The notes under the pieces: generated by a model
What the model was told of the DNA's origin: nothing
The model's database searches: none
Seen by the model: only the letters and a program-made list of their open reading frames with translations
Translations under genes and position numbers: made by a program
Source: Liolophura sinensis
Lineage: Eukaryota > Mollusca > Polyplacophora > Chitonida > Chitonidae
Assembly: GCF_032854445.1 (NCBI RefSeq)
Contig: NC_088298.1
Location: 19,117,976-19,181,975, forward strand
Direction of reading: 5' to 3'
Length of the DNA: 64,000 bases
Shown here: positions 1 through 64,000 of the stretch, piece by piece
How the letters are laid out: the number at the start of each line of letters is the position of its first letter
Position numbering within the stretch: the stretch's first letter is position 1

Positions 1-1548
1 TTTGTGCTCATGCCAGTTCAGCCCAAGGACACGTATGAAATAGAAATAGCACCTGGTAAAATCGAAACAATCACTACTTACCATGAAACTATTGAGATTA
101 CAGAAGAAATCACACCGGCTACTTGGGACAAAGACATTTCAGGTGTTCCTGTAGAAAGTAGACCGCATGAGCGGAAAACGAGCTTAGATAAGGATATTTT
201 TCAGGGTGATGAAGATCTGGAAGACAAACAGGAAGAAAAAGAGGAAAGCCCAGTACCTGTTCACGAAATTTTCGCGAAACCGGACGACACACCGTCTATT
301 TTTGAACGAGAACAGTATGAAGAAACTATTGAAATTGCACCTAAATCCACAGATACTCAGATCTGTCCTACTTCTGATGGAATTGTCTCGAAAGAAGAGT
401 TCAGTGTATCTGACATGGGCCCGGACCTCGGAGTTGTTGAAATGAAGCTTCGACCAGGGGAAGCTCAACTTGTTGTCACACATGACGAAAATTTAGAGAT
501 ATCCACAGCTTCGCAACCAGGTCTTCCGTCTACATTCAGGGAAAATTTGGTGATCATGCCTGTTCAACCCAAAGATACATTCGAAATTGAAATATCCCCG
601 GGTGAAATAGAAAAAATCACTACCTACCACGAAACAGTTGAGATAACAGAAGAGATCATAGATGTTTCAGATGAAGAAAGCTCCGTAGTACCTGAAGAGA
701 GAAAAAAGAGCTTAGTGGATGAAGAAACACAGCCAGTAAAACTGATTCCTGCCGATGTAGATGCAGAACTTCCACTAGAAAAAGACAAACTTCCTGCACA
801 AGACCTCACAGATGACTTGCGAGATGTTGTTCAGCGAGAAAGCTTTGAAGAAAGCATTGAAATTGGACCTAAATCGACAGATAAAAAGATCTTGCCTTCC
901 GACACTAGTGTTGTGCCTGAGGACGTGGTAAAAGATTCCGATGTACGTCCAGACTTCGGGGTCATTGAAGTAGAGGTTACACCAGGAAAATCTGAGCTTG
1001 TTATTACCCACGATCAAAGCTTAGAAATATCGCCAACTTCAGAACCAGAGGGTCCGTCCACTTTCCAGGAGAAATTGGTGCTTTTACCAGTCAAGCCTAA
1101 GGATACATATGAAATAGAAATTGCTCCTGGAAAGATTGAAACCATCACAACGTATCATGAAACTCTTGAGATCACAGAGGAAATTGTTGAAACTGCGTTT
1201 GATGAAGATATTCGACCAGTACCGATAAAGAGTAGCCCAGGCGATCATGAAAAGGATATGGACGATGAAAAAACCTTTCAACCTGAAGACTTGTCTTCCA
1301 TTGTTCAACAAGAGCGTTTTGAAGAAAGCATTGAAATAGCGCCCAAAACACCGAGCTCTCCAGCGACTTTGTTAGACACTCAGATGGTTTCTCAGGAACA
1401 CTTAAGAGTGTCTGACACACGTCCAGACTTTGGAGTTGTAGAAATGGAACTAATTCCAGGAAAATCTGAGGTAACAGTGAGTTACGATGAACGTCTAGAG
1501 ATATCCGGGACATTACAACCAGAAGGCCCATCAGTGTTTAAAGAACAG
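1..1548 (+). repeat. Older, diverged 'TTYHET' units of block A
   Basis: Three units of about 470-540 bp start near 7, 547 and 1081. Each opens with 'P[VE][QK]PK[DE][TS][YFI]EIEI' and continues through 'TTYHET', a '[SQR][FY]EE[ST]IEI[AG]P' module and a 'DFGV[IV]E' module. They are clearly related to the later 1.37-kb super-repeats but share far less nucleotide identity, so they look like ancestral copies at the edge of a younger amplification. Confidence 0.8.
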
Positions 1549-4500
1549 TTTGAAATTGTACCAGAGCAGCCCAGAGAATCAATCGAGATAGAAATTGCCC
1601 CTGGCAAAGTTGAAACCATTACAACTTACCATGAAACACTAGAAGTCACAGAAGAACTAAGCGGTGCTTCGTCAGATGAAGAGGACCTCGCTGAAGACAG
1701 AAAACCAGATGTCCAGGAAATGGTATTTGACGACGAAGATACACAATCCAAGAAATTGTCACCGACAGAAAAGGTGATTTCAAAAGATGACAAACCCATA
1801 GATACAAGTGTTGATGAAGACAGGCCTGATATTCCTGTCGATGTTTCTGAAGAATCTGTCATACCCGAAACAACATCTGACGAAATATCTACAGACATAG
1901 ATGAGAGAGAAACTTCTCCAAAACCAGAGGACGTGCCGTATATTGTTGGACCAGACCGATTTGAAGAAAGCATTGAAATTGCACCCAGAACGACTGATGT
2001 GCCCGTGTCACCTTCAGAAATTCAGATGAAATCCCAGGAGCATTTCAGAATCTCTGATTTACAACCAGAGTTTGGAATTGTGGAAATGGAGGTTACACCT
2101 GGAAAATCTGAAGTAACGATGACTTCCAATGAAAGCCTGGAGGTATCTGGGATATTGCAGCCAGAAGGACCGTCAATGTTTAAAGAACAATTTCAGATTG
2201 TTCCAGAACAACCAAAAGAAACAATCGAGATAGAAATTGCTCCTGGGCAGACTGAAACAATAACAACGTATCACGAAACCATTCAGATCACAGAGGAATT
2301 TGGTAGCAGTTCTTCAGATGAAGAAAAAATCGGGAAAGATCAATCGCCAACCCATTCCGAAGAACGTGAATCCAAAGACAGAGAAGACAAGACGAGTCCG
2401 GATTTTGGTGACAAGGAAGTAACAGAACAAACAAAGGAAATACAGTGGGAAAAACCTGAACATTCTGTAGACGAAGAGACTGATGTTAAAACTGTTCCAC
2501 TGGACGAACAGGATGTACCTTCCAGTCAGACTTTTACAGAAGAGATTGAAGTTTTGCGTACCCTGCCAGATGAAGGTGATGAACATGTGTTCACATTAAA
2601 AGAAGTCTCAACATACTCTGAGACGATTGAAGTGTCAAGAGCAACAATTATCAAGACAGGGACAAAGACAATGAAAGTTACCGAAGCGTGTGAAACATTC
2701 AGAAAAGCAATATCCTTTCCACAATCTGTTTCAGAGCAGCCTAAAGATATGATCGAAATAGAGATTTCTCCTGGAAAAGTTGAAACGATTACGACGTACC
2801 ATGAAACACTGGACATCACAGAAGAACTAAGCGATGCCTCATCGGATGAAGAAAGGCCCGGGGACACAAAACCAGAAGTGGAAAAAGTGACCGATGACGA
2901 AACGAAGCCAAAGAAGTTTGAAATTGTTCCAAAGCAGCCCAGAGAATCAATCGAGATAGAAATTGCCCCTGGCAAAGTTGAAACCATTACAACTTACCAT
3001 GAAACACTAGAAGTCACAGAAGAACTAAGCGGTGCTTCATCAGATGAAGAGGACCTCGCTGAAGACAGAAAACCAGACGTCCAGGAAATGGTTTTTGACG
3101 ACGAAGATACACAATCCAAGAAATTGTCACCGACAGAAAAGGTGATTTCAAAAGATGACAAACCCATAGATACAAGTGTTGATGAAGACAGGCCTGATAT
3201 TCCTGTCGATGTTTCTGAAGAATCTGTCATACCCGAAACAACATCTGACGAAATATCTACAGACATAGATGAGAGAGAAACTTCTCTGAAACCAGAGGAC
3301 ATGCCGTATATTGTTGGACCAGACCGATTTGAAGAAAGCATTGAAATTGCTCCCAGAACGACTGATGTGCCCGTGTCACCTTCAGAAATTCAGATGAAAT
3401 CCCAGGAGCATTTCAGAATCTCTGATTTACAACCAGAGTTTGGAATTGTGGAAATGGAGGTTACGCCTGGAAAATCTAAAGTAACGGTAACTTCCGATGA
3501 AAGTCTGGAGGTATCCGGGATATTGCAGCCAGAAGGACCGTCAGTGTTTAAAGAACAATTTCAGATTGTTCCAGAGCAACCGAAAGAAACAATCGAGATA
3601 GAAATTGCTCCTGGGCATACTGAAACAATAACAACGTATCACGAAACCATTCAGATCACAGAGGAATTTGGTAGCAGTTCTTCAGATGAAGAAAAAATCG
3701 GGAAAGATCAATCGCCAACCCATTCCGAAGAACGTAAATCCGAAGACAGGGAAGACAAGACGAGTTCGGATTTCGGTGACAAGGAAGTAACAGAACAAAC
3801 AAAGGAAATACAGTCGGAAAAACCTGAACATTCTGTAGACGAAGAGACTGATGTTAAAACTGTTCCACTGGACGAACAGGATGTACCTTCCAGCCAGACT
3901 TTTACAGAAGAGATTGAAGTTTTGCGTACCCTGCCAGATGAAGGTGATGAACATGTGTTCACATTAAAAGAAGTCTCAACATACTCTGAGACGATTGAAG
4001 TGTCAAGAGCAACAATTATCAAGACAGGGACAAAGACAATGAAAGTTACTGAAGCGTGTGAAACGTTCAGGAAAGCAATATCCTTTCCACAATCTGTTTC
4101 AGAGCAGCCTAAAGATATGATGGAAATAGAGATTTCTCCTGGAAAAGTTGAAACGATTACGACGTACCATGAAACACTGGACATCACAGAAGAACTAAGC
4201 GATGCCGCGTCGGATGAAGAAAGGCCCGAGGACACAAAACCAGAAGTGGAAAAGGTGACTTTTGACGATGACGAAACGAAGCCAAAGAAGTTTGAAATTG
4301 TTCCAGAGCAGCCCAGAGAATCAATCGAGATAGAAATTGCCCCTGGCAAAGTTGAAACCATTACAACTTACCATGAAACACTAGAAGTCACAGAAGAACT
4401 AAGCGGTGCTTCATCAGATGAAGAGGACCTCGCTGAAGACAGAAAACCAGACGTCCAGGAAATGGTTTTTGACGACGAAGATACACAATCCAAGAAATTG

Positions 4501-5526
4501 TCACCGACAGAAAAGGTGATTTCAAAAGATGACAAACCCATAGATACAAGTGTTGATGAAGACAGGCCTGATATTCCTGTCGATGTTTCTGAAGAATCTG
4601 TCATACCCGAAACAACATCTGACGAAATATCTACAGACATAGATGAGAGAGAAACTTCTCCAAAACCAGAGGACGTGCCGTATATTGTTGGACCAGACCG
4701 ATTTGAAGAAAGCATTGAAATTGCTCCCAGAACGACTGATGTGCCCGTGTCACCTTCAGAAATTCAGATGAAATCCCAGGAGCATTTCAGAATCTCTGAT
4801 TTACAACCAGAGTTTGGAATTGTGGAAGTGGAGGTTACGCCTGGAAAATCTGAAGTAACGGTGACTTCCGATGAAAGTCTGGAGGTATCCGGGATATTGC
4901 AGCCAGAAGGACCATCAATGTTTAAAGAACAATTTCAGATTGTCCCAGAACAACCGAAAGAAACAATCGAGATAGAAATTGCTCCTGGGCAGACTGAAAC
5001 AATAACAACGTATCACGAAACCATTCAGATCACAGAGGAATTTGGTAGCAGTTCTTCAGATGAAGAAAAAATCGGGAAAGATCAATCGCCAACCCATTCC
5101 GAAGAACGTAAATCCGAAGACAGGGAAGACAAGACGAGTCCGGATTTTGGTGACAAGGAAGTAACAGAACAAACAAAAGAAATACAGTCGGAAAAACCTG
5201 AACATTCTGTAGACGAAGAGACTGATGTTAAAACTGTTCCACTGGACGAACAGGGTGTACCTTCCAGCCAGACTTTTACAGAAGAGATTGAAGTTTTGCA
5301 TACCCTGCCAGATGAAGGTGATGAACATGTGTTCACATTAAAAGAAGTCTCAACATACTCTGAGACGATAGAAGTGTCAAGAGCAACAATTATCAAGACA
5401 GGGACAAAGACAATGAAAGTTACCGAAGCATGTGAAACATTCAGAAAAGCAATATCTTTTCCACAATCTGTTTCAGAACAGCCTAAAGATATGATGGAAA
5501 TAGAGATTTCCTCCTGGAAAAGTTGA
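1..5526 (+). CDS. Giant exon, block A: 'TITTYHET' acidic repeat region (open at left edge)
   Basis: This stretch is open in frame 1 from the first base, so the Met at position 4 is internal and the exon continues upstream of the window. It encodes about 1,840 residues rich in Glu, Asp, Ser, Thr, Pro, Val and Ile. Recurrent modules are 'IEIEIAPGKVETITTYHET', '[RQ][FY]EE[ST]IEIAP', 'P[DE]FG[IV]VEMEVTPGKSEV' and 'SSDEE'. Up to about 1548 the modules form diverged units spaced 470-540 bp; from 1549 they form near-identical 1.37-kb super-repeats. I recognise no folded catalytic domain. The likely role is an extended, elastic or scaffold segment of the titin-like protein. The stop at 5524-5526 follows one extra C in 'atttcctcctgg' compared with 'atttctcctgg' in the earlier copies, so it is probably not the true end of the protein. 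Confidence 0.85.
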   Translation, partial: FVLMPVQPKDTYEIEIAPGKIETITTYHETIEITEEITPATWDKDISGVPVESRPHERKTSLDKDIFQGDEDLEDKQEEKEESPVPVHEIFAKPDDTPSIFEREQYEETIEIAPKSTDTQICPTSDGIVSKEEFSVSDMGPDLGVVEMKLRPGEAQLVVTHDENLEISTASQPGLPSTFRENLVIMPVQPKDTFEIEISPGEIEKITTYHETVEITEEIIDVSDEESSVVPEERKKSLVDEETQPVKLIPADVDAELPLEKDKLPAQDLTDDLRDVVQRESFEESIEIGPKSTDKKILPSDTSVVPEDVVKDSDVRPDFGVIEVEVTPGKSELVITHDQSLEISPTSEPEGPSTFQEKLVLLPVKPKDTYEIEIAPGKIETITTYHETLEITEEIVETAFDEDIRPVPIKSSPGDHEKDMDDEKTFQPEDLSSIVQQERFEESIEIAPKTPSSPATLLDTQMVSQEHLRVSDTRPDFGVVEMELIPGKSEVTVSYDERLEISGTLQPEGPSVFKEQFEIVPEQPRESIEIEIAPGKVETITTYHETLEVTEELSGASSDEEDLAEDRKPDVQEMVFDDEDTQSKKLSPTEKVISKDDKPIDTSVDEDRPDIPVDVSEESVIPETTSDEISTDIDERETSPKPEDVPYIVGPDRFEESIEIAPRTTDVPVSPSEIQMKSQEHFRISDLQPEFGIVEMEVTPGKSEVTMTSNESLEVSGILQPEGPSMFKEQFQIVPEQPKETIEIEIAPGQTETITTYHETIQITEEFGSSSSDEEKIGKDQSPTHSEERESKDREDKTSPDFGDKEVTEQTKEIQWEKPEHSVDEETDVKTVPLDEQDVPSSQTFTEEIEVLRTLPDEGDEHVFTLKEVSTYSETIEVSRATIIKTGTKTMKVTEACETFRKAISFPQSVSEQPKDMIEIEISPGKVETITTYHETLDITEELSDASSDEERPGDTKPEVEKVTDDETKPKKFEIVPKQPRESIEIEIAPGKVETITTYHETLEVTEELSGASSDEEDLAEDRKPDVQEMVFDDEDTQSKKLSPTEKVISKDDKPIDTSVDEDRPDIPVDVSEESVIPETTSDEISTDIDERETSLKPEDMPYIVGPDRFEESIEIAPRTTDVPVSPSEIQMKSQEHFRISDLQPEFGIVEMEVTPGKSKVTVTSDESLEVSGILQPEGPSVFKEQFQIVPEQPKETIEIEIAPGHTETITTYHETIQITEEFGSSSSDEEKIGKDQSPTHSEERKSEDREDKTSSDFGDKEVTEQTKEIQSEKPEHSVDEETDVKTVPLDEQDVPSSQTFTEEIEVLRTLPDEGDEHVFTLKEVSTYSETIEVSRATIIKTGTKTMKVTEACETFRKAISFPQSVSEQPKDMMEIEISPGKVETITTYHETLDITEELSDAASDEERPEDTKPEVEKVTFDDDETKPKKFEIVPEQPRESIEIEIAPGKVETITTYHETLEVTEELSGASSDEEDLAEDRKPDVQEMVFDDEDTQSKKLSPTEKVISKDDKPIDTSVDEDRPDIPVDVSEESVIPETTSDEISTDIDERETSPKPEDVPYIVGPDRFEESIEIAPRTTDVPVSPSEIQMKSQEHFRISDLQPEFGIVEVEVTPGKSEVTVTSDESLEVSGILQPEGPSMFKEQFQIVPEQPKETIEIEIAPGQTETITTYHETIQITEEFGSSSSDEEKIGKDQSPTHSEERKSEDREDKTSPDFGDKEVTEQTKEIQSEKPEHSVDEETDVKTVPLDEQGVPSSQTFTEEIEVLHTLPDEGDEHVFTLKEVSTYSETIEVSRATIIKTGTKTMKVTEACETFRKAISFPQSVSEQPKDMMEIEISSWKS

Positions 5527-6950
5527 AACGATTACGACGTACCATGAAACACTGGACATCACAGAAGAACTAAGCGATGCCTCATCGGATGAAGGAAAGG
5601 CCCGAGGACCACAAAACCAAGAAGTGGAAAAAGGTGACTTTTGACGATGACGAAACGAAGCCAAAGAAGTTTGAAATTGTTCCAGAGCAGCCCAGAGAAT
5701 CAATCGAGATAGAAAATTGCCCCTGGCAAAGTTGAAAACCATTACAACTTACCATGAAACACTAGAAGTCACAGAAGAACTAAGCGGTGCTTCATCAGAT
5801 GAAGAGGACCTCGCTGAAGACAGAAAACCAGACGTCAGGAAATGGTTTTTTGACGACGAAGATACCACAATCCAAGAAATTGTCACCGACAGAAAAGGTG
5901 ATTTCAAAAGATGACAAACCCATAGATACAAGTGTTGATGAAGACAGGCCTGATATTCCTGTCGATGTTTCTGAAGAATCTGTCATACCCGAAACAACAT
6001 CTGACGAAATATCTACAGACATAGATGAGAGAGAACTTCTCCAAAACCAGAGGACGTGCCGTATATTGTTGGACCAGACCGATTTGAAGAAGCATTGAAA
6101 TTGCACCCAGAACAACTGATGTGCCCGGTGTCCACCTTCAGAAATTCAGATGAAATCCCAGGAGCATTTCAGAATCTCTGATTTACAACCAGAGTTTGGA
6201 ATTGTGGAAATGGAGGTTACGCCTGGAAAATCTGAAGTAACGGTGACTTCCGATGAAAGTCTGGAGGTATCCGGGATATTGCAGCCAGAAGGACCGTCAA
6301 TGTTTAAAGAACAATTTCAGATTGGTTCCAGAACAACCGAAAGAAACAATCGAGATAGAAATTGCTCCTGGGCAGACTGAAACAATAACAACGTATCACA
6401 AAACCATTCAGATCACAGAGGAATTTGGTAGCAGTTCTTCAGATGAAGAAAAAATCGGGAAGATCAATCGCCAACCCATTCCGAAGAACGTAAATCCGAA
6501 GACAGAGAAGACAAGACGAGTCCGGATTTTGGTGACAAGGAAGTAACAGAACAAACAAAGGAAATACAGTCGGAAAACCTGAACATTCTGTAGACGAAGA
6601 GACTGATGTTAAAACTGTTGCATTGGACGAACAGGATGTACCTTCCAGCCAGACTTTTACAGAAGAGATTGAAGTTTTGCATACCCTGCCAGATGAAGGT
6701 GATGAACATGTGTTCACATTAAAAGAAGTCTCAACATACTCTGAGACGATTGAAGTGTCAAGAGCAACAATTATCAAGACAGGGACAAAGACAATGAAAG
6801 TTACCGAAGCATGTGAAACATTCAGAAAAGCAATATCCTTTCCACAATCTGTTTCAGAACAGCCCAAAGATATGATGGAAATAGAGATTTCTCCTGGAAA
6901 AGTTGAAACGATTACGACTTACCATGAAACACTAGAAGTCACAGAACAAC
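1549..6950 (+). repeat. 1.37-kb super-repeat array, four copies (456-458 codons each)
   Basis: Using the codon for the Glu or Lys of 'P[EK]QPRESIEIEI' as anchor, copies begin at 1564, 2932, 4306 and 5685, giving spacings of 1368, 1374 and 1379 bp. The first two spacings are multiples of three; the third is not, because copy 4 carries single-base indels. Each copy holds three 'IEIEI[AS]PG..ET[IV]TTYHET' modules, three 'SSDEE'-like acidic serine clusters, one 'SYSET/STYSETIEVSRAT' module and one 'P.FGIVE' module. The copies are nearly identical at the nucleotide level, indicating recent tandem duplication or ongoing conversion. The array ends near 6950, where the sequence changes to the 45-residue type. 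Confidence 0.9.
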
Positions 6951-7260
6951 GTATAGGTGCCTACGAAGTTAAGCCTACTCCAGTTAGAAATTACAGATAC
7001 TCAGGAAGATATCACTAGAAATCTCTGAAACCATCAAAGAAACTCATAAAGAAGTAACAAGTGATGTTTGTGAAGAGATTCCGGATAAAATTCATCCTGC
7101 TGATGTTGACACTGTAGAAGAAATAACTACAGAAACCCAGGAAGATATCTCTGAAATCTCTGAAGCCCTTAAGGAAACTCCTGAAGAAGAAACAAGTGAA
7201 ATTGTCCAAGAGATTCCGGATAAAGCTCAGCTACTGAAGGGCGAACTGAAGAAGAAATTA
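5510..7260 (+). pseudogene. Frame-disrupted segment of the giant exon (copy 4 of the super-repeat and following units)
   Basis: The amino-acid pattern continues through this stretch but switches frame many times. Against copy 3, copy 4 has an extra base near 5510, 5594, 5609, 5620, 5632, 5713, 5735, 5850, 5865, 6127, 6133 and 6325, and lacks a base near 5837, 6035, 6090, 6461 and 6577. Two extra A residues lie near 6987 and 7016, and one base is missing near 7231. Most are in runs of A, C, G or T. Between the breaks the codons match the intact copies almost perfectly. I think this is uncorrected long-read consensus error inside a repeat rather than true decay, because 25 kb of intact frame follows. 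A real broken copy removed by splicing remains possible, though I see no convincing donor and acceptor pair around it. Confidence 0.75.
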
Positions 7261-7497
7261 TGACAGAAACACAGCAAGATATCACTGAAATCTATGAAAC
7301 CATTGGAGAAACACCTGAAGAAGTAATGAGTGAAGTTGCCAAAGAAAGTCCGGAGAAAGTTAAACCTAGCGAAGTTGAAGTGGAAGAAAAAATGACTAGA
7401 GAAACTCAAAAAGACACCACCGAAGTCTCTGAAACCATCAAAGAAACTCCCGAAGAAGTAATGAGTGAAGTTTTTGAAGAGGTTCCGAAAAAACCAA
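6951..7497 (+). repeat. Divergent 45-residue units upstream of block B
   Basis: About four units recur with a 135-bp period: the '(g)a(t/a)ac(t/c)ca(g/a)' anchors lie at 6996, 7132, 7266 and 7401, with 136- and 134-bp spacings explained by one inserted and one deleted base. The consensus 'TE[IV]S[EA].IKETPEEVMSEV' matches the register of the main 45-residue array of block C ('TEVSAEIEETTEDVTGEV'). These are therefore outlying, older copies of the block C repeat, separated from it by block B. Confidence 0.75.
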
Positions 7498-10400
7498 AAC
7501 AGTTTCCTGAGGAAGAAACTGCCTTTGAAGAGACAGTGGAAGTAACCAAAGAAATGGAAGAAATTCTAGAAGATGAAGTTACTCAAGAAACTTTCAAAGA
7601 TGAAATTGAAATCCAACCACAGCCTCAACCCAAACAGGAAGTTGTAGAGATCGAATTCAAACCAGAACAGCCTGCTGAGGAAGAAACCACTTTTGAACCA
7701 ACAGTTGAGATAACGAAAGAGATTGAAGAAACAATAGAGGAGGGGGAAGAAGAAACATTTACGGAAGTTATGGTACCTCAGCCTGGACTCGAAACTGTGG
7801 AATTTGAAATTGCACCATCACAAGATGAAACAGTGGAAACATTTAGGCAAACAATCAAAATCACACAATTTACTCAAGAAGCTAAAGAAGAGGAGATAAT
7901 GCCAGAACAGCCTGAGAAAGTATTTGAAGAAATAGATGAAACTCAACCTGAGGAAGTACTTGAGAGAAAGGCCCAGCCTCAACCAGACAGGGAAGTTGTG
8001 GAAGTTGAATTCAAAACACAACAGACATTTGAGGAAGAAACAACTGTTGAAAAAACAGTTGAAATGACTAAAGATGTGGAAGAAATTCCAGAAGATGAAT
8101 TGCCAGAGGAAACTTGCAAGGAGGAAATTGAAATCCCAGCACAAGCTCAACCAGAACAAGAAGTTGTAGAGATTGCATTCAAACCAGAACAGCCTCCTGA
8201 GGAAGAAACTACTGTGGAAGAGACAGTGGAAATAACCAAAGAAATGGAAGAAATTCCAGAAGATGAAGTTACTGAAGAAACTTTCAAAGAGGAAATTGAA
8301 ATCCAACCACAGCCTCAACCAGAAAAAGAAGTTGTAGAGATTCAATTCAAACCAGAACAGCCTGCTGAGGAAGAAACTAGCTTTGAACAAGCAGTTGAGA
8401 TAACAAAAGAGATTGAAGAAACAATAGAGGAGGGGGAAGAAGAAACATTTAAGGAAGAAATAGAACTTCAGCCTGAACGTGAAACTGTGGAATTTGAAAT
8501 TGCACCATCACAAGATGAAACAGTGGAAACATTTAGGCAAACAATCAAAATCACACAATTTACCAAAGAAGCTACAAAAGAGGAGATAATGCCAGAACAG
8601 CCTGAAGAAGTATTTGAAGAAATAGATGAAACTCAGCCTGAGGAGGTAGTTGAGGAAGAAGCTCAGTGTCTGCCAGAAAGGGAAGTTGTGGAAGTTGAAT
8701 TCAAACCACAACAGACTGTTGAGGAAGAAACCACTGTTGAAGAAACCATTGAAGTAACCAGTGATGTGGAAGAAATTCCAGAAGACGAATTGCCAGAGGA
8801 AAGCTTCAAAGAGGCAATTGAAATCCAACCACAACCTCAACCAGAAAAGGAAGTTGTAGAGATTGAATTCAAACCGGAACAGCCGGCTGAGGAAGAAAGC
8901 ACTTTTGAACAAACAGTTGAGATAACAAAAGAGATTGAAGAAACAATAGAGGAGGACGAAGAAGAAACATTTAAGGAAGAAATGGAACTTCAGCCTGAAC
9001 GTGAAACTGTGGAATTTGAAATTGCACCATCACAAGATGAAACAGTGGAAACATTTAGGCAAACAATCAAAATCACACAATTTACCAAAGAAGCTACAAA
9101 AGAGGAGATAATGCCAGAACAGCCTGAGAAAGTATTTGCAGAAATAGATCAAATTCAGTCTGAGGAAGTAGTTGAGGAAGAAGCCCAGCCTCAGCCAGTA
9201 AAGGAAGTTGTGGAAGTTAAATTCAAACCACAACAGACCGTTGAGGAAGGAACCACTGTGGAAGAAACCCTTGAAGTAACCAAAGATGTGGAAGAAATTC
9301 CAGAAGATGAATTTCCAGAGGAAAGCTTCAAAGAGGAAATTGAAATACACCCTCAGCCTCAACCAGAAAAGGAAGTTGTAGAGATTGAATTCAAACCAGA
9401 ACAGCCGGCTGAGGAAGAAAGTAGATTTGAAGAGACAGTGGAAGTAACCAAAGAGTTGGAAGAAATTCCAGAAGATGAAGTTACTGAAGAAACTTTCAAA
9501 GAGGAAATTGAAATCCAACCACAGCCTCAACCAGAAGAAGAAGTTGTAGAGATTGAATTCAAACCGGAACAGCCTGCTGAGGAAGAAACTACCTTTGAAG
9601 AGACAGTGGAAGTAACCAAAGAGGTGGAAGAAATTCCAGAAGATGAAGTTACTCAAGAAACCCTCAAAGAGGAAATTGAAATCCAACCACAGCCTCAACC
9701 AGAAAAAGAAGTTGTAGAGATTCAATTCAAACCAGAACAGCCGGCTGAGGAAGAAAGTAGATTTGAAGAGACAGTGGAAGTAACCAAAGAGGTGGAAGAA
9801 ATTCCAGAAGATGAAGTTACTCAAGAAACCTTCAAAGAGGAAATTGAAATCCAACCACAGCCTCAACCAGAAGAAGAAGTTGTAGAGATTGAATTCAAAC
9901 CGGAACAGCCTGCTGAGGAAGAAACTACCTTTGAAGAGACAGTGGAAGTAACCAAAGTGGTGGAAGAAATTCCAGAAGATGAAGTTACTCATAAAACCTT
10001 CCAAGAGGAAATTAAAATCCAACAGCCTCAGCCAGAAAAGGACATTGCAGAGATTGAATTCATTCCAGAACAGCCTGCTGAGGAAGAAACTACCTTTGAA
10101 GAGACAGTGGAAGTAACCAAAGAGGTGGAAGAAATTTTAGAAGATGAAGTTACTCAAGAAACCCTCAAAGAGGAAATTGAAATCCAACCACAGCCTCAAC
10201 CAGAAAAAGAAGTTGTAGAGATTCAATTCAAACCAGAAAAGCCTGCTGAGGAAGAAACCACTTTTGAACAAACGGTTGAGATAACAAAAGAGATTGAAGA
10301 AACAATAGATGGGGAGGAAGAAGGAACATTTAAGGAAGAAACAGAACTTCAGCCTGAACGTGAAACTGTGGAATTTGAAATTGCACCATCACAAGATCAA

Positions 10401-13400
10401 ACAATGGAAATATTTAGGCAAACAATCAAAATCACACAATTTACTGAAGAAGCTACAAAAGAGGAGATAATGCCAGAACAGCCTGAGAAAGTATTTGAAG
10501 AAATAGATGAAACTCAACCTGAGAAAGTAGTTGAGGAAGAAGACCAGCTTCCAGGACATGAATTGCCAGAGAAAACTTTCAAGGAAGAAATTCAAATCCA
10601 ACCACAGCCTCAGCCAAAGAAGGATGTAACTGGTGAGGCTGAATTTGAAGCGCCAGAGGAAGTGCAACCCTCAGAAATTCAGGCTGAGGAAACAAAGCCA
10701 GAAGAGACACCTGAAAAAGTAACTGAAGTTTCTGCTGAACTTGAGGAAACGACAGAGGATGTCACTGGTGAGGTTGAATTTGAAGCACGCGAAGACCTGC
10801 AGCCATCAGAAATTGAGGCTCAGGAAACCAAAGCTAAACACACACCGGAAGAAATAACTGAAGTGTCTCCTGAAATTGAGGAAACGACAGAGGGTGTCAT
10901 TGGTGAGGTTGAAATTAAAGTACCAGAGGAAGTGCATCCCTCAGAAATTGAGGCTAAAGAAACAAAGCCAGAAGAAACCCCGGAAGAAGTATCTCAAGTT
11001 TCTGGTGAACTTGAGGAAACGCCAGAGGATGTAACTGGTGAGGTCGAATTTGAAGCGCCAGAAGAGGTGCAACCCTCAGAAATTGAGGCTGAAGAAACAA
11101 AACCAGAGGAAACGCCAGAAGAAGTAACTGAAGTTTCTACTGAAATTAAAGAAATGACAGAGGATGTAACTGGTGAGGTCGAATTTGAAACACCAGAAGA
11201 AGTGCAACCCTCAGAAATTGAGGCTGAAGAAACAAAGCCAGAAGAAACACCAGGAGAAGTAACTGTAGTTTCTGCTGAAATTGAGGAAATCAGAGGGGAT
11301 GTTATTGGTGAGATCGACATTAAAGCAACAGATAAAATCCAGCCTTCGGTGATGGAGGCTGAAGAAACAAAACCAAAAGAAACGCCTGATGAAGTAACTG
11401 AAATTTCTGCTGAAATTGAGGAAACGACAGAGGATATAACTGGTGAGGTCGAATTTGAAACACCAGAAGATGTGCAGCCATCAGAAATTGAGGCTGAAGA
11501 AACAAAACCAGATGAAACAACTGAAGAAGTATCTGAAGTTACCGGTGATATTGTGGAAACGACAGAGGATGTGACTGGTGAGGTCGAATTTGAAGGACTA
11601 GAAGACGTGCAACCCTCAGAAATTGAGGCTGAAGAAACAAAGCCAGAAGAGACACCTGAAGAAGTAACTAAGGTTTCTGCTGAACTTGAGGAAACCACAG
11701 AGGATGTTATTGGTGAGATGGACATTGAAGCAACAGATAAAATCCAGCCTTCGGTGATGGAGGCTGAAGAAACAAAGCCAAAAGAAACACCAGAAGAAGT
11801 AACTGAAATTTCTGCTGAAATTGAGGAAACGACAGAGGATGTAACTGGTGAGGTTGAATTTGAAGCACCAGAAGAGGTACAACCCTCAGACATTGAGGCT
11901 GAAGAAACAAAGCCGAAAGAAACACCAGAAGAAGTAGCTGAAGTTTCTGCTGGAATTGAAGAAACGACAGAGGATGTAACTGGTGAGGATGAATTTCAAT
12001 CGCCAGAAGAGGTGCAACCGTCTGAAATTGAGGCTGAAGAAACAAAGCCAAAAGAAACACCAAGAGAAGTAACCGTAGTTTCTGCTGAACTTGAGGAAAT
12101 CTCAGGGGATGCTATTACTGAGATCGACATTGAAGCAACAGATACAATTCGGCCTTCGGTGATGGAGGCTGAAGAAACAAAACCAAAAGAAACACCAGAA
12201 GAAGTAACTCAAGTTTCTGCTGGATATGAGGAATCGACAGAGGATGTAACTGGTGAGGTTGAATTTGAAGCACCAGAAGAGGTACAATCCTCAGAAATTG
12301 AGGCTGGAGAAACAAAGCGAAAAGAAACACCAGAAGAAGTAACTGAAGTTTCTGCTGAACTTGAGGAAATCACTGGGGATGTTATTGGTGAGATGGACAT
12401 TAAAGCAACAGATAAAATCCAGCCTTCGGTGATGGAGGCTGAGGAAACAAAACCAAAAGAAACACCAGAAGAAGTAACTGAAATTTCTGCTGAAATTGAG
12501 GAAACAACAGAGGATGTAACTGGTTATGTTGAATTTGAAGCACCTGAAGAAGTGCAGCTATCAGAAATTGAAGCTGAAGAAACAAAACCAGAGGAAACGC
12601 CAGAAGAAGTAACTCAAGTTTCTACTGAAATTAAAGAAACGACAGAGGATTTAACTGGTGAGGTTGAATTTGAAACACCAGAAGAAGTGCAGCCATCAGA
12701 AATTGAGGCTGAAGAAACAAAACCAGATAAAACAACTGAAGAAGTATCTGAAGTTTCCGCTGTTATTGTGGAACAGACAGAGGATGTGACTGGTGAGGTC
12801 GAATTTGAAGGACTAGAAGACGTGGAACCCTCAGAAATTGAGGCTGAAGAAAGAAAGGTAGAAGAAACACCAGAAGTAGTAACTGAAGTTTCTTCTGAAA
12901 TCAAAGAAACGACAGAGGATTTAACTGGTGAGGTTGAATTAGAAACACCAGAAGAAGTCCAGCCATCAGAAATTGAGGCTGAAGAAACAAAACCAGATGA
13001 AACAACTGAAGAAGTATCTGAAGTTTGCGCTGATATTGTGGAAATGACAGAGGATGTAACTGGTGAGGTCGAATTTGAAACACCAGAAGAAGTGCAACCC
13101 TCAGAAATTGAGGCTGAAAAAACAAAGCCAGAAGAAACACCAGGAGAAGTAACTGTAGTTTCTGCTGAAATTGAGGAAATCAGAGGGGATGTTATTGGTG
13201 AGATCGACATTAAAGCAACAGATAAAATCCAGCTTTCGGTGATGGAGGCTGAAGAAACAAAACCAAAAGAAACACCAGAAGAAGTAACTCAAGTTTCTGC
13301 TGGAATTCAGGAAATGACAGAGGATGTAACTGGTGAGGTCGAATTTGAAGCACCAGAAGAGGTGCAACCCTCAGACATTGAGGCTGAAGAAACAAAGCCA

Positions 13401-16400
13401 AAAGAAACACCAGAAGAAGTAACTCAAGTTTCTGCTGAAATTGAGGAAACGACAGAGGATGTAACTGGTGAGGTCGAATATGAAGCACCAGAAGAGGTGC
13501 AACCCACAGACATTGAGGCTGAAGAAACAAAGCCAAAAGAAACACCAGAAGAAGTAACTCAAGTTTCTGCTGGAATTGAGGAAACCACAGAGGATGTAAC
13601 TGATGAGGTCGAATTTGAAGCACCAGAAGAGGTGCAGCCATCAGAAATTGAGGCTAAAGAAACAAAGCCAAAAGAAACACCAGAAGAAGTAACTCAAGTT
13701 TCTGCTGGAATTGAGGAAATGACAGAGGATGTAACTGGTGAGGTCGAATTTGAAGCACCAGAAGAGGTACAGCCAACAGAAATTGAGGCTGAAGAAACAA
13801 AACCAGAGGAAACGCCAGAAGAAGTAACTGAAGTTTCTACTGAAATTAAAGAAACGACAGAGGATGTGACTGGTGAGGTCGAATTTGAAGGACTAGAAGA
13901 CGTGCAACCCTCAGAAATTGAGGCTGAAGAAACAAAGGTAGAAGAAACACCAGAAGTAGTAACTGAAGTTTCTGCTGAAATCAAAGAAACGACAGAGGAT
14001 GTATCTGGTGAGGTTGAATTTGTAGCGCCAGAAGAGGTGCAACCCTCAGAAATTGAGACTGAAGAAACACAGCCAGAAGAGACACCTGAAGAAGTAACTA
14101 AGGTTTCTGCTGAGTTTGAGGAAACCACAGAGGATGTTATTTGTGAGATGGACATTGAAGCAACAGATAAAATCCAGCCTTCGGTGATGGAGGCTGAAGA
14201 AACAAAGCCAAAAGAAACACCAGAAGAAGTAACTCAAGTTTCTGCTGGAATTGAGGAAACGACAGAGGATGTAACTGGTGAGGTCGAATTTGAAGCACCA
14301 GAAGAGGTGCAACCCTCAGACATTGAGGCTGAAGAAACAAAGCCGAAAGAAACACCAGAAGAAGTAACTCAAGTTTCTGCTGGAATTGAGCAAACGACAG
14401 AGGATGTGACTGGTGAGGTGGAATTTGAAGCACCAGAAGAGGTGCAACCCTCAGACATTGAGGCTGAAGAAACAAAGCCAAAAGAAACACCAGAAGAAGT
14501 AACTCAAGTTTCTGCTGAAATTGAGGAAACGACAGAGGATGTGACTGGTGAGGTCGAATTTGAAGCACCAGAAGAGGTGCAACCCTCAGACATTGAGGCT
14601 GAAGAAACAAAGCCAAAAGAAACACCAGAAGAAGTAACTGAAGTTTCTACTGAAATTAAAGAAATGACAGAGGATGTAACTGGTGAGGTTGAATTTGTAG
14701 TGCCAGAAGAGGTGCAACCCTCAGAAATTGAGACTGAAGAAACACAGCCAGAAGAGACACCTGAAGAAGTAACTAAGGTTTCTGCTGAGTTTGAGGAAAC
14801 CACAGAGGATGTTATTGGCGAGATGGACTTTGAAGCAACAGATAAAATCCAGCCTTCGGTGATGGAGGCTGAAGAAACAAAGCCAAAAGAAACACCAGAA
14901 GAAGTAACTCAAGTTTCTGCTGGAATTGAGGAAACGACAGAGGATGTAACTGGTGAGGTCGAATTTGAAGCACCAGAAGAGGTGCAACCCTCAGACATTG
15001 AGGCTGAAGAAACAAAGCCGAAAGAAACACCAGAAGAAGTAACTCAAGTTTCTGCTGGAATTGAGGAAACGACAGAGGATGTGACTGGTGAGGTGGAATT
15101 TGAAGCACCAGAAGAGGTGCAACCCTCAGACATTGAGGCTGAAGAAACAAAGCCAAAAGAAACACCAGAAGAAGTAACTCAAGTTTCTGCTGAAATTGAA
15201 GAAACGACAGAGGATGTGACTGGTGAGGTCGAATTTGAAGCACCAGAAGAGGTGCAACCCTCAGACATTGAGGCTGAAGAAACAAAACCAAAAGAAACAC
15301 CAGAAGAAGTAACTCAAGTTTCTACTGAAATTAAAGAAACGACAGAGGATTTAACTGGTGAGGTTGAATTTGAAGCACCAGAAGAGGTGCAACCCTCAGA
15401 AATTGAGGCTGAAGAAACAAAGCCAGAAGAAACACCAGGAGAAGTAACTGTAGTTTCTGCTGAAATTGAGGAAATCAGAGGGGATGTTATTGGTGAGATC
15501 GACATTAAAGCAACAGATAAAATCCAGCCTTCGGTGATAAAGGCTGAAGAAACAAAACCAGAAGAAACGCCTGATGAAGTAACTGAAATTTCTGCTGAAC
15601 TTGAGGAAACAACAGAGGATGTAACTGGTGAGGTCGAATTTGAAACACCAGAAGAAGTGCAGCCATCAGAAATTGAGGCTGAAGAAACAAAACCAGATGA
15701 AACAACTGAAGAAGTATCTGAAGTTTCCGCTGATATTGTGGAAATGACAGAGGATGTAACTGGTGAGGTCGAATTTGAAACACCAGAAGAAGTGCAACCC
15801 TCAGAAATTGAGGCTGAAGAAACAAAGCTAGAAGAAACACCAGGAGAAGTAACTGAAGTTTCTGCTGAAATTGAGGAAATCAGAGGGGATGTTATTGGTG
15901 AGATCGACATTAAAGCAACAGATAAAATCCAGCCTTCGGTGATGGAGGCTGAAGAAACAAAACCAAAAGAAACGCCTGATGAAGTAACTGAAATTTCTGC
16001 TGAAATTGAGGAAACGACAGAGGATGTAACTGGTGAGGTCGAATTTGAAACACCAGAAGAAGTGCAGCCATCAGAAATTGAGGCTGAAGAAACAAAACCA
16101 GATGAAACAACTGAAGAAGTATCTGAAGTTTCCGCTGATATTGTGGAAACGACAGAGGATGTGACTGGTGAGGTCGAATTTGAAGGACTAGAAGACGTGC
16201 AACCCTCAGACATTGAGGCTGAAGAAACAAAGCCAAAAGAAACACCAGAAGAAGTAACTCAAGTTTCTGCTGAAATTGAGGAAACGACAGAGGATGTGAC
16301 TGGTGAGGTCGAATTTGAAGCACCAGAAGAGGTGCAACCCTCAGACATTGAGGCTGAAGAAACAAAGCCAAAAGAAACACCAGAAGAAGTAACTCAAGTT

Positions 16401-19400
16401 TCTACTGAAATTAAAGAAACGACAGAGGATTTAACTGGTGAGGTTGAATTTGAAGCACCAGAAGAGGTGCAACCCTCAGAAATTGAGGCTGAAGAAACAA
16501 AGCCAGAAGAAACACCAGGAGAAGTAACTGTAGTTTCTGCTGAAATTGAGGAAATCAGAGGGGATGTTATTGGTGAGATCGACATTAAAGCAACAGATAA
16601 AATCCAGCCTTCGGTGATGGAGGCTGAAGAAACAAAACCAGAAGAAACGCCTGATGAAGTAACTGAAATTTCTGCTGAACTTGAGGAAACAACAGAGGAT
16701 GTAACTGGTGAGGTCGAATTTGAAACACCAGAAGAAGTGCAGCCATCAGAAATTGAGGCTGAAGAAACAAAACCAGATGAAACAACTGAAGAAGTATCTG
16801 AAGTTTCCGCTGATATTGTGGAAATGACAGAGGATGTAACTGGTGAGGTCGAATTTGAAACACCAGAAGAAGTGCAACCCTCAGAAATTGAGGCTGAAGA
16901 AACAAAGCCAGAAGAAACACCAGGAGAAGTAACTGAAGTTTCTGCTGAAATTGAGGAAATCAGAGGGGATGTTATTGGTGAGATCGACATTAAAGCAACA
17001 GATAAAATCCAGCCTTCGGTGATGGAGGCTGAAGAAACAAAACCAAAAGAAACGCCTGATGTAGTAACTGAAATTTCTGCTGAAATTGAGGAAACGACAG
17101 AGGATGTGACTGGTGAGGTCGAATATGAAACACCAGAAGAAGTGCAGCCATCAGAAATTGAGGCTGAAGAAACAAAACCAGATGAAACAACTGAAGAAGT
17201 ATCTGAAGTTTCCGCTGATATTGTGGAAACGACAGAGGATGTGACTGGTGAGGTCGAATTTGAAGGACTAGAAGACGTGCAACCCTCAGACACTGAGGCT
17301 GAAGAAACAAAGCCAAAAGAAACACCAGAAGAAGTAACTCAAGTTTCTGCTGGAATTGAGGAAATGACAGAGGATGTAACTGGTGAGGTCGAATTTGAAG
17401 CACGAGAAGAGATGCAGCCATCAGAAATTGAGGCTGAGGAAATAAAGGCAGAGGAAACACCAGAAGAAGTAACTCAAGTTCCTGCTGGAATTGAGGAAAC
17501 GACAGAGGATGTGACTGGTGAGGTCGAATTTGAAGCACCAGAAGATTTGCAACCCTCAGACATTGAGGCTGAAGAAACAAAGCCAAAAGAAACACCAGAA
17601 GAAGTAACTCAAGTTTCTGCTGAAATTGAGGAAACGACAGAGGATGTGACTGGTGAGGTCGAATTTGAAGCACCAGAAGAGGTGCAACCCTCAGACATTG
17701 AGGCTGAAGAAACAAAGCCTAAAGAAACACCAGAAGAAGTAACTCAAGTTTCTGCTGGAATTGAGGAAATGACGGAGGATGTAACTGGTGAGTTCGAATT
17801 TGAAGCACCAGAAGAGGTACAGCCATCAGAAATTGAGGCTGAAGAAACAAAACCAGAGGAAACGCCAGAAGAAGTGACCCAAGTTTCTGTTGAAATTAAA
17901 GAAACGACAGAGGATGTAACTGGTGAGGTTGAATTTGAAACACAAGGAGAAGTGCAACCGTCCGAAATTGAGGCTGAAGAAACAAAGCCAAAAGAAACAC
18001 CAAGAGAAGTAACTGTAGTTTCTGCTGAACTTGAGGAAACCCCAGGGGATGTAACTGGTGAGATCGACATTGAAGCAACAGATAAAATCCAACCTTCGGT
18101 GATGGACGCTGAAGAAACAAAACCAAAACAAACACCAGAAGAAGTAACTGAAATTTCTGCTGACATTGAGGAATTGATAGAGGATGTAACTGGTGATGTT
18201 GAATTAGAAGCACCAGAAGAGGTACAACCCTCAGACATTGAGGCTGAAGAAACAAAGCCAAAAGAAACACCAGAAGAAGTATCTGAAGTTTTCGCTGATA
18301 TTGTGGCAACGGCAGAGGGTGTAACTGGGGAGGTTGAATTTGAAGCGCCAGAAGGAGTGCAGCCATCAGAAATTGAGGCTGAGGAAATAAAGGCAGAGGA
18401 AACACCAGAAGAAATAACTGAAGTTTCTGCTGAAATTAAAGAAACGGCAGAGGGTGTAACTGGGGAGGTTGAATTTGAAGCGCCAGAAGAAGTGGAGCCA
18501 TCAGAAATTGAGGCTGAGGAAATAAAGGCAGAGGAAACACCAGAAAAAGTAACTGAAGTTTCTGCTGAAATTAAAGAAACCACAGAGGATGTAACTGGTG
18601 AGGTTGAATTTCAAGCACCAAAAGAGGTGCAACCCTCAGAAATTGAGGTTGAAGAAACAAAGTCGGACGAAACCACTGAGCAAATAACAGAAGTTTGTGC
18701 TGAAATTGAGGAAAAGACTGATGTAACTGGTGAGGTCGAATTTGAAGCGCCAGATGAGGTGCAACCCTCAGAAATTGAGGCTGAAGAAACAAAGCAAGAA
18801 GAGACACCTGAAGAAATAACTGAAGTTTCTGCTGAACTTGAGGAAATCACAGGCGATGTTATTGGTGAGATCGACATTGAAGCAATCCAGCTTTCGGTGA
18901 TAGAGGCTGAAGGAACAAAGCCAGAAGAAACACCAGAAGAAGTAACTGAAATTTCTGCTGAAATTGAGGACACGACAGCGGATGTGACTTGTGAGGTTGC
19001 ATTTGAAGCACCACAAGACGTGCAACCCTCAGAAATTGAAGCTGAAGAGACAATGGCAGAAGAAATAAGTGATGAATTATCTGAAGTTTCCTCTAAAATT
19101 GTGGAATCGACTGAGGATGTAACTGGTGAGGTCGAATTTGAAGCGCCACAACAGGTGCAACCGTCAGAAATTGAGGCTGAAGACACAAAGACAGAAAAAA
19201 CACCTGAAGAAGTAACTAAAGTTTCCACTGAACTTGAGGAAGTCACAGCAGATATTAGTGGTGAGATCGACATTGAAGCAACAGATAAAATCCAGCCTTC
19301 GGTGATGGAGGCTGAAGAAACAAAACCAGCAATAACACCTGAAGAAGTAACCGAAGTTTCTACTGAAATTGAGGAAACGACAGAAAATGTAATTGTTGAC

Positions 19401-22400
19401 GTTGACTTTGAAGCAACCAAGGAAATCAAACCCTCACAAATTGAGGCTGAAGAAACAAAACCAGAAGGATCACCCAAAGAAATAAGTGAAGTTTCTGCTG
19501 ATATTGTGGACTTTACAGAGGATGTATGTGGTGAGGTTGAATTTCATGTACCAGAAGACGTGCAGCCTTCAGAAATAGAGACTGAGGAAACAAGGCGAGA
19601 AGAAACACATAAGGAAGTAACTGAAGTTTCTGTCGGACTTGAGGAAACGACAGAGGATGTAACTGGTGAGGCTGAATTTGAAGCACCAGAGAAAGTCCAA
19701 CCCTCAGAAATTCAACCTGAAGAAACAAAACGGAAAGAAACAACTGAAGAAGTATCTGAAGTTTCCGCTGATATTGTGCAAACGACAGAGGATGTAACTG
19801 GCGAGCTTGAAGGTCAAGAGGACGTGCTACCCTCAGAAATTGAGGCTGAAGAAACAAAACCAGTAGACACACGTGAAGAAGTAACTGAAGTTTCTGTCGA
19901 AACTGAGGCAGCAACAGAGGATATAACTGGTGATTCTGACTTTGGAGCAACTGAGGAAATCTACCCCTCACAAACTGAGGTTGAAAAATCAAAGCCAGAA
20001 GAAACACCTGAAGACGTAACTGAAGTTTCATCTGAAATTGAGGAAAAGGAGCAAATAGAGGCTGCAGTTGAGGTAGAATTGGAAGGAGATGAAGAAGTTG
20101 AAGCTGAGTTAGAGGTATCTCCTCATATTGGTGGCTTACCTGAAGCTGAGGAATCTGCACAAGAGGCCGAGCTAGAGGTAACACCGGTGAAACAACCTGA
20201 AATCAAACGTGAAGTGGAAGGAGAAGATGTGGTTGAAGAATTGCAGCCTGAAGCTTCACTTGAAGAAGCAGAGATTATAACAGAGGCAGAAGTGGAAACT
20301 GAGGCTGATGTTTTATGTAAAGAAGAAAGCGAAGTTGAGGAAGTAGAAGCTGATATAGACTTCCCCGCAAAGGAGGAAATAGAGGCTGAAGTTGAGGTGG
20401 AATCGGAAGGAGAGGAAGAAGTTGAAGCTGAGTTAGAGGTATCTCCTGATATTGGTGCCTTACCTGAAGCTGAGGAATCTGCACAAGAGGCCGAGCTAGA
20501 TGTAACACCGGTGAAACAACCTGAAATTAAACGTGAAGTGGAAAAAGATGTGGTTGAAGAATTGCAGCCTGAAGCTTCACTTGAAAAAGCAGAGATTATA
20601 ACAGAGGAAGAAGTGGAAACTGAGGCTGATGTTTTATCTAAAGAAGAAAGCGAAGTTGAGGAAGTAGAAGCTGATATAGACTTCCCCGCAAAGGAGGACA
20701 TAGAGGCTGAAGTTGAGGTGGAATCGGAAGGAGAGGAAGAAGTTGAAGCTGAGTTAGATATATCTCCTGATATTGGTGGCTTACCTGAAGCTGAGGAATC
20801 TGCACAAGAGGCCGAGCTAGATGTAACACCGGTGAAACAACCTGAAATCAAACGTGAAGTGGAAGGAGAAGATGTGATTGAAGAATTGCAGCCTGAAGCT
20901 TCACTTGAAGAAGGCACACTTGAAAAAGCAGAGATTATGACAGAGGCAGAAGTAGATACTGAGACTGATATTTTATCTCAAGAAGAAAGCGGAGTTGAGG
21001 AAGTAGAGGCTGATATAGACTTCCCCGCAAAGGAGGAAATAGAGGCTGAAGTTGAGGTAGAATCGGAAGGAGAGGAAGAAGTTGAAGCTGAGTTAGATGT
21101 ATCTCCTCATATTGGTGCCTTACCTGAAGCTGAGGAATCTGCACAAGAGGCCGAGCTAGATGTAACACCGGTGAAACAACCTGAAATCAAACGTGAAGTG
21201 GAAGGAGAAGATGTGGTTGAAGAATTGCAGCCTGAAGCTTCACTTGAAAAAGCAGAGATTATAACAGAGGAAGAAGTGGAAACTGAGGCTGATGTTTTAT
21301 CTAAAGAAGAAAGCGAAGTTGAGGAAGTAGAATCTGATATAGACTTCCCCGCAAAGGAGGAAATAGAGGCTGAAGTTGATGTGGAATCGGAAGGAGAGGA
21401 AGAAGTTGAAGCTGAGTTAGAGGTATCTCCTCATATTGGTGCCTTACCTGAAGCTGAGGAATCTGCACAAGAGGCCGAGCTAGATGTAACACCGGTGAAA
21501 CAACCTGAAATCAAACGTGAAGTGGAAGGAGAAGATGTGGTTGAAGAATTGCAGCCTGAAGCTTCACTTGAAAAAGCAGAGATTATAACAGAGGAAGAAG
21601 TGGAAACTGAGGCTGATGTTTTATCTGAAGTAGAAAGCGAAGTTGAGGAAGTAGAAGCTGATATAGACTTCCCCGCAAAGGAGGAAATAGAGGCTGAAGT
21701 TGAGGTAGAATCGGAAGGAGAGGAAGAAGTTGAAGCTGAGTTAGATGTATCTCCTCATATTGGTGGCTTACCTGAAGCTGAGGAATCTGCACAAGAGGCC
21801 GAGCTAGATGTAACACCGGTAAAGCAACCTGAAATCAAACGTGAAGTGGAAGAAGAAGATGTGGTTGAAGAATTGCAGCCTGAAGCTTCACTTGAAGAAG
21901 ACACACTTGAAAAAGCAGAGATTATACCAGAGGAAGAAGTGGAAACTGAGGCTGATGTTTTATCTGAAGTAGAAAGCGGAGTTGAGGAAGTAGAGGCTGA
22001 TATAGACTTCCCCGCAAAGGAGGAAATAGCGGCTGAAGATGAGGTAGAATCGGAAGGAGAGGAAGAAGTTGAAGCTGAGTTAGAGGTATCTCCTGATATT
22101 GGTGGCTTACCTGAAGCTGAGGAATCTGCACAAGAGGCCGAGCTAGTTGTAACAGATGTGGTTGAAGAATTGCAGCCTGAAGCTTCACTTGAAGAAGCAG
22201 AGATTATAACAGAGGCAGAAGTGGAAACTGAGGCTGATGTTTTATCTAAAGAAGAAAGCGAAGTTGAGGAAGTAGAAACTGATATAGACTTCCCCGCAAA
22301 GGAGGAAATAGAGGCTGAAGTTGATGTGGAATCGGAAGGAGAGGAAGAAGTTGAAGCTGAGTTAGATGTATCTCCTGATATTGGTGGCTTACCTGAAGCT

Positions 22401-25400
22401 GAGGAATCTGCACAAGAGGCCGAGCTAGATGTAACACCGGTGAAACAACCTGAAATCAAACGTGAAGTGGAAGGAGAAGATGTGATTGAAGAATTGCAGC
22501 CTGAAGCTTCACTTGAAGAAGACACACTTGAAAAAGCAGAGATTATGACAAAAGAAGAAGTGGAAACTGAGGCTGATGTTTTATCTGAAGAAGAAAGCGG
22601 AGTTGAGGAAGTAGAGGCTGATATAGACTTCCCCGCAAAGGAGGAAATAGAGGCTGAAGTTGAGGTGGAATCGGAAGGAGAGGAAGAAGTTGAAGCTGAG
22701 TTAGAGGTATCTCCTCATATTGGTGCCTTACCTGAAGCTGAGGAATCTGCACAAGAGGCCGAGCTAGATGTAACCCCGGTGAAACAACCTGAAATCAAAC
22801 GTGAAGTGGAAGGAGGAGATGTGGTTGAAGAATTGCAGCCTGAAGCTTCACTTGAAAAAGCAGAGATTATGACAGAGGAAGAAGTGGAAACTGAGGCTGA
22901 TGTTTTATCTGAAGTAGAAAGCGGAGTTGAGGAAGTAGAGGCTGATATAGACTTCCCCGCAAAGGAGGAAATAGCGGCTGAAGTTGAGGTAGAATCGGAA
23001 GGAGAGGAAGAAGTTGAAGCTGAGTTAGATGTATCTCCTGATATTGGTGGCTTACCTGAAGCTGAGGAATCTGCACAAGAGGCCGAGCTAGATGTAACAC
23101 CGGTGAAACAACCTGAAATTAAACGTGAAGTGGTAGAAGATGTGGTTGAAGAATTGCAGCCTGAAGCTTCACTTGAAAAAGCAGAGATTATAACAGAGGA
23201 AGAAGTGGAAACTGAGGCTGATGTTTTATCTAAAGAAGAAAGCGAAGTTGAGGAAGTAGAAGCTGATATAGACTTCCCCACAAAGGAGGACATAGAGGCT
23301 GAAGTTGAGGTGGAATCGGAAGGAGAGGAAGAAGTTGAAGCTGAGTTAGATGTATCTCCTGATATTGGTGGCTTACCTGAAGCTGAGGAATCTGCACAAG
23401 AGGCCGAGCTAGATGTAACACCGGTGAAACAACCTGAAATTAAACGTGAAGTGGAAGAAGATGTGGTTGAAGAATTGCAGCCTGAAGCTTCACTTGAAAA
23501 AGCAGAGATTATAACAGAGGAAGAAGTGGAAACTGAGGCTGATGTTTTATCTAAAGAAGAAAGCGAAGTTGAGGAAGTAGAAGCTGATATAGACTTCCCC
23601 GCAAAGGAGGACATAGAGGCTGAAGTTGAGGTGGAATCGGAAGGAGAGGAAGAAGTTGAAGCTGAGTTAGAGGTATCTCCTGATATTGGTGCCTTACCTG
23701 AAGCTGAGGAATCTGCACAAGAGGCCGAGCTAGATGTAACCCCGGTGAAACAACCTGAAATCAAACGTGAAGTGGAAGGAGAAGATGTGGTTGAAGAATT
23801 GCAGCCTGAAGCTTCACTTGAAAAAGCAGAGATTATGACAGAGGAAGAAGTGGAAACTGAGGCTGATGTTTTATCTGAAGTAGAAAGCGGAGTTGAGGAA
23901 GTAGAGGCTGATATAGACTTCCCCGCAAAGGAGGAAATAGAGGCTGAAGTTGGTGTGGAATCGGAAGGAGAGGAAGAAGTTGAAGCTGAGTTAGAGGTAT
24001 CTCCTCATATTGGTGGCTTACCTGAAGCTGAGGAATCTGCACAAGAGGCCGAGCTAGATGTAACACCGGTGAAACAACCTGAAATCAAACGTGAAGTGGA
24101 AGAAGAAGATGTGGTTGAAGAATTGCAGCCTGAAGCTTCACTTGAAGAAGGCACACTTGAAAAAGCAGAGATTATAACAGAGGAAGAAGTAGATACTGAG
24201 ACTGATGTTTTATCTGAAGTAGAAAGCGGAATTGAGGAAGTAGAAGCTGATATAGACTTCCCCGCAAAGGAGGAAATAGAGGCTGAAGTTGAGGTGGAAT
24301 CGGAAGGAGAGGAAGAAGTTGAAGCTGAGTTAGAGGTATCTCCTCATATTGGTGCCTTACCTGAAGCTGAGGAATCTGCACAAGAGGCCGAGCTAGATGT
24401 AACACCGGTGAAACAACCTGAAATGAAACGTAAAGTGGAAGGAGAAGATGTGGTTGAAGAATTGCAGCCTGAAGCTTCACTTGAAGAACATACACTTGAA
24501 AAAGCAGAGATTATGACAGAGGAAGAAATAGAAACTGAGGCTGATGTTTTATCTGAAGTAGAAAGCGGAGTTGAGGAAGTAGAGGCTGATATAGACTTCC
24601 CTGCAAAGGAGGAAATAGAGGCTGAAGTTGAGGTGGAATCGGAAGGAGAGGAAGAAGTTGAAGCTGAGTTAGATGTATCTCCTGATATTGGTGCCTTACC
24701 TGAAGCTGAGGAATCTGCACAAGAGGCCGAGCTAGATGTAACACCGGTGAAACAACCTGAAATGAAACGTGAAGTGGAAGGAGAAGATGTGGTTGAAGAA
24801 TTGCAGCCTGAAGCTTCACTTGAAGAAGCAGAGATTATAACAGAAGCAGAAGTGGAGACTGAGGCTGATGTTTTATCTAAAGAAGAAAGCGAAGTTGAGG
24901 AAGTAGAAGCTGATATAGACTTCCCCGCAAAGGAGGAAATAGAGGCTGAAGTTGAGGTGGAATCGGAAGGAGAGGAAGAAGTTGAAGCTGAGTTAGATGT
25001 ATCTCCTCATATTGGTGGCTTACCTGAAGCTGAGGAATCTGCACAAGAGGCCGAGCTAGATGTAACCCCGGTGAAACAACCTGAAATTAAACGTGAAGTG
25101 GAAGGAGAAGATGTGGTTGAAGAATTGCAGCCTGAAGCTTCACTTGAAGAAGACACACTTGAAGAAGCAGAGATTTTGACAAAGGAAGAAGTGGAAACTG
25201 TATCTGGTGTTTTATCTGAAGAAGAAAGCGGAGTTGAGGAAGTAGAAGCTGATACAGACTTCCCCGCAATGGAGGAAATAGAGGCTGAAGTTGAGGTGGA
25301 ATCGGAAGGAGAGGAAGAAGTTGAAGCTGAGTTAGATGTATCTCCTCATATTGGTGGCTTACCTGAAGCTGAGGAATCTGCACAAGAGGCCGAGCTAGAT

Positions 25401-28400
25401 GTAACACCGGTGAAACAACCTGAAATCAAACGTGAAGTGGAAGGAGATGTGGTTGAAGAATTGCAGCCTGAAGCTTCACTTGAAGAAGCAGAGATTATAA
25501 CAGAGGAAGAAGTGGAAACTGTATCTGATGTTTTATCTGAAGTAGAAAGCGAAGTTGAGGAAGTAGAAGCTGATGTAGACTTCCCCGCAAAGGAGGAAAT
25601 AGAGGCTGAAGTTGGGGTGGAATCGGAAGGAGAGGAAGAAGTTGAAGCTGAGTTAGATGTATCTCCTCATGTTGGTGGCTTACCTGAAGCTGAGGAATCT
25701 GCACAAGAGGCCGAGCTAGATGTAACACCGGTGAAACAACCTGAAATCAAGCGTGAAGTGGAAGGAGAAGACGTGATTGAAGAATTGCAGCCTGAAGCTT
25801 CACTTGAAGAAGGCACACTTGAAGAAGCAGAGATTTTGACAAAGGAAGAAGTGGAAATTGTATCTGGTGTTTTGTCTGAAGAAGAAATCGGAGTTGAGGA
25901 AGTAGAAGTTGATTTAGACTTCACCGCAAAGGAGGAAATAGAGGCTGAAGTTGAGGTGGAATCAGAAGGAGAGGAAGAAGTTGAAGCTGAGTTAGATGTA
26001 TCTCCTCATATTGGTGGCTTACCTGAAGCTGAGGAATCTGCACAAGAGGCCGAGCTAGATGTAACACCAGTGAAACAACCTGAAATCAAACGTGAAGTGG
26101 AAGGAGAAGATGTGGTTGAAGAATTGCAGCCTGAAGCTTCACTTGAAGAAGCAGAGATTATAACAGATGAAGAAGTGGAAACTGAGGCTGATGTTTTATC
26201 TGAAGTAGAAAGCGAAGTTGAGGAAGTAGAAGCTGATATAGACTTCCCCACAAAGGAGGACATAGAGGCTGAAGTTGAGGTGGAATCGGAAGGAGAGGAA
26301 GAAGTTGAAGCTGAGTTAGAGGTATCTCCTCATATTGGTGCCTTACCTGAAGCTGAGGAATCTGCACAAGAGGCCGAGCTAGATGTAACACCGGTGAAAC
26401 AACCTGAAATCAAACGTGAAGTGGAAGGAGATGTGGTTGAAGAATTGCAGCCTGAAGCTTCACTTGAAGAAGCAGAGATTATAACAGAGGAAGAAGTCGA
26501 AACTGTATCTGATGTTTTATCTGAAGTAGAAAGCGAAGTTGAGGAAGTAGAAGCTGATGTAGACTTCCCCGCAAAGGAGGAAATAGAGGCTGAAGTTGGG
26601 GTGGAATCGGAAGGAGAGGAAGAAGTTGAAGCTGAGTTAGATGTATCTCCTCATGTTGGTGGCTTACCTGAAGCTGAGGAATCTGCACAAGAGGCCGAGC
26701 TAGATGTAACACCGGTGAAACAACCTGAAATCAAGCGTGAAGTGGAAGGAGAAGACGTGATTGAAGAATTGCAGCCTGAAGCTTCACTTGAAGAAGGCAC
26801 ACTTGAAGAAGCAGAGATTTTGACAAAGGAAGAAGTGGAAACTGTATCTGGTGTTTTGTCTGAAGAAGAAATCGGAGTTGAGGAAGTAGAAGTTGATTTA
26901 GACTTCACCGCAAAGGAGGAAATAGAGGCTGAAGTTGAGGTGGAATCAGAAGGAGAGGAAGAAGTTGAAGCTGAGTTAGATGTATCTCCTCATATTGGTG
27001 GCTTACCTGAAGCTGAGGAATCTGCACAAGAGGCCGAGCTAGATGTAACACCAGTGAAACAACCTGAAATCAAACGTGAATTGGAAGGAGAAGATGTGGT
27101 TGAAGAATTGCAGCCTGAAGCTTCTCTTGAAGAAGCAGAGATTATAACAGAGGAAGAAGTGGAAACTGAGGCTGATGTTTTATCTGAAGTAGAAAGCGAA
27201 GTTGAGGAAGTAGAAGCTGATATAGACTTCCCCGCAAAGGAGGACATAGAGGCTGAAGTTGATGTGGAATCGGAAGGAGAGGAAGAAGTTGAAGCTGAGT
27301 TAGAGGTATCTCCTCATATTGGTGCCTTACCTGAAGCTGAGGAATCTGCACAAGAGGCCGAGCTAGATGTAACACCGGTGAAACAACCTGAAATCAAACG
27401 TGAAGTGGAAGGAGATGTGGTTGAAGAATTGCAGCCTGAAGCTTTACTTGAAGAAGACACACTTGAAAAAGCAGAGATTATAACAGAGGAAGAAGTGGAA
27501 ACTGAGGCTGATGTTTTATCTGAAGAAGAAAGCGGAGTTGAGGAAGTAGAGGCTGATATAGACTTCCCCGCAAAGGAGGAAATAGAGGCTGAAGTTGATG
27601 TGGAATCGGAAAGAGAGGATGAAGTTGAAGCTGAGTTAGATGTATCTCCTCATATTGGTGGCTTACCTGAAGCTGAGGAATCTGCACAAGAGGCCGAGCT
27701 AGATGTAACACCAGTGAAACAACCTGAAATCAAACGTGATGTGGAAGATGTGGTTGAAGAATTGCAGCCTGAAGCTTCACTAGAAGAAGACACACTTGAA
27801 AAAGCAGAGATTATGACAGAGGAAGAAGTGGAAACTGAGGCTGATGTTTTATCTGAAGTAGAAAGCGGAGTTGAGGAAGTAGAGGCTGATATAGACTTCC
27901 CCGCAAAGGAGGAAATAGAGGCTGAAGTTGAGGTAGAATCGGAAGGAGAGGAAGAAGTTGAAGCTGAGTTAGATGTATCTCCTCATATTGGTGGCTTACC
28001 TGAAGCTGAGGAATCTGCACAAGAGGCCGAGCTAGATGTAACACCGGTAAAACAACCTGAAATCAAACATGAAGTGGAAGAAGAAGATGTGGTTGAAGAA
28101 TTGCAGCCTGAAGCTTCACTTGAAGAAGACACACTTGAAAAAGCAGAGATTATGACAGAGGAAGAAGTAGAAATTAAGGCTGATGTTTTATCTGAAGTAG
28201 AAAGCGGAGTTGAGGAAGTAGAGGCTGATATAGACTTCCCCGCAAAGGAGGAAATAGAGGCTGAAGTTGAGGTAGAATCGGAAGGAGAGGAAGAAGTTGA
28301 AGCTGAGTTAGATGTATCTCCTGATATTGGTGGCTTACCTGAAGCTGAGGAATCTGCACAAGAGGCCGAGCTAGATGTAACACCGGTGAAACAACCTGAA

Positions 28401-31400
28401 ATGAAACGTGAAGTGGAAGGAGATGTGGTTGAAGAATTGCAGCCTGAAGCTTCACTTGAAAAAGCAGAGATTATAACAGAGGAAGAAGTGGAAACTGTAT
28501 CTGATGTTTTATCTGAAGTAGAAAGCGAAGTTGAGGAAGTAGAAGCTGATGTAGACTTCACCGCAAAGGAGGAAATAGAGGCTGAAGTTGAGGTAGAATC
28601 GGAAGGAGAGGAAGAAGTTGAAGCTGAGTTAGAGGTATCTCCTCATATTGGTGGCTTACCTGAAGCTGAGGAATCTGCACAAGAGGCCGAGCTAGATGTA
28701 ACACCGGTAAAACAACCTGAAATCAAACGTGAAGTGGAAGAAGAAGATGTGGTTGAAGAATTGCAGCCTGAAGCTTCACTTGAGGAAGACACACTTGAAA
28801 AAGCAGAGATTATGACAGAAGAAGAAGTGGAAACTGAGGCTGATGTTTTATCTGAAGAAGAAAGCGGAGTTGAGGAAGTAGAAGCTGATATAGACTTCCC
28901 CGCAAAGGAGGAAATAGAGGCTGAAGTTGAGGTGGAATCGGAAGGAGAGGAAGAAGTTGAAGCTGTGTTAGATGTATCTCCTCATATTGGTGGCTTACCT
29001 GAAGCTGAGGAATCTGCACAAGAGGCCGAGCTAGATGTAACACCGGTGAAACAACCTGAAATCAAACGTGAAGTGGAAGAAGAAGATGTGGTTGAAGAAT
29101 TGCAGCCTGAAGCTTCACTTGAAGAAGACACACTTGAAAAAGCAGAGATTATGACAGAGGAAGAAGTGGAAACTGAGGCTGATGTTTTATCTGAAGTAGA
29201 AAGCGGAGTTGAGGAAGTAGAGGCTGATATAGACTTCCCCGCAAAGGAGGAAATAGAGGCTGAAGTTGAGGTAGAATCGGAAGGAGAGGAAGAAGTTGAA
29301 GCTGAGTTAGATGTATCTCCTCATATTGGTGGCTTACCTGAAGCTGAGGAATCTGCACAAGAGGCCGAGCTAGATGTAACACCGGTAAAGCAACCTGAAA
29401 TCAAACGTGATGTGGAAGAAGAAGATGTGGTTGAAGAATTGCAGCCTGAAGCTTCACTTGAAGAAGACACACTTGAAAAAGCAGAGATTATGACAGAGGA
29501 AGAAATAGAAAGTGAGGCTGATGTTTTGTCTGAAGAAGAAAGCGGAGTTGAGGAAGTAGAAGTTGATTTAGACTTCACCGCAAAGGAGGAAATAGAGGCT
29601 GAAGTTGAGGTGGAATCGGAAGGAGAGGGAGAAGTTGAAGCTGAGTTAGATGTATCTCCTCATGTTGGTGGCTTACCCGAAGCTGAGGAATCTGCACAAG
29701 AGGCCGAGCTAGATGTAACCCCGGTGAAACAACCTGAAATCAAACGTGAAGTGGAAGGAGAAGATGTGGTTGAAGAATTGCAGCCTGAAGCTTCACTTGA
29801 AGAAGCAGAGATTATAACAGAGGAAGAAGTGGAAACTGAGGCTGATGTTTTATCTGAAGTAGAAAACGAAGTTGAGGAAGTAGAAGCTGATATAGACTTC
29901 CCCACAAAGGAGGAAATAGAGGCTGAAGTTGATGTGGAATCGGAAGGAGAGGAAGAAGTTGAAGCTGAGTTATATGTATCTCCTGATATTGGTGGCTTAC
30001 CTGAAGCTGAGGAATCTGCACAAGAGGCCGAGCTAGATGTAACACCGGTGAAACAACCTGAAGTCAAACGTGAAGTGGAAGGAGAAGATGTGGTTGAAGA
30101 ATTGCAGCCTGAAGCTTCACTTGAAGAAGCAGAGATTATAACAGAGGAAGAAGTGGAAACTGTATCTGATGTTTTATCTGAAGAAGAAAGCGGAGTTGAG
30201 GAAGTAGAAGCTGATGTAGACTTCCCCACAAAGGAGGAAATAGAGGCTGAAGTTGAGGTAGAATCGGAAGGAGAGGAAGAAGTTGAAGCTGAGTTAGATG
30301 TATCTCCTCATATTGGTGGCTTACCTGAAGCTGAGGAATCTGCACAAGAGGCCGAGCTAGATGTAACACCGGTAAAACAACCTGAAATCAAACGTGAAGT
30401 GGAAGAAGAAGATGTGGTTGAAGAACTGCAGCCTGAAGCTTCACTTGAAGAAGACACACTTGAAAAAGCAGAGATTATAACAGAGGAAGAAGTGGAAACT
30501 GTATCTGATGTTTTATCTGAAGAAGAAAGCAGAGTTGAGGAAGTAGAGGCTGATATAGACTTCCCCGCAAAGGAGGACATAGAGGCTGAAGTTGGGGTGG
30601 AATCGGAAGGAGAGGAAGAAGTTGAAGCTGAGTTAGATGTATCTCCTCATATTGGTGGCTTACCTGAAGCTGAGGAATCTGCACAAGAGGCCGAGCTAGA
30701 TGTAACACCGGTAAAACAACCTGAAATGAAACGTGAAGTGGAAGGAGAAGATGTGGTTGAAGAATTGCAGCCTGAAGCTTCACTTGAAGAAGACACACTT
30801 GAAAAAGCAGAGATTATGACAGAGGAAGAAGTAGAAATTAAGGCTGATGTTTTATCTGAAGAAGAAAGCGTAGTTGAGGAAGTAGAGGCTGATATAGACT
30901 TCCCCGCAAAGGAGGAAATAGAGGCTGAAGTTGGTGTGGAATCGGAAGGAGAGGAAGAAGTTGAAGCTGAGTTAGAGGTATCTCCTCATATTGGTGGCTT
31001 ACCTGAAGCTGAGGAATCTGCACAAGAGGCCGAGCTAGATGTAACACCGGTGAAACAACCTGAAATCAAACGTGAAGTGGAAGGAGATGTGGTTGAAGAA
31101 TTGCAGCCTGAAGCTTCACTTGAAGATGAAGAGATTATAACAGAGGAAGAAGTGGAAACTGTATCTGATGTTTTATCTGAAGTAGAAAGCGAAGTTGAGG
31201 AAGTAGAAGCTGATGTGGACTTCCCCGCAAAGGAGGAAATAGAGGCTGAAGTTGGGGTGGAATCGGAAGGAGAGGAAGAAGTTGAAGCTGAGTTAGAGGT
31301 ATCTCCTCATATTGGTGGCTTACCTGAAGCTGAGGAATCTGCACAAGAGGCCGAGCTAGATGTAACACCGGTGAAACAACTTGAAATCAAACGTGAAGTG

Positions 31401-32420
31401 GAAGGAGATGTGGTTGAAGAATTGCAGCCTGAAGCTTTACTTGAAGAAGACACACTTGAAAAAGCAGAGATTATAACAGAGGAAGAAGTGGAAACTGTAT
31501 CTGATGTTTTATCTGACGAAGAAAGCGGAGTTGAGGAAGTAGAAGCTGATGTGGACTTCCCCGCAAAGGAGGAAATAGAGGCTGAAGTTGGGGTGGAATC
31601 GGAAGGAGAGGAAGAAGTTGAAGCTGAGTTAGAGGTATCTCCTCATATTGGTGGCTTACCTGAAGCTGAGGAATCTGCACAAGAGGCCGAGCTAGATGTA
31701 ACACCGGTAAAACAACCTGAAATCAAACGTGATGTGGAAGGAGATGTGGTTGAAGAATTGCAGCCTGAAGCTTTACTTGAAAAAGCAGAGATTATGACAG
31801 AGGAAGAAGTGGAAACTGAGGCTGATGTTTTATCTGAAGTAGAAAGCGAAGTTGAGGAAGTAGAAGCTGATATAGACTTCCCCGCAAAGGAGGAAATAGA
31901 GGCTGAAGTTGAGGTAGAATCGGAAGGAGAGGAAGAAGTTGAAGCTGAGTTAGAGGTATCTCCTCATATTGGTGGCTTACCTGAAGCTGAGGAATCTGCA
32001 CAAGAGGCCGAGCTAGATGTAACTCCGGTGAAACAACCTGAAATGAAACGTGAAGTGGAAGGAGATGTGGTTGAAGAATTGCAGCCTGAAGCTTCACTTG
32101 AAAAAGCAGAGATTATGACAGAGGAAGAAGTGGAAACTGAGGCTGATGTTTTATCTGAAGTAGAAAGCTTAGTTGAGGAAGTAGAAGTTGATATAGACTT
32201 CCCCGCAAAGGAGGAAATAGAGGCTGAAGTTGAGGTAGAATCGGAAGGAGAGGAAGAAGTTGAAGCTGAGTTAGATGTATCTCCTCATATTGGTGCCTTA
32301 CCTGAAGCTGAGGAATCTGCACAAGAGGCCGAGCTAGATGTAACCCCGGTGAAACAACCTGAAATAAAGCGTGAAGTGGAAGGAGAAGAAGTTGATAAAG
32401 CTGATGAAACTTGTGTTAAG
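7260..32420 (+). CDS. Giant exon, blocks B-D: acidic PEVK-like repeat region
   Basis: One uninterrupted frame runs for more than 25 kb and about 8,390 residues. The Met at 7260 is only the first in frame after a missing base near 7231, so it is not a real start; translation enters from upstream. The segment contains three arrays in order: Pro-Gln repeats (block B), 45-residue units (block C) and 107-116-residue units (block D). Composition is dominated by Glu with Val, Thr, Pro, Ala, Ile and Lys; Cys and Trp are nearly absent. This matches the PEVK or PEVT type of titin spring in general character, and I infer a long, highly charged, largely unfolded elastic element. The proposed exon end is 32420, after 'VDKADETCVK', with donor gtgatt in phase 0, which fits the phase-0 acceptor at 33108. 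Reading on into the intron would add a 32-residue tail ending at the TGA at 32517-32519. Confidence 0.88.
7498..10622 (+). repeat. Block B: Pro-Gln / 'FKPEQPAEEE' repeats, 168-bp unit plus longer composite units
   Basis: The core unit is 56 residues (168 bp). The anchor 'cagcctca' recurs near 9353, 9521, 9689, 9857, 10022 and 10190. Its features are 'QPQPQPEKEVVEI.FKPEQ', 'EEE[TS].FE[EQ]TVE[VI]TKE' and 'EEIPEDEVT'. A second module, 'SQDETVETFRQTIKITQFT', recurs near 7801, 8491, 9013 and 10372 and makes longer composite units. The shared core of aromatic-x-[EQ]-T-[VI]-x-[VI]-T resembles the 'TYHETLEVT' core of block A, suggesting common ancestry. The alternation of Pro-Gln stretches with acidic segments suggests an extended chain. 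Confidence 0.88.
13970..15320 (+). repeat. 675-bp (five-unit) higher-order duplication in block C
   Basis: The sequences starting near 13970 and near 14645 run in parallel with an offset of 675 bp, which is five 45-residue units. Both contain the ordered series 'EFV[AV]PEEVQPSEIETEETQ', then an 'IGEMD'- or 'ICEMD'-type unit, then several 'EAPEEVQPSDIEAEETKPKE' units. This marks a recent block duplication by unequal exchange. Confidence 0.75.
15181..17340 (+). repeat. 1080-bp (eight-unit) higher-order tandem duplication in block C
   Basis: The block at about 15181-16260 is repeated at 16261-17340 with an exact 1080-bp offset, or eight 45-residue units, and only scattered substitutions. For example, the 60 bases starting at 15361 and at 16441 are identical. 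Matching order of the two unit flavours confirms a single block duplication rather than unit-by-unit growth. Confidence 0.88.
20041..32390 (+). repeat. Block D: 38 tandem copies of a 107-116-residue acidic unit
   Basis: The anchor 'ca/gatattggtg' occurs 38 times, from about 20122 to 32287, with spacings mostly of 318-345 bp. Each unit contains 'SP[HD][IV]G[GA]LPEAEESAQEAEL', then 'DVTPVKQPEIKREVE', then 'DVVEELQPEASLEE', then '[EK]EEVE[TI]', then 'DFPAKEEIEAEV.VESEGEEE'. Length differences come mainly from presence or absence of a short 'EDTLEK'-type insert and of 'GE' before 'DVVEEL'. The copy between anchors 22093 and 22375 is only 282 bp because it lacks the 'TPVKQPEIKREV' segment. The 'PEAEESAQEAEL' part is almost invariant even at the DNA level. 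The unit is strongly acidic with one basic patch per period. Confidence 0.93.
25345..27312 (+). repeat. 984-bp (three-unit) higher-order duplication in block D
   Basis: The three-unit block at 25345-26328 is repeated at 26329-27312 with an exact 984-bp offset. Both copies share rare variants: 'SPHVGGLP', 'AEILTKEEVE', 'SGVLSEEEIGVEEVEVDLDF' and 'DFTAKEE'. The two differ at only a few positions, so this is one of the youngest duplications in the array. Confidence 0.88.
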
Positions 32421-33107
32421 GTGATTGTCTTAGATGTTTGTAAAAAGTTTACTACTAATTCGAAAGTTAGATCAATTAATATCATAGAAATTTATATACA
32501 ATCAGTTATGAGCATCTGATTTCTATTATTCAGTTATTTTGTTTAAATTCTGCAGAATGGGCGATAGAAAAGGAAAGATTTAGACCCCAAAAACTAAAAT
32601 ACGTCTCTTGCAGAATACAAGAATGTTTTATGACTTTTAATTGTTAAGAATTTTCTTGTGATTTTTTTTAAATTAGATAACTTATCCCTCTTCAGCATTG
32701 CTTTATCTTTTTTTGTGGCTATTATAATTTGTTTGACATTTCATTTAATCAGGAAAGTTTTTGTCCTTGTCGCGATTACAAAGACGCGCGCCGTAGCGAA
32801 AGAAGCGAAAAGTGGATTAAACTGATTCAAACCGTTCTCCTTTTCCCTTTTCCCCCGACCTCGTTTGTTAGAATTTAGTTTTAGAAATCTGCATGATTCC
32901 TATTCTGCTTGGGGTTTTGTTTCTTTGACCTATTTGTGAATGACTCTATGACAATATACATTCTATTTGAGGTCTCTGAAAGAAAGATTAATACTTTTGA
33001 TCTAAAGGGATCACATTTACATTTAGTTATCCATCAGTTATCTAAAAATAAATTGGCAAAATATTTTAAAGAGTTTATAAATGTATGTACCGTCTTTTTC
33101 TTCTCAG
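32421..33107 (+). other. Intron after the giant exon
   Basis: This phase-0 intron of 687 bp starts with gtgatt and ends with 'tttttcttctcag'. It is AT-rich, in abrupt contrast to the purine-rich exon before it. I see no repeat or coding signal in it apart from the short read-through tail noted for the giant exon. Confidence 0.7.
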
Positions 33108-33268
33108 CTACCCCAAGAACCTCAAACAAGAACTGTTGAGGAGATTTCCGCCATATTCGACATCGCTCCTGAATTTCTACAGGAGCTTGAAGACCAAGAA
33201 ATTACAGAAGGTCAGACTGTCACTTTGACTGTAAGGGTCAAAGGTCATCCCGCTCCAGAAATCAAATG
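33108..33268 (+). CDS. Exon 2: PEVK-to-Ig junction and first half of Ig 1
   Basis: The 161-nt exon opens in phase 0 with 'LPQEPQTRTVEEISAIFDI' and then starts an I-set Ig domain ('APEFLQELEDQEITEGQTV', ending 'GHPAPEIKW'). The donor gtaatt falls after the first two bases of the Trp codon (phase 2). The usual B-strand Cys is replaced: the strand reads 'VTLTVRVKG'. The acceptor is 'cttctcag'. It joins the acidic spring region to the Ig chain. Confidence 0.85.
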
Positions 33269-34314
33269 GTAATTTAGACTTGCAAATTTTTCATTCATTT
33301 CATTTATTTATTTTTTCATTTATGTGCCATGAAAAATCAGTATTTTATAGAAATAGATATCGTGGTGGAAACAATGTTTAAAGGGTCTTGTTTTTATTTG
33401 TAAAACATCTGAAGTCACAGTTGTTGCACATTTGATTACAGACAGTGAAAAAATATATTACGGATCGTAACACATTTTTCATTAATAATTCTGAAGCTAA
33501 TTAAGGACATTTGATTCAAACATTTCGTGTTATCACCCAGTAGCAATTTTTGGATATATTTATATTACATTTGAAGCAAAGTCATAAGATCATTTTTATC
33601 CGGAATTATTTCTGTTGCAATATTTGGTGCAAACCAAAATAATATTTATGTATATCCATTTATTATTATTAAGTACTATGTCACATTAGAGATTAATCAT
33701 TGATAATGATAGCGCAGGATTCGGAGGCCAAATTGAGTCAGGCGTGGAAAATTCAGTTCTTCCCGGAGCACCTTACAACAACTGTATCACGAAAGAAAAA
33801 CGGCTTACAAACTATGGATATTCCCAGCTCACATCAAAGGCAGTGAAGGTTATGCCGTGTTCCTCTCCTGCCCTATGTGGGAATGTCTGTCAGCAACCTG
33901 CGGATTGTCCCCACCATAATTCCGACCTCCGTCGTATAAGTGAAATATTCTTGAGTTCTGCTTAAAACACTAGTCAAGTAAATAAATAAATCAATAAATA
34001 AATAAGAAAGAGTATTGGGCGATAGCTCTGTTGGTGTTACTATTCCCTTCATACTGTCTTGTCACGTATTAGGAGAGTGGATAATGGTTTCCCCTTCTTT
34101 TTTGTAAGTCTCTACATGTTTGATCACCCTCATATTCCCTGCTCCCCATTTGACCAACCTGCCCAAAAATAATTGTGTGATAGCATTAAGAGAATCTGTG
34201 ATACAGACATTCGTATATCAGCCGTCGTCCAACAGGGAGATTTCGGGTCAATAATCACAGTAATGTCGGGTGACCAGGAGGCTAATATAAATGACAACCC
34301 ATGTCTCGCTTCAG
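33269..34314 (+). other. Intron 2, containing a SINE remnant
   Basis: The 1,046-bp phase-2 intron runs from gtaatt to 'cgcttcag'. It is AT-rich in the first part and carries a SINE 3' portion at 33860-34007. I see nothing else in it. Confidence 0.75.
33860..34007 (+). mobile_element. SINE 3' portion (molluscan tRNA-derived type)
   Basis: The stretch contains 'cagcaacctgcggattg', 'ccaccataattccgacctcc', 'gtataagtgaaatattcttg' and an aaataaataaat tail. This order matches the other SINE copies in the window and the widespread molluscan SINE 3' end with a conserved central part. No clear tRNA-like head is visible, so the copy is probably 5'-truncated or degraded. Confidence 0.75.
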
Positions 34315-34496
34315 GTTTAAGGATGGTGAACAGCTTGTACCAGACAAACATTACTCTGTGGTCACTGTGGACGAGGGTGAAGTACGCCTCATCATCCACG
34401 AAGCGACTATTGAGGACGATGCCGAGTACACGTGTACGGCGGAGAACCACGCGGGATCCGTGTCCACCACAGCAGAGATCCTCGTCAACCCTGCAG
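34315..34496 (+). CDS. Exon 3: second half of Ig 1
   Basis: The 182-nt exon completes the Trp codon and reads 'FKDGEQLVPDKHYSVVTVDE', then 'EDDAEYTCTAENHAGS' and the G strand 'TTAEILVNPAG'. The F-strand Cys is present. It enters in phase 2 and leaves in phase 1 at donor gtgcga. It completes the first Ig domain after the spring. Confidence 0.87.
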
Positions 34497-34722
34497 GTGC
34501 GACCCTCATCAGGACTAACTGAACATTTGTCCATAAAACTACATTTGTAATTCAAGTAAAGGTAGTAGTGTGTTATTTAAGGTGCTTAAACTGAGATTCA
34601 CCCCGTAGGATGTCACCTTACCGTCCAAACAAACCACCACACACCTTTTTAGATAAAGATCAACAGAATTCAGATCTACAACCACATGTAATGGTCAGTT
34701 GTGTGGTTTATGCCTGTTACAG

Positions 34723-34873
34723 GAGAAGCTCCATCATTCCCATTGTCCTTGGAGGATGTGGAGGCTGACCTTGACACTACCATTTCCCTTGAGGTCCAGG
34801 TCAAAGGTCATCCAAGGCCAGAGGTCACCTGGTTCAAAGACGGCGACGAAATCCAGCCTAGTGATAGAATCAG
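34723..34873 (+). CDS. Exon 4: first half of Ig 2
   Basis: The 151-nt exon encodes 'EAPSFPLSLEDVEADLDTT' and 'GHPRPEVTWFKDGDEIQPSD'. The B-strand Cys is missing ('ISLEVQVKG'). The phase-1 acceptor is 'gcctgttacag' and the phase-2 donor is gtaagg. Confidence 0.87.
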
Positions 34874-35215
34874 GTAAGGTTGCTTTGTTGAATACAAGGG
34901 AGATCAAGAGGTAATAGAATAGCCATCTGGAACTGCTTTTTGTTATTTTATTAATTTTTTTCAGTTTAACAATCGCTTTATATTTCATTTGAATTAAATT
35001 TTATCAAGCTCTCTTAAAATTTACCTAATGCAATAAACAGAATATGACTGAATCCCTGTCAGTCGTGGCAATGCTTCCATTTTCACGGTATATCAGACGT
35101 GCCCATATTTCCAGCTGTTTTGATTGTTTTTTGTGGATTTCTTGTGATCTGCATAGTCATGTAGTAAAACATGGTGGAAAAATAAAACAGCGTTTCCGTT
35201 TCTTTTCCTTCTCAG
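34874..35215 (+). other. Intron 4
   Basis: The 342-bp phase-2 intron runs from gtaagg to 'tccttctcag'. It is AT-rich and I see nothing notable in it. Confidence 0.8.
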
Positions 35216-35634
35216 CATTGAATACCGCGATGACAATATGTGTATCTTGACAATTTACGGGGTCACCCCTTACGACGAAGGAGACTACACAGTCGAGGCG
35301 ACCAATGAGAGCGGATCAGCCAGCTGTACTGGCGAGTTCCTGGTACACATGGTGGCACCAGAATTCCCTCAGCCTCTCTCTGATATCACCGCAGCCGTGG
35401 ACATCCCCACCCTTCTCACGTGCGAGGTCACCGGCCTGCCACGCCCAGAAGTCACGTGGTTGCTGGATGACACACCCCTTCAGGAATCACCCAAGTACCA
35501 CATGACCTATGAAGGCACAACTGCCACACTGGAAATCGCCGAGACAACTCCAGTCGATGCGACCAAAACGTACACTTGCAAAGCGACGAACGTGGCGGGC
35601 CAGAGCACGACCTCAGCTCGACTTCTTTCTCAAG
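35216..35634 (+). CDS. Exon 5: end of Ig 2 and complete Ig 3
   Basis: The 419-nt exon finishes Ig 2 with 'TPYDEGDYTVEATNESGSAS', where Val takes the place of the F-strand Cys. It then holds a complete Ig 3: 'APEFPQPLSDITAAVDIPTL', 'LTCEVTGLPRPEVTWLLDD', and 'TKTYTCKATNVAGQSTTSA'. Ig 3 has both cysteines and no internal intron. The donor is a strong 'caag|gtcagt' in phase 1. Confidence 0.88.
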
Positions 35635-37018
35635 GTCAGTGCAAGAACCAGTCACCCCAATATAGCCGAATGGTATATTCCTAGCCTGCCTGCCCTCCCT
35701 GCAATATATAACCTAATCCAATATCACAAGCCTGGCATTGTGGAATCCAACTTTAACAAGTATATTCGATGTTTGTATGTATTTTATTTGTATATCCACC
35801 TCTTATTTATCCATGTATTGTCCATGTATTGTCCACTTATCCATGGTTTGTCACAAACGCATGCAAATGTCATCATAGGGCAACAAACCTTATTCAGGTT
35901 TTATGGAAATCTTGCGAGAGACGCGGGATTTTACGAGACAGAGTAAAAGATTGCGGGATGGTCTTGTCACATTACCCTGAAGACACCAGCAAGTAGCTGA
36001 TAATCCCCCTCCTTCCTTCTCCTTCTACAAAGTTACCAAGTACATTTTTATTTTGGGAAACATTGCTGTATAACCAAAAGGTACAACAGTTTCCAACGCA
36101 AATCCAAGGTAAAATGACATACCATCGCAAGTTTTTGCTCTTGTCTCACCACAAAATCTCGTGACTGTCGCGCGATATCTGCAGATCTCGAGTAAGGCTG
36201 CCCAAGTATGTTGCATCGGAAACTTGTGAAGCTCATAACACTTCTTTATATACTCCACCCTGGTGATTAAGCATGTCTCATATATTTTGGGGTACTTTCA
36301 GGTACTCTTGGCAGCTCTCAGAAACGGACGATTTGTACAACTGTTCATAACTAGCATGTTCTTTGGAATCCAGACTCAGTCACTTCCAGTTTTATGACCT
36401 AGCATGTCTTAACAAATCAAAGGATACCTGATACTTTCTAATTGTTGCAAATTTTTATGACGTTTCTAATGCATTTGTTTTTCCTTATTGTACATTGAGA
36501 GAGGCGTTTGAGTTCAACTTCTGTATTCATAATATGCATGAAACTGTATTGCACCATGGTGCTGTTTATGTAATTTTTATTTACTTTGCACTGTAGACAT
36601 AATAGGTTTATGGAACTCACCATATCAGATTAAATATAGAGAGCACTTGCATGCAGTTATGTTATATATCAAGCACATAGTTAAGCCAAATAGCAGTCAC
36701 TTCATAGTTAAAGTTTATAGTTCATGAAGGCTATGGTGGGAGCACTTGTAGCCTGCAAATACGGCTTTAGATGGCACTGTATTTTTATTGATATCACAAT
36801 GTACAAGTTATGGTAAATATATGCCTGGTATATACGCGTGAAGTACACATAGACAACGCTTAAAACTACTTTGTTCACTGGAGTGTGGAAAAAAATTTGG
36901 GGCAGCAAGCCAAGACAAACGTTTTTTTTTTTATATTAGTGTTAGACAAGTTTAGCGACCTCAACGTCAAGACAGATTTCTGTGACACCAGTGGTTTTGT
37001 TGCATCAGTGTTACATAT

Positions 37019-37400
37019 TGGACAAAGTTTTGTGACACAAATGTTAGGACAGAGCTCAGTGAGACAAATAGTACGGCGGAGTTCTGTGACACAAATGTTA
37101 GGACAAAGTGCAGGTTACACAAATGTAAGGACAAATTTCTGTGACAAATGTTAAAACAAATTTCGGTGAAATAAATGTTAGGAAAAAGTTCATTGAGACA
37201 AATAGTAGGACAATGCTCTGTGACACAAATAGGACAAAGTTTAGTGGCACACATAGGACAAAATTCTGTGACACAATAGTAGGGACAAAGCTCTGTGGCA
37301 CAATTAATAGGACAAAGTTCTGTGGGACAATTAATAGGACAAAGTTCTGTGGACAATAGAAGGACAAAGCTCTGTGACACAAATAGTAGCACTCTATGAC
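37019..37400 (+). repeat. Degenerate minisatellite, about 28-33-bp unit
   Basis: Imperfect copies of a unit like 'ggacaaagttctgtgacaca' with 'aatgtta' or 'aatagta' linkers repeat roughly a dozen times. Spacing and sequence vary between copies, so the array is old. Both strands contain short open frames through it, but they follow the repeat period and I do not regard them as genes. Confidence 0.8.
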
Positions 37401-39517
37401 ACCAATTGTGAGACAAAGGTTCCAGGACGCCAATTCTAGAACAAATTTTTGTGACATTAAATTTGGAAAAAGTTGTGTTTACAAATACATGTAACAGCTA
37501 TGTTACAAGCATTAAATAACTCCTTTAAGCGATAATTAATTGCTAAGGTTGTATTTTAATTATTCATACATTATTTGTTTCTTTCCTGAGTTTACATATT
37601 GCATGCTTCACCTTTACATGTCTTGCTCTAATTGGCTTTAATTGTTATAATAATCATTGTGCGACTTGCTCATGAATTTGTGTTTGAAAATTATTATTCC
37701 TATGCCTTCATAATCCGTATTTTTTGTTTTGTCTCCATATTTTCTTTTACGTTTCACTATGTAACTTTATGCTTTGATTATATAATACTGTTTGCTCAAA
37801 TAATAATTAATAAGTAATAATTTTAATCAGACTAAGTCTATCAAGGGTTAGAAGTATTAATTCATAGTGTAACTGATTTTAAGTACACCCGCAGGGTTTC
37901 TCGTGTGTATTTTTGTTTTTTTCCTGAATCTCTTAAAGCCTATTAGTTACAGTTCGAGTGCTTATCCAAACAGGAACGGTTAAGGCTGCATTTTTTCTTA
38001 CAAGTTTAGATTTTAGTATGGGACACTTAGACTTCAAATATGATTTAATATCAAAATGCATAAGGCATTTATAGCTTTTTTTAACAGCTTTTATAGACAC
38101 TTTATACAATTATTATTATTGTGCTTTTTGTTTTTTATTTGTTAAAGAATTTAGAAATGTAGAAAATATTGGAGCTGTGAGAAAAATGGTGTGCGGTAAC
38201 TGTTTTTTAGTCGTGGAGCTAATACTGAGAACGTTAGCCGTCCCAACCCCTGACCTGTACACACATATTCACGTCCCCAGCTTTGCCAAAGGCATTTTGA
38301 ATATATTATCTTCTTAAAAGAAGAGTGAAATTTTTAGCTTAAACTCCCTATTAGAATGAAGTTAGACTGTTATTTTGTATATATAGCTATAGATTTATTT
38401 TTGGCCTATTTTGAGGATTTGTTTGGAGGATGTGTTTGTGCTATGACTATAAGGAATGCATGTAGCATGCAGTCACTTAGCATGTTATATACCATGCACG
38501 CTTTGAGATACCACAACACATGTATCATATGTCATAAATAATAACTGAATTTTATCTGAAAATATTTTGCATCAATTCGAGTCAAACTTAATCAAAACGT
38601 TATTGGAAATTGGAAAAAATTGATACAGGTTTTCAGATACAGGGGCCTCTTACAAAATTTTGTGTTCTTCGATTTCCCTAAATTTTTGTTTTATGTAAAG
38701 GTGTTTACATCGAGGTACATTTTATTTGAAATATTTCAAAAAGTTAATACACAAAATTTTGTGAAAGCACGCCAAGGTTTTGTGATTTACATTCTTATCA
38801 TTGCTTAACAAAGATTAGGGGTTAAAACTGAATGGTTTTACTTTAAAATTTATTTAAATTAATTCAAAAATGTAAAAACTATGAGCATGATAAAAGGAAA
38901 AACTCAAACTGTAAAAAACATTTAAAACCCCTACTCTTGCTTTGATCTGCAGTGAAAATATCCTTTATTACACCAGCTTTTTCTGTTTCGTGATGTTATA
39001 CATTTATCTAAATGCAACGATGTATCTGGAGCTTTGGATCTCTTTATTTCTGAATAAATTAAAGATGCTGCTTTGAAGTAAAACCATTCTTGTGTGTTCT
39101 GTTTATTTTGTTTTAGTCCTCCATCTTGGTTACTATCTGATACTCAGTGATTAATCCTGAACATTTCAGTATATACTCACTTGCACTATAACATTAACTG
39201 TTTCGTATTGGTTCGTTTCCCCACCCAGTACCACATCATATATAGTGGGCATGTTTTGACTGCATGAGACAATAATTACAGCACGTACACAAACTTTCCA
39301 CAGTCTTGATTTGAATTGCGTGTTTTGTACATACTATGTGGTCATACCCCATTGTTTCATGTCTACCCATTTCAAGTGTCTAGATTTTGAATCCAGGGCT
39401 TAATACTGGTTTGACTGACCAGATAGTTGCCTAAAAGGTCCTGAGGTTCCCTGTTGTCATAGTCATAAACAGTGAAATCTCCGAGTAAGCTGCCCTGTGT
39501 GTGGTTGTGTCAACCTA

Positions 39518-39538
39518 CCCCCCCCCCCCCCCCCCCCC
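39518..39538 (+). repeat. Poly-C run of 21 bases
   Basis: Twenty-one consecutive C residues are followed by one G and another C-rich stretch. Such runs are polymorphic and hard to sequence, so the true length is uncertain. Confidence 0.9.
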
Positions 39539-40130
39539 GCCCCCCACCACATCCCCTTCCAAAACATTAAGCTGGGTTGGAGATACGACTTTACAACAGA
39601 GTGATGTCCCTCTGAGACTTTAGATCGTCAGGTTACGGCAGGGTAGAACCAGTCTCCCAGTTTTAACGTGAGGTATTATATAGAATACAAATACTAATAA
39701 AGCAGGATTATGTAATCTTCTGAATTATGTTCTTGGGTATAAGTGTCAAATGTTGCAAAAATAATGATAACCTACAGTAAATACATAACTACGAAATACT
39801 CCATTGTTGAAAGACAGGCTAGCAGCCCTTCCTTGCCGTAAAACGAGGTCGTCATATTGGTCAGCCTTACTAGAAAACAACTGCGTATTGGATGAGAACA
39901 CCTTTCCATCTCAAATCTCTCTTACTTCCACCCCCATCTTACCATAACTATCGCAAAACCCTCACCCCCCACCCCCCTCTCCCAGCCCCATCCAAAGGAA
40001 CAGTGAACTGTAGGTAGTGTTATTTAATGAACAAGGCATGTGTACAACTACATGGACATTCAAAGCTTTCAGAATCCAGTTGCCTTACTGAAATGCCCAT
40101 TTATTCAAATAAGTGCGTATGCCATTGGAC

Positions 40131-40187
40131 CCGGTAATAAGTGACATTGAGTACGGCGTAAAACATCAATCAATCAAATAAATAAAG
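40131..40187 (+). mobile_element. SINE tail fragment
   Basis: The fragment 'acattgagtacggcgtaaaa' followed by 'catcaatcaatcaaataaat' matches the 3' end of the other SINE copies. Upstream sequence is not recognisable as SINE, so only the tail is preserved. Confidence 0.7.
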
Positions 40188-42235
40188 TGAGACAGTCCCT
40201 CTTTACTTGCTAAAATGAATGTGGCTGAATGCCTTGTCAGCAATATCTCGACTGCGTCGTGATAATAATAGCTGTCAAATGTTGAAGCCAGTTTATATTA
40301 TATTCTGGTTATTAGATAATCTTTCTACCCATATATCATATTAACCTGGCATTTGATAAAAGTGTCACTGTTGTATTTTTTTCTCAGGGCTTAATTGGTG
40401 TTAAAATGACAGGACGATAAATACATTTGTACATGCACCATGCCGTCAGGTGTGATTTGATTCAAGGTGTATAGCATACTAAGTCATTGATAGCCTGACT
40501 CACGTTGAGGTTTTAATTTATGACATGCTTAAACAAGGGTTTAATTTATGATTTATTCAACAGTACTGTACATGTAGCAGGGCACATGTCCACAGAGGGG
40601 CAAAATACTAGGTCATCTGAGATAGTGGAGGTATGATAGAGGCTAGCAGGTTACACACAGGGCGTTTAAGCTATACATCTGTTGTTGTTGAGGTTTGAAA
40701 CCAAAGTCTTCACACGCGCATTGCTATGCTGATGTTTTGGGGAGGTCATAGCTCTTCGGCCACTGCATAGCATCGTTTAATTATTGGCACTGAGAGTTTA
40801 AACAAGGTTTTAGCATTTATTGATAATGGTATGGTGACATCGCGGAAATTCCATGGAGATATTCATTTCTGATGCGGGATATTCCACTGGTGGAACCTTG
40901 ATTGTGTTTACCGTGTCGATGCGAGACTGTGTGAGGTTCTGACATCTTCCGCAGCCAATCAGAATGTGGAATGTTTTTCCCTAAACCCGGCCGAGTGATA
41001 ATCTGTGTTAAAAACTTGAAGGTCCTGTCATGGTCTCTAGGAAAGATCAATAGAGATGGTAAGATAGAGATGACTTTCAAAAATGGCTGGATTTGTTTTC
41101 TGTTTTCATCCAAAATTTGTATTCCAGCCTTCGTAAATGACTGGAAAGATAGTCATTTATTGAAAATGCTTATAACAAGCATTTCTTATGACACTTCTTA
41201 ACTGAATGCAAACTAGAATTTATTCCTTCTGAACACTTGGGCCGAAAATATGAAATGACGTCTCTCAATTTGTACCACAATGATGAGTAGCCGAATGTTG
41301 CATCAGAGTGATGTTATAGCTGCACTCAAGAATAGTTCGATATTTATCAGTCAGGTTTATGCGAATGTATGCATATGCCTCTAACAAACTCATCTAACGT
41401 ACACCGATGTGTACGTTGTAATTACTTAATGCAAATGTCCAGATTTTACTCATCAGGGCTGTTAATTAATTGTTATTATTCATTTGTCATTGAAGTAAGA
41501 CTGTAGCATATTTCCATAAGCTGCCTTTAACTCCCCAGGTAAATTAATGATTTGCCACACCTGTTTGATCATGATGTATGCCTCGCCCCCTCTCAACTCC
41601 ACATGTGACAGGTTTACTGTGTCATGTTTATAGCTCCACTTGGATCATAGCCTTCGACTAGAGCCCCAACATACCTGTCATACTTGAAGATCGATCTCTC
41701 ATTCCATAGCATGTTTCACTTCTTTGCACCCCAGTTTATCAGAGTGGACTGCCCCATTGAACTTGATAAATTCTGTCAAACTGGACATTCGCTTAAAATA
41801 GAGTAGTTTGTTTTTCGGGGACACCTTGGTTTTGTACTGTTTATCCCCAGCCAATGTTTTAAAAATGTATAACACCTATTTTTTATGGTCATAAAACAGA
41901 TGCACATGTACTAATGGCCTATATAAGACGCTTAAATTTTGTTTTGCTCGTGTTGGTGATATCGTACGTTGAGAAAGATTTGTTCGAGAGTAAACTATTT
42001 TTCCAGCATGGACTTATTTCAGAACTACCGTGTTTTCTTATAGAGTAAGCATATTATTTTCAGTATTTCGTTAATCGTCCTTATCCCTGTCTTTGAGTTT
42101 TGTTTTGCCTGTTTCATGATTATAAAGTCCACTTTGTATTTCGTGTAACTTGTTCTCTTTTTCCAAGGAATTTAATGCCTGTCTTCCGTATATATTTTAT
42201 CTTCCCTTTAAGATCTTGTTGATTTCGTTTTTCAG

Positions 42236-42333
42236 TCGCTGAAGTAGCAGAGGAAGTTCCCCAAGAGGAGGTATCTCCTGCCAAACCTGCCTTGTTTGGT
42301 CCAGAATTTGTCCTGAAGATCCAAGCACAAGAG
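42236..42333 (+). CDS. Exon 6: acidic linker and start of Ig 4
   Basis: The 98-nt exon reads 'VAEVAEEVPQEEVSPAKPAL' and then 'FGPEFVLKIQAQE'. It is a short acidic linker plus the A strand of Ig 4. It enters in phase 1 and leaves in phase 0 at gtacta. The acceptor is a good pyrimidine tract. Confidence 0.82.
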
Positions 42334-42996
42334 GTACTAAGCTGGAGTCAATTAATTGTTTGTAGTCAAACATTTACAAGTTGCCATTTCACTTTCCAAT
42401 AATAATTTTTATTAAAGAATTCACTAAATATGCTATCTGGATTGAGAACTTGATGAATAAAATTATAATTGCTAGGCAAAAGAAAAAGATAACAATTAAA
42501 GAAGGGTATAAAATTATTAGTTTTGTTATTTAAAATTATTAACGGTGTTGATTGAATGTTTATACCAAAACTGAAATATTGTTTGAATTTCTATATGGTT
42601 TTGAAAAACCGATGCGGGATAAGTTGGCTAATTGGCTGGTCTTGCAGTGAAGGATGAATGAAGTCACAGGTTCTAATCCAGCTCTTTCTAATTTTTGCTG
42701 TGGATTTATTAAAGGTTAAGAGGTTCATATCTGACAAGCAACGGTGGTTCTCGGCCTTTCAGTTTCCTCTGGATCAACAATCTAGAGTCCTACACCCATA
42801 CACTTGATCGAACTTGTTTTAAGCGGAAAACCCCAGACACAAAAGTTTTGTGTTCAACAGAATAGATTTCTGATGATAACTTTATAACCAGGAGCAAAGT
42901 CCGTAATTTATTGTCTGACATTTGCGAAACAGTACGAAACAGTTTCCAATTTTTGAGCTAGTCAGTACTGAAATGTTGTTGTTGATATACTCCCAG
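42334..42996 (+). other. Intron 6, with a possible degraded tRNA-derived element
   Basis: The 663-bp phase-0 intron runs from gtacta to 'gatatactcccag'. Near 42625-42680 there is an A-box-like 'tggctaattggctgg' and a B-box-like 'ggttctaatcc', about 45 bp apart, which could be the head of an old tRNA-derived SINE. No recognisable tail follows, so I hold this loosely. Confidence 0.6.
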
Positions 42997-43237
42997 GTAC
43001 CAGAAGGTGACACCGTGGACTTTTCGTGCGAAGTGATCGGAGAGCCCAAACCGGATGTGACGTGGTTCTACAATGGACAACAGCTGGAGGACGAAGGGCG
43101 TTACATGATCTTTGAGGAGGATGGACTCCATCATCTGGAAGTGTACGAGGTATCGCCTGAAGACGTTGGCAGTTATGTGGCTAAAGCCGAGAACCAGTTT
43201 GGTGAAGTCACCTGCTCTGCTGATCTCACACTCGAAG
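42997..43237 (+). CDS. Exon 7: remainder of Ig 4
   Basis: The 241-nt exon encodes 'VPEGDTVDFSCEVIGEPKPD', 'VTWFYNGQQLEDEGRYMIF' and 'SPEDVGSYVAKAENQFGE'. The B-strand Cys is present, while the F strand has 'YVAKA' in place of 'YxCxA'. It enters in phase 0 and leaves in phase 1 at a strong gtaagt. Confidence 0.88.
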
Positions 43238-43718
43238 GTAAGTTAGGGCCACTCGTATCATCTCTTCATCTGTTAGTAAATTTAAAGGGAGGACAGTCTC
43301 GTTAAATGTGTCAAAATTAGAATAATCTTACCATATCTGTGGATGAAGATGAAGTCATTCTTGACACGTTTATGCGGATTCAACATTATTACACGGACGC
43401 GAGGTAACCCGCACTATGTAATCTGAGGTCAACTGTCCCCCATTCATGTACCCTGAAGTCAGCCGTACCCCATTTATGTAATCTGAGGTCAGCTGACCCC
43501 ATTTATGTAATCTGAGGTCAGCTGACCACATTTATGTATTGTGAGGGCAACTGTCTCCATTTATTTAATCTGAGGTCAAGTGTCCCCCATTTATGTAATC
43601 TAAGCTCAGTTGTACCCCATTTATGTAGTCTGAGGTCAACACTACTTCATTCAGGTAAGCTCAGGTCAACCATATTACACTGATACTGATTTGAATTTTT
43701 TTTTTTCATTCTCTCCAG
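43238..43718 (+). other. Intron 7, containing a 30-bp minisatellite
   Basis: The 481-bp phase-1 intron runs from gtaagt to 'ttcattctctccag'. More than half of it is the minisatellite listed at 43415-43675. Confidence 0.85.
43415..43675 (+). repeat. Minisatellite, 29-31-bp unit, about 9 copies
   Basis: Copies of 'ccatttatgtaatctgaggt' followed by 'cagctgacc' or a variant recur every 29-31 bp. The central copies are the most alike and the edge copies the most diverged, the normal pattern of unequal exchange. Confidence 0.88.
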
Positions 43719-44033
43719 AAAAACCAGTCGAGGAAGTAAGTGAGCTTGAGGCGCCTCATTTCGTTGTTGCCATAGAAACCCTGGAGACCACGCCCGGTGA
43801 AACTGTGAAGTTCACATGCCAGGTTGCCGGTCAACCGTCACCTGAAGTCTTGTGGTACAAAAACGACAAACAGATCACTACTCCAGACGAACACTTTGCC
43901 ATCGAGTACGCCGAAGAGGGTGAAGTGTCCCTATTGGTGGTTGATGTCTTACCAGAGCATGATGGGAAGATCACGTGCTGCGCCACTAACGAGGTCGGGA
44001 AAGCGGAGTGCTCTGCGGAGCTTATTGTCGAAG
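43719..44033 (+). CDS. Exon 8: complete Ig 5
   Basis: The 315-nt exon is symmetric (phase 1 to phase 1). After the linker 'EKPVEEVSELEAPHFVVAI' it holds a full I-set domain: 'TPGETVKFTCQVAGQPSPEV', 'LWYKNDKQI' and 'DGKITCCATNEVGKAECSA'. Both conserved Cys are present, and an adjacent extra Cys gives 'TCCAT' in the F strand. The donor is gtgtgt. Confidence 0.89.
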
Positions 44034-44189
44034 GTGTGTGAAAATTTAACACCCGATTTTTGCAGGCATTTTTGACTTTCTATTCCTCTTGTAAAATTAC
44101 CCTTTGGGATAAGTGATATCAATGAAAATAAGAAGTGAAGGCCCTCGCAGCCTTACTCAGCAAAGGCGTTGTGCCAAGCACAACCCATT

Positions 44190-44276
44190 TGACCATTGAG
44201 GTTACAAACTCAATGTGGAATATTCTTGAGTAGGGCTTAAAACTCTAGTCAAATAAATAAACCAATCAATCAATCT
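44190..44276 (+). mobile_element. SINE tail remnant next to a splice acceptor
   Basis: The sequence 'tggaatattcttgagtaggg' with 'cttaaaactctagtcaaat' and an aaataaaccaatcaatcaat tail matches the other SINE copies with several substitutions. It ends about 11 bases before the acceptor of exon 9 at 44288, so it lies where the branch point and pyrimidine tract of that exon would normally be. Confidence 0.72.
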
Positions 44277-44287
44277 TTGTCCAACAG

Positions 44288-44410
44288 AAACCAAACCTTT
44301 TGAAGAAGACAGACCGCCCGAATTTATTAAAGTTCCTGATAATGTCACAGTGCGAGAGAAAGACAACGCCGAGTTTGTTGTCCGAGTAGATGGCTCGCCC
44401 AAACCCACCG
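44288..44410 (+). CDS. Exon 9: first half of Ig 6
   Basis: The 123-nt symmetric exon (phase 1 to phase 1) encodes 'ETKPFEEDRPPEFIKVPDN' and 'VTVREKDNAEFVVRVDGSPK', ending 'PT'. The B strand reads 'AEFVVRV', so the first Cys is absent. The Ig domain is cut just before its Trp rather than within the Trp codon, unlike Ig 1, 8, 9 and 10. Donor is gtaaga. Confidence 0.85.
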
Positions 44411-46311
44411 GTAAGATGCCAGATTTGTTTTTCAAAACAAGAATACATTTATCTACCAATTCAAAATGGTGCCATTTCAAAGCTTGGCCACAATATGGTC
44501 ATTGCAAATATATAACGTGAGGGGAAGATGTAGTTCAAGTCTATAACTAGGGTTTCTGTAGTCTAAATTGTAATTTTTCTCAGAAATAAAAAAGAATAAT
44601 TAACGGGTCTTTTTATGATTGCTTTGGCAAAACATGGTAAACTTTGCAAATTGTTGTGAAAGTGGCCAATTAGATTAACTCTATCTAACTTGCCACAAAT
44701 TCATATTGCAAAACAGCAATGTATGTAGAAACTACTGCCGTGTGTGTGTATATATGCAGTAACATAAAAGTACAGAATGGAGTAATACTTGAAGCATTTT
44801 ATGCTAGAGGGCTCAGAGAATCTAAAACTGAGCAAGAGCTGTCAAATTAGCTTTTGAGTTAAGCTCACTGCGACAGATTCATTTGTTTGTGTACTATTAT
44901 GTACTGTACTTTATTTTCCAGAATCTGATTCAGTATCAGATAATAACTCAGTTGGTATGTCTAATTTATTAATTCATACGCAAAAATGTCTATGTCCTGT
45001 CAATCATTGTTGGTGGTGGGTTGTTCTGTATCCAGGGAAACGGTTGCTATGGCAATGTGTGTCACTTGTTCGTAAATGTCACAAAATTATATATTTACAT
45101 GTGTATAAATAACGTACGTGTATGTACAAAATCAACGCTTACAGCAATGTTGCCTTGTTTCTTACGATATTGAAATTACGCTTTAAGAATTTTTGACAAC
45201 ATCAAATTATATTTTTTCTTGTGATTTTTACCTGGTTAGCTTCAACAATGTATAGTGCTTATATTTTCCTCAGCAGTTTAGTTTCCCGTAGTTTATAGGT
45301 AAAGTTAGTGTAGGATTTCTGTGCACGCGTCTACTGTAAGCCAGATAGCAGTTTTGCGTGCGCATGAGTCCGCATGAGTACAACGGGTATTACTGTAGAC
45401 AAAGAAAGCCAGTTATGCCCATTGCACATCATTACAGACTCTGGGGACAGTTCATTTGTGGTGATTGTGTGCCCATGTTTCTAAGTTTTCGATTCAAACT
45501 GTGCTCGAGTCGATGGACACAAACACATCGATGGTGTCACAAGCATTCGTATTAAATGAATGAAATTTACTGGATTGTGTGTAAGTGCGGAGTGTTACAG
45601 TGGTACACCATAAGGAGACATCCTCCGTCTTTCCTCAAAAACCAATGTGCCACGCAAACCCAAAACTGCTTTCTGGATTATTGGTTGATGAAAGTCGATG
45701 AAAAAGTTCGATTTCATGACAGAATTTTTAGGGACTTCACTGGCTTGACTAGTAGACCGTCAAAATATTTTTGATTAGTTGCACTGCACCTTTCGTGTCA
45801 TAAGATATTTGTACGAACAAAGGAACTTGATACTTTCCAGTTCTACATGTAGATGGCCTTAATTTATATGCAAGGAAAAGAGCTGTAATAATTTTTACAA
45901 GTTTTGCTTTAGCGTACAGGTGGGTGATTTTTAATGTGAAATTATATGTGTGTTTTAAATGTCACCAATGGTTTCTAGGAAAGAAAAGAGTTTGAGAAGT
46001 TTTTCACACACAAAATCCTTACATGTACTTTACTGCAGGTTTTTGAACTTTTATCTAGCACAATCCAGAAGAATTCCAAGACGAGTAATGCCTTCCAGAT
46101 CCATGCAAATTAGGTGCAGATCCATGCAAATTAGGTGGTTTGAAATTGAAAAAGACATTAAGCTTCGGGCATTCTTGTATTATATATGCATCTCTGTGTC
46201 ATAGATATGGTAGATTGGTGAATAAAAAAATTACTCGTTCAATCAATCAATCGTATATAATTTTCTAACAGTTACAAGTTTGACCAGACATCACTTATTG
46301 TCGTTTTTCAG
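44411..46311 (+). other. Intron 9, containing a candidate microexon
   Basis: The 1,901-bp phase-1 intron runs from gtaaga to 'tgtcgtttttcag'. It is AT-rich. A 33-nt candidate cassette exon lies at 44922-44954. I see no other repeat or coding signal of note. Confidence 0.75.
44922..44954 (+). CDS. Candidate 33-nt cassette microexon within Ig 6
   Basis: The stretch is preceded by a pyrimidine-rich acceptor ('tactttattttccag') and followed by a good donor (gtatgt). It is 33 nt long, phase 1 to phase 1, with no stop. Inclusion would insert 'ESDSVSDNNSV' between 'SPKPT' and 'SWTRDG' and keep the downstream frame. The insert is Ser/Asp/Asn-rich, like a flexible loop. Only splice-site quality and frame compatibility support it, so it could be a chance match. 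Confidence 0.45.
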
Positions 46312-46491
46312 TGAGCTGGACTCGCGATGGAAAAGTTTTGGATGACAAGAGTATTTACCACACCGATGAGTTCGATGACACCTACAATTTCGAGATCAAA
46401 AATACGGAAGTGGAGGATGCTGGGATATATACGTGCACCGCGACAAATCGCGCAGGGGAGGCTACTAGTCAGATCCCGCTCATTGTTAATG
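46312..46491 (+). CDS. Exon 10: second half of Ig 6
   Basis: The 180-nt symmetric exon (phase 1 to phase 1) begins 'VSWTRDGKVLDDKSIYHTDE' and ends with 'EDAGIYTCTATNRAGEATSQ' and 'IPLIVN'. It carries the conserved Trp and the F-strand Cys. Donor is gtgaga. Confidence 0.88.
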
Positions 46492-46822
46492 GTGAGAAAC
46501 ATTACCATGGAAATAAATGTTCCGATTAGTGTCTTGACCTAAGCCTTCTTCTATAAAAATGATCACATTTTAATATCCCACTGCATGAACATTGATCTTC
46601 AACCTTTTTTTTTGTAATTCATAAATTGGCTTAGCGAAAATATTATATGTTTATCATATAACCAAGCATTTTCCAAAAACTAGCTAATATTACTATTTGT
46701 GTTTTTTGCTGATCTGTTTTATTGCCAAGGTTGCAGAGAATTGTCTAGAATCGTGAACACGTCAACGTCACTGTGTTTTTAATGCAAAGGATCACAATTT
46801 TTCTTGAAATATTTGCTCGCAG
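46492..46822 (+). other. Intron 10
   Basis: The 331-bp phase-1 intron runs from gtgaga to 'atttgctcgcag'. Nothing notable is seen in it. Confidence 0.8.
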
Positions 46823-46920
46823 AAATTGACAGAGAAGAGCGTCTGTCCGAGTCTCCTCTGGTTCTGCGACATGTCGAGGAAACCAAGCCACCGTCTTTCC
46901 TGGAAGTTTTCGACGATATT
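46823..46920 (+). CDS. Exon 11: linker and start of Ig 7
   Basis: The 98-nt exon encodes 'EIDREERLSESPLVLRHVEE' and 'TKPPSFLEVFDDI'. It is a longer than usual charged linker plus the A strand of Ig 7. Its length and its phases (1 in, 0 out) are exactly those of exon 6, which occupies the same place relative to Ig 4. Donor is gtacgt. Confidence 0.83.
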
Positions 46921-47627
46921 GTACGTTACCAAGGATATCTGTTAAAAAAAACGGCAAATGGCAGCACATACTGTCTGTATACTTATCAGCATGTTTCTTC
47001 ACCTAGTTTCCTAAAAATATTTCATAGTGGTTCTTAGTTTTCTTTAATATATTTTGGTGATGCATTTTTAATATAAAACCACAAGTAAAAACTGGAAATT
47101 GTAAAACGTCAACCGAAAATAGGGAACCTTTCCCGCCTAAAGCAATTCATGTCCAATCTGTGTACAGTCTGCTGTTCCTACCTGCCTTTGACATAACGTT
47201 ATATGGGTAGACTAGTACAGTGACATATTAATCATGCATTTCAACAGAGCAGTGATCAATTGAGCTTGGTCCCGAGCCGTCAGTATTGGTGGGGAATCCG
47301 TGGCCGAGGTGGTTAGCATGCCAGCGCGGCGCAACAACCCAGGATCCACGACCAATGCAGTCGCCGTGAGTTCAAGTCGAATTCGTTCTGACTTCCCCTC
47401 CGGCCGTAACCTGCGGATGGTCTTGCGTTTCCCCAGGGCTTTCCCCGGTTTCCTCCCAACATAAGGCTGACCTCCGGAGTAAAATATTCTTGAGTACGGC
47501 ATAAAACACCTATCAAGTAAAAATATTAATATTATAATATTCCATATTGTCAGTAATATACATTATTATTTAATAGATTTTGTATTAACAGTGCTTAGAG
47601 GTAAGTTTGTGCTGTTGTTGTTTTCAG
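46921..47627 (+). other. Intron 11, containing a nearly full-length SINE
   Basis: The 707-bp phase-0 intron runs from gtacgt to 'gttgttgttttcag'. About a third of it is the SINE at 47291-47525. Confidence 0.85.
47291..47525 (+). mobile_element. Nearly full-length tRNA-derived SINE
   Basis: The element starts 'ggggaatccg' and has an A-box-like 'tggccgaggtggttagc' at 47301-47317 and a B-box-like 'gagttcaagtc' at 47368-47378, the internal RNA polymerase III promoter of a tRNA-like head. A conserved body follows ('cctgcggatggtcttgcg', 'ggctttccccggtttcctcc', 'aaaatattcttgagtacggc') and then a 'cctatcaagtaaaaat' tail. It is the most complete SINE in the window and the best evidence for a molluscan or lophotrochozoan source. 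It resembles what I remember of the MetaSINE superfamily; that assignment is from memory. Confidence 0.85.
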
Positions 47628-47704
47628 ACGATCATGGAAGAGAAACCCCTAACACTGACGTGCCGGGTCACTGGTCTGCCCAGGCCTGGCCTTAAATGGC
47701 TCAA
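47628..47704 (+). CDS. Exon 12: middle part of Ig 7
   Basis: The 77-nt exon encodes 'TIMEEKPLTLTCRVTGLPRP' and 'GLKWLK'. It carries the B-strand Cys and the conserved Trp. It enters in phase 0 and leaves in phase 2 at gtgagt, splitting the Lys codon after the Trp. Confidence 0.86.
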
Positions 47705-48252
47705 GTGAGTGATTATTACTCTTAAGTTTCCCTCATAATTAAGAAAAATGTGTTATTGTGCTTTTTTTTTTAAACTGAGGTGTGGCGTCTTTTAAGTTGG
47801 TTGTAAAAACATCTGTGTATTCAGTTTTGTTTGGTATCAGATAGTCTCATTACTACTAGCTATTACATATTAAGAGATGAACAGTAATTACTTGAATGAA
47901 TGAATGAGTGGATGAATGATTATGGCTTAACTGTAGTTAGATGACAATTTTTGCCAATGTACATAGTACACATTCGTTCATTCCTTTGGACCGTATGTGC
48001 TGTTCATTCTTCATAAATATTTACTCTTTTCTTATGCAAAAGTAAATGGAATTCCCACCATTTATCTGTCTTTGCAGCTTTTTGTTTGTTGCATTCAAAT
48101 TTAGATTTTTGCATTGTTGTTTCATTTTTTTGTTCATGTTGTTTGCCACATCATTACCTTTTTATTAGTCGGAATTCCGAGTGCTAAAATTTCATGAAAC
48201 AAACTTCTACCACCACATGGTCCATGACACAATTCTGTGGTGTTCTATTCAG
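47705..48252 (+). other. Intron 12
   Basis: The 548-bp phase-2 intron runs from gtgagt to 'gtgttctattcag'. It is AT-rich and shows no repeat that I recognise. Confidence 0.8.
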
Positions 48253-48534
48253 GGATGGGCAAGAACTGGTGGAGTCCCGAGCCCTCAAAATTTCATACGA
48301 CGACGACGTTTGTACTTTGACGATTTCGAAGACTTCCATGGACCAGGAAGGACGCTACACATGTGTGGCGACGAACCCGGCTGGGACGGCCGAGTGTTCC
48401 GCCCAAGTTACCGTCGAGGGGAAGACCGACGCCCCGAGATTCACCAAGGAGCTCGACGACCGTGACGTCAGAGAAGATCGACCAATCCGCTTTGACTGTT
48501 ACGTTACGGGCTTGCCCCAACCAGAAGTTGTATG
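48253..48534 (+). CDS. Exon 13: end of Ig 7 and first half of Ig 8
   Basis: The 282-nt exon completes Ig 7 ('DGQELVESRALKISYDDD', 'QEGRYTCVATNPAGTAECSA') and starts Ig 8 ('APRFTKELDDRDVREDRPIR', 'FDCYVTGLPQPEVVW'). It enters and leaves in phase 2, the donor gtaagt again splitting a Trp codon. Canonical cysteines are present. Confidence 0.88.
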
Positions 48535-48956
48535 GTAAGTCATGAGTATGGAGAGCTCTTTGTGTTTCTCTCTTTATACAGCTGCGATTTGCGGAATTCC
48601 GTGATCTTTGTTAATAGATACAGAGACTTTTAAAAACTGAGTAAGTTAATGTAAATTAAGTATTTTTAGTAACTTTTAATGTTTCAGCACAATAGGGACA
48701 TCACTTGATAGTCACTGCCTCATAGGAAAACATGATCCACATTAAATATATTTGAAAGCTCTTGAAATAAATTAAGTTGCATTTGAGATTTTATGTAGAG
48801 TAGGGATTTGTGAATCCCATGATGGAAATGAGTTAGTATGCTGCTTTGTACATATATGTTCTTGGTGAAGTATTTAGGACAAATGGGGACATGTTAGAAT
48901 GACAAACCGAAGTGACTGACTGCCGACTAAATGGCTTTATTACCATGGTTACACAG
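48535..48956 (+). other. Intron 13
   Basis: The 422-bp phase-2 intron runs from gtaagt to 'ccatggttacacag'. Nothing notable is seen in it. Confidence 0.8.
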
Positions 48957-49141
48957 GTATTTGAACGACGAACCTGTGGAGTCTGGCGTAAGGACCAGGG
49001 TAGAACAGAAGTGGTCGTTCACTGAGTACCAGCATACTCTTCACATCGAACACGCCATGCCTGAGGACTCCGGAGAGGTCAAAGCCGTTGCTACGAACAG
49101 AGTGGGAGAAGCAACAACAACAGCTAAACTTCACGTTGAAG
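48957..49141 (+). CDS. Exon 14: second half of Ig 8
   Basis: The 185-nt exon reads 'YLNDEPVESGVRTRVEQKW', 'PEDSGEVKAVATNRVGEATT' and 'TAKLHVEG'. The F strand has 'VKAVA' rather than 'YxCxA', so the second Cys is lost. It enters in phase 2 and leaves in phase 1 at gtcatt. Confidence 0.87.
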
Positions 49142-49573
49142 GTCATTTTATTTTCTAACCTCTTTGTGCAAGCTTCATTGGATCAGTAAATTGCCCAAAA
49201 AAAAGGGTAGCTTTTGGCGCTAGTCTTAAATGGGATTATGTGAAAGGCCACAATTAAGAACACTTTTGCTTTAGCGAAAAACGTAAAGCAGTTTTGTGAA
49301 CAGGGCCGAAAATTTCACCTCGGTAGAATTATTCCCCATTTTGAAGTTCTTATGAGGAAATCTTCAAACAGATTATAAACAATTTGTTGTTTACCTCTCA
49401 ACTTTAAATAAAACTCCCAAATAATAATACAGCCAGAAGACCTGACCACCATCACGTGTGTAAAATGTTTTAAGGAACTTAATCAGCAACGACAAAAATC
49501 TGAAATATTTGGTGGCCTTAACCCTTTCCGCTTTAACACAGATCTTATTAGTATTTTTATTTTATCAAAACAG
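49142..49573 (+). other. Intron 14
   Basis: The 432-bp phase-1 intron runs from gtcatt to 'tttatcaaaacag'. Nothing notable is seen; the acceptor tract is weaker than most, with four A residues before the cag. Confidence 0.78.
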
Positions 49574-49688
49574 AGAAGAAAGAACTGCCCAAATTCACCA
49601 AAATGTTGGAGAACGTGGAAGTTTTGGAGTACAACCAAGCAGTCATGGACGTGGTTGTCACTGGAAAACCCAAACCGGAAGTCACATG
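49574..49688 (+). CDS. Exon 15: first half of Ig 9
   Basis: The 115-nt exon encodes 'EKKELPKFTKMLENVEVLEY' and 'VVVTGKPKPEVTW'. The B-strand Cys is replaced ('AVMDVVVTG'). It enters in phase 1 and leaves in phase 2 in the Trp codon at gtaatg. Confidence 0.87.
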
Positions 49689-50097
49689 GTAATGTGTCTT
49701 GCTTCGTATTTCATGTGTGTAGTGTATGTACAACTCAGTACTCAAAAATGTTCTTCAGCAAAACTCTAATGAATCTGGGTGTCAAAACAGACATTCGTAT
49801 TCAGAGCCATTGTCTCCTAAGATGTACAAAATCTTATTTTCTCATCAATCTCAGGCGGCATAATTTGCAACAAATGCATTTACCTTTGCCCTTTCTCTTT
49901 GTGAAAGAGAAAAAACCTAAGTGAATCCTTTAATAGCTCTATTTCATCAAAGAACAAAAACTCTGTTGATGTTCATTCACCAAAACATTACTACATCTCT
50001 GATATTAGATAATTTGTTCATAATTTGTTTCTTTACGACAATTTTTTTCTGACCACAGCGGACTTCTGTCTGATAAAACATTTCATCAAAATTTCAG
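49689..50097 (+). other. Intron 15
   Basis: The 409-bp phase-2 intron runs from gtaatg to 'catcaaaatttcag'. Nothing notable is seen in it. Confidence 0.8.
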
Positions 50098-50270
50098 GCT
50101 GAAAGGTAACGATATCCTCCAGGAAAGTGAAGACGTTATTTTCGAAACTGACGGCAATCTTCACAGACTTATTCTCAAGTCGGCACAGCTAAATGACCAC
50201 GGCCTATACACAGCCAGGGCCCATAACCCTGCCGGTCAAACAGCATCCAATGCCAGGCTTAAAGTTTTAC
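50098..50270 (+). CDS. Exon 16: second half of Ig 9
   Basis: The 173-nt exon encodes 'LKGNDILQESEDVIFETDGN', 'LNDHGLYTARAHNPAGQTAS' and 'NARLKVL'. The F strand has 'YTARA', without Cys, so Ig 9 lacks both disulfide cysteines. It enters in phase 2 and leaves in phase 1 at gtaagt. Confidence 0.87.
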
Positions 50271-50491
50271 GTAAGTACTTGATTTATTTAATACTCTTCA
50301 TTCAACACACTTACTTTTCGCGACCACGTGACATATTCCTAACATTCGAGATTAATAAGATTTGAGCAAGACAAATTTTCCATTATACTGATCAGATACT
50401 TCCATTTGAGGGAAATGTAGAAAGTATTCTTTTAAGTTCGTGCTATCAAAGCACGGAAGCATTATAACTTACGTGCTGCTTTTCTTCACAG

Positions 50492-50603
50492 CTGTCAAGA
50501 AACCTAGCGTTGTACGCAAAATGTCAGACACAGTTGCCCCAGAAAACGGAACAGTCAAATTTGATGTCAAGGTTGCAGGACAACCCACTCCAGAAATTAA
50601 ATG
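50492..50603 (+). CDS. Exon 17: first half of Ig 10
   Basis: The 112-nt exon encodes 'PVKKPSVVRKMSDTVAPENG' and 'TVKFDVKVAGQPTPEIKW'. The B strand again lacks Cys ('VKFDVKV'). It enters in phase 1 and leaves in phase 2 in the Trp codon at gtgaga. Confidence 0.87.
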
Positions 50604-51162
50604 GTGAGATTGCTGTGATACGAGATCTAATGTTGATGTAGCCTTTAAGACTCGAACACATTGTAACAATAATAGTTTTTGCCACATGATGGGTTCTTTT
50701 GTTCTTAGAGGTGCTTTTGTTAGGGTTTATGTTATATGAAAATGTAGGTTTTGTTAAAGTACAGGTTGTGTTAAAATTTGTTAAAATGCAGGTTTTGTTA
50801 AAATGCAGGGTTCGTTAAAATGCCTGTTTTGTTAAAATGTAGGGTTTGTTAAAATCGCAGGTGGCAGGTTTTGTTAAAATACAGGTTTTTCTGTGTAATA
50901 AAGTTTAATATTGGCTTATCTTGGTAAGACAGGTTTATCATTTGCCTCTGATGATGACACCATCACCCTTGGTGGTTCCGTTAGATTAGCCCATTATTAC
51001 TCTTGGTTATATCACATTCACGAAATGACTAGAATACAACAGGATTGAGAACAGTTTGGGAAAAAAATTGGCTTTTTTTCCTTTGAACATAAATGCCTTG
51101 ACCCAGAAAACTACAACCCAAAAATGACAAACAAACAAAAACTTTGACTTTGCTCCGGCCAG
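50604..51162 (+). other. Intron 17, containing a short minisatellite
   Basis: The 559-bp phase-2 intron runs from gtgaga to 'ttgctccggccag'. It contains the GT/A-rich minisatellite at 50738-50890. Confidence 0.82.
50738..50890 (+). repeat. Minisatellite, about 20-22-bp unit
   Basis: Copies of 'ggttttgttaaaatgcag' recur about seven times with small changes. The unit is short and the array is moderately conserved. I see no coding or regulatory meaning in it. Confidence 0.8.
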
Positions 51163-51392
51163 GTTCCTGAATGAAGAAGAGCTACAGCCTAGCGACACGT
51201 TCATCATGGAGTATGACGAAAAGCAAGCTGTGTATTCTCTGGTAATCACAGAGCTGAATGAAGCTCTCCAGGGGACGATCAAGGCTGTCCTCTACAACAA
51301 CGGCGGAGAGGTCGAAACCACAGCAAAACTAGAGATCAGAGGCCGAGCTCCAACCTTCCTGGAAGTCCCTCTGAAGTGCACTCTGTTGGAAG
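51163..51392 (+). CDS. Exon 18: end of Ig 10 and start of Ig 11
   Basis: The 230-nt exon encodes 'FLNEEELQPSDTFIMEYDEK', 'GTIKAVLYNNGGEVETTAK' and 'LEIRG', which finish Ig 10. It then gives 'RAPTFLEVPLKCTLLEG', the start of Ig 11. The F strand of Ig 10 reads 'IKAVLYN', without Cys, so this domain has lost both cysteines too. It enters in phase 2 and leaves in phase 1 at gtagga. Confidence 0.86.
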
Positions 51393-53270
51393 GTAGGACT
51401 CGAGAAGATGTATCGATAACAACTGGTGTGAAGATTGTAGATTTGTTTTTTTTTTTATGGACAGTTTTTCCGCAGCCTCTCTGATCTTGTTGATTAAAGT
51501 TCCATATTGCGCCTTGTTGATCTATAAGTATTCGTCTATCTATCCATTGTATCTGTTGCATAGTGTGTTATGAAGAACACTGCACACATATTCATTATCT
51601 GTTGTGTGGTGTTAAAGAAAAATACTGCACACATATTCATTAGGTATAATGTGTGGTGTGTTCTGAAGAATACTGCACACATAATCATTATCTATTGTGT
51701 GCTGTTTCATAAAAAAACTGGACACATATTCATTAGGTATAATGTGTGGTGTGTTATGAAGAATACTGCACACATAATCATTATCTATTGTGTGCTGTTT
51801 CATAAAAAAACTGCACACCTATTCATTAGGTATAATGTGTGGTGTGTTGTGAAGTATACTGCACACATAATCATTATCTATTGTGTGCTGTTTCATAAAA
51901 ATACTGCACACATACTCATTAGGTATAATGTGTGGTGTGTTGTGAAGAATACTGCACACATAATCATTATCTATTGCGTGCTGTTTCATAAAAAAAACTG
52001 CACACCTATTCATTAGGTATAATGTGTGGTGTGTTGTGAAGATTACTGCACACATAATCATTATCTATTGTGTGCTGTTTCATAAAAAAACTGGACACAT
52101 ATTCATTAGGTATAATGTGTGGTGTGTTGTGAAGAATACTGCACACATAATCATTATCTATTGCGTGCTGTTTCATAAAAAAAAACTGCACACCTATTCA
52201 TTAGGTATAATGTGTGGTGTGTTGTGAAGTATACTGCACACATAATCATTATCTATTGTGTGCTGTTTCATAAAAAAAACTGCACACCTATTCATTAGGT
52301 ATAATGTGTGGTGTGTTGTGAAGATTACTGCACACATAATCATTATCTATTGTGTGCTGTTTCATAAAAAAACTGGACACATATTCATTAGGTATAATGT
52401 GTGGTGTGTTGTGAAGAATACTGCACACATAATCATTATCTATTGTGTGCTGTTTCATAAAAAAACTGCACACCTATTCATTAGGTATAATGTGTGGTGT
52501 GTTGTGAAGATTACTGCACACATAATCATTATCTATTGTGTGCTGTTTCATAAAAAAAACTGCACACATATTCATTAGGTATAATGTGTGGTGTGTTATG
52601 AAGAATACTGCACACATAATCATTATCTATTGCGTGCTGTTTCATAAAAAAAACTGCACACATGTTCATTAGGTATAATGTGTGGTGTGTTGTGAAGAAT
52701 ACTGCACACATAATCATTATCTATTGTGTGCTGTTTCATAAAAAACTGCACACATATTCATTAGGTATAATGTGTGGTGTGTTGTGAAGTATACTGCACA
52801 CATAATCATTATCTATTGTGTGCTGTTTCATAAAAAAAACTGCACACATATTCATTAGGTATAATGTGTGGTGTGTTGTGAAGAATACTGCACACATAAT
52901 CATTATCTATTGTGTGGTGTTGAAGAAGAACATTACACACACATATTCAAACACATAAATATGTAGTTCACTGTAAAGCTGAATGGGTTCCTTGGGGAAA
53001 AGAACCTCCAGGTCAGATGGCTGTGAAGTGCATGATACATGGATGAAGTAAAGTTTCAATCAAACACATAACTCAGACTTTCTATAGGCATGGAATTCCT
53101 TTTGGATGTTATTTTTACCTTGTGGAAAGATTCATTTATTGGTATTTGATTGGTATTGTACGCCATTCTCAAGAATTGTTATGATAAAATTATAACCAGA
53201 TATTATATCCTCGGTATTGTGTGTTACCACCTTAAACATCGAAGTGAATGAGTCTCTGTTGTTATTGTAG
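51393..53270 (+). other. Intron 18, dominated by a 93-bp minisatellite
   Basis: The 1,878-bp phase-1 intron runs from gtagga to 'gttgttattgtag'. About 1.38 kb of it is the minisatellite at 51562-52942. Confidence 0.88.
51562..52942 (+). repeat. 93-bp minisatellite, about 14 copies, dimeric unit
   Basis: The anchor 'taggtataatgtgtgg' occurs 14 times, at 51641, 51734, 51827, 51920, 52014, 52107, 52202, 52296, 52389, 52482, 52576, 52670, 52762 and 52856, spaced 92-95 bp. Spacing changes come mostly from the length of one A tract. Each unit has two related halves, both starting 'actgcacacat', one running into 'taggtataatgtgtgg' and the other into 'tctattgtgtgctg'. The edge copies differ from the interior in the second half ('gtggtgtt' in place of 'gtgctgtttcat'). 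Open frames run through it on both strands because 93 is a multiple of three, but they break wherever the A tract changes length. Confidence 0.93.
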
Positions 53271-53556
53271 GTGACACCGCGGAATTCCGCTGCAAGGTTG
53301 ATGGCGAACCCAAACCTAAAGTGGAGTGGTCGAAAGGAAAATGGCGCAAACTCGAGACCGGTGGAAAAATCAAAGCTTACTATGACGAAGAGACCGGTGA
53401 GCATGTTCTCAAAATGGCGGACGTCGTGGAGAAAGACGAAGGGACATACACCGTCACTGCCACCAATGAACACGGTACGGAACAAGTTCCCGCTACCCTG
53501 ATGGTGACTGAGTTTGAGGAAGAAGCAGTCGACTGGAAAGCTCAGCTTAAACACAG
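53271..53556 (+). CDS. Exon 19: Ig 11 and start of the charged linker
   Basis: The 286-nt exon encodes 'DTAEFRCKVDGEPKPKVEW', 'SKGKWRKLETGGKIKAYYDE' and 'KDEGTYTVTATNEHGTEQVP', completing Ig 11. It then moves into a charged linker: 'EFEEEAVDWKAQLKHR'. The 'DWKAQL' piece recalls the DFRxxL motif that follows Ig domains in some muscle kinases and binds actin; that link is inference only. It enters in phase 1 and leaves in phase 2 at gtaact. Confidence 0.87.
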
Positions 53557-54146
53557 GTAACTGCAATACGTATTCTAATATTTTCAATATTCGTTTCTTT
53601 CGATATATGATCTAAATCCCACGGATTTTTTGTTTAAGATGGCATGTAGTGAATGAACGGGGAATTTGTGGCATAATGCTGATTTTATTTCTTGTTATCT
53701 GGTTATTGATACATGTACATGTTTCTCTGGAGATTTCTAAATATAGAATCCTGAATTTGAAGATGTCGACGTTAGCTTAGAAAATGGAGCCTTTGGCCTA
53801 GCTGATGATGTTATACAGGATGCCTAAAAAAGAACAAACGTGCATCCTTACTTCTAATCACCCGTACCCTCCCCAGACTTGAAATAAGTATTCAAGGAAT
53901 CCCACAGTTACGGCTGGAACTTTATGACAGGAGCTTTACCGGGTACAGAAGCACATGCTCAAGTTTCCCTAGGATCCTGCCCTATCTACTTCACCCAAAA
54001 CCTGAACAGCCAGCGTAGTATTTCAATACATCTTGAGTTTGGTCTTCACAAATTATACCTCAAACAACTGAATCACCTGTAAGGATCTTTTTTTTTAATT
54101 TTGGTTTTTACGTGAATAATACAGAACTATTTATTTGATTCAACAG
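53557..54146 (+). other. Intron 19
   Basis: The 590-bp phase-2 intron runs from gtaact to 'atttgattcaacag'. I see no repeat or coding signal in it. Confidence 0.8.
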
Positions 54147-54312
54147 GGAATTCCAGAAGGAAGGTCCCGAGGAAGAAGACATTGACTGGGGCAAATTACG
54201 CCATGTGGAACAAGAGGAAGAAGAAGTTCCACAAACCAAGGACACAAAAGAAGTTCAAGACATAACTTCAGAGTTCACGGCTGTGGACTTACCAGAAAGA
54301 ACTACAGATGAG
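54147..54312 (+). CDS. Exon 20: acidic non-Ig linker, part 1
   Basis: The 166-nt exon encodes 'EFQKEGPEEEDIDWGKLRHV', 'EQEEEEVPQTKDTKEVQD' and 'LPERTTDE'. There is no Ig pattern; it is a highly charged linker with a second 'DW' motif ('IDWGKLRH') that echoes 'VDWKAQLKH' in the previous exon. It enters in phase 2 and leaves in phase 0 at gttagt. Confidence 0.83.
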
Positions 54313-54804
54313 GTTAGTTTTTTGTTAACCTTATAAGGCTGTTAATGTTTAGTGTGGATAGGATAGAATTATAGAAGTAGCCTAGGGGGTAGGTCTAAAG
54401 CAACCACGACAGTGTGATAGCTGACAAATGGTCGCACTTAATTGGTTTTTGAGAATTTGACATTATTCATATTGTTTTACCTTGTGGTGTGATATGGAAA
54501 CTTGGCTAACAATCGTCTTTTTGTATGACCAGCTCACGCTGGCTTCCTCTCCGACCGTACGTGGGAAGATCTTCCAGCAACCTGTGGATGGTCGTGGGTT
54601 CCCACCCACCATAATGCTGGCCGCCGTTGTATAAGTGAATATTCTTGAGTACGGCATGAAAAACCAATCAAAACAAAAATCTTTTTGTATGAATGTAAGA
54701 AATATTTGTGACCATTGACACTACATCTGCAGTGATAATTAAGCATGACTTCCAAAGAGCCTCGTCTACATCTGATATGATTTGTTGTCATTTTCTCGTT
54801 CTAG
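54313..54804 (+). other. Intron 20, containing a SINE
   Basis: The 492-bp phase-0 intron runs from gttagt to 'cattttctcgttctag'. It carries the SINE at 54531-54680. Confidence 0.83.
54531..54680 (+). mobile_element. SINE 3' portion
   Basis: The stretch contains 'cttcctctccgaccgtacgt', 'cagcaacctgtggatggtcg', 'ccaccataatgctggccgcc' and 'gaatattcttgagtacggca', then a 'ccaatcaaaacaaaaa' tail. It is the best-preserved copy of the SINE 3' half here, but the tRNA-like head is not evident. Confidence 0.82.
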
Positions 54805-55005
54805 GTTGATTATGAAATGAGCCAGTTTGACATAGACTTCCAGCGCAGCGAGCGTCACGACATGGCGACATTAGAGAAGGAACAGCCAGAAGAGGAGATA
54901 ACCCGGGAAGTGTCCGAGGATGTCTCGGCTCGCTATGACTATGCTCCGAAGACAAAGGATTTGGAAGAAGCTGAGGAACACACACTCAAAATTCCTAAAG
55001 CACAG
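54805..55005 (+). CDS. Exon 21: acidic non-Ig linker, part 2
   Basis: The 201-nt exon is symmetric (phase 0 to phase 0) and encodes 'VDYEMSQFDIDFQRSERHDM', 'EEEITREVSEDVSARYDYAP' and 'KDLEEAEEHTLKIPKAQ'. No Ig pattern or other known domain is recognised. Being symmetric, it could be skipped without frame loss. Donor is gtaggt. Confidence 0.82.
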
Positions 55006-55474
55006 GTAGGTTTATGTTAATTTGTGAGAATTCTAAAATACTAGTGCGCTCCGCTTTTGATAATAATTCATATCTGCTACACAGTATAAATAACATGACT
55101 CTACTTTTGATGGCATTCATTCAATAGCTGAAGAAATTACGCATGTAACAGCGAAAGATCTGTGATGTCATCATTGCCTGTGATGACCACCAGTACACTG
55201 AGCGCTGTACTTCTTGGGTGATCGGTAATACACGCGGCAAATGTGAAGTCGATGGAATAAAGAGTTGTGGAGAAAATCAAGAGAAAGGCATACATACTTT
55301 ACAGAGTTTCCTCCTTTTATACTTGGTTTAAACATTCGCAGGTGGATTTGAGATCGTACCTATTTAAAATGGAATTTATCCAGCATCGATGTATACTGGA
55401 AGAGTTGTTCTGGCCTTGTTCATACCTTATTCCATGGTTTACATCGATGCCTGTTGTTGTTGTGCTTGCTTCAG
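55006..55474 (+). other. Intron 21
   Basis: The 469-bp phase-0 intron runs from gtaggt to 'tgtgcttgcttcag'. Nothing notable is seen in it. Confidence 0.8.
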
Positions 55475-55733
55475 TGGAAGTGGCTCGTACCTCTTGAAGA
55501 CATGCACGTAAAGGAGAAAGAAGCCGCCAAATTTGAGTGCGAATTCTCCATCACTGATGTCAATGTCACCTGGAAGGTCAAGGAAGAAGAGATTGAAGCC
55601 AGTCCGAAGTACGCCATTGTTGCTGACGGCAAGCACCATACGCTTGTCATCAGTAAGACCAAACCTGAAGACGAAGGGCCTGTGTCGTGTAGCTTCAACG
55701 ACATCACAACAGAAGCGCGGCTCACTGTTAGAG
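55475..55733 (+). CDS. Exon 22: Ig 12
   Basis: The 259-nt exon holds a complete Ig domain: 'WKWLVPLEDMHVKEKEAAKF', 'ECEFSITDVNVTWKVKEEEI', 'PEDEGPVSCSFNDITTEARL'. It has both cysteines. From here on the Ig domains are shorter and share a 'DGxxHxLxI' E strand, unlike Ig 1-11. It enters in phase 0 and leaves in phase 1 at gtaaaa. Confidence 0.88.
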
Positions 55734-56198
55734 GTAAAACTGGTTGTCTCCCTTTCTTGACTTACGTTTTGCTGACAAATTCCAATGTCTTCATAGGGTT
55801 TCAAACACTAATTGGGGATAGCATTCAGTGAGCTGGTTTTGCAGTAAGTAATTGAAATTGTTATTAGTGACTTAAAAGGAGCTTCATTGCTTTAGATTTC
55901 ACTGTCTTAAAATGATGATAGTTGCGGAGGTAAAATTATTGTATTGAAAACTGAGTGTTTTACGTGGATAATGTCGATGTGACATTTTTATGTTTTTAAA
56001 AATGTTTCGACGTTCTGGTTGAAAAATATTAACAAAATACTTTCATTACTTTTAGAGTATAAAATTGATGTTCACAAATAATGAAAGTTCACATAGTTAC
56101 AGCTTGGAGAGTTTGTCTTAATCCAGGGTCCGTTACTGTATCATTTCCTGGTTTTCTCTGTTAATATTTTGACATAGTTAATGTAACTTCTTCCACAG
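55734..56198 (+). other. Intron 22
   Basis: The 465-bp phase-1 intron runs from gtaaaa to 'taacttcttccacag'. Nothing notable is seen in it. Confidence 0.8.
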
Positions 56199-56465
56199 AA
56201 CTGACAAGAGAGTTCACCTCAAGACTTGAGGACACCAAAGCCGTCGTCAATGGCGATGTGGTCTTTAAATGCCAGACAACGGTAGAAGACGAAACTGTGG
56301 ACTGGTACCTTGACGGCAGGAAACTGGAGGGCGACAACAAATATGAAATGACATCAGTTGGTGCCGAACACACCCTGACTATTCACGATGTTCAGCAGGC
56401 AGATGGCGGCACCGTTACTGTCTGCTACGGCGATGACGAATCATCAGCAAAACTGGAAGTTGAAG
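56199..56465 (+). CDS. Exon 23: Ig 13 (267-nt symmetric exon)
   Basis: The exon is exactly 267 nt, phase 1 to phase 1, and holds one domain: 'ELTREFTSRLEDTKAVVNGD', 'VDWYLDGRKLEGDNKYEM', 'ADGGTVTVCYGDDESSAKLE'. It has the same length and phase as exons 25, 26 and 27. The B-strand Cys is in 'VFKCQTT', and the F strand has 'VTVCYGD'. Confidence 0.89.
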
Positions 56466-56886
56466 GTGCGCATGTTTTTCCTTTTTCTTTACCAGATAAC
56501 CGTCGGTGAATACATAATCTCTCTCATACACCCGTATTATCTTAAATGTACAAATATATTATAGCATAAAAACTAAGAAAAGGTTAAAAAAAAAGAATTT
56601 ATCAGGTTAGTTTGGAAATTGGTCTCTTTATGATTTACAAATGGTAGGAGTGTGTCGGACGATAGATTCTACTAAATTTCATTGATAGTAAAGGTTGAAT
56701 GGATGGATTATGAAGGTTTAACGTCACACTGGCAGTATTTCAGCTATTTTTGATGAGAGAAGAACTTTATGAACCAGAAGAAAAGTTTCACGTCAATATT
56801 AGCTATATGGTTTTGTAAGAAGATGATATGAGAAAGTTCTGTTACTTCAAACCATTACATTTAAATTGCTTGTATTTTTTTTTCAG
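56466..56886 (+). other. Intron 23, with a possible reverse SINE fragment
   Basis: The 421-bp phase-1 intron runs from gtgcgc to 'tgtatttttttttcag'. At 56700-56760 'gtttaacgtcacactggcag' and 'tatttcagctat' could be an old SINE tail in reverse orientation; similarity is weak. Confidence 0.6.
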
Positions 56887-57699
56887 ATGTGGAAGCGGAA
56901 TTTACAATTTACCTGAAGGATGTTACAGCCAAAGAGGGCACTGTCGCTGTATTCGAATGTGAGCTGACAATTGACGTCGATAAAGACAAAGTCCGTTGGT
57001 TCCTTAATGATGTAGAACTCACGCAAGACCAGAAATTCGAATTCCTGGCAGACGGACCCTCCCAGAAACTTGTCATCAAAGATGTCGCTGTCACAGATGC
57101 TGGAAAAGTCACCATCCAGATCGGGGATCGTATGTCCACAGCTAACTTCATCGTGGAAGAAATCCCTGCCGAATTTACCATCCCGCTGAAAGACATGACG
57201 GTGGTTGAAAAGTCTACAGTTGAGTTTGAAATCGAGCTCAGTAAAGACGTTCCGCCTGGCGACGTACACTGGTTCGCCGCGGACTTCGAGCTTCAGCCAG
57301 ACGCCAGGATTCAGATGATTTCCAACGGCAAGAAACACAAACTGATAATCAACGACGTAACGTTGGACGACGCGTCCACGATCACTGTCAAGGTCGGCGA
57401 CCAAACAACATCGGCTGAGCTGACGGTGGAAAAACTACCAGCCGAGTTCATTCTGGGGCTTTCCGACGTCACTGCCAAGGAAAACACCATTGCGGAGTTC
57501 GTCTGCAAACTTTCGGAAGATGTGGATTCTGTGCAGTGGTTTGTTGGCGAAGAAGAAGTTGTACCTGATGATAAATATGAGATCATTACTGACGGACCCG
57601 TCCACAAACTCCTCATTAGAGAAGTTTCAGTCCTGGATGAAGGTCCAGTGACTGTCAGAGTGGATGATGCTACTACAACAGCGACACTCTTTGTCCAGG
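56887..57699 (+). CDS. Exon 24: Ig 14, 15 and 16 in one exon
   Basis: The 813-nt symmetric exon (phase 1 to phase 1) encodes three consecutive Ig domains of about 90 residues without an intron. They start 'AEFTIYLKDVTAKEGTVAV', 'AEFTIPLKDMTVVEKSTVE' and 'AEFILGLSDVTAKENTIAE', and end 'GDRMSTANFIVEE', 'GDQTTSAELTVEK' and 'DDATTTATLFVQG'. Each has the Trp ('VRWF', 'VHWF', 'VQWF') and a 'DGPSQKLVI'-like E strand. Ig 15 lacks a B-strand Cys ('VEFEIEL'), and the F strands lack Cys. Donor is gtgagt. Confidence 0.9.
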
Positions 57700-58318
57700 G
57701 TGAGTAAGGATTGTCATTTAGGCTCACTTGTTACTTCTAAAACTGGATTTATAATCAATTGTCGGACAAATATTGCAAGAAATGCAAAGCAAAATAATTG
57801 TTCTGTGAGACGCATGTGTCATATAAAAACTGACCGCAGTAAGAACAAGTGAATATTTTTGAGCTCTAATATTTCTTCTGCAGTTTTCTTTAAGAACTGA
57901 AATTATCTGCTAGGTTGCATGGTGTAGGTACCACACAAATAATAATACATGATTATGGCTTAACGCCGAGACGACAAAACAAGTAAAAAATCTGAATGGT
58001 TCACTAGCTGTGTTAACTTCAAAGCCTAAATACCGATTAGATAGATAAATAAAACAGAAAACATTTGGAATTTCTTTACCTGCGGTGCGTGTATGTTTAT
58101 TACACTTTCATTATCAAATGTTTTCACCCATAATGCTGGCCGGCGTCGTATCGGTGAAATATTCTTGAGTATGGCGTAAAACACGCATCAAATAAATAAA
58201 TGAATCAAACCAAAAGTTGTCAGCTACATCCTGATTGCCCCACTATCAATATTTTCCATAACACGTCTGTTTATAAAGAAATCATAAATTGTGAAAAGCG
58301 CTCATTTTTTTTCTTCAG
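57700..58318 (+). other. Intron 24, containing a SINE tail
   Basis: The 619-bp phase-1 intron runs from gtgagt to 'cattttttttcttcag'. It carries the SINE fragment at 58125-58206. Confidence 0.83.
58125..58206 (+). mobile_element. SINE tail fragment
   Basis: The fragment contains 'cacccataatgctggccggc', 'ggtgaaatattcttgagtat' and 'ggcgtaaaacacgcatcaaa' with an aaataaat tail. It is truncated on its 5' side. Confidence 0.8.
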
Positions 58319-58585
58319 AATTACCTCCAAAATTCATTAAGCCTCTCACAGACATGACTGTCCAGGAAGGCGATAAGGCAGAATTTGTGTGCGAGGTGTC
58401 GAAAGAAGGCGCCACCGTCAAGTGGTTCCTGGATGGTCAGGAAATCCTTCCTGATGATCGTTACCACATCCTGAGTGACGGACGGACGCACAGACTCGTC
58501 ATCGATGACGCCCTTCTCCCCGACTCTGGAGATATTACGGCTCGTGTGGAAGACGAGCAAACAACCGCGACTTTAACGGTGGAAG
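58319..58585 (+). CDS. Exon 25: Ig 17 (267-nt symmetric exon)
   Basis: The 267-nt exon, phase 1 to phase 1, encodes 'ELPPKFIKPLTDMTVQEGDK', 'AEFVCEVSKEGATVKWFLDG' and 'SGDITARVEDEQTTATLTVE'. The B-strand Cys is present, and the F strand has 'ITARV' without Cys. Donor is gtaaag. Confidence 0.89.
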
Positions 58586-60227
58586 GTAAAGTTGTCTTCT
58601 TGGTATTTTAGTATTTGTGTTCACGCTTGTATTCGTAGCCGTCTTCCTGTGTCTATTTGGTCCTTTAGTCTTTGTGTTTGAGCTTGTACCCATAGCTGTC
58701 TTCCATGTGTCTGTTGTCTTGTTTGGTAATTTGCACTTTTATTGCTAGATAGTTCGTCATCTTTTGTCTGTAGTTTATTCCAGTGCTTCATTTTGTTAAC
58801 TCTGTAATTTGCTCTTGTTTCCTTGTACCATTTGTTTGTGTCCACAATGTAGTGTGCTCTTGTACAATGTCCCTGTAAAATTGTTCTTGTATCCCAGTAG
58901 CTTAGTGTCATGTAGCATGTTTCCTTGTAACTGTGATATGTCCTTTTACCCTAAAGTAACTCCCCATAGCTATCTTTTTAGCTTTTCTTTTTTTGGGAAC
59001 AATTAGACTGTTTAATATCACATCAACGACAGCTTTGTGGTTGTTACGCTTAGTAGTTTCATAATGAAACATTCCCATTATGCTTTTGCTGCTGTAGACA
59101 TCAGACAGCTTAATTACGTAGTGGTGTTTTGTAGCAGATCAAATTTCCATATAGATAAACTGTGCGTATCCTCTCTGTGTGATATGTGCTTTATCATATC
59201 TGTCAACCTGGCATACCGATGTTATTCATCTGTTTTGCTTTACAATGAAGTAGTTTGGTATATATGGCAATGTGAAGCAATGGGGTTGTATTATTATTCC
59301 GGAAATGAAAAATTGATCACGTTATACAGGATAACATGTGTTAGAATGAAACTATAACTGGTTGCATTATAGCTTTCTGTTCCTGAGGCGGGTAGTCTGT
59401 GACCTAATTTAGAAGCCACGCATTTCTTAGGTAAAATTTTGGTGGATATTCACGGGAGATAACACTGTTATATCACAAAAGCAAAAAGTAACTTCGTCTC
59501 AAGCAAAAAAGACATAGGTAATACTTGGGAATATCTTAAAATATATTGCAATGAAATGACTGATTTAGGTTCAGTAAGATGGAACTTGTTGAGGAATAGT
59601 AAAAGAGAATGTTAAAAAGAAGAAATAATTTGTCGGCCATCTTGGTGGACTATTAGCATTGACAAATTTGTTACTAGGATGAATAATTATCGGTATACAG
59701 GACTCGCTGTTTCTTTGTTTCTGTGCACCAAATCCTTCCTCAAGCTGCCTTAATGCTGTTGATCCTTTTCTCTTGTACAAATAATCTTGTGAATAATAAT
59801 ATAGATGAGCGTAGATAGATGATATAGATGTGATAAGAGAGATGTGAACAGTGTCCATGTACTTATCTATTCTATCATTATCGCGGTATTTCTCTATTGT
59901 TCTGTATTGTAAAGATATAAACCTATTAAAACTGAATATATAAAATGTATGTGTCTTTCTGTGTTTTCCTTTGCGTGTGTGTGTGTGTTTCTGTGAACCC
60001 CTTTGGTTGTTTTGAGAGTACTGTTCGTGCATGGTGAACTCCTTTGATTGTTTTGTGAATTTGTCTGGTGTTTTGTGAATTCGTCTGGTGTTTTGTGAAC
60101 TCCTTGGATGTGCTGGAAAATATTCTCTCTACTGTTCTGTTATTTCCGATCTGTGTTGCTGTACTCTAACTATCTGATTGTTGACGGTTCGTGTAAATGT
60201 AGTTAAATATAACCTCGGCATTTTCAG
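58586..60227 (+). other. Intron 25
   Basis: The 1,642-bp phase-1 intron runs from gtaaag to 'cctcggcattttcag'. It contains a degenerate duplication of about 58 bp near 58617-58730 ('cttgta..catagc.gtcttcc'), a short GT run near 59977-59989 and about three 21-bp 'gttttgtgaattcgtctggt' repeats at 60030-60100. Short open frames on both strands look incidental. Confidence 0.75.
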
Positions 60228-60494
60228 AGTTGGGAGCAACTTTCGTCATAGGCCTTTCAGATAAGGAAGTCTACGAGGAAAGTGACTTTTCATTAGAAGT
60301 CACTCTCTCTAAGCCCCAGGCTGAAGTTTCCTGGCTCCTCGATGATTTCGAAATTAAGCCTAGTGATAAATACGAATTCACTGCTCAAGACACGCAACGT
60401 CAGCTTTCTGTCCACAACGTAACCCTTGACGACGAAGGGGATTACACGTGTCTCCTTGGAGACCAATCCACAACGGCTTTCGTGGCTGTCCTTG
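60228..60494 (+). CDS. Exon 26: Ig 18 (267-nt symmetric exon)
   Basis: The 267-nt exon, phase 1 to phase 1, encodes 'ELGATFVIGLSDKEVYEESD', 'AEVSWLLDDFEIKPSDKYEF' and 'DEGDYTCLLGDQSTTAFVAV'. The B strand lacks Cys ('FSLEVTLS'), while the F-strand Cys is kept, the opposite of Ig 17. Donor is gtaaag. Confidence 0.89.
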
Positions 60495-61710
60495 GTAAAG
60501 TCCGAATGAAGGAATGAAGTTACTGTTTGACCTTTACGTTCTGCACCAGAACAGTATTTTTGTAGATTTGAGGTTTTGTTTTCCACAAGGTTTTGCACTC
60601 CACCACACAAGTTGTTCATTTATGCCATGCATTATATGACATTGCTTGCAGTTTGATCCCCTTGCCAAGATTTTATGTTTGAAAAATGCACTCGTATATG
60701 ACATAAATTAAATTATTATATGAAAATCTTTTCTGAGGAAAAGTTTTTTGAGGAATTTGCTCTCTACTTTTTGACCTCCATTCCATAAAACAGCGTTTCG
60801 TCTTGATACCCTCAACACCTGGTTTATGTGTGACTCCCGCCTTATTCTTTCACCTTTCAGCAGGATCAGTACCTTGCCAACTTTGGGTTTTGCTTGTCTT
60901 TTTATTTTCTTGTGTCTCCTTTACCCAAAACAACTCTATCCCGACACTTTCGCAGTGCACACAAAATTAGTTACAGATATAGTTATGAAACATGGTTACC
61001 ATTCATATAGTTTACACTCAGTTGTTTTGCACTGTTTATTTGTAAGTAGTTGCAATAGGTAATGGCAACATGCCATAAAAGACCAACTTCGTTCATGACA
61101 GCGTTGCTCAGTTTGCTTTATTCTATTGATTTCGAAAGGCGACTTGAAGAGCTAGGGTGATACTGGGAAAACCAGTTTTAGCGCCAAAAGTAATGTTTAT
61201 TTGCCTGTGAACATTCACTTGTTTCTTTGTGCATTTACGGTAATTACATGTATAACGTATCAGGTTAGGGATGCATGCTGCCCATCATACCGCACATGAT
61301 GGATCTTGGTGAGACCACACTCTTATAAACGTCACAAACAGGATTCCATATTTCAGACTAATTAAGTTTATTCTTAACGCTGACAGTCTGTTTTATCCAG
61401 TGTTCTAAATTGTTCTTACCGCATCATGTACTTTCTCAAAAATAAAATGGATGTTTTTTGCTTCATTCAGTTTTGAAGTTTCATTCCACGTTTTAATAAA
61501 ACAATAGTTCAGTTTCATTTCTGCTATCTCATTGTTGCACTTATTGGAATTTATATAGAAAGCTGAACAGATATACAGATCACTTGTGTCGAGTTCATTC
61601 TTCCCCTTTGCATAGCTTGGTCCATTCCAGTTGATTATGACGCATATTTTTTACCAGCAAAAACAATAGATGCCATGACTAATGCGATTACACTGTTCTC
61701 TTTCTCTCAG
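60495..61710 (+). other. Intron 26
   Basis: The 1,216-bp phase-1 intron runs from gtaaag to 'gttctctttctctcag'. It is AT-rich and I see no repeat or coding signal. Confidence 0.78.
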
Positions 61711-61977
61711 AAACCAGCGTGGAATTCATGGCCGAGCTGGAAGAGACGCGCGTTGAAGAGCACAAGATGGCTTTCTTTAGCTGCGAAGTCAACAAAGAGA
61801 ACGTCTCGGTGAAATGGTACAAGAACGGTCGTCTGATCGCTCCAAGCGAGAAACACCAGCTGATTGACGAGGGTAGGAAACACACCTTGATAATCAACGA
61901 TGCAGAGAAGACTGATGCTACAGAGTATTCCGTCGTGGTAGGCGACAAGAAGAGTTCTGCCAAGCTCTACCTCGATG
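61711..61977 (+). CDS. Exon 27: Ig 19 (267-nt symmetric exon), last exon seen
   Basis: The 267-nt exon, phase 1 to phase 1, encodes 'ETSVEFMAELEETRVEEHKM', 'AFFSCEVNKENVSVKWYKNG' and 'ATEYSVVVGDKKSSAKLYLD'. The B-strand Cys is present; the F strand has 'YSVVVGD'. It ends in a donor gtacgt with no stop codon, so the gene should continue to the right of the window. Confidence 0.88.
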
Positions 61978-64000
61978 GTACGTGCATTCGTCTCTTCCTG
62001 ATTTTGTTGTTCTTCTTTGCTGGTGTTTTAACTGCCTGGTGTGCCTACTGGACTCTTGACACGGATTGAAGTGCCAAGTTTTCTTTTGCCAAAAAACATA
62101 TTTTCTGCAAGTGATTGATTCTGAAGATCTTAATGAACCGTGTAAAATTTGTTTTGTATATATTTTTAAAGCTTTTGTGTGTATTTGCAAATGTTTTCAC
62201 TCAGTTTTGTGTGATTTACTGATTTAATGCATTTTATACTCATATAAGCATTATTCACATATAAGCATTATAATTAACAAGTCGTTTTGGAAATTATTTA
62301 ACATTTTTGACTGTTTTCTATTTTTGAAGCATTGTCTCAGTACTGTTTTGTCCAAGATGACATCGTTTGATGTTTCACGTCAGTTCACCTCTCAACCACA
62401 CCTCTAAGTTCATCTTCGTTGATATAGACATTTAGAGGGGTTATCCACTCTAATTGGCTCTTTATACTACTGCATGGGGGAAATGGCTTGCATGTTGAAT
62501 TGAGGATTGCTATACTTTCGTCTGTCGATAACAAAACTATCGCTTACTATGTTGTAGTTTGCATCACTTAGCATTTTTTTGCAACAGTCTCTTCATTGAA
62601 TTCGAGCTACGCAGCTTTACAGTCACTCACCTTTTGTTACAACACATTGCAAGGATATGCTTCTGTATGGAGGTTGATTTTATAATGCATACCAACCACA
62701 TGGCTTTGATACCAAGACACAGCTTGAAAGATGTATATGGGATATGGAATAATGTGACCTTAGTTTAACAATTCACCATTTTTCGACGCATCAAACTGAA
62801 AGCGATTACAGCACACAAGGTGGAAGGTTTCATTACAAACTGCTTTTATCCGTGACGCAAAGTGGAGCTAATTTCATATGCAGATTATTGCTTGACCGTG
62901 CAATGCGTGCAATTATTTAAACTCAAGCGTTTGCAACATGTTACGGGTATTGCACATAGTACCAGCATAACTAAGCCTGTCTAAACCCAGGCTTTTGTAA
63001 CAGACTAAAACAATACACCCATTACTACCAACGCTTATTCTATGCAATTTCCTACAACCGAAGTGTCTCATATCAAGGATTCGTCTGTCTTGTAGACTGA
63101 TCCTCATCTGTCTTTTAAACTGATCCTCATCTGTCTTGTAAACTGATCCTCATCTGTCTTGTAAACTCATCCTCACCTATCTTGTAAACTCATCATCTCT
63201 CTTGTAAACTGATCCTCACCTATCTTGTAAACTGATTCTCACCTGTCTTGTAAACTGATCCTCATCTGTCTTGTAAACTGATCCTCACCTGTTTCTTTAC
63301 TGTGAAACTTCCTTAACTCAGCTCCACAGCTCTGATAACCCCTCAGCCTGAAGAAAATAAAGCTTTAATTGTTAAAACTAAAAACCCAGAAAATGCATAA
63401 TCGGCTCTCGGAGGTGATATTTTGGAATTGTTACCTTGTGTAATTTTGAAAATTAATGCTCTCAAGCTTTTAATGTAAATGTTGTCATATGTTATATGTC
63501 ATATGTCTAATGGAATGTGCAGTGTTTTCTGACGTCTTTCCTGAGCATACATAATTTGAACAAAAGTTTGCAAATCTGTAGCTTCTTGAAGATCAAACCA
63601 GAGAATAAAACATGTGAGGAAATTCGAGGAAATTATCTTTGCATTAACCTGGATCTGCTTTGTAATTCTTCTAATAACCTTTAGACTTGTAAAGTGGTTG
63701 TCACTGGAAAAACATGTTTGACAGGATTGACAGAGAGAATTAAAAGTAACGTCGCATAGTTCCGTCCGTGTAGTAAGGTTAATTTACCAGTCTTGAGAAA
63801 TAGAGCAAATTACCCCCAAGCATTCATACCTGGTAATAATATAAAATAATAAAATAATATTAAACATGACAAGAAAAAATCTCCAGAGAGAAATGACTTT
63901 ATTTTACTAAATAAAAGTCAGCCATCAACTGTCACTGTATGGTTGAGCTAATATACATGAGTGGTTTCATAATATAGCTATAACATTTTTTTTTTTAGTT
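61978..64000 (+). other. Start of a further intron, open at the right edge
   Basis: The 2,023 bp after exon 27 are AT-rich and show no Ig-like coding segment on either strand. A 23-bp minisatellite lies at 63082-63295. I take this as the first part of a long phase-1 intron. Confidence 0.7.
63082..63295 (+). repeat. Minisatellite, 23-bp unit, about 9 copies
   Basis: Copies of 'tcttgtaaactgatcctcat' plus 'ctg' recur with few changes. Variation is limited to single substitutions and one shorter copy near 63190-63200. Confidence 0.9.

Follow-up and report, generated by a model that had tools for sequence, protein, structure and literature searches.

A giant exon that probably encodes the PEVK-type spring of a chiton titin

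Introduction

A long block of coding repeats in the genome of the chiton Liolophura sinensis is probably the PEVK-type spring in the middle of a molluscan titin (connectin), carried by one internal exon of ~38.5 kb with phase-0 introns on both sides. The exon starts upstream of the 64,000-nucleotide stretch of DNA that was analysed (the window; positions 19,117,976 to 19,181,975 of contig NC_088298.1, here C4) and ends within it. Negative coordinates denote positions upstream of the window start, such that -6104 corresponds to C4:19111871. The type of segment is already known, and what is new is the size of the exon together with its apparently undivided coding. Among open-licence PMC texts, covered by their titles and the openings of their abstracts, we found no exon of this size and no chiton titin.

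We regard it as an evenly balanced proposal that this internal exon of 38.5 kb (~12,840 codons) is the largest coding exon noted in an animal, and that, with the spring of the locus lying in few giant exons, its length would change by germ-line tandem-repeat number, whereas vertebrates choose among numerous small exons. If this is true, the splicing machinery handles as one piece an internal exon over twice the length of the largest in human titin, a test of how far exon recognition can reach, and the locus provides a titin with its spring length set by tandem-repeat number.

Results

Extent of the giant exon

Two stop-free frames were found on the + strand of the window, at 1-5526 (1,841 aa, still open where the window begins) and at 7224-32519 (8,431 aa), and both translate into E/V/T/P-rich repeats. 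The initial annotation had described an open frame of more than 25 kb at 7260-32420, with which the second frame agrees. Within 7224-32420 the other two + frames contain 560 and 1,221 stops whereas the sense frame contains none, and the longest + frame in 100 dinucleotide shuffles of the giant exon was 206 aa. When 50 kb of upstream sequence was included, the first frame was seen to belong to an ORF of 3,953 aa at -6335..5523.

The 3′ border of the exon is best placed at the phase-0 donor 32420|GTGATT, which joins the acceptor TTCTTCTCAG|33108, also in phase 0, of an exon that opens an Ig domain. On the 5′ side the best in-phase acceptor is -6104. This is a weak site (AAAG), and a site at -5953 has an equal score but is out of phase. 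The PEVK-rich frame that precedes the giant exon ends at a donor after -7294, the phase of which (phase 0) was counted by hand. With these borders the giant exon measures 38,525 bp in the assembly (C4:19111871-19150395, window -6104 to 32420). Division of this length by three leaves a remainder of 2, as would be expected if the frameshifted patch at 5.5-7.2 kb holds net errors. With a reserve for this patch, we therefore found what was taken as the mark of a single exon, namely an uninterrupted frame between phase-matched splice sites. It is likely that the spring segment is encoded by one giant undivided exon, and its inclusion would be constitutive.

A single exon of more than 32 kb had been proposed initially; the open frame, the matching phases and the near-absence of acceptors bear this out, but the size was set too low. 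It had also been stated that the protein pattern reaches the window edge through a stretch broken by single-base shifts. The pattern does continue, even past the edge, but the shifts are confined to ~5,510-7,235, and 1-5,510 is clean. The positions of the exon parts, of the repeats within them and of neighbouring features are listed in Table 1.

Table 1. Coordinates of the giant exon, its repeats and other features of the locus. Positions are those of the window, except in the last four rows, which give C4 coordinates.
Feature	Position	Strand	Basis or remark
5′ part of giant exon within the window (start ~6.1 kb upstream)	1..5525	+	open frame, acceptor -6104
Four tandem copies of a ~1.37 kb (~456 aa) coding unit	1579..7020 (copies at 1579, 2947, 4321, 5700)	+	
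Frameshifted patch, apparently uncorrected read error	5510..7235	+	indels relative to sister copies
3′ part of giant exon, 8,399 codons, 0 stops	7224..32420	+	open frame, stop counts
168-bp (56-aa) E/P/Q-rich repeats	7977..10302	+	TRF rows 7977-8421, 9186-10302
Array A, ~70 copies of a 135-bp (45-aa) unit	10621..20046	+	TRF
Array B, ~37 copies of a ~324-339-bp unit	20045..32389	+	TRF; 38 anchors, 37 units
687-bp GT-AG intron after giant exon, phase 0 on both sides	32421..33107	+	
Next exon, coding for a short linker and the beginning of an I-set Ig domain	33108..33268	+	I-set 3.6e-8 for 33081-33269; 3′ end placed by eye
Open frame with I-set Ig domain(s)	35157..35681	+	I-set 1.2e-30
Exon with three I-set Ig domains	56865..57704	+	best PDB match titin, second myosin-binding protein C
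Other PEVK frame, 658 aa	19053949-19055922		
Other PEVK frame, 1,927 aa, with an Ig	19057744-19063524		
Other PEVK frame, 1,716 aa, with an Ig	19075407-19080554		
Other PEVK frames, 738 and 4,392 aa	19083899-19086112 and 19086481-19099656		

Repeat units and coding constraint

Repeat copies were compared with each other by Nei-Gojobori dN/dS. The ratio was 0.16 for the 56-aa units of the upstream exon (18 of 25 intervals, the seven longer ones having been dropped), 0.18 for a 59-aa array (9 of 10 intervals, with one of double length dropped) and 0.23 for the 456-aa units (first three copies, 330 aa each). Array A gave 0.50 (65 units, after removal of any not on the 45-aa lattice) and array B gave 0.81 (37 units), while the out-of-frame controls gave 0.69 and 1.55 for array A and 0.67 and 1.66 for array B. 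Since one out-of-frame value for array B (0.67) is lower than the sense value, the measure does not favour the sense frame there and no amino-acid constraint is shown. Both arrays are nevertheless free of stops, versus 17.0 (array A) and 13.9 (array B) expected with substitutions randomly placed, and none of the 2000 simulations run for each array reached zero stops. We conclude that in array B the frame is kept open with little constraint on the residues.

The 30 indels by which array-B units differ all have lengths divisible by three. The alignment of this array was built on the translation, however, so that this property is implied by the open frame; it adds nothing independent, and in-frame indels were discarded as an argument for coding. 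Growth by duplication in tandem and in frame can be read from the arrays, and the exon probably grew in this way from coding units of 45, 56, 59, ~110 and ~456 aa.

Composition of the encoded chain

The net charge per residue of the encoded protein is -0.222 in the 5′ part and -0.321 in the 3′ part of the exon, with P+E+V+K making up 46.3% and 54.7% of residues, respectively. Using a published PEVK rule (40% in a 250-aa window; PMC12063666), it was found that 8,150 of 8,150 windows passed in the 3′ part and 2,494 of 3,627 in the 5′ part. No window of the exon with three Ig domains passed (0/31); however, a 691-aa frame with two Ig matches passed throughout (442/442), and the rule must therefore be read as lenient.

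When five pieces of the giant exon were compared with Pfam, no family had a stretch that passed by itself. DUF3015 lay above its whole-protein cut-off in 1-5523 (39.7 bits, cut-off 25), again without any stretch passing alone, and this family, along with families below the cut-off, was taken to reflect composition. The PPAK motif family, which is of the vertebrate PEVK type, gave no Pfam match in the five pieces at E up to 0.01. Structure models had a mean pLDDT of 59.6 for an array-B unit (24 rows) and of 31.3 for a 456-aa unit (5 rows); they are unstructured or of very low confidence, and they give no proof of disorder and no sign of a fold.

The product would be a long acidic chain, mostly disordered, with a net charge of ~-0.22 to -0.35 per residue, placed between Ig strings. 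Both the disorder and the spring function are predicted from sequence, and an acidic chain of ~12,840 residues could work as an entropic, charge-swollen spring.

The surrounding locus

I-set matches were found on the + strand through C4:19.000-19.36 Mb (150 of 786 candidates scored), with Ig strings on both sides of the spring. Profiles trained on the locus gave hits between 18,996,000 and 19,283,999, 122 of them for Ig and 50 for Fn3, with half-domains included in these numbers. All 50 Fn3 hits lie at C4:19.212-19.269 Mb on the same strand, after the I-band part, and are followed by kinase exons at ~C4:19.2703-19.2729 Mb. The initial annotation of a titin-like spring is upheld by these same-strand Ig exons, the Fn3 domains, the kinase of titin/twitchin type and the outcome of the PEVK rule. 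A single transcript would span the locus and join the block with the I-band and A-band parts.

The kinase at C4 scored 263.5 bits against twitchin (1kob) and 195 bits against titin (1tki). It is closer to twitchin than to titin, an observation that counts against the titin reading. A kinase on C6 matched Aplysia twitchin with 449.7 bits, as against the 263.5 bits at C4, and on this basis the C6 gene was taken to be twitchin and the C4 gene titin. A twitchin or projectin identity for the C4 locus was rejected as the closest twitchin kinase sits on C6. Obscurin was considered likewise: of 43 RhoGEF matches none is at C4:19.0-19.4 Mb, which argues against it, and the nearest RhoGEF match on C4 is in the other Ig cluster, at 15429069.

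Genes of SESTD1/CCDC141 type (SEC14, spectrin) upstream are the synteny described for connectitin (PMC12198301). Among the matches listed, none on C4 was to spectrin (60 matches, 150 of 201 candidates scored) or to CRAL_TRIO_2 (3 matches of 12). A further kinase at 19.355 Mb had MYLK4 as its best match and may belong to another gene.

The frameshifted patch, the assembly and splice signals inside the exon

The frame of the assembly does change between 5,510 and 7,235. If the patch were real, either the chain would be cut into two coding parts, with the 5′ part ending at ~5.5 kb and the 3′ part reached via another start or splice, or the allele would be broken. The patch is mainly the fourth copy of the ~1.37-kb unit, and on alignment to its sister copies it showed 12 internal indels, nine of which are homopolymer slips, whereas both sister-copy controls were without internal frame-breaking indels (in each of the three alignments indels at the ends were ignored). 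Mismatches to a sister were found in 50 of 1,425 columns, a rate somewhat above that of both sister-sister controls (33 of 1,338 and 25 of 1,175). As the homopolymer slips have no counterpart in the sister repeats, the patch looks like read error; moreover its flanks remain open over 11.6 and 25.2 kb, and we consider a real interruption to be quite improbable. The frameshifts are probably uncorrected sequence errors. A second frameshifted patch lies upstream, at ~-31,863 to -31,494.

Two such patches hint at thin coverage, and it could be argued that the assembly has expanded or collapsed the repeat blocks, with a true exon that is much shorter or longer. The assembly, which matches that of the chiton Liolophura japonica, was made with hifiasm from just 14x HiFi (SRX20411988; 632 scaffolds, 609.5 Mb; PMC11068029), and the mean read of 8,347 bp is shorter than array A (9.4 kb) and array B (12.3 kb). 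For L. japonica there are also foot and heart RNA libraries (SAMN35319766, SAMN35319769). The mitochondrial locus of the genome reads ND3-ND2-COX1-COX2, an order in keeping with a mollusc, and ARAGORN gave no hits on it. However, the longest exact repeat within the giant exon is 354 bp and there is no N in the block. In 31 windows of mean read length, taken every 1 kb, identity in the best-scoring off-diagonal alignment did not exceed 97.5%, and for arrays A and B it was 84.8-93.3%. A misplaced read would thus differ by at least 2.5% over the best-matching stretch, and by 6.7-15.2% if both places were in arrays A and B. As the repeats are divergent in this way HiFi reads should be placeable, and a gross expansion or collapse is unlikely. 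Another possibility is that the block is indeed coding titin from which splicing removes repeats in frame, at least in certain tissues, so that few or no transcripts keep the full 38.5 kb. Consistent with this, the 3′ part holds 58 instances of the weaker donor core GGTRAG, against 17.2 expected when synonymous codons were shuffled, and the 5′ part none; there is one good acceptor-like site, with its AG ending at -26; and in the fly, whole PEVK exons of sls undergo alternative splicing (PMC12063666). On the other hand, strict donors are absent from the 38.5 kb (MAGGTRAG 0, AGGTRRG 0), versus 3 and 7 in the downstream 31.6 kb. The site at -26 is the only acceptor in the giant exon with 12 or more pyrimidines in the 14 positions before YAG, versus 14 such acceptors in the downstream 31.6 kb, and the entire block is a single frame of coding repeats without a stop-bearing intron. 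We judge internal splicing to be rather unlikely. That the block derives from some other giant-exon gene (ankyrin- or MAP1/Futsch-like) and merely lies among Ig exons is exceedingly unlikely: giant exons are known in neuronal ankyrins, but here I-set Ig exons are found on both sides in the same orientation and with matching phase, and are followed by Fn3 domains and a kinase.

The counts of splice signals need to be read with the composition of the exon in mind. Shuffling gave expectations of 7.1 for MAGGTRAG, 16.2 for AGGTRRG and 1.9 for pyrimidine-rich acceptors, so the scarcity of acceptors is accounted for by the purine-rich composition alone (purines make up 63.9% of the strand). The idea that donors are avoided through selection for exon integrity was dropped, as strict donors are absent and yet GGTRAG is in excess, and because fixed sites in the repeats dominate both donor counts. 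A purine-rich strand with almost no polypyrimidine acceptors may be how the giant exon stays whole.

Discussion

Very large single coding exons are also found in MUC16, where the largest is ~21.7 kb, and in neuronal ankyrins, where the giant exon is ~6-8 kb, but these belong to other families. The closer likeness is to the PEVK region of vertebrate titin, in which disordered-looking P/E/V/K-rich repeats again lie between Ig strings and the gene again has Fn3 domains and a kinase. Vertebrate PEVK is split into many small exons whereas the chiton segment occupies one of ~38.5 kb, a contrast that had been drawn in the initial annotation and is a fair one. The chiton chain is in addition acidic rather than P/K-rich, with 46-55% P+E+V+K compared with ~70% in vertebrates (PMC12241362). 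The largest exon of human TTN is 17,106 bp (PMC12198301).

Mussel twitchin is described as having 24 Ig domains, 15 Fn3 domains and a small PEVK-like domain (PMC12040844). Twitchin and projectin have the kinase type in common with the C4 locus, but the nearest twitchin kinase of the chiton is on C6. A separate twitchin in the genome, together with Fn3 domains and a kinase at the C4 locus, bears on the question, left open in PMC12198301, of whether I-band and A-band titins were split or fused in bilaterians.

Among protostome titins, exons 31 and 32 of Drosophila sallimus are likewise large exons of PEVK repeats, but they are alternatively spliced and hold ~7.5 times fewer residues than the chiton exon (PMC12063666). 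Exon 32 (~1,700 aa) sets titin and sarcomere length, and deletion of the 1,700-aa PEVK exon in the fly made I-band titin ~0.5 µm and the sarcomere ~1.5 µm shorter (PMC12063666). At a contour of 0.35 nm per residue (PMC12063666), the giant exon alone would contribute ~4.5 µm, and a longer spring of this kind might suit muscles with long I-bands. Together with the other large PEVK frames in Table 1, the giant exon amounts to about 22,000-22,300 residues, an upper figure since the frames may run into the ends of introns and take in Ig domains.

Organisation of the titin locus

We found that the giant PEVK exon is accompanied at the titin locus by a second large PEVK exon of up to ~15.7 kb (see the table), whose frame is open save for one small frameshifted patch (~-31,863 to -31,494 in window coordinates, negative values lying upstream of the window). 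Another open frame upstream of the giant exon, at window -9133 to -8807 and with Ig exons on either side, carries AVIKIQAAFRGYKVQ, a putative IQ-like motif. Ig exons likewise flank the 93-bp-unit minisatellite.

Thirty-seven consecutive Fn3 matches, interrupted by a 200-N scaffold gap at 19231295-19231494, span C4:19229373-19256240, and no Ig match was seen inside this run at the threshold applied. Vertebrate titin, with its Ig-Fn3 super-repeats, is arranged differently.

Features of the titin locus and additional kinases
Feature	Position	Details
Second giant PEVK exon	C4:19083899-19099656 (window -34076 to -18319)	same locus as giant exon
Minisatellite	window 51563-52921	93-bp unit, 14.5 copies, 95% matches
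Twitchin-type kinase	C6:69224500-69229500	separate from C4 titin locus; 449.7 bits to Aplysia twitchin
Further kinase	C4:19354846-19355208	same strand; best PDB match MYLK4

Related loci and assembly

From the score of the kinase on contig C6, we conclude that the chiton has a twitchin besides the titin locus with its Fn3 domains and kinase. The further kinase on C4 possibly represents a MYLK-like gene neighbouring the titin locus. Another cluster of Ig, Fn3 and kinase matches was observed at C4:15.39-15.54 Mb; it includes a RhoGEF match at 15429069 and is a candidate obscurin.

Contig C99 contains COX1 seven times at a spacing of ~15.5 kb; here the mitochondrial genome has remained in the assembly as a head-to-tail concatemer.
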